This document shows, piece after piece, positions 1-38,190 of a stretch of DNA of 38,190 nt (positions within the stretch are counted from its first letter, which is position 1; the number at the start of each line of letters is the position of its first letter). Position numbers and translations under genes: made by a program. The notes beneath the pieces were generated by a model. It was given only the letters and a program-made list of their open reading frames with translations. It was not told the DNA's origin and made no database searches. This DNA comes from Burkholderiales bacterium (GTDB taxonomy: Bacteria > Pseudomonadota > Gammaproteobacteria > Burkholderiales > Usitatibacteraceae), in contig JAHCLE010000013.1 in NCBI GenBank assembly GCA_026125445.1, positions 1 through 38,190 on the forward strand. The letters run 5' to 3'.

Positions 1-214
1 CACCTGCCTCGAGCGCAGGGGCCCGGACGGGCTCCTGCAGACGTACGAGGTCATCACGTGGGAAGACGGCACGATGGCCTACTGGTCCCACGAAGGCCGG
101 TGCTGGCGCGCCGCCACCAACATCCCCGACTACCACGCCATCCGTGAGGCGTGGCAGGCTGTTCAACCCCGCACGTCCACCATCACCGAGGAACCGAATG
201 GACCACACGACTGA
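1..214 (+). CDS. hypothetical protein, C-terminal part (5' end at window edge)
   Basis: An open frame runs in from the left edge; complete codons start at base 2 and the stop TGA is at 212-214. About 70 residues are visible. They are rich in Trp and Tyr with alternating hydrophobic residues, as in a small beta-rich domain, then a Pro/Thr tail. The last two bases at the right edge plus base 1 make a His codon, so this is probably the C-terminal half of the gene starting at 38018, about 128 residues in all. It overlaps the next start (198) by 17 bases, which suggests translational coupling. I do not recognise the family. Confidence 0.75.
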   Translation, partial: TCLERRGPDGLLQTYEVITWEDGTMAYWSHEGRCWRAATNIPDYHAIREAWQAVQPRTSTITEEPNGPHD

Positions 215-758
215 GGACACCCCCATCGCCGACCGGCAGGAGTTCCCGCTGGACGATGCCCTACACCGGCTCGCCGTTGCCCGGATGCGCGAGCAGGAAG
301 TCAGCGCGAAGGTGCGTGAGGCGCGCAAGGCGTGGGAGCTCGAGAACGCCGAGCTTCTGGACGAGGCCGCGAAGTGGTCGCAGGAGCTAAAGGAGGCCGA
401 CAACCTCGCGCGCGGCCTCGCCGCGGAACTGTTCCAGCGGACGGGCGACACCCAGCCTGCCACCGGCGTGACCATCAAGCTCTTCAAGACCGCCCTCTAC
501 GACCCCGCCAAGGCCCTCGCGTGGGCGCGGCAGTCCGGCACGGCCCTGAAGCTGGACGAGAAGGCCTTCGAGAAGCTGGCCCTCAGCGGCGGGTTGCCGA
601 AGGACCTCGCCGAGGTCGAGAGCCTGCCTCGCGTCACCATCTGCACGGACCTCGCCAAGAAGCTCGGCCTGATGGAGCCCGAGCCGGTCGAGGGCAAGGA
701 GGGCTTCGTGAAGGGGGACGCCGACACGTTCCTCGACAGCACGAGGGCCGAGCCGTGA
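198..758 (+). CDS. hypothetical early protein with coiled-coil N-terminal half
   Basis: 187 residues. I chose ATG 198 over an upstream in-frame ATG at 144 because 198 gives the short overlap usual in this genome and 144 would bury 71 bases in the preceding gene. Residues about 15-80 are a charged Ala/Glu/Lys-rich helix that looks like a coiled coil. The C-terminal half has a pattern around 'DPAKALAWARQSG' and 'LDEKAFEKLA' that I associate with uncharacterised small phage proteins found in early or recombination regions, but I cannot assign a function. Its stop overlaps the GTG of the next gene by four bases. Confidence 0.85.
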   Translation: MDHTTEDTPIADRQEFPLDDALHRLAVARMREQEVSAKVREARKAWELENAELLDEAAKWSQELKEADNLARGLAAELFQRTGDTQPATGVTIKLFKTALYDPAKALAWARQSGTALKLDEKAFEKLALSGGLPKDLAEVESLPRVTICTDLAKKLGLMEPEPVEGKEGFVKGDADTFLDSTRAEP

Positions 759-979
759 AGCTCTCAGTAGGCACGACCTACCGCGTTGACCATACGCGCA
801 AGGGCCGTTTCACCGTGCGGCTCACACGCTTCGACGATACGTGGGCCACTGGCGTGGTCGTAGACGGCCTCGCCGCCGCACTCCTGCCGGAGAACGAGCG
901 CGGGGTCGGCGAGGAAGTCACCTTCCGCCGAAGCTTCGCCACGTTCAGCGAGCTCGGGTTGCCTGAGGCGCGCCAATGA
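755..979 (+). CDS. hypothetical small protein
   Basis: 74 residues starting at GTG 755, which overlaps the previous stop as GTGA. The protein alternates hydrophobic and polar residues (TYRVDHTRKGRFTVRLTRF), suggesting a small beta-barrel such as an SH3-like fold. No catalytic or metal-binding motif is visible. It ends in ATGA with the gene at 976, so it belongs to the same tightly coupled early operon. Function unknown; other readings of this stretch extend far upstream inside the preceding gene and are not credible. Confidence 0.75.
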   Translation: MKLSVGTTYRVDHTRKGRFTVRLTRFDDTWATGVVVDGLAAALLPENERGVGEEVTFRRSFATFSELGLPEARQ

Positions 980-1236
980 GCACCGCCGCCGAAGACAAGC
1001 TGACGCCGGAGCAGGCCATCGCGATGCTCGCGGAAGGGGAGCTCGTCCATACCTTCATCAACCCCGGTGTGGGAATGCTCATCGGTGCGGACTGGACCCG
1101 CGAGGAAGTCATCGCGGCCATCAACGAGGCCGGCGAGGCATCCCTCACGGGCTCTATGGCGACCTCGATGGGCCACGGCATCGCCATCAAGCATCAGGGC
1201 CGCTTCGTGTTCCTCGCCACGCGGAAGGAAGGATGA
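976..1236 (+). CDS. hypothetical small protein
   Basis: 86 residues, ATG 976 in an ATGA overlap with the upstream gene and another ATGA overlap with the gene at 1233. It mixes a helix-forming N-terminus (TPEQAIAMLAEGELVHTF), an acidic central helix (TREEVIAAINEAG) and a short beta-like C-terminus. The pattern looks like a small alpha/beta protein. No known family recognised and no membrane segment seen. Confidence 0.8.
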   Translation: MSTAAEDKLTPEQAIAMLAEGELVHTFINPGVGMLIGADWTREEVIAAINEAGEASLTGSMATSMGHGIAIKHQGRFVFLATRKEG

Positions 1237-1574
1237 GCACCCAGCGTGAACCAGACGCGTATCTCGTGGTGGAGGACACGGACCGCAAGATGAGTCCGCA
1301 CCTGAGCCCGGAAGCGGCGAAGGCGGTGGCCGCGACCTACCACGAGATGAACCCCGCGCACGAGTACGCCGTCGCGCCGCTCGTGCGCGAGGACCGAGTG
1401 CCTGAAGCCCTGCGGCCCTTCCTCTCCGTAGGCGAGACTGAAGACTGCGACTGGTGGTGTCTCTGGTGCATCCCGCCCAACGTGCTACTTCCGCTCGATG
1501 ACGGAGGACGAGGCCGAGAAGCTGTTGGAGGGGAAGTCCGACCATATGCCGGACGTGGACGCGATGTGGGCTGA
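1233..1574 (+). CDS. hypothetical protein, reading frame probably broken near its 3' end
   Basis: Read as it stands this gene gives 113 residues. The first 75 or so look normal, ending in a Cys/Trp cluster (ETEDCDWWCLWCIPP). After about base 1473 the translation becomes Gly/Arg-rich and unlike a natural protein, while the next frame reads a convincing acidic protein (SMTEDEAEKLLEGK) to a stop at 1624-1626. Dropping one C from the CCC at about 1473-1475 joins the two parts as CIPPTCYFRSMTED, giving about 130 residues with paired Cys. Either a sequencing or assembly error, a real mutation, or a frameshift event explains this. Function unknown. Confidence 0.6.
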   Translation: MSTQREPDAYLVVEDTDRKMSPHLSPEAAKAVAATYHEMNPAHEYAVAPLVREDRVPEALRPFLSVGETEDCDWWCLWCIPPNVLLPLDDGGRGREAVGGEVRPYAGRGRDVG

Positions 1575-1626
1575 GTTCGTCGCGGCCCAGAGAAACCGCC
1601 AAGCTCTTGACAATCCACAGCAATAG
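1498..1626 (+). CDS. probable continuation of the gene at 1233 in the next frame (or a 42-residue ORF)
   Basis: An acidic, helix-forming stretch of 42 residues from ATG 1498 to TAG 1624-1626, with composition typical of this genome's proteins and good third-position GC. No ribosome-binding site precedes 1498, so it is more likely the true C-terminus of the gene at 1233 than an independent gene. Its last codons overlap the -35 box of the next promoter (1607-1612). Confidence 0.45.
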   Translation: MTEDEAEKLLEGKSDHMPDVDAMWAEFVAAQRNRQALDNPQQ

Positions 1627-1634
1627 TGTAAGTT
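1607..1634 (+). promoter_or_regulatory. early promoter P1 (TTGACA, 16 nt spacer, TAAGTT)
   Basis: A perfect -35 (1607-1612) is followed by a 16 nt spacer and a -10-like TAAGTT at 1629-1634. It lies in one of the few gaps between genes and is followed by the hairpin at 1639-1658 and the CACGGGAG ribosome-binding octamer at 1675-1682 before ATG 1688. This matches the layout of promoters at 3627, 6241 and 37934. Confidence 0.75.
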
Positions 1635-1638
1635 ATGC

Positions 1639-1658
1639 GAGGGGCCAGACGGCCCCTC
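1639..1658 (+). other. 5'-leader hairpin of promoter P1
   Basis: GAGGGGCCAGACGGCCCCTC forms an 8-bp perfect stem with a 4-nt loop. It begins 5 nt after the -10, so it sits at the predicted 5' end of the mRNA. The same arrangement follows three other early promoters, with different stem sequences, which points to structure rather than sequence being conserved. Confidence 0.7.
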
Positions 1659-1687
1659 AGTCTCTCACCATTCGCACGGGAGTATAG

Positions 1688-2785
1688 ATGGGAACGACAG
1701 AGCAGGGCGAGCAGGCGGCACCCGCCGCGGCTCCCGCACCGCCAGCGGCCAGCGAGGGCACGGCCGTCGCCGCCGTCGCGCCGGTGGACCCCATAAAGGC
1801 GGAGCGCGCTAAACAGCTCGCCGAGATTCGCGAGCGCAACGCCCACGCCGCCGCCATCCGGGGGACGCAGTGGGGCAAGGAGCTGGGGGGGATGGCCCTC
1901 AGCGCAGTGTCCCACTACTGCACCATCAACCGCCTCGACCCTGCGCGCCACGTCGAAGTGCTGGGGGGCCGCATCTACCTGACGGGCGAGCTCTATATGG
2001 AGCGCGGCGCGCCGCTCCTGCTGAAGCGGCTCGTCACGATGGACGAGGTGGACTACGTCCACGAGGACGCCGGCCTCAACGCCGTGGTGAGCGGGGCGGA
2101 CAAGAGCGCGACTCCCGAGCTCGAGGCGTGGGCCCGTGCCGAGAAGATGCGCCGGTTCCAACAGCGCGTGAAGCTCGGCATCCCCCACGATGCCACGGGC
2201 GCGGCCGTGGTCCGCATCCGGGTTCCGGGGACGGACAGCATCATCGTCGGGTTCAACTGGTGCGGCGGCACGTCGAAGGTGAAGACGAAGAAGGACGGCA
2301 CGAAGTACCGCGCGGACCCCGTGGGCGATGCCGAGCCGGTGAAGACCGCGCAGAGCCGCGCCCTCCGGCGCGCGTGGCGGCAGGTGATGGCGGTGCTCCC
2401 GGAGTACGGCGAGGACGTGACCCGTCTCGAGGTCACGGCCATCGAAGCCAACGCCACGATGCGGGTGGAGTCCGAGAAGGAAGCCGAGCTCCGGGCGTCG
2501 ATGGTGAAGAACCGCCCCCTGCTCGCCTCCGGCACCGACGCGGACCCCTACAGCTTGGGGCAGGGCGCGGCGGGTTCGCCTCAGGAGAGCCCCAAGGCAG
2601 GGGTAGAGGGTGAGGGGAGCCCCCCGGCCGCGGAAGGGGCGGAGAAGGCAGGGGAGCCCGAACCCGAGCGCGCGGTGTCCGTCTGCGAGAAGCACAACCT
2701 CGAGCGCGACGACGACGGCACCTGCTACGAGTGCGAGCGCGACTTCGACAGGGAGCTCGCTGAGGACGAGGGCTTGGGCCTATGA
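1688..2785 (+). CDS. early-operon protein with C-terminal zinc ribbon, function unclear (possibly recombination-related)
   Basis: 365 residues; ATG 1688 lies 5 nt after CACGGGAG, the first gene of the P1 operon. Residues 1-40 are an Ala/Pro-rich leader. Residues about 60-260 form a folded core with motifs such as NRLDPARHVEVLGG, a conserved-looking 'DPVGDAEPVKTAQSRALRRA' segment and a Trp/Gly-rich strand region. Residues about 275-330 are a Pro/Gly/Glu-rich linker, followed by a C-x2-H ... C-x2-C zinc ribbon near residues 335-355. The layout loosely recalls RecT/Red-beta-type annealing proteins (an early gene with an 'ALRRA' helix late in the core), but I see no decisive motif, so this is a weak suggestion. 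Overlaps the next gene as ATGA. Confidence 0.9.
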   Translation: MGTTEQGEQAAPAAAPAPPAASEGTAVAAVAPVDPIKAERAKQLAEIRERNAHAAAIRGTQWGKELGGMALSAVSHYCTINRLDPARHVEVLGGRIYLTGELYMERGAPLLLKRLVTMDEVDYVHEDAGLNAVVSGADKSATPELEAWARAEKMRRFQQRVKLGIPHDATGAAVVRIRVPGTDSIIVGFNWCGGTSKVKTKKDGTKYRADPVGDAEPVKTAQSRALRRAWRQVMAVLPEYGEDVTRLEVTAIEANATMRVESEKEAELRASMVKNRPLLASGTDADPYSLGQGAAGSPQESPKAGVEGEGSPPAAEGAEKAGEPEPERAVSVCEKHNLERDDDGTCYECERDFDRELAEDEGLGL

Positions 2786-3075
2786 GCACGGACCCCAGCG
2801 GACACGACCTCGGCACCAAGGGGCGCGTGATGGCGGCACTCCACCTCGCCGTCGCTGGCGGGGTGGGGTACGTCAGCGTCAACGCCGGCTTCCTCGAAGG
2901 GCTCGCGCGAGACGTGCTGGACCTCGGCTCCGCCGCCGCCCAGCACGACTTCAACGAGGACCCCGACATCAAGGCCCTGCTCGCCGAGCTCGAGCGGCAG
3001 GAGCAGGAGCGCAAGGCGTTCGCGGCGAAGGCCCGTGACGTGATGGCGGTGCCGGGGGTGAAGTCCAATGGCTAA
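2782..3075 (+). CDS. hypothetical protein
   Basis: 97 residues from ATG 2782 (ATGA overlap). The N-terminal half has a Gly/Val/Ala-rich stretch (MAALHLAVAGGVGYVSV) that is only mildly hydrophobic, and the C-terminal half is a charged helix (LLAELERQEQERKAF) typical of a coiled coil. No enzyme motif is visible. It overlaps the HTH gene at 3068 by eight bases, so the two are probably co-translated. Confidence 0.85.
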   Translation: MSTDPSGHDLGTKGRVMAALHLAVAGGVGYVSVNAGFLEGLARDVLDLGSAAAQHDFNEDPDIKALLAELERQEQERKAFAAKARDVMAVPGVKSNG

Positions 3076-3304
3076 CCCGACCAAGCCCAAGGAGCGGCCG
3101 CGCAAGTTCCGGCCTCGGGTGCCGTTCACAAGCGAGGTGGCGGCGCGCGGTGGGCAGGTCGCCGCCGCGAAGCAACTCGGGCTGGCGCAGACGACCCTCT
3201 CGCAACTCTGCCGCGGGAAGTTCTATCCCGGCCACGAGGTCTGCGATGCGCTGGGCCTGCGGCGGGTGGACACCCCGCCGTACTTCCGCGTGGTGCCGGC
3301 GTGA
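3068..3304 (+). CDS. small helix-turn-helix DNA-binding protein (Cro-like)
   Basis: 78 residues. A basic N-terminal arm (KPKERPRKFRPR) precedes a helix-turn-helix: GGQVAAAKQLGLAQTTLSQL at about residues 28-47 has the A-x3-G-x5-L spacing of XRE/Cro-type motifs, with the probable recognition helix at QTTLSQLCRGK. Phage proteins of this size are usually transcriptional regulators; the target could be one of the repeated early promoters, but that is inference. No larger CI-like repressor is present to pair with it. Overlaps the next gene by GTGA. Confidence 0.85.
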   Translation: MANPTKPKERPRKFRPRVPFTSEVAARGGQVAAAKQLGLAQTTLSQLCRGKFYPGHEVCDALGLRRVDTPPYFRVVPA

Positions 3305-3609
3305 CGAGCGGCATCCGATGGGTCCTCGTGCGGGGGCGCGAGGTGACGCGCTCCTGCACGGCTCCTGACATTCAGGCCGCGCGCGCCCTGCTGAAGCCGC
3401 AGGGCGAGGAGTACGTGACGAGTGCCGTCAGCCACGGCCTCGGCCTCCACCCCGCCGTCCAGACGCAGAAGGTGCCGCTGTGCGCGCGGTGCTTCCGCGA
3501 GATGAACCAATGGGAATCCGAGCGCGACACGATGCACCCCGAGTGCCGGCGCATCTACCGGCAGGCGTACCGGCGACGGATGGCGAAGCTCCGGCAGACT
3601 GGATTGTAA
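3301..3609 (+). CDS. hypothetical protein with a Cys/His cluster
   Basis: 102 residues from GTG 3301, overlapping the previous stop. The C-terminal third has C-x2-C (LCARCF) followed about 17 residues later by H-x2-C (HPECRR), a likely zinc-binding site, and then a strongly basic helix (YRQAYRRRMAKLRQ) suited to nucleic-acid binding. It is the last gene of the P1 operon; the P2 promoter follows directly. Function unknown, DNA or RNA binding plausible. Confidence 0.8.
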   Translation: MTSGIRWVLVRGREVTRSCTAPDIQAARALLKPQGEEYVTSAVSHGLGLHPAVQTQKVPLCARCFREMNQWESERDTMHPECRRIYRQAYRRRMAKLRQTGL

Positions 3610-3610
3610 C
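3601..3610 (+). promoter_or_regulatory. shared 10-mer upstream of promoter P2 (inverted copy)
   Basis: GGATTGTAAC here is the exact reverse complement of GTTACAATCC at 6215-6224 and 37919-37928. All three copies lie 5-16 nt upstream of the TTGACA of a hairpin-type promoter. It overlaps the stop of the preceding gene. Candidate operator or activator site. Confidence 0.45.
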
Positions 3611-3626
3611 GATTGTCATCTGCCTC

Positions 3627-3655
3627 TTGACATTGGACTCGCGATGTGTTATGTT
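3627..3655 (+). promoter_or_regulatory. early promoter P2 (TTGACA, 17 nt spacer, TATGTT)
   Basis: Perfect -35 at 3627-3632, 17 nt spacer, -10 TATGTT at 3650-3655. CTCTTGACATTGGACT, which includes the -35, is identical to the copy in front of the gene at 38018. The hairpin at 3662-3679 starts 7 nt after the -10, so at the predicted first transcribed base. Confidence 0.85.
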
Positions 3656-3661
3656 TCGCGT

Positions 3662-3679
3662 GTAGGGAATCAGCCCTAC
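3662..3679 (+). other. 5'-leader hairpin of promoter P2
   Basis: GTAGGGAATCAGCCCTAC: 6-bp stem with a 6-nt loop, at the predicted +1 of P2. Followed by CACGGGAG (3684-3691) and ATG 3698, six bases later. Confidence 0.7.
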
Positions 3680-3697
3680 TTCACACGGGAGCAGTGA

Positions 3698-3925
3698 ATG
3701 ACGCACGTCGAGAAGTCGCAGGTCCAGCGCGAGGTCCGCACCGCGCGGGGGGAGCCGCTGATTGTCCGGCTCTCCCCCGAGGGCATCTGGCTTCGCGAGA
3801 AGGGGCGCAGGACCGCGTTCCTGATGCCTTACGGCTCAGCGTACCTTCGGGCCGCGATGCTGGCGGCAGAGGCCGACAAGCGCGCGAAGCTCGCGGCGCG
3901 CAAGGCCAAGCGGGGGGCGCGCTGA
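3698..3925 (+). CDS. hypothetical small basic protein
   Basis: 75 residues, first gene after promoter P2 with the standard CACGGGAG ribosome-binding site. The N-terminal two thirds look like a small beta domain (EPLIVRLSPEGIWLREKG). The last 25 residues are a very basic Ala/Lys/Arg helix (AADKRAKLAARKAKRGAR, allowing for register) that could bind nucleic acid. Stop and next start share bases (TGATG at 3923). Function unknown; first-gene position implies strong early expression. Confidence 0.85.
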   Translation: MTHVEKSQVQREVRTARGEPLIVRLSPEGIWLREKGRRTAFLMPYGSAYLRAAMLAAEADKRAKLAARKAKRGAR

Positions 3926-4284
3926 TGCCGAAGGCACCCGCCCACCCCCCTGTGGGGACGCACGAGGAGCAGGTCGCGGCGTACCGGACCCTCGCCAGCT
4001 ACCACACGCACGACGCCCTCACCGGGGATGAGGCCAAGCGCATCGCGGCCCCCTTCGGGCTCCACCACGAGGGCTACGAGATGCGCGCGAACACCGGCGA
4101 CCCCAAGGGTCTGTGGATTGCCGGCCTTCCGAAGAACGCCAAGGTCCGGCGCGTGGGGATGTTCGACCTCGCCGAGGACATCGCGCGGCACCTGCGGCTC
4201 GAGTACCCCATAAAGCTCGGCCGGGGGTCACAGGCGCGCGAGTGTCTAGCGGCCATCGCCAAGCACCTCGGCATCGAGTGGTAG
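3925..4284 (+). CDS. hypothetical protein
   Basis: 119 residues from ATG 3925, overlapping the stop of the previous gene by one base. It shows an alpha/beta pattern with a Gly-rich centre (ANTGDPKGLWIAGLPKNAKV) and a helical C-terminus. No conserved catalytic motif recognised. It is the last gene before a 95-base gap at 4285-4379, which contains an 8-bp inverted repeat and a CACGGGAG ribosome-binding site but no recognisable promoter. Confidence 0.85.
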   Translation: MPKAPAHPPVGTHEEQVAAYRTLASYHTHDALTGDEAKRIAAPFGLHHEGYEMRANTGDPKGLWIAGLPKNAKVRRVGMFDLAEDIARHLRLEYPIKLGRGSQARECLAAIAKHLGIEW

Positions 4285-4302
4285 CGCGGTAGGGCGAGCT
4301 CT

Positions 4303-4335
4303 CACCCCGCGCCTCTCGGCATTGGGTGCGGGGTG
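4303..4335 (+). other. inverted repeat in intergenic gap
   Basis: CACCCCGC (4303-4310) pairs with GCGGGGTG (4328-4335) around a 17-nt loop. It lies between the stop at 4284 and the start at 4380. No T-run follows, so it is not a convincing terminator; it may be a processing or stability hairpin within the operon. Confidence 0.35.
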
Positions 4336-4379
4336 GGGCTCCACAGGGCACGACTCACGACTTCACGGGAGACGTTCAG

Positions 4380-4787
4380 GTGACTAGGTACGTAGTGGCG
4401 CGGAGGGTGGAGGGTGGGCTCGAGCTTCACCCGGAGATGCCCCGGCCTGATGGGTGGGAGTCGCACACGGCGGCTTCGCTCTGGGTGCTGATGAAGTGGC
4501 TGGACCCCGAGTGGACGGTAGAGCTCGTGCAGGACACGCAGGCGGTGGCCGACGTGCTCTGGCTCGACAGCCTCGACGAGGCGACCAAGGAACGCCTCGC
4601 GCGCATCTACGGGACCGCTGACCCCGGACCCGATGGCGCGTTCTACACCGAGGCGCAGTTGCAGGAGGCCTACGAAGCAGGGTGGGAGGACGGGCAGGAC
4701 GCCGTCGAGATTGACACCAACAGCCCGAGCGACCACGACTTCAGGGGCTTCCTCAAGACCATCGCACACCAGAAGGGCACAGGATGA
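4380..4787 (+). CDS. hypothetical protein
   Basis: 135 residues. I chose GTG 4380 because the octamer CACGGGAG lies at 4364-4371, 8 nt upstream, as at other gap-following genes; an ATG at 4326 has no such site. The protein is acidic with several Trp residues and a helical C-terminal half (FYTEAQLQEAYEAGWEDGQD). It overlaps the next gene by ATGA. Not recognised as a known family. Confidence 0.8.
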   Translation: MTRYVVARRVEGGLELHPEMPRPDGWESHTAASLWVLMKWLDPEWTVELVQDTQAVADVLWLDSLDEATKERLARIYGTADPGPDGAFYTEAQLQEAYEAGWEDGQDAVEIDTNSPSDHDFRGFLKTIAHQKGTG

Positions 4788-5053
4788 CCGCTGACCAAGC
4801 AGAGCTTCCCGTCGTTCACGTCTGCCGCGCCGCCGTGACGGGCTACCTCGCGCAGGTCCGCTTCCGCTGGGCGCGGCGGTGGAGCGAGCTCGTGCAGTCC
4901 CCGCGCAAGGACCAAGCCATCGCTCACGCGGCGCGTGGGCTCGCGCTCAGGGATGCGGCGGAAACGCGCGTCCTTGCCCTCTGTGACCCTGAAACCGACC
5001 CAGCAGGGGGAGAGCCCTTCCTCGTCTGGTCGGCGCGCGTGGTGAAGCGATGA
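4784..5053 (+). CDS. hypothetical small protein
   Basis: 89 residues in an ATGA overlap with the upstream gene and an overlap with the nuclease gene at 5050. Basic, Arg/Trp-rich middle (VRFRWARRWSELVQSPRKD) followed by an amphipathic Ala-rich helix. No motif identified. The position directly in front of the VRR-NUC gene suggests joint expression but not necessarily joint function. Confidence 0.8.
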   Translation: MTADQAELPVVHVCRAAVTGYLAQVRFRWARRWSELVQSPRKDQAIAHAARGLALRDAAETRVLALCDPETDPAGGEPFLVWSARVVKR

Positions 5054-5442
5054 GCCCCATCTACGCCGAGAGCGCGGAGCAACGGCTGTTCATCCAGCGG
5101 TGGCGGCTGGACCCGCGCACCCGCGACCTGCCGGCCTGCGCGGTGCCCAACGCCGGACGCCGCGGCCGCGCACAGGCCGGCATTATGAAAGCCGAGGGGA
5201 TGGAGCCCGGAGTTCCCGACTGGCTCTGCTTCGAGCCCTCCGCGATACTGGACCCTCTCACCAATGCGCGGTACGTTGGACTCGCCCTCGAGTTCAAGAG
5301 CCCGACGACCAAGCGGAAGCCGACGCCTGCCCAGCAGGTTTGGCATCTGCGCCTTTCCGCGCGGGGGTGGAAGGTGCAGGTCGTCTACACGAAGGAAGAG
5401 GCGTGGGCCGCGGTCTGCGCGTATCTGGGGATGCCTCAATGA
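5050..5442 (+). CDS. VRR-NUC domain nuclease
   Basis: 130 residues, a stand-alone VRR-NUC domain of the PD-(D/E)xK superfamily. Visible catalytic features: the GVPDW motif with Asp57, then LALEFK with Glu81 and Lys83, then a conserved Gln helix (PTPAQQVWHLRLSARGW, residues about 92-107). Single-domain phage members of this family are thought to act as structure-specific (Holliday-junction-like) nucleases in replication and recombination. It lies in the early operon; the next gene starts in its stop codon. Length and motif order match the family well. Confidence 0.93.
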   Translation: MSPIYAESAEQRLFIQRWRLDPRTRDLPACAVPNAGRRGRAQAGIMKAEGMEPGVPDWLCFEPSAILDPLTNARYVGLALEFKSPTTKRKPTPAQQVWHLRLSARGWKVQVVYTKEEAWAAVCAYLGMPQ

Positions 5443-5699
5443 GCACTGCCACGAATGGGTTGAGCGTCACGCTGGTCTCGAAGCTGGTCGGGGTGAGCCG
5501 GAGCCGTGTGTACCAGCGCATCCGGGGGACGCACGAGAACGCGGGTCGTCCCCTGCGCGCGAGCATCGAGACGACGAACCGCCCCGGCACCCGCGCTGGC
5601 CGGCAGGTGCTCGTCGCGCTCGAGGACGCCATCGCGTGGCGCGCTGAGCGCGCCCTGCAGGGGCTCCCCGTGGGGCCGCTCTCGGTGCTCGATGGATGA
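5439..5699 (+). CDS. small HTH DNA-binding protein
   Basis: 86 residues, ATGA overlap with the nuclease. Residues about 9-32 (VTLVSKLVGVSRSRVYQRIR) form a helix-turn-helix of the 'resolvase/MerR-like' small type in which the second helix reads SRSRVYQRI. The remainder has a basic stretch with conserved-looking Arg/Thr and a helical C-terminus. Likely a small transcription factor or DNA-binding accessory protein. The C-terminal end overlaps the start of the following gene by eight bases. Confidence 0.8.
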   Translation: MSTATNGLSVTLVSKLVGVSRSRVYQRIRGTHENAGRPLRASIETTNRPGTRAGRQVLVALEDAIAWRAERALQGLPVGPLSVLDG

Positions 5700-5967
5700 C
5701 TACATCAACTGCCGGTGCGTGATGATTCCTCCACCGCCCCAGAACCATTGGGAGCTCGTCGGGGGGCCGCGTGATGGCGAGTTCATCGCGCTCCCGCCGA
5801 GCGTGGCGAGCTGGCGCATCGCGCGCGCCCCCGCTCCCACCGGCATCCTGCCCGAGCGGTATCCCGACGAGCCGCCCACCGCGCCGGACCTGCTCTATGG
5901 CGAGTACCGCGCGGTGAGCCCTAGCGACTACGCGAGGCGCATCCTGCGCTGGCAGGGGTGGACGTGA
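5692..5967 (+). CDS. hypothetical protein with GGPxDG motif
   Basis: 91 residues from ATG 5692. Residues about 22-29 read LVGGPRDG, a motif found in many small uncharacterised phage proteins and repeated in the genes at 5964 and 8020. The rest is Pro-rich with Tyr/Trp residues, consistent with a small beta-rich fold. The family is known from phage genomes but has no assigned function that I can name. Overlaps the next gene by GTGA. Confidence 0.8.
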   Translation: MDDYINCRCVMIPPPPQNHWELVGGPRDGEFIALPPSVASWRIARAPAPTGILPERYPDEPPTAPDLLYGEYRAVSPSDYARRILRWQGWT

Positions 5968-6194
5968 GCGACCCCTGCGCTCGTTCCGACCTGCTCTGCC
6001 AGTGGTGCGGTCAGCCGCTCCGTGACCGCCGGGAGTATACGCATCATCTGGACTGCGGCTTCGAGTGCGTCGGTGGGCCACTGGACGGCGAGTGGCGTCC
6101 TGCGACGAACTGGCCGCGCGAGATGCGTGGTGGCTTCTATGTGCTCGACGACACACCTCGCGGCGCACACTTCCGCTGGTTGCCGGAGCCGTGA
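5964..6194 (+). CDS. hypothetical zinc-ribbon-like protein with GGPxDG motif
   Basis: 76 residues. Two in-frame GTG codons exist at 5958 and 5964; I prefer 5964 because it gives the GTGA overlap typical of this operon. The N-terminus has C-x2-C (LCQWCG) and a further His/Cys pair (HHLDCGFEC) that could hold zinc, followed directly by CVGGPLDGEW, the same motif as its neighbour at 5692. Last gene before promoter P3. Function unknown. Confidence 0.8.
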   Translation: MSDPCARSDLLCQWCGQPLRDRREYTHHLDCGFECVGGPLDGEWRPATNWPREMRGGFYVLDDTPRGAHFRWLPEP

Positions 6195-6214
6195 GCAGTG
6201 ACCGCCGGAAATCT

Positions 6215-6224
6215 GTTACAATCC
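6215..6224 (+). promoter_or_regulatory. shared 10-mer upstream of promoter P3
   Basis: GTTACAATCC, identical to 37919-37928 and the reverse complement of 3601-3610. It ends 16 nt before the -35 box. Candidate binding site for a phage or host regulator. Confidence 0.45.
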
Positions 6225-6240
6225 AGATGCGCCCTGCCTC

Positions 6241-6269
6241 TTGACATTACGTTGCGAGGGTTGTTTCCT
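6241..6269 (+). promoter_or_regulatory. early promoter P3 (TTGACA, 17 nt spacer, weak -10)
   Basis: Perfect -35 at 6241-6246. The hexamer at 17 nt spacing (6264-6269, TTTCCT) is a poor -10, so the promoter may need an activator, perhaps through the 10-mer upstream. The hairpin at 6277-6295 again begins where transcription should start. Confidence 0.65.
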
Positions 6270-6276
6270 TCACAGC

Positions 6277-6295
6277 GTAGGGGATAGGCCCCTAC
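6277..6295 (+). other. 5'-leader hairpin of promoter P3
   Basis: GTAGGGGATAGGCCCCTAC: 7-bp perfect stem with a 5-nt loop at predicted +1. CACGGGAG follows at 6300-6307 and ATG at 6314. Confidence 0.7.
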
Positions 6296-6313
6296 ACCAC
6301 ACGGGAGCAGACG

Positions 6314-6502
6314 ATGACCACCACTATCACCCTCACCGAGAACGAGCTCCTTGTCGTCCTCAACGCCATCAGCGCGGCCAGCGTCCGGGACCTCGCCGAG
6401 CGCACCCGCCTCGAGGGGCGCTACCTTCACAACGCCATCGGCGGTGCCCAACAGAGGGTCATCGAAGGGCTCCGGGCCATCGAGTCCGCGGCGGGGGTCT
6501 GA
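6314..6502 (+). CDS. hypothetical small helical protein
   Basis: 62 residues, first gene of the P3 operon, six bases after CACGGGAG. Predicted as two or three helices (ENELLVVLNAISAASVRDLA; LHNAIGGAQQRVIEGLRAIE). No metal or enzyme motif. Small first-in-operon phage proteins such as this often inhibit or redirect host functions, but nothing here shows which. Confidence 0.8.
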   Translation: MTTTITLTENELLVVLNAISAASVRDLAERTRLEGRYLHNAIGGAQQRVIEGLRAIESAAGV

Positions 6503-6505
6503 ACA

Positions 6506-6940
6506 ATGACGACCACCACGGCCCTCGTCCCGACGCACTTCTACTTCGGCGCGCAGATGGAAGTGGCCTGCCTCAAGGGGGACGCGCGGCGCGCGGTCCT
6601 CGAGGCGGTGCGCGCCAATCCCAAGGTCGGCTACTACGCCAACCGCAAGCTCTGGACCGACGTGGACCCCTACGAAATCGTCCGGGTCGTCAGCGAGAAG
6701 TGTCTCGATGTCCGGCCGATGAAGGCCACCCCCGACCCGACGTGGAAGCCGGAGTTCATCCCCGGCGGGTTCTTCGGCCACACGGCCAACAACCACGACC
6801 AGCGGTGGCTGTACGAGCGCGACCCCAAGGCCCCGACCATCCGGATTCGCAAGCACAAGAACGGCACTTGGAAGGACGCCAGCGGGATGCGGTTCAACAT
6901 CGCCCTCGAGCCGCACAAGCACCACGATTACAACTTCTGA
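6506..6940 (+). CDS. conserved phage protein of unknown function
   Basis: 144 residues from ATG 6506, three bases after the previous stop. The C-terminal half resembles a family I recall in many phages, with a 'GGFFGHTANNHDQRW' segment, a basic beta hairpin (TIRIRKHKNGTWK) and an ending of Tyr/Asp/Phe aromatics (HHDYNF). The family has no known function. It is likely a small beta-rich soluble protein. The 30-base gap before the RadC gene carries another CACGGGAG. Confidence 0.85.
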   Translation: MTTTTALVPTHFYFGAQMEVACLKGDARRAVLEAVRANPKVGYYANRKLWTDVDPYEIVRVVSEKCLDVRPMKATPDPTWKPEFIPGGFFGHTANNHDQRWLYERDPKAPTIRIRKHKNGTWKDASGMRFNIALEPHKHHDYNF

Positions 6941-6970
6941 GCCCCACCATCATCCTCACGGGAGAACAGG

Positions 6971-7456
6971 ATGCAAACCGAGTACGTCACGACCCTCACC
7001 CCCGCCACCCTTCCCTCGGGCGTTGCCCCGTGGGTGCGGCTCGTGCGGGAGCGGCCCCCGCACTTCACGGCCCTCAGCCGCGCCGAGGCGCGCGGCCCAC
7101 GCGAGAGCTACCTCGCCGTGAAGCACCTGCAGGACGAGGAAGTGGAAGTCTTCGTCGCCCTCTGCCTCGACGCCCAGCACCGCATCATCGCACGGCACGA
7201 AGTCACGCGGGGCATCCTCAACTGCTCGCTGGTGCATCCCCGCGAGGTGTTCCGGGTCGCCATCGCGGTGGGCGCGGCGAGCATCGTGCTGGCGCACAAT
7301 CACCCGAGCGGGGACACGACCCCGAGCGGGGATGACAGGGCCATCACCCGCCAGTTGCGCGAGGCGGGGTGGCTCCTCGACATCCCGGTTCACGACCACA
7401 TTATCGTCGGCCACGAGAGCTTCCTCAGCTTCGCCGAACGGGGGATGATGCAATGA
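6971..7456 (+). CDS. radC: RadC-family JAB-domain protein
   Basis: 161 residues, close to the JAB domain alone of bacterial RadC (which is about 220 residues with an N-terminal helix-hairpin-helix part). The metal-binding signature AHNHPSGDTTPSGDD is at residues about 108-122, with His109, His111 and Asp122 as ligands and a candidate Glu near residue 58. Phage and plasmid RadC proteins are common; the JAB/MPN+ fold is a metalloprotease or deaminase-like fold and the biochemical role of RadC remains unsettled despite its DNA-repair name. CACGGGAG lies at 6957-6964. Overlaps the next gene by ATGA. Confidence 0.92.
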   Translation: MQTEYVTTLTPATLPSGVAPWVRLVRERPPHFTALSRAEARGPRESYLAVKHLQDEEVEVFVALCLDAQHRIIARHEVTRGILNCSLVHPREVFRVAIAVGAASIVLAHNHPSGDTTPSGDDRAITRQLREAGWLLDIPVHDHIIVGHESFLSFAERGMMQ

Positions 7457-7713
7457 GCGAGAAGCGCGGACACTTCGTGACGCCCACAGGCCGGCGGCTC
7501 CGCGGCACCCTCGAGTCGTTGACCGGCACCGCCGAGGTCAGCGACGTGGTGCGGAAGGATGACGGCACCATCGAGATTGAGTGGAGCGGCTACACGCAGG
7601 TATGGTGGGACGGGCAGGAGACGGCCACCGAGAACGGCCAACGTCTCTGGGTGGACTCCGAGGGCGAGACGTGGCCCGAGGATAAGCTCATCTTCGTCGA
7701 GGGGGCTCCGTGA
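7453..7713 (+). CDS. hypothetical protein
   Basis: 86 residues, ATGA overlap with radC. It is acidic and Trp-rich (YTQVWWDGQETATENGQRLW), with alternating residues expected for a small beta sheet. No known motif. Its stop overlaps a GTG that would open the micro-ORF at 7710. Confidence 0.8.
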   Translation: MSEKRGHFVTPTGRRLRGTLESLTGTAEVSDVVRKDDGTIEIEWSGYTQVWWDGQETATENGQRLWVDSEGETWPEDKLIFVEGAP

Positions 7714-7784
7714 CCCTCTTCACGCTACTCCGAGGCCTCCTGCGCGCCATTGCGCGCGCGGGGGACGCCAGCCAATGGACCTGA
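7710..7784 (+). CDS. possible 24-residue peptide
   Basis: GTG 7710 overlaps the upstream stop as GTGA, and the TGA at 7782-7784 overlaps the next start (7775). The peptide (VTLFTLLRGLLRAIARAGD...) is an amphipathic Leu/Arg helix. It would fill the only 61-base gap in an otherwise gap-free operon and could pass ribosomes on to the next gene. Too short for composition tests, so tentative. Confidence 0.35.
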   Translation: MTLFTLLRGLLRAIARAGDASQWT

Positions 7785-8020
7785 CTGAACTGCAGAGGCG
7801 CGCCCTTGCGCTGACCCCGAACGAAGTGCGGCTCCGCTTCATCCTGCGGGTGCGGCCGAACGGGGAAGACCCCGGCCATTCCCTCGTGCAGGTGCAACGG
7901 GGGGCCATCGTCGCGCAGACCCCCGTGACGGACGCCGAGCTCACCCCGGAAACCCTCGCGATTCACTGGATGGACCTGTCGGTGGAGTTGATGCCGCCCC
8001 CGCCGCTGGAGGAGCACTGA
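7775..8020 (+). CDS. hypothetical protein
   Basis: 81 residues from ATG 7775. The N-terminus is helical (LTELQRRALALTPNEVRL), the middle beta-like (LRFILRVRP; SLVQVQRGAIVAQTPV), and the end is acidic and Pro-rich. No motif recognised. Its stop overlaps the next gene's ATG by one base. Confidence 0.78.
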   Translation: MDLTELQRRALALTPNEVRLRFILRVRPNGEDPGHSLVQVQRGAIVAQTPVTDAELTPETLAIHWMDLSVELMPPPPLEEH

Positions 8021-8427
8021 TGCCGCGGCTCTTCTGGCTCTTGGACCGCCGGCCGGAGCCGCCGGCGCGCGAGGTGGAGCTCATCGGCGGTCCTGCCGAT
8101 GGGCGCAGGGTCACGGTCAGGGGCCGCACGAACGCCGTCCGCATCCCCCTGATGGCACGGCGCGAGCCGCTGGGCTTCGTCGAGGGGGACGTGCCGCGCG
8201 AGTTCCGTGGCCCCGAGTGGTCCGTGGTGGAGTATGAGCAAGTGCCGGGACTGAACCCGGACTGCTGGCACCTCGTCACGGGCGCGCCGCGGCGCGACCC
8301 GCCGACCCCGCCCGAGGACCACGAGCTCGAGCGCATCCCGACCCTCTACGGCTGGCTCGTGCTGGCCCTCGGCACGGCCGCGGTGCTCACCGTGGGCGCG
8401 TGGACGGCGCACCTTATCTGGGGATGA
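8020..8427 (+). CDS. GGPxDG-motif protein with C-terminal membrane helix
   Basis: 135 residues. LIGGPADGRRV at about residues 22-32 is the third copy of the GGPxDG motif in this early region (see 5692, 5964). Residues about 110-132 (YGWLVLALGTAAVLTVGAWTAH, written here only in part as GWLVLALGTAAVLTVGAW) are a single hydrophobic span ending in Trp-Gly, so the protein is probably tail-anchored with its soluble part in the cytoplasm. It may bring the motif domain to the membrane. Function unknown. Confidence 0.82.
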   Translation: MPRLFWLLDRRPEPPAREVELIGGPADGRRVTVRGRTNAVRIPLMARREPLGFVEGDVPREFRGPEWSVVEYEQVPGLNPDCWHLVTGAPRRDPPTPPEDHELERIPTLYGWLVLALGTAAVLTVGAWTAHLIWG

Positions 8428-8446
8428 TACTGGCGCGAGATGCGGG

Positions 8447-8478
8447 GGGCTCTCCATACTCCGAGGTATGGAGAGCCC
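8447..8478 (+). other. strong hairpin covering the start codon of the gene at 8468
   Basis: Bases 8447-8459 pair perfectly with 8466-8478 (13 bp) around the 6-nt loop TCCGAG; the core of the stem is CTCTCCATAC/GTATGGAGAG. It begins 20 bases after the upstream stop (8425-8427), so it could end transcription, although only two T follow. The ATG at 8468 lies inside the 3' arm, so the hairpin could also block translation of the next gene. Confidence 0.7.
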
Positions 8479-8707
8479 TTCCTGCAAGTGCCATCGGCGG
8501 TGTCGCGTGTGCGAAGGCGCGCGCGACCTGAGCCCCGGCGACATCAAGCTCCACAATGACCGCTGTGTCTGCCACGGGGAGCGGAGCTACCGCGTCCACG
8601 ATGTCCTGCACGTCGAGTTCACCGAGCACGAGGTCGTCTCGAAGATAGACTGGCGGCACCGCCTGCAGTTCCCGACGCGCCCCTCGACTTTCAACCCCTT
8701 CGCCTGA
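8468..8707 (+). CDS. small Cys-rich zinc-finger-like protein
   Basis: 79 residues. The N-terminal region holds C-x-C-x3-C-x2-C (CKCHRRCRVC) and a later C-x-C-H (CVCHGER), a likely zinc-binding module reminiscent of DnaJ-type or other small zinc fingers. This Cys cluster begins at residue 6, which supports ATG 8468 as the start even though that codon lies in the hairpin 8447-8478 and lacks a well-placed ribosome-binding site. Function unknown; possible RNA- or protein-binding accessory factor. Confidence 0.72.
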   Translation: MESPSCKCHRRCRVCEGARDLSPGDIKLHNDRCVCHGERSYRVHDVLHVEFTEHEVVSKIDWRHRLQFPTRPSTFNPFA

Positions 8708-8709
8708 CG

Positions 8710-9252
8710 ATGACCGAACCCCGCCAGCTCTTCACCCGCGTCCCCATCGACGCGGTGCGGCCGAACCCCAACAACCCGCGGCTCATCAAGGACGAGCGGT
8801 TCCGCAAGCTCGTCAAGAGCGTGGCCGACTTCCCGGAGATGCTCGAGCTCCGCCCCATCGTGGTGGACGCGGACGGGATGATTCTCGCGGGCAACCAGCG
8901 GTGGAATGCCGCCAAGACCCTCGGGATGAAGGAAGTCCCGGTCATCTACGCGCGCGAGCTCACCGAGGACCAGAAGCGGGAGTTCCTCATCAAGGACAAC
9001 GTTCACGCCGGGGACTTCGCGTGGGCGTCCTTCTTCGACCAAGGCGACCAGTACGATGTCCACGAGCTCGCCGATTGGGGCCTCGACCTGCCCTTCCTGC
9101 CCAAGGAACAGCCGGGGACGAACCGCGAGGGCGTCACCGAGTCGCAGGTGAGCGCGGCCGAGGAACGGCTCAACAACCAGTACGGCGAACGCGCCGGCCT
9201 GAAGCAAGTCACCTGTCCACACTGCGGCGAGGATTTCCACATTGACCCGTGA
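8710..9252 (+). CDS. ParB/sulfiredoxin-fold protein with C-terminal zinc ribbon
   Basis: 180 residues. The N-terminal 100 residues are a ParB-N/Srx domain: VRPNPNNPR at about 17-25, LRPIVVDADGMILAGNQRW at about 47-65 (the GNQRW replaces the usual G-x-HR), then a helical 'LTEDQKREFLIKDN' segment typical of phage ParB-like proteins. The last residues carry C-x2-C (CPHCGEDF), half of a zinc ribbon. Phage proteins of this type are placed near methyltransferases and terminases; nuclease, NTPase and DNA-modification roles have been proposed for the fold. It is the first of three such proteins in this genome (also 11401 and 33295). Confidence 0.9.
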   Translation: MTEPRQLFTRVPIDAVRPNPNNPRLIKDERFRKLVKSVADFPEMLELRPIVVDADGMILAGNQRWNAAKTLGMKEVPVIYARELTEDQKREFLIKDNVHAGDFAWASFFDQGDQYDVHELADWGLDLPFLPKEQPGTNREGVTESQVSAAEERLNNQYGERAGLKQVTCPHCGEDFHIDP

Positions 9253-9541
9253 CCGCGCCGCGCGGCTCGCCGCCTTCGCCGAAGCGGTGGTCCTGAACAC
9301 GTGGACTTTCGCCAAGACGATGCCTCAGAACCCGCACGAGTACGCCCTGCGCGCTCGCTGGGACTCGAGCGCGATGGCGTGGGACGACTTCGTGATGACC
9401 ATTCGCGAGCTCGGTTACACGGAACGCTGGCTGGACCGCCGTCAATACACCTACCTGAAGGTCGGAGAGTGGAAATACTGGACGATGGGCGGCACCCTCG
9501 CCGAAACCTCGCTCGTAAACCGCGCTCGGGTCGAGGCCTAA
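9242..9541 (+). CDS. conserved phage protein of unknown function
   Basis: 99 residues from TTG 9242, overlapping the ParB gene by 11 bases; a GTG at 9287 is the alternative start. It contains a helix (WDDFVMTIRELGYTERW) and the segment YTYLKVGEWKYWTMG followed by 'NRAR', a pattern I associate with a widespread but uncharacterised phage family in which the 'WKYWTMG' core is kept. The context between a ParB-fold and a GNAT gene hints at a nucleotide- or DNA-modification role, but the sequence itself does not show it. Confidence 0.8.
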   Translation: MTRDRAARLAAFAEAVVLNTWTFAKTMPQNPHEYALRARWDSSAMAWDDFVMTIRELGYTERWLDRRQYTYLKVGEWKYWTMGGTLAETSLVNRARVEA

Positions 9542-9933
9542 TGTCTTTCGTCGTAGAGCCCCTGACCCTCGAGGACGTAGAGCCCCACCACGCGCAGGCG
9601 TGGCGGGAGAACGTGGACCTGACGCCGTGGCAGGTCCACCTCTGGGGGGTGCGGGAGGGCGGCGAGGTCATCGCCATCGCAGGGCTTCAGCGTGGGAAGA
9701 GCTTCGTTCGCTGGACGGCCCTCTACACCTTGCCGGCCCACCGCAGGCGGGGCCTCTGCAACTTCCTGCTCGACGCCCTGACGCCCACGGCCGAGGAGTG
9801 GGCCCGTCAGGACAACCACCGCATCCTCATCGCCAATGCCACGGACGCTTCGCTCCCGCTCTTCCTTGCGCGCGGCTACCTGAAGCGAAAGCGAAGCGTG
9901 AACGTCACCTACGTCAGCCGGAGCGTGAACTAA
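9541..9933 (+). CDS. GNAT-family acetyltransferase
   Basis: 130 residues from ATG 9541. The core of motif A is visible as ALYTLPAHRRRGLCNFLLDA at residues about 58-77: a beta strand, then the Q/R-x2-G-x-G/A-like HRRRGLC loop that binds the pyrophosphate of acetyl-CoA, then a helix. A motif-B-like region follows (LILIAN ... LPLFLARGYLKR) with the usual 'F-x-A/K-x-G-Y/F' signature. Substrate unknown. Its neighbours are a DNA methyltransferase and ParB-fold proteins; some phage GNATs modify DNA bases (the Mom protein of Mu), so a DNA substrate is possible but not shown. Confidence 0.85.
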   Translation: MSFVVEPLTLEDVEPHHAQAWRENVDLTPWQVHLWGVREGGEVIAIAGLQRGKSFVRWTALYTLPAHRRRGLCNFLLDALTPTAEEWARQDNHRILIANATDASLPLFLARGYLKRKRSVNVTYVSRSVN

Positions 9934-10565
9934 TGTCCATCCTTGCCATCGGACCCCACCGCGTCACCAACGCCAGCATCGAGCACCCCGTCGTGGATGA
10001 GATGCTGACCGGCGTCCGCCTGCAGGTGCTCTACTCCGACCCGCCTTGGGGGGACGGCAACCTGCGGTACTGGGCGACGATGAACAAGAAGATGACCGGA
10101 GCCGAGCACACCCCACTCACCTACTCCGCGCTCGTGGACCGGATTCGCGGACTGGCCGAACGGCACCTGAGCGGCTGGCTCTGCATCGAGACCGGGATGC
10201 GCTGGGAGCTGGAAGTGCGCCGGACGCTCTTCCACGGCTATCGCGCCGTCGCGTCTCATCTCATCTACTACGCCTCGGGCGGGATGTGGCTCCCGAACGT
10301 CCTCGTGGTGGGCCGCAACGACGGGGGCACGGAGGAGCTTCCCCTGTCGGACCTGCACGGGCTGAAGGACCGCGGCGGGATGCTGGCGAAGGAAGTCGTC
10401 CGCCGCGCCGGCGCGGGGCCGGGGACCGCCGTGCTCGACCCCTGCTGTGGGATGGGGTTCACGGCTCGCGCCGCCGTCGCCGCCGGCGCAACGTTCTACG
10501 GCAACGAGTTCAACGCCGTGCGGCTCAACAAGACCATCGCGTTCCTGCAGAAGGCCACCCGATGA
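9933..10565 (+). CDS. DNA methyltransferase (amino-MTase, DPPW type)
   Basis: 210 residues. The catalytic motif IV is DPPWGDGN at residues 36-43 and the SAM-binding motif I is LDPCCGMGFTARAA near residues 167-180, so the order is IV then I, as in the beta class of N6-adenine/N4-cytosine methyltransferases. The DPPW form indicates an amino-group target. At 210 residues there is little room for a target-recognition domain (about residues 60-155). Such orphan phage enzymes usually protect the genome from restriction or mark DNA. No cognate endonuclease is next to it. Its target is unknown and could be tested against the depleted words GATC and CATG. Confidence 0.9.
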   Translation: MSILAIGPHRVTNASIEHPVVDEMLTGVRLQVLYSDPPWGDGNLRYWATMNKKMTGAEHTPLTYSALVDRIRGLAERHLSGWLCIETGMRWELEVRRTLFHGYRAVASHLIYYASGGMWLPNVLVVGRNDGGTEELPLSDLHGLKDRGGMLAKEVVRRAGAGPGTAVLDPCCGMGFTARAAVAAGATFYGNEFNAVRLNKTIAFLQKATR

Positions 10566-11236
10566 AAATCTACCTGCGCGAGTCGGTGCTCGAGGCCGCG
10601 CGCAAGCGGGTGGCGTGGGGGACAAAGGGGAACCCGAAACTCGGGCATTACAACTTCTACCCCATCTACGATTGGGGCTTCCGTGACGTGTGGAAGGCCA
10701 TCCACGAGCACGGCTGGCCCTACTGCACCATCTATGACCGGATGTACCAGTACGGCTATCGTGTGCAGGATATGCGGGTCAGCAACCTGTACCACGAGAC
10801 CGCGCTCAAGCACCTGCTCTTCCTGCAGGAGATTGAGCCCCAGACGTGGGAGCGGCTGACGCGCCGGCTTCCGGGCATTCACGCCATCAAGCATCTCAGG
10901 AACAGCGCGCTCCGAGTCCCCGACGAGCTCCCCCCGATGTTCACAAGTTGGGTGGAGTACCGAGACTACCTGCTCCGCCACCTCGTGCAGGACGAGGGCA
11001 TCCGCACGTCCCTCGCAAAGACCTTCGCTGACCTTGACCGCCGCTACGAGGGCATCGGAAGCCCAGAGCGGATGTACCGAGTGATGGTCGCTTCCATCCT
11101 CGTACAGGACGGGGACGTGATGACGAAGCTCCGCAACTGGGAGAACAGCCCCATCGTCTCGACGTGGCGGCGGTGGAAGCGCGGGGACAACATCCAGCGG
11201 AAGCACCTACTCACTAACCCCCACATCAATGGCTGA
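10562..11236 (+). CDS. IbrA-like protein lacking the PAPS-reductase core
   Basis: 224 residues. The first 20 residues (MKIYLRESVLEAARKRVAW) match the start, and residues about 25-215 match the C-terminal half, of phage/bacterial IbrA-type phosphoadenosine-phosphosulfate-reductase-family proteins; recognisable blocks are YPIYDWGFRDVWKAIHEHGW, YDRMYQYGYRVQDMRVSN and LYHETALKHLLFLQEIEP. Full-length members have a PP-loop (SGGKDS) ATP-binding domain between these parts; here there is no such motif anywhere and the two parts are joined directly. The gene is intact and in frame, so this is a deleted form, not a broken one. It lies two genes from its usual partner IbrB (11401). Confidence 0.85.
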   Translation: MKIYLRESVLEAARKRVAWGTKGNPKLGHYNFYPIYDWGFRDVWKAIHEHGWPYCTIYDRMYQYGYRVQDMRVSNLYHETALKHLLFLQEIEPQTWERLTRRLPGIHAIKHLRNSALRVPDELPPMFTSWVEYRDYLLRHLVQDEGIRTSLAKTFADLDRRYEGIGSPERMYRVMVASILVQDGDVMTKLRNWENSPIVSTWRRWKRGDNIQRKHLLTNPHING

Positions 11237-11408
11237 CCTGTTCGGCGCGCTCGTGCGGACCCTCGTCAACACGGCTACCATCCCGGTGGCCGTGGTCAAG
11301 GACGCGGCCTCGCTCGTGGAAACCGCCATCGGCGAGCCCCTGCCGCCCCGCTCCCACACGATGGCGCATCTCGAAAAGCTCAAGGACGAGGCCTCAACCG
11401 ATGGCTGA
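11229..11408 (+). CDS. small conserved phage protein (59 residues)
   Basis: ATG 11229 to TGA 11406-11408, overlapping the ends of both neighbours by eight bases. The sequence (LVRTLVNTATIPVAVVKDAASLVETAIGE, shown only in the part VNTATIPVAVVKDAASLVE) is an amphipathic, weakly hydrophobic helix followed by a charged C-terminus with 'AHLEKLKDEA'. It resembles small proteins often found near head or lysis genes of other phages, whose role I do not know. It fills the gap between the IbrA-like and IbrB genes exactly, so it is probably real and translated by coupling. Confidence 0.7.
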   Translation: MADLFGALVRTLVNTATIPVAVVKDAASLVETAIGEPLPPRSHTMAHLEKLKDEASTDG

Positions 11409-12132
11409 CCTCGCCGCTCAGATGATTGCCCTCGGCAACGCGATTCAGGCCCTCGAGGACCCTGCCGTGCGGCTCCGGGTCATAGAGAACGTCCGGGATA
11501 TGATGCACGAGGTCAGCCCGCTCGCGTCTCAGCCCGTGGACCGCGTCCGCTGGGTTCCCATCGACGAGGTGGAGCCCAACGACTACAACCCCAACTCCGT
11601 GGCCGCGAAGGAGATGGGCCTGCTCTACACGTCCATCAAGCACGATGGCTATACTCAGCCCGTGGTCGTGGTGCGCGACGAGGCGCGGGGCAAGTACGTC
11701 ATCGTGGACGGCTTCCACCGCTACTTCACCTGCCGGAACAACCCCGACATCCTCGCTCGGAATCACGGGCTCCTGCCCATCGTCGTCATCTCGAAGGACA
11801 TCAATGACCGGATGGCGAGCACCGTCAGGCATAACCGCGCGCGGGGCGAACACTCCGTGCAGGGGATGGCCCAGATGGTGTTCTCGATGCTCGACAAGGG
11901 CTGGTCCGATGCGGACATCTGCAACGAGCTCGGGATGGAGCCCGAGGAGCTACTAAAGCTCAAGCACATCACCGGCTTCTCGAAGCTCTTCGAGGACGTG
12001 GAGTACGCACGGGCTTGGGAGTCCCGCCGCCAGATTCGTATCAGGAAGGATTGGGAAGCGAAGGAGAGGGGTGAGGCCACCCCCACAGCGGCCGTCACGT
12101 CTGAGGGCCAGCAGGACGCCAAGGAGGGCTAG
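11401..12132 (+). CDS. ibrB: IbrB-like ParB-fold protein
   Basis: 243 residues. Clear family features: HEVSPLASQPVDRVRWVP (36-53), the NDYNPNSVA block (60-68), DGYTQPVVVV (82-91), the ParB-like active motif IVDGFHR (101-107), and TVRHNRARGEHSVQGM (about 141-156) followed by a WSD...ELGM helix-turn-helix. These match IbrB and its E. coli K-12 paralogue YbdM. IbrB/YbdM are normally encoded next to IbrA/YbdN. Here the partner at 10562 has lost its ATP-binding core. The last 30 residues are a Pro/Ala/Glu tail. The function of the pair is not settled; DNA modification has been proposed for relatives. Confidence 0.93.
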   Translation: MADLAAQMIALGNAIQALEDPAVRLRVIENVRDMMHEVSPLASQPVDRVRWVPIDEVEPNDYNPNSVAAKEMGLLYTSIKHDGYTQPVVVVRDEARGKYVIVDGFHRYFTCRNNPDILARNHGLLPIVVISKDINDRMASTVRHNRARGEHSVQGMAQMVFSMLDKGWSDADICNELGMEPEELLKLKHITGFSKLFEDVEYARAWESRRQIRIRKDWEAKERGEATPTAAVTSEGQQDAKEG

Positions 12133-12133
12133 G

Positions 12134-12511
12134 ATGTCGATGAATCCCCGCACTACCGCACATCGAAAGAAGCTGATGCTCGAGGCCCTGCAGAAGAACC
12201 TCGGCATCGTGACCCGCGCGGCCGAGATGTCCGGGTGCTCCCGCGAACAGCACTATGCGTGGATGAAGAAGGACGCCAAGTATCGGAAGGCGGTGGAAGA
12301 GCTCGCCGAGGTCGCCGTGGACTTCGCCGAGGCGAGCCTCTTCGCGCAGATTCGCAAGCAGGAGGCCGCGGCGACCATCTTTTTCCTGAAGACGAAGGCG
12401 CGGCACCGCGGCTACATCGAGCGCAAGGAGATGGACGTGACGAGCAAGGGGGAGCACATCGCCAAGCCCCCGGTCACGTGGACGGACGACGAGGAGAACC
12501 CGGATGCTTAG
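12134..12511 (+). CDS. terminase small subunit
   Basis: 125 residues. Residues about 12-60 hold a homeodomain-like HTH (ALQKNLGIVTRAAEMSGCSR, then HYAWMKKDAKYRKAVEEL), followed by a helical region and the FFLKTKARHRGYIERKE block characteristic of the phBC6A51-type small terminase subunits. It should bind the packaging site of the phage DNA and hand it to the large subunit encoded two genes on. An 8-nt gap and an AGGATG context precede the start. Overlaps the small gene at 12504. Confidence 0.92.
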   Translation: MSMNPRTTAHRKKLMLEALQKNLGIVTRAAEMSGCSREQHYAWMKKDAKYRKAVEELAEVAVDFAEASLFAQIRKQEAAATIFFLKTKARHRGYIERKEMDVTSKGEHIAKPPVTWTDDEENPDA

Positions 12512-12680
12512 CGAGCGCGTGACCGCCGAGGACATTCAGAAGCTCGCGCGCGCGGTGGAGCTACACCAACTCAACCACGTTCTACTGGGCGTCCCCGGCT
12601 ATGGCCTCGTGTCCGTGCGCCGCGAGCAGTGGGAGCGGGAGCCCCAGCCTGCGCGCCTCGGCGGGGACGCCACGGGGTGA
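12504..12680 (+). CDS. hypothetical 58-residue protein between the terminase genes
   Basis: ATG 12504 overlaps the small-terminase stop by eight bases and the TGA 12678-12680 overlaps the GTG of the large terminase. The protein has a helix (AEDIQKLARAVELHQLNHVL) and a short beta-like segment, then a Pro-rich end. Perfect placement between two packaging genes supports it. It could be a small packaging accessory factor; no family recognised. Confidence 0.7.
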   Translation: MLSERVTAEDIQKLARAVELHQLNHVLLGVPGYGLVSVRREQWEREPQPARLGGDATG

Positions 12681-13969
12681 TAGCCGCGCCGGGGGTCCAC
12701 GCGGCGTTCCAGACGGAGGCGCAGGGGCCCGAGCCCGTGCGCCTCCTGCGTCAGTATCGGCCCCTGTTCCAGCGGCGTCCCCGCCTGCCGGACGGGACCG
12801 AGTGGCGGTATGCGTTCCTCACCGGGGGCCGCGGCTCGGCGAAGTCGTTTCACGTCGCCGTGTTCCTGCTCAACCTGACCTACGAGGCCGGACACGTCAT
12901 CCTCTTCACGCGCTACACCCTCAGCGCGGCCGACGTGTCCATCATCCCGGAGTTCCGCGAGAAGATTGACCTGCTCGGGGTGGAGGGGGATTTCCACGTC
13001 ACCCGGAGCGAAATCGTCAACCTGCGGACGGGCTCCCGCATCCTGTTCCGCGGCATCAAGACGAGCTCCGGCAACCAGACCGCCGCCCTGAAGTCCATCC
13101 AAGGCGTGACGACTTGGGTGCTCGACGAGGCCGAAGAGCTCGTGGACGAGGCCACCTTCGAGCGCATTGACCTGAGCATCCGGCACAAGACCCTGCCGAA
13201 CCGCATCATCCTCGTGCTCAACCCCACGACGGACGAGCACTTCCTCTACCGGATGTTCGCGAAGGAGCCCCGCGCGGACACGCTCTACATCCACACCACG
13301 TGGGAGGACAACCGCCACAACCTGTCCGCCAGCTTCATCGAGCGCGCCGTGCAGATGCGCGAGCTGAACCCCGCGCGCTACGCGCACATCTTCGGCGGCG
13401 CGTGGTCGCGCGAGCTCCCCGGCCTCCTGTGGAACCGCGCCATCATCGAGCGGTGCCGGCTCCCGGTGGGGCCCGAGGAGTTCCGGCGGGTGCTGGTGGG
13501 GGTGGACCCTGCCGTGACCGCCAATATGGAGAGCAACGAAACCGGCATCGTGGTCTGTGGGATTGACCGCCACAAGAAGGGCTACGTCATCGAGGACCTA
13601 TCGGGTCGGTACTCGCCGAACCAGTGGGCCACGCTCGCCGTCAGCGCGGCGCGGAAGTGGGGCGGCTCCATCGTCGCCGAGACGAACCAAGGCGGTGACC
13701 TCGTGAAGAGCACCGTGCAGGCGGTGGACCGCGGGGTGCGCGTCATCGACGTGCGCGCCTCGCGCGGCAAGTACGCACGGGCCGAGCCCATCTATGCGCT
13801 GTATGAGGCCAACGCGGTCTTCCACATCGGCGAGCACCCGACGCTCGAGCGGCAGATGGTCGGCTTCAACCCCGACGCGACGGGCTCCCTCAGCCCTGAC
13901 CGCGTGGACGCGCTCGTGTGGGCTCTCACCGCGCTGATGCTGAAGGGAGGCGAGGTCGGCGTAGCTTGA
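12677..13969 (+). CDS. terL: terminase large subunit (packaging ATPase/nuclease)
   Basis: 430 residues from GTG 12677, which overlaps the upstream stop; an in-frame ATG at 12629 lies too far inside the previous gene. ATPase domain: Walker A GGRGSAKS at about 50-57, Walker B WVLDEAEEL at about 147-155, and a coupling 'LVLNPTTDEH' motif at about 180-189. Nuclease domain of the RNase H fold: GVDPAVT near 275 and 'DRVDALVWAL' near 408 carry the metal-binding Asp residues, with VAETNQGGDLV near 332-342. It pumps DNA into the prohead through the portal encoded next. Family PBSX/Terminase_3-like. Confidence 0.97.
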   Translation: MIAAPGVHAAFQTEAQGPEPVRLLRQYRPLFQRRPRLPDGTEWRYAFLTGGRGSAKSFHVAVFLLNLTYEAGHVILFTRYTLSAADVSIIPEFREKIDLLGVEGDFHVTRSEIVNLRTGSRILFRGIKTSSGNQTAALKSIQGVTTWVLDEAEELVDEATFERIDLSIRHKTLPNRIILVLNPTTDEHFLYRMFAKEPRADTLYIHTTWEDNRHNLSASFIERAVQMRELNPARYAHIFGGAWSRELPGLLWNRAIIERCRLPVGPEEFRRVLVGVDPAVTANMESNETGIVVCGIDRHKKGYVIEDLSGRYSPNQWATLAVSAARKWGGSIVAETNQGGDLVKSTVQAVDRGVRVIDVRASRGKYARAEPIYALYEANAVFHIGEHPTLERQMVGFNPDATGSLSPDRVDALVWALTALMLKGGEVGVA

Positions 13970-13994
13970 CCCCTTGCTCGCCGCCACGTATCGT
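13966..13994 (+). promoter_or_regulatory. candidate late promoter P6 (TTGACC, 17 nt spacer, TATCGT)
   Basis: TTGACC at 13966-13971, 17 nt, then TATCGT at 13989-13994, the same -10 as promoter P4. It sits in the 58-base gap before the portal gene, so the in-frame upstream extension of the portal (to TTG 13974) is better read as promoter and leader. No leader hairpin follows. Confidence 0.6.
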
Positions 13995-14027
13995 CCACGG
14001 CATCACCGCATAGCCCTCGGGGAGGCA

Positions 14028-16448
14028 TTGAGCAAGCGTCCACTCATCGCGCGCGTAGCTGACGCCCTGCTCGCCCTCAGCGGTGAGGGTGGCCCCGCCC
14101 CTTCCGCTGTCGTCAGCGCGCCGGTACAGGATGGTCCTGCGCCCTCTGTCGCGGCCCCGGAAGCCGCCGCAGAGGGCGAGTCCCGTGCCATCATCGCGGC
14201 CGCGGTCCCGTCGCTCGCGCCTCAGCCGAAGAGCTCATCCCTGCAGATGGTCCGGGCCGCAACCCCCGGCGAGGTCAAAACCTACGGCTCCGAGGTCCGT
14301 CGCCGCGGCTTCCAGCGGCACCCTGTCGTCCATTCCTGCATCCGGGTCATCACGGACATCGTCTCGAGCGTCCCCCTCGTCGTGCATAGGGAGCGCGGCA
14401 ACGCCGACTCGCGGGTGCCCGAGGACCATCCCCTGCAGAAGCTCTTGGACTATCCGGCTCCGCGCATCACGGCGCGTCAGCTTCGGGCGCGGTTCTGCGT
14501 GGACTTCCTCGGCTACGGCAACTCGCTGTGGCACTCGCTCCGCCTGAGCAAGTTCGGCCTGCCGGTGAACCTCCGCCCCATCAACGCCGAGGCCATCCAG
14601 AACGTCTGGGTGGACAACGAGGGGGACGCGGCGCGCTACCAGTTCAGCGATTGGAACGGCGTGGTGCAGACCGCCGAGGCCAAGGATGTCATCCACTTCC
14701 GCGACCTCGAGATGCCGCGCCCGTACTACCCGGACGTGTTCGGCTACCCCCGCGGCGCGGCCGCGCTCGAGAGCATCGTCACGGATATGGAGGCCTCTTC
14801 GTACACGCGGCAGGTCGTCAAGAACGACGGCACCCCGACGCTCGCCGTGATGCTCGAGGATGGCCGCGACCAAGAGGACGCGGACGTGATGAAGGCGCGC
14901 TATCGCGAGCGCGTGGTGAAGCGCGGGATGCGCGGCGACCCTGCATTCTGGGCCGGCGTCAAGGATGTGAAGTCGCTGGGCTTCAACCTGACGGACCTTG
15001 AGTTCCCGGACCTGCGCCGCGTGAACCGCGAGGACATCTGCTCCGCCTTCGGCGTGGACCCGCGCATCATCGGCATCGGCACCGCGTCCAGCGACGGGGG
15101 GCTCTCCGGCGTTCAGTACCAAGAAGCGCGCCGCCGCCTCGTGCAGATGCAGGTGGAGCCCATCCTCGTTGTTCTCTGCGATGATCTCAATGCGTGGCTC
15201 GCCCCTGAGTTCGGCGACCTGTGGATTGAGCCCGACCACGACATCCTGCGCGACCTCATCGAGGACGATGAGGAGACGAGCGTCCGCGTGGACCGCGAGG
15301 TGAAGGGAGGGCTCCGCACGTGGGAAGAGGGTCGCCGTGCGCTGAAGCTCCCCGAGCGGCCTGCGCCGAAGGAAACGCTGGTCGTGTCCATCGGGACGAG
15401 TCTTGTGCCGGTGGCGACGGCCCTCAGTCCTGAGCCCCCCGCGGTCACGCCCACGCCGGCCACCCCACCGGGGAGCCCCGCGGCGCAGGCCGCTGAGGGC
15501 GAGGGGGAAGGGGAAGGGGCCTCGCGCTCGATGCCCTCTGAGGGCGTTTCCCTCGACAAGACGGCCAGCCCTGCGCCCCCGCTGGACCCGCGCTACGTGC
15601 GCTGGCGCGCCCAGAACGACACGCTGGACGCCGACGAGAAGGAATACGTGGTCGCGGCGCGGGTGCGCTTCCTCGAGGAGCGTCGGCGCATCGTCCGCAT
15701 CTTCGAGCTCGCCGCCGAGGGGCAGGTCACGGAGCCCGCGAAGAAGCGCGTGGCAAAGGGGGCCGACAAGGTGCCGGGGTGGGCCGACCCCATCCTCGAG
15801 GAGGCCGTGCGCCGCGCGCTCCGCGAGTACGCGAAGGGGGGCGACCTGTGGCTCGGCTGGGTGGAGACGTTCCGCGCCCTCGTCACGCGCACCTATGGGG
15901 CCGGCGCACTCGACGCGATGAGCGGGGTGAAGGCCGGCGGCACGGGACTCAACTTCCAACTGAGCTCGCCCGACGTGCAGAAGGCCATCGAGGACCGGCT
16001 CGAGACGCTGGCGACCCTCATCACGAAGGACACCGCGCGGCAGGTCACGGCGGCGGTGCGCGCCGGCGAGGTGGCGGGGCTGAACATCGCTGAAATCGCC
16101 AGCCTGATTCGGACCTCGGTGTACGGCGACCCGATGACGGAGAACCGCGCCAAGACCATCGCGCGCACGGAGAGTGCCGGCGCGTTCAGCCGCGGCGCGT
16201 GGGACCAAGCCAAGCGCGCGGGTATCTTCCAGAGCAAGGAGTGGCTGGCGTTCGAGAACAGCAAGACCCGGACGACGCACTCCGCGTGTATGGCCGAGGG
16301 GCGCATCCCGATTGACCAGCCCTTCGCCGCCAACGGACTGCTCTACCCTCTCGACCCCGCGGGCCCCGCCGACGAGGTCATCAACTGCCGCTGTACCCTC
16401 GTCTACTACGACGAACCGATTGGAGAGCCGCCCAATGCCGACGCCTAA
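14028..16448 (+). CDS. portal protein fused to a Mu-F/SPP1-gp7-like head morphogenesis domain
   Basis: 806 residues from TTG 14028 (context MSKRPLIARVAD-like; GGGGAGG just upstream). Residues about 70-440 are an HK97-type phage portal: YGSEVRRRGFQRHPVVHSCI, DFLGYGNSLWHSL and GIGTASSDGGLSGVQYQEAR are typical blocks. A Pro/Ala/Glu-rich linker spans about 455-545. The C-terminal part, about 545-806, is a Phage_Mu_F domain with RTESAGAFSRGAWDQA and the closing INCRCTLVYYDEP signature. The portal forms the DNA channel; MuF proteins assist early capsid assembly. In most phages these are two adjacent genes. The fusion is intact, without a stop or frame change. Confidence 0.95.
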   Translation: MSKRPLIARVADALLALSGEGGPAPSAVVSAPVQDGPAPSVAAPEAAAEGESRAIIAAAVPSLAPQPKSSSLQMVRAATPGEVKTYGSEVRRRGFQRHPVVHSCIRVITDIVSSVPLVVHRERGNADSRVPEDHPLQKLLDYPAPRITARQLRARFCVDFLGYGNSLWHSLRLSKFGLPVNLRPINAEAIQNVWVDNEGDAARYQFSDWNGVVQTAEAKDVIHFRDLEMPRPYYPDVFGYPRGAAALESIVTDMEASSYTRQVVKNDGTPTLAVMLEDGRDQEDADVMKARYRERVVKRGMRGDPAFWAGVKDVKSLGFNLTDLEFPDLRRVNREDICSAFGVDPRIIGIGTASSDGGLSGVQYQEARRRLVQMQVEPILVVLCDDLNAWLAPEFGDLWIEPDHDILRDLIEDDEETSVRVDREVKGGLRTWEEGRRALKLPERPAPKETLVVSIGTSLVPVATALSPEPPAVTPTPATPPGSPAAQAAEGEGEGEGASRSMPSEGVSLDKTASPAPPLDPRYVRWRAQNDTLDADEKEYVVAARVRFLEERRRIVRIFELAAEGQVTEPAKKRVAKGADKVPGWADPILEEAVRRALREYAKGGDLWLGWVETFRALVTRTYGAGALDAMSGVKAGGTGLNFQLSSPDVQKAIEDRLETLATLITKDTARQVTAAVRAGEVAGLNIAEIASLIRTSVYGDPMTENRAKTIARTESAGAFSRGAWDQAKRAGIFQSKEWLAFENSKTRTTHSACMAEGRIPIDQPFAANGLLYPLDPAGPADEVINCRCTLVYYDEPIGEPPNADA

Positions 16449-17310
16449 GACGCCCACGCGGGAGCGTCAGACCCGCCACTTCGAGAACGTCGAGATTCGG
16501 GTCGAAGAGGATGACCTGCCCCCCGGCATCATCGGCCGCATCGTGGCGATGGCCCTGCCGTTCAACGTGGTGGACAGCTACCGCTCGATGTTCGCGCCGG
16601 GGTGCGCCGCGCGGTCCATCGCCCAGAAGGTGGCCGCGCGCAAGGTCCCCTTCCTGCTCGACCACGAGCGCAAGACGCACTCCCACACCGGCACGGTACG
16701 CAAGGTGGAGGACGGCGGCGTGGGCTACATCTCGAGCGCGGACATCCTCGACACCCGCGTGGGCCGCGACACGATGGAGTACGCCAAGGCCCTCATCGCG
16801 AGCGGCGGCACCACCGGCGTGTCCATCGGGTTCATCCCGCGGCAGTCGCGCTTCGACAAGGTCGGCGAGGTGACCATCGAAGTGTTCACCGAGATTGAGC
16901 TGACGGAGATTTCGCTGACCCCGATGCCGGCGGTCCCCGGCGCGTCCGTCATCTCGGCGCGCAAGGACCGCACGGCCCCGGACGAGGGGGACGAGGAGGG
17001 GAAGGGTGGGGATGCGCCCGAGGGCGAGGACCCGCCGCCGCCCCCGCCCCCTGTTGACGAACGCCGGGACGATGTTACGATTCTGACCATCGCCGCCGAA
17101 GCCGCCCTCGCCGCCCTGCCGGACGAGGCTCGCTCCGCGGTCCTGAAGAAGTACGCCGCCTCTCCTGCGCCCTCGGCACCCGCCGCCCCCGACTCGGGGA
17201 GCACCGGGAAGGCCTCGGCAGACGGAACGCGGACTGACGCCGGCCTCTCGATGGACGAGCGACTGAAGCTCTACCGCGAGACGTTCCGGCCCACTCCACG
17301 CTCTACCTGA
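16435..17310 (+). CDS. HK97-type prohead protease with C-terminal acidic extension
   Basis: 291 residues from ATG 16435, overlapping the portal end by 14 bases with GGAGAG upstream. Residues about 15-180 are a peptidase U35 (HK97 family) serine protease: VPFLLDHERKTH with catalytic His77, and GGTTGVSIGFIPR with catalytic Ser130, then 'TEIELTEISLTPMPAVPGA' typical of the C-terminal strand. The last 110 residues are low-complexity acidic/Pro-rich followed by a helix, which may act as a scaffold during assembly, as has been seen for protease-scaffold fusions. It should process the capsid protein encoded next. Confidence 0.95.
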   Translation: MPTPKTPTRERQTRHFENVEIRVEEDDLPPGIIGRIVAMALPFNVVDSYRSMFAPGCAARSIAQKVAARKVPFLLDHERKTHSHTGTVRKVEDGGVGYISSADILDTRVGRDTMEYAKALIASGGTTGVSIGFIPRQSRFDKVGEVTIEVFTEIELTEISLTPMPAVPGASVISARKDRTAPDEGDEEGKGGDAPEGEDPPPPPPPVDERRDDVTILTIAAEAALAALPDEARSAVLKKYAASPAPSAPAAPDSGSTGKASADGTRTDAGLSMDERLKLYRETFRPTPRST

Positions 17311-17321
17311 GGGCCTGACCA

Positions 17322-18944
17322 ATGTTCGCCTCGTTCCGCCGTTCCCGCGGCGTCATCCTCACCAAGTTCAAGGGTGTGTATGACGCGGCTTTCCAGTTCA
17401 CGGGCGGCGCGCCGCTCCGTGGTCGCCACCCGGACAACGTGATGGTGCGGGTTCGCACCGCCCCGTCCACGCTGGGCTGGCTCATCATCGCCCTCGCGCT
17501 CGGCGCGCTGGCGTACCTGCTCACGTCCCTCACGGCGGACCTCGCCGCGGGACTCTCCCTTGCGGCCGTCACACCGATGGTCAGCAAGGACCGCACCGCG
17601 GCCAAGTGGCGCGACGAGGCCAACAAGGTCCGCGCCCAGATGCTCGACGAGAAGGTGACGCTGACCCGCGAGCAGGCCGAGAAGATGCAGGCCGACATCG
17701 CCGTGTTCGAGGCCCGCGCGCAGGCCGCGGCGGGGTTCACCGGCGACGAGGAGATTAGTCGTCAGGGCGGCGAGGGCGACCTCGTCCGCATTGACGGCTC
17801 CGAGGAGGGCCGGCGCGACGAGCGCAAGGAAGCGTCCTTCCGCACGATGAAGGACGCGCACGACGAGGTGCGCGCCGAGCTCCGCACGGTGTTCCCCTCG
17901 ATGGGCGCGTTCCTGCGCGCCTGTCGCAACGGCGTGGACGCCGGCGGCGAGGAGGCCTCGGTCCTGAAGCGCGTGGCCGAGATGACCCGCACCATCACCG
18001 GCTCGACGTTCGGCGGCGAGTACCTGCTCCCGCTCACGCAGGTGCAGGAAATCTTCAGCATCAGCAACCAACAGCCGGGGCTGATGGAGCGTTCGCGCCG
18101 GTACAACGTGCCGGGACGCTCGCTCCGCATCCCGTACCTGAAGCAGGACGAGGGCACGAACATCCTGAACCGCCCGATGGCCGGTAAGATTGCCGCCATC
18201 GCCATCGTCGGCGAAGGTCAGGAGAAGCCTGCGCGCGAGCCGAGCTTCGGCCAGCGCGTCCTCGAGATGTTCAAGTACGCCGCGCACACCCCGTTCGGCG
18301 ACGAGATTCTGTCCGACGACTTCACCGGCGAGCTCCCCGGCGAGGTCATCTCGGCGGTGGGCTCCGAGATTATGAACCAGCTCAACGCCCACTGCACGAT
18401 TGACGGCACCGGCACCGGGATGCCGCTGGGCGCGCTGAACGCGAACAACGGGGCCATCCTCGCGGTCAACCGCACCTCGGCGGGTGACTTCACGGTGGAC
18501 GATGCCTTCGCGATGTACGTGCGCCACACCCTCGGCCCGAACTCCGTGTGGCTGGTGAGCCGCCGCGTCAACGAGAAGCTGATGCGGATGACCCTCACCA
18601 ACAACGGCCTCGTGACGTGGCTGACGGACCTGCGCTCGGCCCCCGTGATGCTCCTGCTCGGCATCCCGGTGGTGGTGACGGACTTCCTGAACCCGCTGGG
18701 CTCCCGCGCGGACGTTGCGCTGGTCAACGGCGATTTCTACGCCTTCGGGCTCCGGCAGGCCCTCACGGTGGAGTCGTCCATCCACGCGAAGTTCATCGAC
18801 GACGTGACGGTGTACCGGTTCTTCGCCCGTGGCGGCGGCATCCCGCTCCCGACCTCGACCTACGCCTACAAGGTGGACGGCTCGGGGAACAAGGTGGACC
18901 CGCACTCCCCGTTCACGATTCTCGATGTCCCGGCCTCGTCGTAA
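17322..18944 (+). CDS. major capsid protein (HK97 fold) with unusual N-terminal hydrophobic segment
   Basis: 540 residues. From about residue 86 on it is a classic HK97-type capsid precursor: a coiled-coil delta region (about 88-135), then the mature shell domain with SMGAFLRACRNGV, TFGGEYLLPLTQVQEIF, GEGQEKPAREPSFGQ and 'GIPVVVTDFLNP'. The first 85 residues are unexpected: a basic stretch, then LGWLIIALALGALAYLLTSL at 51-70, a clear membrane-length hydrophobic span. An internal ATG at 17577 (Met86) would give a standard capsid precursor but has no ribosome-binding site, whereas ATG 17322 has GAGG upstream. The N-terminus may be removed by the protease. Confidence 0.93.
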   Translation: MFASFRRSRGVILTKFKGVYDAAFQFTGGAPLRGRHPDNVMVRVRTAPSTLGWLIIALALGALAYLLTSLTADLAAGLSLAAVTPMVSKDRTAAKWRDEANKVRAQMLDEKVTLTREQAEKMQADIAVFEARAQAAAGFTGDEEISRQGGEGDLVRIDGSEEGRRDERKEASFRTMKDAHDEVRAELRTVFPSMGAFLRACRNGVDAGGEEASVLKRVAEMTRTITGSTFGGEYLLPLTQVQEIFSISNQQPGLMERSRRYNVPGRSLRIPYLKQDEGTNILNRPMAGKIAAIAIVGEGQEKPAREPSFGQRVLEMFKYAAHTPFGDEILSDDFTGELPGEVISAVGSEIMNQLNAHCTIDGTGTGMPLGALNANNGAILAVNRTSAGDFTVDDAFAMYVRHTLGPNSVWLVSRRVNEKLMRMTLTNNGLVTWLTDLRSAPVMLLLGIPVVVTDFLNPLGSRADVALVNGDFYAFGLRQALTVESSIHAKFIDDVTVYRFFARGGGIPLPTSTYAYKVDGSGNKVDPHSPFTILDVPASS

Positions 18945-18960
18945 CGGACGAGGACGAGAG

Positions 18961-18986
18961 GCGGTGGGGGCCTTGTCCCCCACCGC
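18961..18986 (+). terminator. strong hairpin just downstream of the capsid gene
   Basis: GCGGTGGGGG pairs perfectly with CCCCCACCGC around the loop CCTTGT (10-bp, almost all G-C), starting 17 bases after the capsid stop. No T-run follows, so it may be a partial terminator or an mRNA 3'-end stabiliser that keeps capsid mRNA abundant. It also argues against starting the next gene at GTG 18964 inside the stem. Confidence 0.5.
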
Positions 18987-19002
18987 CCCAGAGGGGCTGG
19001 CT

Positions 19003-20310
19003 TTGGCGACAGGCTCGCCGGAGCCGGCCCCTCTGCTGTCGCGGGAGGGTGAGGGAGCCCCGCCGCCGCCCGAGCCCTCTGAGGGCAACCTCGCGCCAAA
19101 GCCCCTCGACAACTCACCACGCTATGTCTATGCGCTCTGGGACTGCATCATCGCCGGGGTGCGGCGCGCGGAGGGGGAGCGGTTCGCCATCCCCGCGCAC
19201 CGCGAAGCCGACCTCACCGCGGGTGGCCTGCTGATGAGCGAGGCCGCGGCCCACGCCCTCTGGCACCGCCCGGACGGGCGCATCCTCACGCCCAACGCGG
19301 TCCTCAGCACCTACCGCCGCGCGAAGCTCGGGGAGCGGCCCCTGCGCGTCCTGCAGATGACGCACTACGACCCCGGCTCGAGCGTGTACCGCTACCACAG
19401 CGCGGCCAACACCATCCCCGGCGTCTCGTCGGTCCTCGTGCGCTTCGGCGACAGCAACCCCCACACGAGTCTGCGCCAGTGGGACGGCCACAAGGATATG
19501 CCGGCCGTGCGGATGCTCCTGCGGACGGCGGACGTGGTGCATTGCCATATGGACCTGCGGTGCCTGTTCCACGAGCTCCGTAGCTCCCTGATGCCGGGGC
19601 AACGGCTCGCGCGCACCTACCACGGCTCCGTGCTCCCGGAGGACGCGGGGAAGCGGGTGCTCGTGGAGCGCGAGGTGGACGAGCGGAACAACGCCATCGT
19701 GTTCGGCGCGCGGCCCTACCACCTGCGGCCGGAGCACGGCGTCAAGCACTGGCTCCCCATCCCGATGCCGGTGGGCGACTACGCCCAGCTTGCGACGAAC
19801 CGCGTCCAGAGCCGCACCGGACGCCCCTTCCGCGTGGCGCACAGCCCCACGAACAAGGCCATCAAGGGGACGGATGCGTTCCTCGCCGCCGTGGACATCC
19901 TGCGCGGCGAGGGGCTGAACATCGAGCCCGTGATGATTGAGGGGATGGAGCACGGGAAGGCCTTGGTGCTGAAGTCGTCCTGCGATGCGACCTTCGACTC
20001 GTTCTGGCTCGGGATGCAGGGGTCGGGGCTCGAGGCCGCGGCGATGGGCCAGCCGGTGCTCGCCGGGGACCCGGACGCGCAGGCCGACCTCGTGCGGCTC
20101 GGCATCGGCGTCCCGTGGACAGTGGCGAACGACTCCGCCGCGCTCGTCCACCAGCTTCGCCGGCTGATGGTGGAGCCGGGGTTCTACGAGCAGGAGGCCT
20201 CGCGCGTGGGCGACTATGTGCGGCGGTACCACGACTACCCTCGCGTCGGCGAGCTCTATGCGCGTATCCTTCGGGAGCACGTGACCCTACAGCCCCCTCA
20301 GGAGGGGTGA
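19003..20310 (+). CDS. glycosyltransferase (GT-B fold, GT4-like)
   Basis: 435 residues from TTG 19003, which has GAGGGG 7 nt upstream; in-frame GTG 18964 lies inside a hairpin. The first 40 residues are Pro/Glu-rich. The N-terminal domain contains LRVLQMTHYDPGSSVYRYHS and, near residue 205, the conserved TYHGS nucleotide-sugar-side motif. The C-terminal domain starts at FRVAHSPTNKAIKGTDAF and has the donor-binding GLEAAAMGQPVLAG near 340-353. The GT4-like second Glu motif is present. Acceptor unknown; the position between capsid and connector genes suggests a virion protein, or else a host or phage glycan. Confidence 0.85.
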   Translation: MATGSPEPAPLLSREGEGAPPPPEPSEGNLAPKPLDNSPRYVYALWDCIIAGVRRAEGERFAIPAHREADLTAGGLLMSEAAAHALWHRPDGRILTPNAVLSTYRRAKLGERPLRVLQMTHYDPGSSVYRYHSAANTIPGVSSVLVRFGDSNPHTSLRQWDGHKDMPAVRMLLRTADVVHCHMDLRCLFHELRSSLMPGQRLARTYHGSVLPEDAGKRVLVEREVDERNNAIVFGARPYHLRPEHGVKHWLPIPMPVGDYAQLATNRVQSRTGRPFRVAHSPTNKAIKGTDAFLAAVDILRGEGLNIEPVMIEGMEHGKALVLKSSCDATFDSFWLGMQGSGLEAAAMGQPVLAGDPDAQADLVRLGIGVPWTVANDSAALVHQLRRLMVEPGFYEQEASRVGDYVRRYHDYPRVGELYARILREHVTLQPPQEG

Positions 20311-20313
20311 GCC

Positions 20314-20907
20314 GTGGCCCTGCCGACCCGTGACGACCTGAAGAGCTACCTGAAGATTGAGATTGACGCCGAGAACGCCCTGCTCGACGCCCTGCTCGTG
20401 CAGGGCAAGGCGATGGTCGAGGTCTGGATTGGCGCGCCCATCACGGCGGTCCAGCGGACCTACGTGGACCGCGCGGTGGCGGGTCGGGACGGCTTCGTGG
20501 ACGGCGAGGTGGCGACGGCCCTCATCGTGCCGGTGCGCCCCATCGGGAGCACCCCTGAGAACCCCGTCGTCGTGACGGACGGCGCGGGAGTGGTCGTGCC
20601 CAGCACCGACTACGAGGTGGACACCGCCGCGGGGATGCTCTGGGGGAAGAACGGCAAGCGGTTCCCGAACGGCCCCTACAGCATCACCTGCCTCGTAGGG
20701 CTCTCCCTGTGGCAGAAGTACGCGCAGGTGGAGCCCGTGCTCTCGCGCGCCATCCTCGACGTTGCGGCCGACCTGTACCAGAACCGCACCCCGCGCGCGA
20801 TGAGCGAGACGGGGGCCGGGGTCGCGATTCCGTGGGACGTGAGCCGGCACACGAGCGAGCGCGTCATCCGTTCGCTGAAGGGCCTCACCCTGCCGGTGGT
20901 CGCGTGA
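20314..20907 (+). CDS. head-tail connector protein (HK97 gp6-like)
   Basis: 197 residues from GTG 20314 with AGGAGGGG upstream. N-terminus LPTRDDLKSYLKIEIDAENA followed by ALLDALLVQGKAMVEVWIG is the typical DNA-packaging/adaptor protein start (gp6/gp15-like: a helical hairpin with 'D-x-LL-x2-L'), and the C-terminal half contains a beta region and helix that pack on the portal. It forms the ring joining portal and tail. Overlaps the next gene by GTGA. Confidence 0.88.
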   Translation: MALPTRDDLKSYLKIEIDAENALLDALLVQGKAMVEVWIGAPITAVQRTYVDRAVAGRDGFVDGEVATALIVPVRPIGSTPENPVVVTDGAGVVVPSTDYEVDTAAGMLWGKNGKRFPNGPYSITCLVGLSLWQKYAQVEPVLSRAILDVAADLYQNRTPRAMSETGAGVAIPWDVSRHTSERVIRSLKGLTLPVVA

Positions 20908-21314
20908 CGCAGGTTCCCGGCCTCCTGACCCAGCGGGTGCGGCTCTACACGCCCGAGAACATCGGAGCCCACGGCTTCGACAAGGTCGTGTACCGCTTCA
21001 CGGGCGAGTGGTGGGGGCGCGTGGGGGAGAGGGCGGCGACGGAGAACGTGCCGCAGGCCCCGCAGGCCACGCGCGAGTACCGCCTGCAGGGGCGGGCCGT
21101 GGTCGCGGACTACGTGCCGATTCCCCTCAACGGAGTGCTGACCGAGGGCGGCGACCTGTGGTGGATTCGCGGGGTCGTGAAGAGCGACCAACGCCGCCAG
21201 CAGGTCGTCACGCTCGAGCGCATCCAGCCGAACGAGTTTGTGACCCTCGCCGAGCCGCAGGAGAGCTTCGCCACCGGCGACCAGCTCGTGGACTCGATGG
21301 GAAGCTGGCAGTGA
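20904..21314 (+). CDS. head closure / head-tail adaptor protein
   Basis: 136 residues from GTG 20904. The start VTQVPGLLTQRVRLYTPEN resembles the 'LR-x-RV-x-I/L' beginning of SPP1 gp16/HK97 gp7-like stoppers, and the beta-rich body with a GEWWGRVGERAATEN and YRLQGRAVVADYVP fits that family. It sits in the standard position after the gp6-like connector. Expected to plug the portal exit after packaging and to receive the tail. Confidence 0.8.
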   Translation: MTQVPGLLTQRVRLYTPENIGAHGFDKVVYRFTGEWWGRVGERAATENVPQAPQATREYRLQGRAVVADYVPIPLNGVLTEGGDLWWIRGVVKSDQRRQQVVTLERIQPNEFVTLAEPQESFATGDQLVDSMGSWQ

Positions 21315-21553
21315 GCCACATCGTCGGCCGCGACCCGCGCCGCGAGGGGGGCCTCACGCCGGAGGACCGCGCGCGCGTGGAGGGGCTGGTGGCGCAGTAC
21401 GCCGGCTACGTCGAGGTGCAGGAAGAGCCGGTCACGCTCCACTGGCGCAACGCCGCAGGGCAGACAATCACGGCGCGTGGCGATACTCTTCAGGCGGCTG
21501 TAGCGATGCTCTATGAGAGGGTCGTCCAGCACCATAGACTCCCGAGTCCATAA
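21311..21553 (+). CDS. hypothetical protein in the connector cluster
   Basis: 80 residues from GTG 21311 (GTGA overlap). Acidic/basic mixed sequence with helix LTPEDRARVEGLVAQYAGYV and a final amphipathic helix LQAAVAMLYERVVQHH. No family recognised. Shares its stop base with the ATG of the fibre-like gene at 21553. Possibly a small virion-assembly factor. Confidence 0.75.
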   Translation: MSHIVGRDPRREGGLTPEDRARVEGLVAQYAGYVEVQEEPVTLHWRNAAGQTITARGDTLQAAVAMLYERVVQHHRLPSP

Positions 21554-22878
21554 TGACTATCCAGCACAAGGACATCACTGGCCTCGACGCGGTGCATCCC
21601 GGCGCAGTGTTTGATACGGCGGATCCCGGCGCGATAGGGGCGCGCAAGGCGTGGTATGACACCACGGATGGGCTCCTAAGTCTCCGGGTACGGAATGCGG
21701 CAAACGATGGATGGGACGAGCCGAACCTACTCCGCCGTGTCGGGCGTGTGCGCTCAGGGGTGAATCAGGAGGCGAGCGCGACGGAGATATATGGGGAGCG
21801 TGGCACCGGGGATTCAACCCCAGCACCCATCATTTTCTACGTGCCCGTAAGAGGGTCCAGCGGCTCCACGCCCCAGACCCTGACGGAAGGGTTCCGGGTG
21901 CAGGAGGTGGCGGCCGCGAGCGGGCGGGAGGTGGCGGCGTGGAATCCCACGGGGCCAGTGATGGCAGGGCTACCGCTGAATACTGCCGCCTCGCTGCTGC
22001 GGACGGGTCAGGCGGTGCGTTTCGGCGGGCAGGGCACGATGATTCGTGTGAGCGCCGCCCCGAACTGGCTCGGCTTGCGCGTCAACGGGAGTTATGACTC
22101 GCCGACGAATGCGGTGAGCGGCGATACGCTGGTCGGCTTGAGCGCCATCACGCTTGCGTCGGATGGCAACTTCTACTCCGTGGGTCGTGTGGAAGTGCAG
22201 GCCCGCGAGACTCCGACGGGCACCGCGAACGGCACCCGCTTGGCCCTCATCGCGACCGCCGTGGGGTCTGCGAGCACCAAGACCATCGTGTATGTGCAGG
22301 GCGGCGGGACGAGCATCGGCGAACTGGTCAGCGGCCAGCCCACCCTCCGCCTCATCCCCGGCGCGACGCAGTTCGCCATCCGGGACAGCGGGAACACGGC
22401 GGACGTGTTCACCGTCAACGCGGCGGGGACGGCGATTACCGCACCGCTGGCGACGAGCTTCGTGGTGGGCACGGACCCGGGCGGCTCGGCGTTGCTTCGC
22501 GTTGGCGGGAACATCGCTACGGTTGGCGCGGTCTTGGCAACTTCCGCGTTGAGCCGCAACGTCTCAACCGGGTCGTTCACACTGAGCGGAGGCAACGGAG
22601 CGACCAACGGCGGAAACGTCGTAGGGTATGGAGGCTCCCATCCCACCCAAGCCAACGACATCGAGTTCCGCTCCGGCTCGACCGTGCGCGGCTGGTGGGA
22701 CGACTCCGCCGCGCTGTGGACCTTCGACGCCGACCACGCCATCGGCGCGGCGCACGCCTATCACCTCGGCGCACCCGCCACCGACGGCACGTGGCGCTTC
22801 ATCCGCTCCGGCACCGACCTGCTCATCCAGCGCCGCGAGTCCGGCACCTACGTCACCAAGTCCACCATCTCCGCGTAA
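21553..22878 (+). CDS. fibre-like or virion-decoration protein
   Basis: 441 residues. Gly/Ser/Thr/Ala-rich with many short beta-repeats ('GTANGTRLALIATAVGSAST', 'LSRNVSTGSFTLSGGNG'), lacking Cys and with few charged helices, as in phage fibres, spikes or decoration proteins. The N-terminus (KDITGLDAVHPGAVFDTA) resembles the virion-attachment region of fibre proteins. Base composition and codon choice are less GC-biased than neighbours, suggesting recent exchange. Its location between head-closure and tail-completion genes is unusual for a tail fibre, so a head fibre or decoration is possible. One of only five GATC words lies here (21622-21625). Confidence 0.75.
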   Translation: MTIQHKDITGLDAVHPGAVFDTADPGAIGARKAWYDTTDGLLSLRVRNAANDGWDEPNLLRRVGRVRSGVNQEASATEIYGERGTGDSTPAPIIFYVPVRGSSGSTPQTLTEGFRVQEVAAASGREVAAWNPTGPVMAGLPLNTAASLLRTGQAVRFGGQGTMIRVSAAPNWLGLRVNGSYDSPTNAVSGDTLVGLSAITLASDGNFYSVGRVEVQARETPTGTANGTRLALIATAVGSASTKTIVYVQGGGTSIGELVSGQPTLRLIPGATQFAIRDSGNTADVFTVNAAGTAITAPLATSFVVGTDPGGSALLRVGGNIATVGAVLATSALSRNVSTGSFTLSGGNGATNGGNVVGYGGSHPTQANDIEFRSGSTVRGWWDDSAALWTFDADHAIGAAHAYHLGAPATDGTWRFIRSGTDLLIQRRESGTYVTKSTISA

Positions 22879-22909
22879 CCCTCTACCCCACCCCTCACCC
22901 ACCCGCCCA

Positions 22910-23146
22910 ATGGCACAGCATCTCGCCGACGCGCTCCACTACGACCGCCCCAACGCCCGCTGGACCCTCTCGGTCCAGCTCCCGCGCACCCGCGTGGGCG
23001 TCTCCATCACGCACCCCGTGGACGCACCGCCCACCCCGCCGTCGCTCGCCGACTTCGCCCTCGCGGGCCTCGCGGACGGCACGCTCCCCGAGGGCACGAC
23101 CCTCGCGTGGGCTCCCGCCACCGCGCAGGGGGAGGAGGAAGAATAA
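22910..23146 (+). CDS. hypothetical small protein following the fibre gene
   Basis: 78 residues from ATG 22910, the first start after a 31-base C-rich gap. N-terminus ADALHYDRPNARWTLSVQLP, then a Pro-rich part, a helix (LADFALAGLADGTLP) and an acidic end. A Tyr/Trp-containing beta segment suggests a small folded domain. No family recognised; perhaps a chaperone for the preceding fibre-like protein, by position only. Confidence 0.7.
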   Translation: MAQHLADALHYDRPNARWTLSVQLPRTRVGVSITHPVDAPPTPPSLADFALAGLADGTLPEGTTLAWAPATAQGEEEE

Positions 23147-23523
23147 TGCGGACGCTATCCTTCCTTTCGGGCTCGACGGCTTACGAGCTCCTGTATCAAG
23201 CCCTAAACATCACTGAGCGGCGATTCACGCCCTTGGAAGTGAACCTGCTGGGTCGCCTGCAAGACAAGTTCGAGGCCGTAGGGGTGCCCAAGAAGATTGA
23301 GGGCCGGGAGACGCCCGTGCGGAAGATGGGGGTTATTATCCCCCACGAGGTCGTGGAGGATTGCGAAGTCAAGCTTGAGGAAGCCGAGTTTTCCCTCCTC
23401 AACGAGGCCTTCAGGGAAGCATACTTCACGCCAGTGGTGGCGCGTGAGGTTGCCGCAACGCACCGCTTCCTGAAGGAGTGCAAAGAAGATAAGGCGATAA
23501 AGGCGGAGCCCAAGGAGGGCTAG
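23146..23523 (+). CDS. hypothetical protein with lower-GC codon use
   Basis: 125 residues from ATG 23146, sharing a base with the preceding stop. It is mostly helical and charged (TERRFTPLEVNLLGRLQDKF; KLEEAEFSLLNEAFREAYF). Third-position choice is much less GC-biased than in flanking genes, as in the fibre-like gene at 21553, which suggests both came with an accessory insertion inside the head-tail region. No family recognised. Confidence 0.75.
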   Translation: MRTLSFLSGSTAYELLYQALNITERRFTPLEVNLLGRLQDKFEAVGVPKKIEGRETPVRKMGVIIPHEVVEDCEVKLEEAEFSLLNEAFREAYFTPVVAREVAATHRFLKECKEDKAIKAEPKEG

Positions 23524-23919
23524 GTGGACATTGACGTGACGCTCACGGACAACAGCGAGAACGCGCGCCGGCGGTATGAGGAGGCGGCGCGGCTCGGCAT
23601 TGACGCCGCCGCGAACGTCCTCGTGCGGGAGGTCAAGAAGGCCTTCGGCTCCGACTACTACAAGGGCGGGGCGTTCCGTGGCACCCTCGGGGTGCGCGGG
23701 TCCATCACGCGCACGAACGCCGAGCGCGGCCCCTCCGGGTGGAGCGCGCAGGTCGGGACGCGGTTCATCGAAGCCCTTTACTGGGAGCTCGGCCACTTCA
23801 ACACGTTCACGCGCCAGCACGAGCGGGTGCGTATCTGGGAACCCACCGCCATCGCGCAGGAGCCGGCGATGCGCGCCGCCTTCGCGCGCGTGGCGAAGCG
23901 CGTGATGGACGCCCCGTGA
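23524..23919 (+). CDS. tail completion protein (HK97 gp10-like)
   Basis: 131 residues from GTG 23524. Pattern of the HK97 gp10 family: N-terminal beta strand, a long helix (RRRYEEAARLGIDAAANVLV), a 'G-x-LRGS/GVRGSI' beta segment and the WELGHFNTFTRQHERVRIW block near 87-105, followed by a final helix with Ala/Arg. It helps join the tail to the head. In standard order before the tail terminator gene; overlap GTGA. Confidence 0.88.
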   Translation: MDIDVTLTDNSENARRRYEEAARLGIDAAANVLVREVKKAFGSDYYKGGAFRGTLGVRGSITRTNAERGPSGWSAQVGTRFIEALYWELGHFNTFTRQHERVRIWEPTAIAQEPAMRAAFARVAKRVMDAP

Positions 23920-24425
23920 CGAACCCCGGCCCGTGGGACGCGGACACGCTCGGGCTTCCCGACACGGGGAGCACGAACCAGATCTACGGCACCCTCGTAA
24001 AGGTGCTGGCCGACTACGTGCGCCCCGGCGACAACGCGCGGCTCTCGCAGGTGCTCGGCTCGCCGGAGCGCATCAAGGTCGGCGCGCTGGGGAAGCTCCC
24101 CGAGTACCCGTACCTGACGCTCCTGCTGGACCGCACCACGAGCCCCGGCTCCAACAGCTACCGCGAGTCGTGGCGGCTCGAGGTCCAAATCATCGGCAAG
24201 CCGCTGGGCCAGCGCACGGCCGTCGAGTGGGCGATGGACCTCGTGGATGCGGCCCTGCTGGGGGTGGTGCTGTCCCAACCGGGGAGCCTGCTCTACTGCT
24301 CGCTCCGCCAGCGCGCGACCCTGCCGCAGTTCACCGACCCCGCCGAGATTGGCACCGTAGGGGTCCGCGCGACCTTCGACTTCCTCGCGTGGCCGCGCGC
24401 CCTCTCGCGCCGGCTCACGCCCTGA
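23916..24425 (+). CDS. tail terminator protein
   Basis: 169 residues from GTG 23916. The order (gp10-like, then this, then the tail tube) and a pattern of helix-strand-strand-helix with SYRESWRLEVQIIGKPLGQR fit tail terminators that cap the tube and attach it to the head. No direct family motif that I can name, so the call rests mainly on synteny. A 42-base gap follows, without a strong promoter. One of the five GATC words is at 23981-23984. Confidence 0.75.
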   Translation: MTNPGPWDADTLGLPDTGSTNQIYGTLVKVLADYVRPGDNARLSQVLGSPERIKVGALGKLPEYPYLTLLLDRTTSPGSNSYRESWRLEVQIIGKPLGQRTAVEWAMDLVDAALLGVVLSQPGSLLYCSLRQRATLPQFTDPAEIGTVGVRATFDFLAWPRALSRRLTP

Positions 24426-24467
24426 CATAGCTTATCCACCAGCAACGCCCACCCGCCGAGGCCCCGT

Positions 24468-25034
24468 ATGGATACCCCGCTCTCTGGACTCCGCCCCCAG
24501 ACGTTCCCCGAGGACGTGCTACTTGACTCCGGGGTGCTCTACATCAACGACACGCCCTTCGCCTGCCTCACCGGTGGCCTGAAGTGGACCCCCGAGGTGG
24601 AGTACCGCAACATCCCCTTCGACGGCAAGCGCGCCGACGTGAAGGGGCTGGACCGCGTGACGATGCGGAAGGGCAAGGTGTCCGGCACCGTCATCGAGAT
24701 GCCGAGCGACCTCATCGGCAAGCTCGAGCCCGGGGTGAGCTACGCGCCGGGGCAGGGGTGGAGCGGCGGCGATATGTACGTCCCGCGCAAGGCCGCGCTC
24801 CTGCTCACGGATGGGATGTACCTGACGAACGTGCGCGCGGTCTGGCTCCGCGGCAACGGCGAGCTCTTTCAGGTGCGGATGCCCTGCGCCCTGCTCACCC
24901 GCTACGATGCGACCTCGCAGGACGCCAACGAGGTTGCCATCGCCATCGAAGTGGATGCGCGGCTGGACCTGAGCGTTCCGGGCTCCACCCCCGGTGACGC
25001 GCCCTACGTGTACGAGTACATCCCCAACAACTGA
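24468..25034 (+). CDS. major tail tube protein
   Basis: 188 residues from ATG 24468. LLDSGVLYINDTPFACLTGG near the N-terminus, then KWTPEVEYRNIPFDGKRADV and KGLDRVTMRKGKVSGTVIEM are typical of siphovirus tail tube proteins, which form the inner tube by stacking hexamers. No sheath gene exists, which makes the tail non-contractile. It precedes the two tail chaperone frames as expected. Confidence 0.9.
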   Translation: MDTPLSGLRPQTFPEDVLLDSGVLYINDTPFACLTGGLKWTPEVEYRNIPFDGKRADVKGLDRVTMRKGKVSGTVIEMPSDLIGKLEPGVSYAPGQGWSGGDMYVPRKAALLLTDGMYLTNVRAVWLRGNGELFQVRMPCALLTRYDATSQDANEVAIAIEVDARLDLSVPGSTPGDAPYVYEYIPNN

Positions 25035-25039
25035 GGCCT

Positions 25040-25354
25040 ATGACCAAGGTGATTGACATTGGCGCGCTCGCGAGCCCGGAGCGCGCCCCCCGCATTCGCG
25101 TCGGGGAGCACGAGGTTCCCGTGCTCGGGCTGAGCGGCGACCTCGCGCTCCGGTTCTCCCTCGCCCAGCGAGAGAAGGACGCGGCGGCGACGATGGAAGT
25201 GATGCTCGCCGCCATCGCCGAGGTTATCCCTGACCTGCCCGAGGACGCGCGGAAGCGGCTGACCTTCGACCAAATCACGGCCATCGTGAAGCTCTCGCAG
25301 GGTGGCATCGAGGCCGTCGAGGCCGAGATTGCGGAGCGCGCCAAGGGAAACTGA
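25040..25354 (+). CDS. tail assembly chaperone (gpG-like)
   Basis: 104 residues from ATG 25040, five bases after the tail tube stop. Small acidic protein with the usual helical body (KDAAATMEVMLAAIAEVIPD) ending AERAKGN before TGA. In lambda-like phages G is followed by a -1 frameshift that adds a T domain; a canonical slippery site lies in its last codons (25345-25351). Essential for tail-tube and tape-measure assembly, absent from the mature virion. Confidence 0.88.
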   Translation: MTKVIDIGALASPERAPRIRVGEHEVPVLGLSGDLALRFSLAQREKDAAATMEVMLAAIAEVIPDLPEDARKRLTFDQITAIVKLSQGGIEAVEAEIAERAKGN

Positions 25355-25731
25355 AGGCCGCGTCGGGTGGCGAGGGGTCGCGGCCCCCCGTCGCGGTGAA
25401 GTGGAGCGCGGACCAATACGTGCGGCGCGTCCTCGTGGAAGTCTCTACGAGGTCGGGCCGCTCGTTGCGTAAGGTGGCGCGGGAGCCCTTCGCGCTGACC
25501 CTCTGGGTGTGGGGCGAGTTGCAGGAGATGGACCGGGAGCAGAACGTGGCGCGCCTCGGCGAGCGCATTGACCTCGCCTCGCTCGTGAGCGTGGCCGTGC
25601 TCGACCCCAAGCAGTTGCAGAAGGCCGAGATGCGGTACTATCGTCAGGCGGGTGTGCTGGCGCAGATGTTCGATGATGCCCGGAAGCGCGGTGCCGCCGT
25701 TCACGAGGCCCTTCAGAAGCGAGGCAAGTAG
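25040..25731 (+). CDS. tail assembly chaperone GT frameshift product
   Basis: The product of -1 slippage at 25345-25351 continues from CTG 25351 through TAG at 25729-25731, giving about 230 residues: 104 from G and 126 from T. The T part reads LKAASGGEGSRPP, then a helical domain (YVRRVLVEVSTRSG; LTLWVWGELQEMDREQ). A separate GTG start at 25396 exists but the slippery site, the spacing and a downstream hairpin argue for the fusion, as in lambda gpGT. The two products interact with the tape measure to set tail length. Confidence 0.8.
25345..25385 (+). promoter_or_regulatory. -1 ribosomal frameshift signal: GGGAAAC plus downstream hairpin
   Basis: G_GGA_AAC at 25345-25351 in the G frame matches the X_XXY_YYZ slippery heptamer, directly before the TGA. 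Four bases further on, GGCCGCG (25356-25362) pairs with CGCGGCC (25379-25385), a 7-bp stem with a 16-nt loop, placed as a stimulatory structure should be. Confidence 0.85.
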
Positions 25732-25733
25732 CC

Positions 25734-27596
25734 GTGGAAGTCTTTGCGCTGGGGCTCCGCATCAAGGAAGAGGGCGCGGCGGCGGTGAAGACCGCGCTCG
25801 ACAAGATGCGCGGTTCGCTCAAGGACACGAAGAAGGACGCCGACGAGCTCTCCAAGGGCTTCAACGGGATGCGCCTCAGCATCCTCGGTGCTGGCGCGGC
25901 CATCGCGGGGGTCGCGGGGTTCGGCCTCGCCAAGATGGTGTCCGCGAGCGTCGAGGCGCAGAAGAATCAAGCCCTGCTGACGAGTGCGTTTAAGGCGACG
26001 GAGGCCGGCGCGTGGACCTCGGTGGAAGCCCTCAACGCCCACGCCGCGGCCCTGCAGAAGATTTCCACGTTCGGCGATGAGGAAATCAACAAGGCGCAGG
26101 CGCGGCTCCTGACATACACCGGGGTCGTGGGGAAGGAGTTCACGCGCGCCACGGATGTCATCGTAGACTTCGCCGCCGCCTTCGGGCAGGACCTCGTGCA
26201 GAGCGCGGAGTCCGTGGGCAAGGCCCTTAACTTCCCCTCGCGCGGGATGGCCGGCCTCATCAAGCAGGGCTTCATCCTCACCGAGGCCCAGCAGGAGCAA
26301 ATCAAGTATTTCGAGGAAACGAACCAGCTTGCCAAGGCGCAGGCCATCATCCTCGAAGAGCTCGAGTCCGTGACGAAGGGGGCCGCGGCCGCACAGCGTG
26401 ACACCCTCGGCGGCGCGCTCACGGCCCTGCAGAACGCGTGGAGCGACCTGTTCGAGGTGAGCCGCGAGAAGTCGGCAGGCATCATCAAGTTCATCGAGAG
26501 CATCACTGAGTCCATCCCCAAGATGCGGGACTACCTCAGCGACCTCGTGCTCGAGTGGGGCATCCTCTTCGTGGACATCGAGCTCGGGCTCGCGAAGATG
26601 AACCGCGCGCTCGCCGCCTCGAACACGTTCATCGCTGGCATCGTGAACAAGGTGAGCGGCGGTCTGCTCGGCGGGGGCCTGATGGCGGAGCAGGCCGCGC
26701 GGCTCGCGGCGGCGGAGGCCGACATCGTCGCGCTCGAAATCCTGAAGCTCGATCGGCAGAAGGAGCTGTCGGCGCAGGTCGGCAACCGCACCGCGCCGGA
26801 GGCGACCAGCCCTGCGCGGGTGCCGCTCGTGACGCCGGGGGACGTGGCCGCGACCAAGGAAGAGCTCGACGCGATTCAGGCCGTCATCGACCAGCACTAC
26901 AAGGACGCCGCCGCGGCCTTCGCCTTCCGAATGGACCAGATGCAGGACGAGCAGGATGCGGTGAACGAGGTCATCAAGCAGGCCGAGCGTGACGCGGTGG
27001 AGGCCGCGAACAACCGGATGCAGGCGATGATTGAGCAGTTGGAGTTCCAGCAGGGGCTCCGCGATACCCTCGCCGAAGGGGTCGCGGGGTCCGTGGTGGA
27101 CGGCTTCGCGCAGGGCATCGAGGCGGCGGTGGCGACCGGCAACATCGGCGAGGGCTTCAAGGCCCTGACCGCCGCCATCCTGTCGGGGATGGGTGACGCG
27201 CTCATCTCGTTCGGTACGGCCTCGCTGGCCGGCTCCGCGCTGATGGCGAAAATCAAGGCGGCGTTCACCAGCCTCAACCCCTCTGCGATGGCGGGGGCGT
27301 CGGTGGCGATGATTGCCCTCGGGGCCACGCTGAAGGGGGCGGCTGGGGCCGCATTTGGCGGTCAGAGGCAGTATGGCGTGGGGGGTGGGGCCTTCACCCC
27401 CTTCGGGTCCGATGGGGGCTCTGGGGGCGATTCTACGGTCACGCGGCTGGTGTTCGGGCAGACCTCGGCGGGGATGGCCGCGGGGATGCGGCCCCAGCCG
27501 GTCACGCACGTCACGGTCATCGGGCCGAACGACCCGACCGCCCAGCGCGCGATTCAGGAGCTTATCGCTAACGGCAGTCGTCGAGGGGGGCTCTGA
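25734..27596 (+). CDS. tape measure protein
   Basis: 620 residues from GTG 25734. Long helical, Ala/Glu-rich protein with hydrophobic segments (for example LSILGAGAAIAGVAGFGLAK near 48-67 and the 'GLLGGGLMAEQAARLAA' region) and coiled-coil stretches (around residues 385-440). The N-terminal 'KTALDKMRGSLKDTKKDADE' is typical of tape-measure starts. It sets tail length; at about 0.15 nm per residue the tail would be near 90-95 nm, short for a siphovirus. The Gly-rich C-terminus may contact the tail tip. Confidence 0.93.
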   Translation: MEVFALGLRIKEEGAAAVKTALDKMRGSLKDTKKDADELSKGFNGMRLSILGAGAAIAGVAGFGLAKMVSASVEAQKNQALLTSAFKATEAGAWTSVEALNAHAAALQKISTFGDEEINKAQARLLTYTGVVGKEFTRATDVIVDFAAAFGQDLVQSAESVGKALNFPSRGMAGLIKQGFILTEAQQEQIKYFEETNQLAKAQAIILEELESVTKGAAAAQRDTLGGALTALQNAWSDLFEVSREKSAGIIKFIESITESIPKMRDYLSDLVLEWGILFVDIELGLAKMNRALAASNTFIAGIVNKVSGGLLGGGLMAEQAARLAAAEADIVALEILKLDRQKELSAQVGNRTAPEATSPARVPLVTPGDVAATKEELDAIQAVIDQHYKDAAAAFAFRMDQMQDEQDAVNEVIKQAERDAVEAANNRMQAMIEQLEFQQGLRDTLAEGVAGSVVDGFAQGIEAAVATGNIGEGFKALTAAILSGMGDALISFGTASLAGSALMAKIKAAFTSLNPSAMAGASVAMIALGATLKGAAGAAFGGQRQYGVGGGAFTPFGSDGGSGGDSTVTRLVFGQTSAGMAAGMRPQPVTHVTVIGPNDPTAQRAIQELIANGSRRGGL

Positions 27597-28045
27597 TGCC
27601 TGCAGGCCTGACGTTCACGGACCAAGAAGGCACCGCGACCCTGACCAACGGCTACGGCACCGCTGGGGGTGGCGCGGGAGCGCGCTTCCGTGGCTGGACG
27701 CCATTCATCATCCCGGTCGGCCCCGTTGAAACCTCCCTTGGTACGGGACGACGCTTTCAGTTCGCCTTCCGCACGGACTATGGCGCGCGGTTCCGGCTCG
27801 AAGAAATCCCGCAGAGCGCGCTCCCCGTCGCCCTGCGGCTCGTCGCGTGGCTTGTCTCTGGCGGCTCCGTAAGCGTGACCACGGATGACGCCCTTGGGCG
27901 TGTGTACGCGGAGTGCGTAGTCGCGCCGGACTCCGAGCCCTCGCTCAATATGTCCAGCGAGTCGGACCTGCGATACACCCTCGAGCTCGCGCTCATCAAC
28001 GTGGCCTCGCCCGTCACGCCGATGCTCTGCGAGTACACTATCTGA
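27596..28045 (+). CDS. distal tail / tail-tip adaptor protein
   Basis: 149 residues from ATG 27596, overlapping the tape measure. Beta-rich sequence (ARFRGWTPFIIPVG, FQFAFRTDYGARFRLEE) without helices or membrane spans. In siphovirus order the gene after the tape measure encodes a distal-tail or minor tail-tip protein that closes the tube, so the call is by position and fold type. Its last base is shared with the ATG of the large tail-tip gene. Confidence 0.7.
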   Translation: MPAGLTFTDQEGTATLTNGYGTAGGGAGARFRGWTPFIIPVGPVETSLGTGRRFQFAFRTDYGARFRLEEIPQSALPVALRLVAWLVSGGSVSVTTDDALGRVYAECVVAPDSEPSLNMSSESDLRYTLELALINVASPVTPMLCEYTI

Positions 28046-31000
28046 TGGCCGTCCTCAATCGTATTCTGCAGGGGCGGCTCGCGGCACACGCGCAAAGCCC
28101 AGAGTCAGGCGTCACGGACGCATTTAGCACTGCAGACTGGACGCTCGGCTCGCCGAACACAAAAGCACTTAGTTCGGGCGCGCTGGTATTCACCAACCCG
28201 ACACTGACCCAGGGGCAGACAGCGTCCTATGACCCCTTGGGCACTGCGGTCGCCGATGTCTTTATTCAGGCCGTCTGGTCAGCGCAGACGAACGGCCCGT
28301 CCGTGGGCATTGCCGCTCGCTTTGCTACCTACTCTAACCCCCCGAGGCTTCACACCGCTCTAGGTGCGGCCCGTACAACTGCCGCACTTCACGAGCGGAG
28401 GCCTGACGCGACAACCCAACAAGACACTGATGCCTTTAGCGCACTGACGCTTCCACAGCGCATCAGTATGGCTGTGGAGGGAGCCGCGGCTGAGTCATAT
28501 ATCCACGGCGCGGCGGTCGGGCTCTCGTTATCCTCACTAACCGTAGCGAGCGGTCGTGTCGGCGTGTATCTCACAAGTGGGCTCATCTACACCGCGACGT
28601 TTAGCTTCTGGGCGGCGATGCGGAGCCGATGGGTGCGCGTCGAGAATCTGCCGGCTGGCTGGGACGCGCAGATACTTGACGCCACGGACAGCGTTCTCGC
28701 CACCGCCGCAGAGTCGGGTGGGACCGCCACCCTTGACTGCCTCACCCTCGTATTTCCGAACCCCCGCAAGATCCGGGTGCGTGATGACCTTGGCGCAACC
28801 ATTGATACGTTTGTAATAAGCGGTGGGGTGTGGGGCGGCGATGTGTACGAGTTCTTCAATGTGCCCCCGGTTCCGGACACGCCCTCGGTGACGCCGGTCT
28901 CGGCGTTCGCGCTCGACATCGTGTGGGACACCATTCTCGAGGCCGACGAGTACGAGGTCCAGCGGTCCCTCGACGGCTCGACAGGATGGACGCCTATCTA
29001 CACGGGGTCCATCAACACCACGCAGGACGTGAACCTCCTGCCCCTGACGATTTACTACTACCGGGTGCGCGCCTGCAATGAGTTCGGGTGTTCGCTCTGG
29101 TCCCCGGTCGGTACGGGCACGACGCTCGCCCCTCCGACCCCGCCGGGAAAGAAGCGCGCCTACCGCTTGCGTGTACGCAACGCCTCCACTGAGGCACACC
29201 CGAACGGGACCGAGGACGCGCTCATCGTCACCTCGCTTCAGCGCGACCCCGCGGCGGTTTTTGTGGTTGCTGGGGTTGCCTATGTGCTCTCTGGTGGTGT
29301 GCCTGTGGTGGTGGGCACCTCGGGGGAGCTAAACAGCTACATCGCCGAGCCGCCGGATGGCGACGGGCAGGAGATTGACCTGCTGACCGGCGGGGTCCGC
29401 ACCGGGGCGTACTCCGTGCGGGTCGTAGATGCGGTGGAGTCCGTGGGTTCCGATGGTGTGGTGCGCTACGTCACCAGCCGACTCGAGGATGCCGGGTTCC
29501 GTCAGCAGTTGTTGAGTCGCCGCGCCTATATCGAGGTGAGCGAAAATGACGGGGCCACGTGGGAGCCCATTCACGCAGGCTACGTCACGCGGATTGAGCT
29601 TGCGTCGGCGATTTCCTTCGTATTTAGCATCGGCGACACCCGCCGCGTGGAGACTCAGCGGCGCGCGTTCACGTGGAGCCCCCAGAAGGGGCCGACCGGC
29701 GTGAGCGAGCGGGATGTCTTCCCTTCGCGTGGGTGCCTGCTCGGTGGCCCCATCACCGGGGGGTTCGGCCCCGTGCTCGACACCGGCGGCGACGAGTTCC
29801 GCATCCCGGAATCGCCGGAGCTTGACCCGCTCAGCGGCCGGTGGCTCGTCCCCCTGACGGTCATTGCGGCGTACCTGCCTCCGGACTTCCGGCGCGTTCG
29901 CGCTCAGCAGAGCCCGGGACAGGGCGGCGGCAACTTCTCGCCGTCCAGCATCTCCGCGTGGTACAACAAGGTGCTTCAGCCCTACCAGCGGAGCTTCACC
30001 GGGGTGCTCGGCATCTCGGGGACGGTGCTCAACAACATCCTCTCGTTCTCGCAGGGGAGCTACCCGGACCTGAGCGTGGTGCTGACGGACGGCACGACCA
30101 CGTGGCGCGGCACCCTGCGCGCGGCCGCGCTCCTGCAGGGCTACACCGCGCTCTGCGCCGAGCTCGACGCGGACACCCCTTCGCCGCCAACGGCAAGCTC
30201 AAGCATCACCTACCGGGGGCGCGTGTTCAAGACGGAGGTCGGGCCCGACTGCCCCATCTACGCCGACAAGCACCCCGTGGACCTCGTGACGGACCTGTTC
30301 GACACTATCGGGATGCTCTGGGATGCGGCGTCGGCGGCGGCAGTGAAGGACGCGCTCGGCGCGGACCTGCGGTATGCGATTCGCATCACCGCGCCGGTGG
30401 AGAACCTGCTCGAGTTCCTGACCAAGAGCGTCTTCGGGCCCTTCGGGTTCAGCATCCGAAACGGAGACGACGGGGAGCAGGAGTTCTATCCGACGCGCCT
30501 GCTCAACGCCGCGGCTCCCGTCATCACCATCAGCACCGACTCGCTGACGGATGCTGACGCGCCCATCTTCACGCTCGACGAATCACAAATCGTCTCCGGC
30601 TTCAAGGTGAGCTACAAGGAGTTTGCCAAGAGCACCCTTGGGCCGAACGCCTCGCCGCCGCCGCCCCCAGATGGCATCGTCGAGAGCAAGACGGATGTCA
30701 TCATCCAGAACGGCGACCTGAGCGTGTTCTCCACGCGCGAGGTGCAGTACGAGTTCGCCGGCTTCGTGCATCTGGCCGGTGGATGGGCGAGCGCGATGGG
30801 CTCCATCATCGGGGCCATCACGACCCTCGGACTGGACCGCTACGGGCGCGGCGCGCCCTCGATGGAAGTCTCCGTGCTCGCCACGGACGAGGCCTACGGC
30901 GCGAAGCTCGGTGACGAGGTGTACCTGAACGTGGCGCACTACCCGAATCGCAACTACCGCATCGGAGAGAGCACGGTGGGGGCGCGCATCGCACAGGTCG

Positions 31001-32586
31001 TGCGGCGTACCCTGCGGCCCTACGGCGCGGACCTAAAGCTGGTGGATTCGGGGCTCGCGCTTCAGCCGGTCACGCCGCCTGCGGCCATCACGATTGACGA
31101 CTCCGCCGCGGCTCCGCGCACCATCGCGGAGTTCACGCTCACGAACGCCGTGACCATCAACGCCACCGGGGTGCTCTTCGTTGCGGTGGAGTGGGCTATC
31201 GCCGCGAGCGAGCCCACCGGCAACGGCTCCGTGTTCGCGCGCTACACCCCCGGCAACGTGCCGAGCGGCGCGGTCCCCCTGCCGCCCGTCGCTCCGGGCT
31301 CCCGCGTCTGGGTGCGCGCCCGCACGGAGCAGAGCGGACGCCGGCCCTCGGCGTGGAGCGCGTGGACGGACACGACCCTCGCCGCGTTCAACCCGCCGAG
31401 CGGGGTCGCCATCTCCGCCATCACCGCCGAGAGCTTCCGCGTGGCGTGGACCCCGGCCGACGCGAGCTACTGGACGGAAGTGTTCATCGCGCCGGGGAGC
31501 TTGGCCCCGAGTGATTGGAGGCCGTTCCGCGTGGCGCGCTTCGCGCCGGGAAGCAATCAGGCGACCCTCCGCGGGCTCCTGCCGTCCACGCAGTATATCG
31601 TGGGGGTGGCCCACGTAGACCCCGGCACGGGCGAGTACACGACCTTCGGGACCGACACCGACACGACGACCACGAACAGCGGGACCGCGCCGACCCCGAT
31701 TGCCATCACCGTCATCCAGACCGAGCAGGACGCTGGTCAGCCGGTGGGCATCGGCCTTGCTATCTACCCCTTCGACGAGAGCTACGACCTCGAGATTCAG
31801 CGCGCCCCGGACGCGAGCGGTGTGCCGGGGGCCTTTGTGACCATCGCGGAGGTCGGCGGCACCACGCAGGTGTACCGCGACCTCCTGCCATCGGACGGCC
31901 TCGTGCGCTGGTACCGCGCGCGCCACACCTTGCCGGGGTTCACCCCGTCGCCGTGGACCGGGGCGCAGGCCGGAGTGCCGGCCTCCTGCCCCGAGGACCT
32001 GTCTCGGCCGGTGCTCCGTCCCATCGTGAACGCCTACGCCGAGGACCTTGGCGGGGGCGACTACGACATCTTCTGGAATGGGGTGGGGACGGTGGAAGTG
32101 CGGATTGACGGCGGCTCGTGGGGCGCGCCAGCCCCGTCGCCCATCAACGTCACCGCGTCCCCCGGCGGCAACACCTACGAGTTCCGCTCGACGCTGGGCG
32201 ACCAGACCACGCCCATCGTGCTCGTCGAGCTCGCGCCGAACCCCGGCCCCGTGCCGGTGCTTTCGTCGGCTCTGGCGACGGAGGTCGTGGCGATTGATTG
32301 TGGGGTGCCGTGGGAAGTCGAGGCCTCGTGGCTCTGCTCGCCGAACAACGATGCCGAGTACAAGGTCGTGCTCCGCAACTTCGACACCTCGGCGCAGGTC
32401 GGCCCGGACTTCGACACGCTCAACAACTCGTATCAGGAGAACACCGGCATCGTGGGCGACCCCCTCTTCACGGGCTTCCCCCACACCCGCCGGTACACCA
32501 TCCAGCTCGTCCGCCTGTCCGACAGCGCGGTGGTGCAGTCTATTGACACGAACCGGCTCGACATCGAAACCGGACCTGCCTGCTAA
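28045..32586 (+). CDS. large tail-tip / central fibre protein with fibronectin III-like domains
   Basis: 1513 residues from ATG 28045. Residues about 1-270 are a beta-rich, less GC-biased lectin/LamG-like region ('VRVENLPAGWDAQILDATDS' near its end). Residues about 273-365 are a fibronectin III-like domain (DIVWDTILEADEYEVQRSL, YYYRVRACNEFGCSLWS). About 370-1080 is the tail hub-like core with the 'SPGQGGGNFSPSSISAWYNK' and 'GRGAPSMEVSVLATDEAYG' regions. Two more FN3-like domains lie near 1115-1320 (SFRVAWTPADASYWTEV), then a C-terminal beta domain to 1513. Likely the receptor-reaching part of the tip. The region 1-270 looks like an exchanged module. Confidence 0.88.
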   Translation: MAVLNRILQGRLAAHAQSPESGVTDAFSTADWTLGSPNTKALSSGALVFTNPTLTQGQTASYDPLGTAVADVFIQAVWSAQTNGPSVGIAARFATYSNPPRLHTALGAARTTAALHERRPDATTQQDTDAFSALTLPQRISMAVEGAAAESYIHGAAVGLSLSSLTVASGRVGVYLTSGLIYTATFSFWAAMRSRWVRVENLPAGWDAQILDATDSVLATAAESGGTATLDCLTLVFPNPRKIRVRDDLGATIDTFVISGGVWGGDVYEFFNVPPVPDTPSVTPVSAFALDIVWDTILEADEYEVQRSLDGSTGWTPIYTGSINTTQDVNLLPLTIYYYRVRACNEFGCSLWSPVGTGTTLAPPTPPGKKRAYRLRVRNASTEAHPNGTEDALIVTSLQRDPAAVFVVAGVAYVLSGGVPVVVGTSGELNSYIAEPPDGDGQEIDLLTGGVRTGAYSVRVVDAVESVGSDGVVRYVTSRLEDAGFRQQLLSRRAYIEVSENDGATWEPIHAGYVTRIELASAISFVFSIGDTRRVETQRRAFTWSPQKGPTGVSERDVFPSRGCLLGGPITGGFGPVLDTGGDEFRIPESPELDPLSGRWLVPLTVIAAYLPPDFRRVRAQQSPGQGGGNFSPSSISAWYNKVLQPYQRSFTGVLGISGTVLNNILSFSQGSYPDLSVVLTDGTTTWRGTLRAAALLQGYTALCAELDADTPSPPTASSSITYRGRVFKTEVGPDCPIYADKHPVDLVTDLFDTIGMLWDAASAAAVKDALGADLRYAIRITAPVENLLEFLTKSVFGPFGFSIRNGDDGEQEFYPTRLLNAAAPVITISTDSLTDADAPIFTLDESQIVSGFKVSYKEFAKSTLGPNASPPPPPDGIVESKTDVIIQNGDLSVFSTREVQYEFAGFVHLAGGWASAMGSIIGAITTLGLDRYGRGAPSMEVSVLATDEAYGAKLGDEVYLNVAHYPNRNYRIGESTVGARIAQVVRRTLRPYGADLKLVDSGLALQPVTPPAAITIDDSAAAPRTIAEFTLTNAVTINATGVLFVAVEWAIAASEPTGNGSVFARYTPGNVPSGAVPLPPVAPGSRVWVRARTEQSGRRPSAWSAWTDTTLAAFNPPSGVAISAITAESFRVAWTPADASYWTEVFIAPGSLAPSDWRPFRVARFAPGSNQATLRGLLPSTQYIVGVAHVDPGTGEYTTFGTDTDTTTTNSGTAPTPIAITVIQTEQDAGQPVGIGLAIYPFDESYDLEIQRAPDASGVPGAFVTIAEVGGTTQVYRDLLPSDGLVRWYRARHTLPGFTPSPWTGAQAGVPASCPEDLSRPVLRPIVNAYAEDLGGGDYDIFWNGVGTVEVRIDGGSWGAPAPSPINVTASPGGNTYEFRSTLGDQTTPIVLVELAPNPGPVPVLSSALATEVVAIDCGVPWEVEASWLCSPNNDAEYKVVLRNFDTSAQVGPDFDTLNNSYQENTGIVGDPLFTGFPHTRRYTIQLVRLSDSAVVQSIDTNRLDIETGPAC

Positions 32587-32597
32587 CGGAGACGCCA

Positions 32598-32789
32598 GTG
32601 CATCTGCTCTGCTATGTCCTTGCCCTGCTCGTGGGAGCGGTGGCCTACATCGCCGGATTCTCGAAGGGTCGTGGCCTCTCGCGGTACCGCCAGCCTGTTC
32701 CGGGGGGAAGTGGGCCAGCGGGAGGGGTCACGCCCGACGAGGACCGCCAACGGCCGCGGTCCCCTGACGATGGCCCGAGGGCGGCGTGA
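32598..32789 (+). CDS. small membrane protein
   Basis: 63 residues from GTG 32598, eleven bases after the tail-tip stop with GGAG upstream. The N-terminus (LLCYVLALLVGAVAYIAGF, residues about 3-21) is one hydrophobic span, followed by a basic, Pro/Gly/Arg-rich soluble tail. Could be a lysis-associated or infection-stage membrane protein. It overlaps the methyltransferase gene by GTGA. Confidence 0.7.
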   Translation: MHLLCYVLALLVGAVAYIAGFSKGRGLSRYRQPVPGGSGPAGGVTPDEDRQRPRSPDDGPRAA

Positions 32790-33298
32790 CGGAGACGGGC
32801 CAGCAGTATCAGGACACCTTCCCCATCGCGCACAAGCTCGAGCATCTGCGCTTCGACTGGCAGGGGAAGTCCGTGGCCGAGGTCGGATGCAACGCCGGCG
32901 CGCTCGCGCCCTACGTCACGGAGCGAGGGGCGCGGAGCTACGTCGGCTCGGACCTGATTGCGAGCTACGTCGAGGCGGCTCGCGCGCGGCACCCCGGGTT
33001 CACCTACCACCATCTCGAGAGCGCGGACGCCCCGGTGGACGCGGACGTGCTCGTGGTGCTCGGCGTCTTCCACCATATGTCCGATGAGCAGGTCCGCGCC
33101 CTGCTCCACCGCACGACGGCGCGCGAGGTCATCTGCGAACAGCCGATGAGCGGTCTGCCCTTCGAGAACTACCGGATGCGGCCGTTCCACTGGTACCTGC
33201 AGGAGTTCAACGCCGCGGGGTTCGCCGTGGTGGAAATCGTCCCCTATGGCTTCCGCTACCCCGTCGAGCGCGCCATCCTCTGCGCGCACCGGACGTGA
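32786..33298 (+). CDS. SAM-dependent methyltransferase (class I)
   Basis: 170 residues from GTG 32786. Motif I is VAEVGCNAGALAPYV near residues 30-44, the acidic motif II-like ending of strand 2 is YVGSDLIASYVEAAR near 53-67, and motif IV-like VLVVLGVFHHM lies near 88-98. No DPPY/NPPY catalytic motif, so it is probably not a DNA amino-methyltransferase; small molecules, glycans or proteins are more likely. Overlaps the ParB-fold gene at 33295. The pair with a ParB-fold protein recalls clusters for sugar or surface-molecule modification. Confidence 0.85.
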   Translation: MTETGQQYQDTFPIAHKLEHLRFDWQGKSVAEVGCNAGALAPYVTERGARSYVGSDLIASYVEAARARHPGFTYHHLESADAPVDADVLVVLGVFHHMSDEQVRALLHRTTAREVICEQPMSGLPFENYRMRPFHWYLQEFNAAGFAVVEIVPYGFRYPVERAILCAHRT

Positions 33299-33711
33299 GG
33301 GAGTTCCGTCAGGACGAAGCCCCGCGCGTCAACCTGCTGAGCCATCACGAGTATTGGGATGCGCTCGGCGAGCTCCCCGGTGCGGTGGCCGCGCTCGTGG
33401 CGGAGGACGACGACACGCGCTACCGCGCCTATTGGGTGAAGCGCACGAAGGGCGACCCCGCGGCTCCCGCGCTCGTGGGCCGGCTCGAGCACCTGCGGCA
33501 CATCATCGCCGACATCCGGGCGCACGGCTACGACCCTGACCGCTGGCGCGCCACCGACCCGCGGCCGCTCGCGTGGGAGCACGGCACGGGGCCCCTGCTC
33601 GTCACGAGGTCCGGCTCGCGCGTGTTCCCGCGGGACGGCTCGCACCGCGCCTGCATCCTCAGGGCACTCGGCCTGCCGGTGGAGGCGTTGGTCTGGAAGT
33701 CGCGGCCATAA
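33295..33711 (+). CDS. ParB/sulfiredoxin-fold protein (third copy)
   Basis: 138 residues from GTG 33295. The domain reads HIIADIRAHGYDPDRWRATD near 69-88, then VFPRDGSHRACILRALGLP near 110-128, in which DGSHR corresponds to the 'DG-x-HR' motif of ParB-N and related Srx-fold enzymes (here Ser in the variable position). Unlike the copies at 8710 and 11401 it has no HTH or zinc ribbon. It is coupled to a methyltransferase and lies in the tail-to-lysis segment, so it is likely a late-expressed enzyme, perhaps a kinase- or nucleotide-transferase-like member. Function inferred only from fold. Confidence 0.75.
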   Translation: MREFRQDEAPRVNLLSHHEYWDALGELPGAVAALVAEDDDTRYRAYWVKRTKGDPAAPALVGRLEHLRHIIADIRAHGYDPDRWRATDPRPLAWEHGTGPLLVTRSGSRVFPRDGSHRACILRALGLPVEALVWKSRP

Positions 33712-33750
33712 GACGCGATATTCTGCCAACCCCAACGGGAGCCGCTGACC

Positions 33751-34110
33751 TTGCCGCCTGAACACGAGCACCGCCGCGCCACGGACCCGATTGACGGGCT
33801 CGACCCTTTCGCCGCCGTCTCGCGCCTGATGTCGCGGTATCGGGTGGTCGTCTGGGGGGCCGTGGCCTTCCTCGTCGCGATGGGGTTCGGGTTCAAGACC
33901 CCCAGCCAGCAGTTCAAGGAGCTCGAGACAAGCCACGCGGAGCGGGACGCCGCGATTGAGGCGCGGGTGGACCGGCTCGAGCGCATCGTGCCACTGGTGG
34001 AGACGAACGCCGTGGTCGCCTGCCTGAGCATCACGGAGCGCGAGGCCTTGCAGTACCGCCTGCCGTGTCGCAGGCTTCTCGAGGGCCGCGACCCCGTCTC
34101 GACCCGTTGA
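33751..34110 (+). CDS. membrane-anchored protein with periplasmic coiled coil (spanin-like)
   Basis: 119 residues from TTG 33751, nine bases after an ACGGGAG ribosome-binding site. Residues about 30-47 (YRVVVWGAVAFLVAMGFGF) form one membrane span with basic residues before it, so the C-terminal part should be outside the cytoplasm. That part has a coiled coil (FKELETSHAERDAAIEARVD, continuing to RLERI) and two Cys later on. N-in/C-out with a coiled coil is the inner-membrane spanin layout, and it lies just before the holin. No outer-membrane lipoprotein partner is evident, so a holin-accessory role is an alternative. Confidence 0.65.
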   Translation: MPPEHEHRRATDPIDGLDPFAAVSRLMSRYRVVVWGAVAFLVAMGFGFKTPSQQFKELETSHAERDAAIEARVDRLERIVPLVETNAVVACLSITEREALQYRLPCRRLLEGRDPVSTR

Positions 34111-34129
34111 CCCTCACCCGGAGCATCCC

Positions 34130-34426
34130 GTGAACTGGCTCAAGGACCATCTCGTAACGCTCGTCCTGCCCCTGCTCATCGCGCCGCTGGCCTCGTTCCT
34201 CTCAAAGCAGGCCCTCAACCTGAACATCTGGGTGGACCGGCTCCCCGCGTGGGCGAAACAAGGCGTGGTGTTCGCCATCGCCGCCCTGCTGACTGCCGCC
34301 GGCGCGCAGATTCCCGGCTTCCTGCCCGAGGGCGTGGTGCCGGAGCTCGCGGTAGCCGACTGGCAGGTGTTCGCCGCGTGGCTGGCCGCGCTCGTGTGGC
34401 ACGACAACCGCAAGAAGGCGAAGTGA
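34130..34426 (+). CDS. putative holin
   Basis: 98 residues from GTG 34130 with CCGGAG upstream. Three hydrophobic stretches can be seen: about 8-24 (LVTLVLPLLIAPLASFL), 42-60 (AKQGVVFAIAALLTAAGAQI) and a weaker one near 78-90 (WQVFAAWLAALVW), and a short basic C-terminus (HDNRKKAK). Size, spans, tail charge and position before the DUF5675 gene fit a holin that sets the timing of lysis. GTGA overlap with the next gene. Confidence 0.78.
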   Translation: MNWLKDHLVTLVLPLLIAPLASFLSKQALNLNIWVDRLPAWAKQGVVFAIAALLTAAGAQIPGFLPEGVVPELAVADWQVFAAWLAALVWHDNRKKAK

Positions 34427-34821
34427 TTCAGTCGCTCCTGCTGAAGCGGATAGACCTGCGGCCCGACCGGAGCTATGGCGCGCTCATCGGGCCGCAGGGT
34501 CCGTTCATCTTCACGCTCGAGCTTCCGTGGCGCGAGAACCAGCCGCAGGTGTCGTGCATCCCCATCGGCTCGTGGACGTGCCGGCGCGTGGTGTCGCCGC
34601 GGTGGGGCGAGACGTTCGACATCAAGGTGCCGGGGCGGTCCCTCATCCGGTTCCACTGGGGGAACACGGAAGACGACACGCTGGGGTGCGTCCTGACGGC
34701 GCGGACCTTCGACCCCGTGAAGGGCATCAACGGGGCGGTGGACAGCAAGCAGGCCTTCGGCGAGCTGATGGCGACCCTGAAGGGCGTGGACAAGTTCACG
34801 CTCCACGTCATCAACACCTGA
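34423..34821 (+). CDS. DUF5675-family protein, candidate lysis enzyme
   Basis: 132 residues from GTG 34423. Family blocks: IFTLELPWRENQPQVSCIPI at about 29-48, then SPRWGETFDIKVPGRSLIRF and HWGNTEDDTLGCVL near 78-91. The H-x-GN-x3-D-x-x-GC arrangement places a His, an Asp and a Cys together, reminiscent of cysteine transpeptidase or hydrolase centres such as YkuD, though relation is not established. It directly follows the holin, where an endolysin is expected, and no lysozyme, amidase or peptidase is seen elsewhere in the sequence. Confidence 0.8.
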   Translation: MIQSLLLKRIDLRPDRSYGALIGPQGPFIFTLELPWRENQPQVSCIPIGSWTCRRVVSPRWGETFDIKVPGRSLIRFHWGNTEDDTLGCVLTARTFDPVKGINGAVDSKQAFGELMATLKGVDKFTLHVINT

Positions 34822-34954
34822 GCCCCCAAAGACGAACCCCGCCTTACCACACTCCGAGGAGCGCAGACCGGCGGGGTCGTGTTGGGCGTCGGGACACGGG
34901 AGTAACCCTTCGCTTGAAGGGTAGGATACAGCGGCCCCGCGCGCCGCGCAAGTA
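34822..34954. other. non-coding gap with hairpins between convergent genes
   Basis: This 133-base gap separates the DUF5675 gene from the leftward HNH gene, so both transcripts must end here. ACCCCGCC (34836-34843) pairs with GGCGGGGT (34870-34877). ACCCTTC (34905-34911) pairs with GAAGGGT (34916-34922) around GCTT. Neither has a T-run. An extra CACGGGAG octamer is at 34895-34902, followed 11 bases on by a TTG that opens a very basic 21-codon frame to 34979; I do not call it a gene. Confidence 0.5.
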
Positions 34955-35266
34955 TCAGCCCCGGTGTAGGGCGAGATGATGCGGACGGCATAACCATCTG
35001 ACTTGCAAGGGCTTACGGTAGTCGTCGTGGTGCATCTGTGCGCGCCGCCGACACCCCGCGACCTCGCACGGGCCGCGCTGAAGCAACCCGCGCTGTAGGT
35101 ACACGTTGGCATAGGACCGTGCGTTCGCTCGAAGCCGCGCGGCGGCAGGGAGCTCGCAATGCTTCGGGCGGTGCCGTCGCATATAGGCGGCGTGGCACCG
35201 CTTGCAGTATCGCTGGCCGCGTCGGTCGCGCACCTTCCCGCACGACGAGCATCCGTGCTTCCGCAT
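34955..35266 (-). CDS. HNH endonuclease-like protein (leftward)
   Basis: 103 residues, the only gene on the minus strand. The N-terminus has two C-x2-C pairs (CSSCG, CKRC) followed by a basic helix (HAAYMRRHRPKH). The C-terminal half has CEVAGCRRRAQMHHDDYRKP and 'VRWLCRPHHLALH': Cys pairs with HHDDY and HH, the pattern of many small phage HNH or HNH-like proteins. The first His of the usual metal site is in the HHDD block. These genes are often free-standing mobile homing endonucleases, and the isolated leftward location between modules fits that. ATG 35264-35266 has AGGAG upstream on its strand. Confidence 0.82.
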   Translation of the reverse strand: MRKHGCSSCGKVRDRRGQRYCKRCHAAYMRRHRPKHCELPAAARLRANARSYANVYLQRGLLQRGPCEVAGCRRRAQMHHDDYRKPLQVRWLCRPHHLALHRG

Positions 35267-35287
35267 AGGTCGCTCCTGTCTATGTGG

Positions 35288-35316
35288 AACATAACGTGAA
35301 ACACGGCAGGCCGCAA
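35288..35316 (-). promoter_or_regulatory. candidate leftward promoter for the HNH gene
   Basis: Read leftward: TTGCGG (35316-35311), 17 nt, TATGTT (35293-35288). The -10 equals that of promoter P2. It faces away from promoter P5 at 35354, with 37 bases between the -35 boxes. Confidence 0.5.
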
Positions 35317-35353
35317 GTCATTGCCGCACAAGCACTTGCTTTGACTCACGAAC

Positions 35354-35382
35354 TTGACACCCGCCGCGCAGGGTGGTAGAGT
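35354..35382 (+). promoter_or_regulatory. promoter P5 of the replication operon (TTGACA, 17 nt, TAGAGT)
   Basis: Perfect -35 at 35354-35359, 17 nt spacer, TAGAGT at 35377-35382. Predicted start near 35389. The leader is short and unstructured (no +1 hairpin), with CACGGGAG at 35397-35404 and ATG 35412. Confidence 0.8.
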
Positions 35383-35411
35383 AGCCCCTCACACTTCACG
35401 GGAGCTACACG

Positions 35412-35558
35412 ATGGACACACGCTTCACCCCCGACGAGGCCCGCGAAGTGCGGGCCTCTCTGCGTACTGGCCTGCCGCCAACCCTCAACACAGCGGCGAA
35501 GGTCGACGCCATCCTTGCCGAGATTCGCGCGCTGAAGCCGAAGGCCGAGGCCCGCTGA
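35412..35558 (+). CDS. hypothetical 48-residue protein, first gene of the replication operon
   Basis: ATG 35412, seven bases after CACGGGAG and downstream of promoter P5. The sequence is helical (FTPDEAREVRASLRTG; KVDAILAEIRALKPKAEA) with no motif. Its stop shares a base with the next ATG. Good promoter, ribosome-binding site and coupling make it a likely real gene despite its size. Confidence 0.72.
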   Translation: MDTRFTPDEAREVRASLRTGLPPTLNTAAKVDAILAEIRALKPKAEAR

Positions 35559-35788
35559 TGCGCGCGGCTCGATGGAAGGTCGTGGACCGCGGCGCGGTCC
35601 CGGACCCGCCCAGCACGGAGATTCCCTTCCCCTGCGCCTGTGGGCGGGAGGCGTTGCTTCCGGTCCTTGGACGCCCGGAGGGAGTAACGCAGGAGGGGGT
35701 CGTGTTTGACCCCTGTGCCCCCCACGCGGTGCCGCGCACGATTCATTGCCGCAACTGCGGGCGGACCTTCACCACGGAGGGTGCCTGA
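35558..35788 (+). CDS. hypothetical small Cys-rich protein (zinc-ribbon-like)
   Basis: 76 residues from ATG 35558. Four or more Cys/His residues are grouped as C-x-C (FPCACGREA), a single Cys-x3-His (CAPHA) and H-C-x2-C (IHCRNCGRTF), suggesting a zinc ribbon. N-terminal part is basic. It lies between the first small gene and the initiator in the replication operon, sharing a stop/start base with each. Possible replication accessory or transcription factor; function unknown. Confidence 0.75.
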   Translation: MRAARWKVVDRGAVPDPPSTEIPFPCACGREALLPVLGRPEGVTQEGVVFDPCAPHAVPRTIHCRNCGRTFTTEGA

Positions 35789-36819
35789 TGTTCGGCAAGC
35801 ACTTCGCCTCGACCTACACGGGCTCGATGTACGGGGCGGGCCCCGTGGTGTTTGCGGTCTGGGGCTACGTCATCGCCAACGCGGTGAAGGGGCGGGTGGA
35901 GCTAAACCCCACGGCCCTCGCGCACATCATCGGCACGACCAGCGACGAGATTGAGCGCGCCATCGCGTTCCTTGAGGCTCCCGACGTGCGGAGCCGGAGC
36001 ACGGAGCACGAGGGGAGGCGGCTCATTCGAGAGGGGGCTTTTCAGTTTCAGGTGCCGACGCACGACAAGTATCGCGCCATCCGAAACGAGGATGACCGGC
36101 GCGAGCAGAACCGCCAAGCCAAGCAACGGCAACGACTTAGAGAGTCACCGCAGGACACCGCAGATGACCGCACTTCACCGCAGATGACCGCACTTCACCG
36201 CGTGTCACCGCAGATGACCGCACTTCACCGCGTGTCACCGCAGATGTCATCACTGTCAGCCCAAGCAGAAGCAGAGACAGAGACAGAGACAGAACTACCT
36301 CCAACCCCCTCACTACGTTCGGGGGTTGGTGCGGCCTCCGCCGCACGAACTTCGGGGGAATCGCCTAAATCGCCGCAGGAAGCCCTATCCCTGCTGGACC
36401 CTTCCCCACCCCTTCCCCCCAGCCCGAAGCGCGCCCAGAAGCCATCCTCGCGCAAAGGAGGGGCCTCCCCGCCCCCCTCGTGGGTCGCGCACATCGTGGA
36501 AGGCATCAGCAAGCTCGGCGAGCCCATCCGGGGTGGGGCGAACCCCTACGGGCGCGTCGGGGCCGCGTTCAAGGAGCGGGTTGCGGCCTTCGGGCCGGAC
36601 GAGGTGCGCGCGGCCTTCGACCGGTTCGCCGCGGCGCGGCTCCAACAACTGCAGTCCGACCGGCCGGTGCGGACGGGCTTCGCGCTCGAGGACTTCGACC
36701 GGGATTTCGCCAAGTACCTTCCGCTCAGTCTGCTGGGTTCAACGAATCGGGCGAGCCCTGCGTCAGACCCTCCCCCTACCCTTCCCAGCCCCCCTGAGCG
36801 CGGAGGTTCGCCCGGATGA
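35788..36819 (+). CDS. O-like replication initiation protein
   Basis: 343 residues from ATG 35788. N-terminal domain (1-110) looks like a winged helix: TGSMYGAGPVVFAVWGYVIA, then LNPTALAHIIGTTSDEIERA, then a beta wing and a basic helix (RREQNRQAKQRQR). A low-complexity middle (about 115-230) includes SPQMTALHRV twice, encoded by DNA repeats that look like iterons, and a Glu/Thr run. The C-terminal domain (about 235-325) is helical (VAHIVEGISKLGEPIRGGAN; GPDEVRAAFDRFAAARLQQL) and could bind the helicase encoded next. Same layout as lambda O: DNA-binding N-terminus, origin in the gene, helicase-binding C-terminus. Family assignment is by layout and neighbours. Confidence 0.82.
   Translation: MFGKHFASTYTGSMYGAGPVVFAVWGYVIANAVKGRVELNPTALAHIIGTTSDEIERAIAFLEAPDVRSRSTEHEGRRLIREGAFQFQVPTHDKYRAIRNEDDRREQNRQAKQRQRLRESPQDTADDRTSPQMTALHRVSPQMTALHRVSPQMSSLSAQAEAETETETELPPTPSLRSGVGAASAARTSGESPKSPQEALSLLDPSPPLPPSPKRAQKPSSRKGGASPPPSWVAHIVEGISKLGEPIRGGANPYGRVGAAFKERVAAFGPDEVRAAFDRFAAARLQQLQSDRPVRTGFALEDFDRDFAKYLPLSLLGSTNRASPASDPPPTLPSPPERGGSPG
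36146..36260 (+). repeat. iteron-like direct repeats inside the initiator gene (candidate origin)
   Basis: The 20-base unit CACCGCAGATGACCGCACTT occurs at 36156-36175, 36176-36195 and 36206-36225, with a partial copy from 36236; CACCGCGTGT follows the second and third copies, making two 30-base tandem units (36176-36235). CACCGCAG also begins at 36146. A purine-rich GAGACA run (about 36270-36292) and two perfect inverted repeats (36301-36329, 36329-36346) follow, as expected of a phage origin. Confidence 0.72.
36301..36346 (+). other. two adjacent inverted repeats beside the iterons
   Basis: CCAACCCCC (36301-36309) pairs with GGGGGTTGG (36321-36329) around an 11-nt loop; GTGCGG (36329-36334) pairs with CCGCAC (36341-36346) around 6 nt. 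Both lie in coding sequence, so the strong pairing may reflect origin or mRNA structure. Confidence 0.6.
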
Positions 36820-37916
36820 CCACCCCCCGTCCCAACGACATCACGGACCTCGTCTCGCGGCTCCGCAAGAAGCAACAGGAGCTCGGCGTGGATGCGCGCA
36901 CGTTCCTCGACGGCGCGCACTGGCGTAAGCTCTACGAAGACCTCGAGAACCGGCCGGAGCGCGACCGCTTCGTGCATTGGCCGTGGACGGACCTCGACGA
37001 GGTGTACGGCCCGATGCTCCCCGGCTCCATCCACATTCTCGCGGCGCGCACCGGGGGCGGCAAGACGACGATGATGGCGAACCTCGTCCGGCTCTGGACG
37101 ATGCGCGCGAACCCCCTGCCGGTCGTGTATTTCCCGACCGAGACGCCGGCCCTCGACATCCACATCCAGCTCGCGTGTCTCGACCTCGGCGTGGACCCCG
37201 TGCGGATTCGCTACCACGACTATGCCGCCCTCGGGGGCGACGATGCGGACGGGCAGGCGTGGGGCCGCTGGCTCTTCGAGAGCTACCTCGGCGAGCAGGT
37301 GCGCTGGCTCTCGCGGAGCCGGCACCCGGACGGCGACGGCCCCCCGGCTCCCCTGCTGAGCATCATCGAGACGCCACGGCCGCGGCTCGGGGAGCTCGTG
37401 CGGCAGGTGAAGGCCTACGCCGACGACGGGGCGAAGGTCATCATCATCGACCACCTGCTCCGCCTCGACGGGGACGAGGACGCCAGCTTCTTCGACCGCG
37501 TGAGCAAGGCCGTCGTGACGCTGAGTAAGCTAGCGCAGGAGTGCCAGCTCGTCATCCTGCTGACCAGCCAGCTCGGGCGCGACGGCTCCAACCGGATGAG
37601 CGCGTTCACCGTGCCGGTGCTGGCCTCGCTGAAGGGCTCCGGCGCGATTGAGGAAGAGGCGCACGGCGTCCTGTTCCTCAACGCCGTGCGCCGGCTCGAT
37701 GCGACCAAGGCCGAGATAGAGGCGGTGCGCGAGGGCTTCGCGGATATGCACAGCATCCGTGACCCGCACCTGACCCTGCTCACCATCGCCAAGCACCGCG
37801 TGAACGGGAAGCGCGCCGGAAGCAAGGTGTACCTCTGGCACGAGCGGGGCGCGCTGACGGACCTGGGCCCCCACGAGAAGATGGCGATGAACGCCCGGAT
37901 GGACGGCATCCGGTGA
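36816..37916 (+). CDS. dnaB: DnaB-like replicative helicase
   Basis: 366 residues, ATG 36816 overlapping the initiator stop. RecA-type core: Walker A is ARTGGGKTTMM at about 77-87, Walker B is KVIIIDHLLRL at about 206-216, and the DnaB motif VILLTSQLGRDG lies near 246-257. The C-terminus has VLFLNAVRR and AKHRVNGKRAGSKVYLWHE, the expected Arg-finger/DNA-binding region. It is shorter than cellular DnaB (about 470 residues), with a reduced N-terminal domain. It should unwind the phage origin after loading by the O-like protein; no loader or primase gene is recognisable. Confidence 0.93.
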   Translation: MTTPRPNDITDLVSRLRKKQQELGVDARTFLDGAHWRKLYEDLENRPERDRFVHWPWTDLDEVYGPMLPGSIHILAARTGGGKTTMMANLVRLWTMRANPLPVVYFPTETPALDIHIQLACLDLGVDPVRIRYHDYAALGGDDADGQAWGRWLFESYLGEQVRWLSRSRHPDGDGPPAPLLSIIETPRPRLGELVRQVKAYADDGAKVIIIDHLLRLDGDEDASFFDRVSKAVVTLSKLAQECQLVILLTSQLGRDGSNRMSAFTVPVLASLKGSGAIEEEAHGVLFLNAVRRLDATKAEIEAVREGFADMHSIRDPHLTLLTIAKHRVNGKRAGSKVYLWHERGALTDLGPHEKMAMNARMDGIR

Positions 37917-37918
37917 TT

Positions 37919-37928
37919 GTTACAATCC
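37919..37928 (+). promoter_or_regulatory. shared 10-mer upstream of promoter P4 (within a palindrome)
   Basis: GTTACAATCC lies in GATTG-TTA-CAATC (37915-37927), a perfect 5-bp inverted repeat, 5 nt before the -35. The other copies (3601-3610, 6215-6224) share the 10-mer but not the whole palindrome. The palindrome suggests a dimeric DNA-binding protein. Confidence 0.5.
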
Positions 37929-37933
37929 CGCTC

Positions 37934-37962
37934 TTGACATTGGACTGGCGGGATGGTATCGT
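37934..37962 (+). promoter_or_regulatory. early promoter P4 (TTGACA, 17 nt spacer, TATCGT)
   Basis: Perfect -35 at 37934-37939, -10 TATCGT at 37957-37962. The first ten spacer-proximal bases match promoter P2 (TTGACATTGGACT). Hairpin at 37969-37987 begins 7 nt after the -10. If the molecule is circular this promoter drives the operon that continues at base 1. Confidence 0.82.
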
Positions 37963-37968
37963 TCCAGT

Positions 37969-37987
37969 GTAGCCCACGAGGGGCTAC
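37969..37987 (+). other. 5'-leader hairpin of promoter P4
   Basis: GTAGCCCACGAGGGGCTAC: 7-bp perfect stem and 5-nt loop at predicted +1, followed by CACGGGAG at 38004-38011 and ATG 38018. Confidence 0.7.
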
Positions 37988-38017
37988 GTCTTCACATCAT
38001 CCTCACGGGAGAATGGG

Positions 38018-38190
38018 ATGACACAGCCGGACAGCATCACCACCAAGGAACTCGTGCAGTGGTGGCGGCAGTACGGGGGCCTGCTGAAGCACGTCCCCAA
38101 CCCCATCCTCGACGAGCTCGACGCGGCCATCCGTGCCGACGAGCGCGCGAAGGTGATGCCGTACCTGCCGGCCCCAAAGGTGGTCGCGCA
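38018..38190 (+). CDS. hypothetical protein, N-terminal part (cut by window edge)
   Basis: 57 complete codons from ATG 38018, six bases after CACGGGAG, then two bases of the next codon. The sequence is helical with TTKELVQWWRQYGGLLKHVP and 'DELDAAIRADERAK'. Two end bases (CA) plus base 1 (C) complete a His codon and the frame continues to the stop at 212-214, so this is probably one gene of about 128 residues split by the linear ends. Function unknown; it heads the P4 early operon. Confidence 0.82.
   Translation, partial: MTQPDSITTKELVQWWRQYGGLLKHVPNPILDELDAAIRADERAKVMPYLPAPKVVA

Follow-up and report, generated by a model that had tools for sequence, protein, structure and literature searches.

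The window, by which we mean the whole stretch of DNA analysed, is the complete contig C35 of genome G000 and has a length of 38,190 bases at 68% GC. The bin that holds it amounts to 3.67 Mb in 469 contigs and is 90.8% complete. C35 is about five times longer than its numbered neighbours C34 (7,633 bases) and C36 (7,611 bases), and is exceeded in length by C1 (79,014 bases) and C2 (41,321 bases). It carries genes for a terminase large subunit, a prohead protease, a major head protein, tail proteins and a DnaB-like protein, and is tailed-phage DNA. The features that matter for the analysis are collected in Table 1. The gene at the tape-measure position has no relative in viral_contigs. Two further genes were noted: one with a RadC-like JAB domain at 6971-7456, and one in the late region, at 32786-33298, with a SAM methyltransferase domain (Methyltransf_25), which going by its family is probably not a DNA methylase.

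Table 1. Features of the window and leftover copies of two of the depleted words
Feature	Position	Strand	Remarks
Tailed-phage contig	1..38190	.	68% GC; depletion genome-wide
ParB_N protein	8710..9252	+	
Candidate DNA amino-methyltransferase	9933..10565	+	permuted beta-class order (DPPW then LDPCCGMG)
PAPS-reductase/DUF3440 (IbrA-like) protein	10562..11236	+	without the N-terminal ~195 residues of the L021 copy
ParB_N protein	11401..12132	+	some named relatives annotated IbrB
Gene at portal position	14028-16448		putative; from position and reading
Leftover GATC	15183..15186	.	in gene 14028-16448
Fibre-like gene, 441 aa	21553..22878	+	poorly purged; putative, 'fibre-like' by reading
Leftover GATC	21622..21625	.	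in fibre-like gene
Gene holding a leftover GATC	23916-24425		
Leftover GATC	23981..23984	.	in gene 23916-24425
Gene at tape-measure position	25734-27596		putative; from position and reading
Leftover GATC	26751..26754	.	in gene 25734-27596
Leftover CCWGG, first of two	28209..28213	.	
Tail-tip gene	28564-32586		tail matches phrog_6977, phrog_31, fn3
Leftover GATC	28770..28773	.	N-terminal part of tail-tip gene
DnaB-like helicase gene	36816-37916		
Leftover CCWGG, second of two	37862..37866	.	in DnaB-like helicase gene

The candidate methyltransferase gene scored 17.1 bits against PF01555, below the cut-off of 26.7. Its DPPWG and LDPCCGMG motifs are invariant across three aligned sequences, its own included. 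A structural model of moderate confidence (pLDDT 69.5) was compared with the PDB, and all 29 fold matches at E <= 0.001 were DNA methyltransferases (TM 0.45-0.61, rmsd 4.7-9.7), the beta-class enzymes MboIIA, M1.HpyAVI and M.BceJIV being included. The gene shows the marks expected of the beta class, motif IV (DPPW) placed before motif I (DPxxGxG) and a predicted methyltransferase fold, and the phage may modify some sites itself by means of this candidate enzyme. Named phages gave no match to the gene, and viral_contigs gave two loci. The methyltransferase-like gene abuts the shortened IbrA-like gene (9933-11236), which matches only residues 198-407 of the 407-residue frame of the related locus L021 and in which the N-terminal ATP-binding half is absent. 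One other locus, L113, has a homologue of both genes, its reductase frame being 396 residues long.

Depletion of GATC and of other palindromes

GATC occurs five times in the full 38,190 bases, in exact agreement with the number and positions given in a preliminary description of this DNA, although the range assigned there to the depletion, 15183-28773, was too short, the whole 38 kb being affected. Base composition predicts 112.5 copies and the all-subwords (Burge) formula 143.0 (ratio 0.035), and the exact count against a Markov expectation that the description had called for stands at 5 versus 179.9 under the maximal-order model. In 300 synonymous-codon shuffles, which leave all called proteins and the codon usage unchanged, GATC was found 173.9 +/- 8.9 times with a minimum of 149 (z = -19.0). 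The gene calls behind this and the following codon tests came from our own simple caller and comprise 11,584 codons.

The preliminary description had further proposed that isoleucine switches from ATC to ATT after a codon ending in G, and that the ratio should be examined against the previous base. Following a G, isoleucine is encoded by ATT 69 times, ATC twice and ATA eight times; following a C, the counts are 21, 344 and 3. ATT versus ATC depends on the previous base, with a Fisher p of 9e-60 for preceding G against all other bases, which bears the proposal out. Its example, AAGATTGAGATTGAC, starts at 20353 and not at 20354. Aspartate behaves likewise, with 3 GAT and 185 GAC before C as against 97 GAT and 368 GAC before other bases. 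Selection against GATC through synonymous codon choice is thus strongly supported.

At least four other palindromes have been eliminated along with GATC. Against the synonymous shuffle, CATG is found 0 times where 89.3 copies are expected (z -13.1), CCWGG 2 of 157.7 (z -16.5), GCWGC 2 of 118.3 (z -13.8) and RGCGCY 5 of 115.7 (z -13.5). The first proposal, of a GATC system 'in addition to the CATG one', is too narrow, since CCWGG, GCWGC and RGCGCY are purged equally. By the all-subwords formula, with expectations of about 50-143 for each word, the ratios are 0.035 (GATC), 0 (CATG), 0.035 (CCWGG), 0.024 (GCWGC) and 0.100 (RGCGCY). The same words emerge without supervision: scans covered every 4- to 6-mer as well as degenerate palindromes 4-8 letters long, with the synonymous null for comparison, and placed GATC and CATG at the top of the 4-mers, CCWGG and GCWGC at the top of the 5-mers, and RGCGCY at the top of the 6-mers. 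None of the 183 methionine codons is preceded by C, though C makes up 48% of third bases, and histidine before G is CAC in 84 of 84 cases. Control words lie within about two standard deviations of the shuffle, namely GGWCC (156 against 157.7), AGCT (159 against 147.5), TGCA (89 against 86.7) and TCGA (227 against 245). AGCT, TGCA and GTAC had earlier been called common; the first two are near the shuffle expectation, and GTAC is slightly low against it (95 against 123.8, z -3.7) but close to its Markov expectation of 106.4.

Several other words are low with smaller expectations. By shuffle these are AATT (0/12.4), TGCGCA (0/13.3), GACGTC (0/17.9), CTCCAG/CTGGAG (1/34.9; 0/4.2 and 1/8.0 by all-subwords) and GCACGC with its complement (2/40.2), the last being a non-palindrome with small all-subwords expectations of 11.7 and 9.9 on the two strands. 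GCRYGC as the motif behind GCACGC was ruled out, GCGCGC being at expectation (134/132.9). The seven-letter palindromes GGCNGCC (1/32.2) and RCCNGGY (3/27.1) may be further avoided words; these are Markov values, the all-subwords values being artefacts of the N position, and both words are at expectation in the bin. For the six-letter palindromes CCCGGG (4/18.5), GTCGAC (1/9.2) and TGGCCA (0/8.7) the shortfall is confined to the window and absent from the bin; CTAG is low in both (7/29 in the window, 22/95 in the bin stretches). The window may therefore be under pressure from additional systems or from a more general avoidance of palindromes, and because CCCGGG, GTCGAC and TGGCCA are low only there, separate systems cannot be sharply told apart from general palindrome avoidance.

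Related phage loci and leftover sites

Relatives were obtained by searching IMG/VR with the terminase gene, from which the best 80 of at least 600 loci were taken; 25 of these best 80 were aligned to the window proteins, with matches of at least 45% identity over at least 60 residues. At positions of identical amino acids where any of the 25 has a depleted word, the word survives in the window in 0 of 73 cases for GATC, 0 of 23 for CATG, 0 of 17 for CCWGG, 0 of 45 for GCWGC and 0 of 20 for RGCGCY. Control words were retained at 26-71% of such positions (GTAC 17/52, TCGA 21/65, AGCT 17/24, GGWCC 8/31). The proteins have thus been kept and the words removed, typical exchanges from relative to window being GATCGG to GACCGC and AAGATC to AAGATT.

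The avoided set is shared in part. L021, with a terminase 74% identical to that of the window, has near-normal counts (observed/expected) of GATC (84/99), CATG (103/116) and GCAGC (99/112) and is without CCWGG (0/57), AATT (0/27), GGCGCC (0/9), AGCGCT (0/6), TGCGCA (0/10) and RCATGY (0/14). L142 follows the same pattern (GATC 76/91, GCWGC 92/105), with an overall RGCGCY count of 34/31 that is carried by AGCGCC and GGCGCT. Both loci resemble the window in lacking CCWGG and AATT, and likewise GGCGCC, AGCGCT and TGCGCA, and differ from it in that GATC is near expectation and, in L142, the overall RGCGCY count shows no shortfall. Since these nearest relatives share the absence of CCWGG and AATT while GATC is near-normal in them, part of the avoided set is private to the window. 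L144 and L146, 59% identical in the PAPS protein, are like the window in being without GCWGC (0/23 and 0/20) and CCWGG (0/18 and 0/16), with CATG low (6/41 and 6/36), and unlike it in their normal GATC (159/155 and 141/136). In L028, CCWGG is at 0/21 and AATT at 1/8. The remaining high-GC relatives of 10 kb or more in L023-L043 have at most one eliminated panel word each, except for L043 with four six-letter words.

Of the fetched phage loci, 38 reach 15 kb or more, in a set that was not dereplicated beyond dropping L141 (a duplicate of L142) and L114 and L124 (the window's own copies). No word is strongly eliminated in 17 of the 38, and only one locus, L150, has more such words than the five of the window. 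Each 20 kb end of the window taken alone also has five. L150 (1-20546), a metagenomic phage locus, has nine eliminated words: GGCC, AGCT, TGCA, GATC, CCGG, ACGT, ACSGT, GCWGC and CASTG. Elimination of GATC alone is not rare in the fetched loci (L148 0/55, L152 0/40, L155 0/78). Terminase relatives in named genomes amount to six loci of 47-53% identity, all metagenome-assembled and of mixed taxa (Bacteroidetes and relatives, a Euryarchaeota bin, a Pseudooceanicola bin), and are uninformative as to host.

The few sites that do remain in the window are unevenly spread. The fibre-like gene, 3.5% of the contig, holds 8 of the 16 leftovers of GATC, CATG, CCWGG, GCWGC, RGCGCY and GCACGC against an expected share of 3.8% (binomial tail 4.5e-8, for a gene picked post hoc though flagged beforehand in the preliminary description). 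Depletion in this gene is slight or moderate for RGCGCY (4 of 6.2 expected) and GCWGC (2 of 4.9), with GCACGC at 1 of 1.8, GATC at 1 of 6.2, CCWGG at 0 of 6.2 and CATG at 0 of 1.2. The lowest-GC kilobase, 28001-29000, contains the CCWGG at 28209 and the GATC at 28770. The pattern fits recently gained DNA in which purging is incomplete. Two of the leftover GATC sites had been ascribed to recently acquired DNA; this is supported for the fibre-like gene by its share of the leftovers, and for the N-terminus of the tail-tip gene the low-GC kilobase is a slighter hint. A search of viral_contigs for a donor of the fibre-like gene gave no relative.

The bin and its relatives as possible hosts

The five words are not avoided in the bin itself. 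In a sample of 20 stretches totalling 142,955 bases, observed and expected counts were 921/933 for GATC, 584/578 for CATG, 781/788 for GCAGC plus GCTGC, 647/707 for CCAGG plus CCTGG and 674/634 for RGCGCY, and the all-subwords ratios were 0.95-1.00. PF02086, PF00145, PF09554 and PF04556 all went without a match in profile searches of the bin, an absence that in a bin 90.8% complete is not proof. Five matches to PF01555 were obtained, of which loci L102 and L103 look, on reading, like putative Type III modification genes. PF02086 is found in none and PF00145 in one of the eight genomes of the genus (the bin's own included), and in 20 other genomes of the family they are found in one and nine, respectively. 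Across 200 genomes (the bin and relatives), the DpnII endonuclease family has no match and the HaeII endonuclease family matches one genome, in two pieces with a stop inside each. In a search for CRISPR spacers, both halves of the window were run against 150 genomes (the bin and relatives). Leaving aside the window's own sequence, the matches were weak (best E 6e-7 and 1e-6, 75-100% identity over 25-141 bases) and are probably due to chance in GC-rich DNA.

With no avoidance in the 143 kb sampled and no PF02086 or PF00145 methylase found, the bin is unlikely to exert the avoidance pressure, and the true host or hosts would lie elsewhere. The GATC-specific host system first supposed was not found there, given the normal GATC count, the lack of PF02086 and PF00145 and the 0 of 200 for the DpnII family. 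A note of caution follows for binning in general: a bin that receives a phage contig need not be the phage's host.

Explanations of the avoidance

Avoidance of GATC alone could be ascribed to Dam/MutHLS mismatch repair or to Dam-dependent regulation, the other words being left to restriction. According to a published study (PMC5014478), phiX174 is without GATC, and re-introduced sites reduced its mutation rate. The window resembles phiX174 in having GATC far below expectation; the phiX174 argument as given there, though, concerns mismatch repair and GATC, whereas in the window GATC is one of several words. Pressure from mismatch repair would hit GATC only, and as the purging of the other four palindromes is about as thorough, GATC is not singled out and no second mechanism is needed for it. 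The Dam family PF02086 is also lacking in the bin and in the eight genomes of its genus, with the reservation that the bin may not be the host. We regard this explanation as improbable.

Still less credible is a phosphorothioate-type (Dnd-like) modification or restriction at GATC, tied to the ParB and PAPS-reductase genes of the phage. The window does have ParB_N genes and a PAPS-reductase/DUF3440 gene, and when 82 fetched phage loci of 10 kb or more were compared (L141, L114, L124 and non-phage loci dropped), the PAPS gene was present in 29, including 6 named phages, with a mean of 1.69 strongly eliminated palindromes, and the 53 non-carriers, including 2 named phages, had a mean of 0.49 (Mann-Whitney 2e-4, relatedness ignored). 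These carriers are among L021, L142-L176 and L187-L194. Against this, the PAPS gene of the window is without its N-terminal half, L021 has a full-length copy and yet near-normal GATC, and strong elimination of any palindrome is absent from five of the six named carriers. Streptococcus thermophilus phages are alike with the PAPS gene (IbrA; GATC 36/147 and 27/156) and without it (35/129 and 28/126). PAPS-reductase/ParB as the cause of site avoidance was rejected on these grounds, and the difference between carriers and non-carriers likelier stems from host effects or sampling. In all four of these S. thermophilus phages (L187-L190) GATC stands at ~17-27% of expectation. The Microcystis phage Mwe-JY13 (L194) has a ParB-ParB-PAPS gene group, and GGCGCC is at 0/21.7 in it. 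Neither phosphorothioate nor mismatch-repair pressure on GATC alone is needed to explain the data.

That composition, codon bias or general palindrome avoidance produced the low counts, as the low CTAG of window and bin and the several low six-letter palindromes of the window might suggest, is equally remote and is refuted for the five main words by the shuffle that keeps proteins and codon usage (z -13.1 to -19.0, with GGWCC, AGCT, TCGA and TGCA within ~2 sd and GTAC at -3.7) and by bin stretches of similar GC in which these words are undepleted, though it may apply to CTAG and some of the six-letter palindromes.

The best reading, to which we give a probability of roughly 0.87, is that the phage avoids sites recognised by several Type II restriction systems of the orthodox kind. 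Restriction endonucleases would be the agent, each motif presumably answering to a separate system. Every unmodified site would carry a chance of cutting at phage entry, and synonymous variants that remove sites would be favoured until nearly none remain. We take the words to correspond to DpnII/MboI (GATC), NlaIII (CATG), EcoRII (CCWGG), TseI (GCWGC) and HaeII (RGCGCY). In the bin and its relatives, searched for PF02086 and PF00145 and for the HaeII and DpnII families, and in the spacer search of 150 genomes, no restriction gene, host or CRISPR spacer could be linked to the phage. The set of missing words hints at the restriction defences of the putative host. With five palindromes gone and the set differing between close relatives, it offers a testable signature of host restriction systems for an uncultivated phage.

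A more specific version of Type II avoidance is tentative and, in our estimation, rather unlikely. The private part of the set (GATC, CATG, GCWGC and RGCGCY) might record the restriction repertoire of one high-GC host equipped with at least five Type II systems. The fibre-like gene might then have been caught before purging, its donor phage having already been exposed to CCWGG and perhaps GATC, and not to RGCGCY or GCWGC. If the one-host reading were true, the missing words would be a readable fingerprint of the host, and gene exchange could be timed by them in relative terms. A gene purged of some words and still holding others can date its acquisition and point to its origin.

Short Type II palindromes of 4-6 letters are eliminated in phages according to Rusinov et al. 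2018 (PMC6286503), where elimination means a ratio below 0.1 and applies to 7.1% of Type II (phage, site) pairs. Judged by an all-subwords ratio below 0.1 with an expectation above 15, GATC, CATG, CCWGG and GCWGC are eliminated in the window and RGCGCY is borderline at 0.100, and the synonymous shuffle indicates that proteins and codon usage are not responsible. A literature search that was not exhaustive brought up no phage with this set of five words missing. The cases described by Rusinov et al. 2018 involve the same elimination of short palindromes, and all five words of the window are palindromes of 4-6 letters; the window differs from those cases in losing five words at once, each with an all-subwords expectation of about 50-143. 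The finding is thus a broad case of a known phage strategy, and its breadth is unusual.
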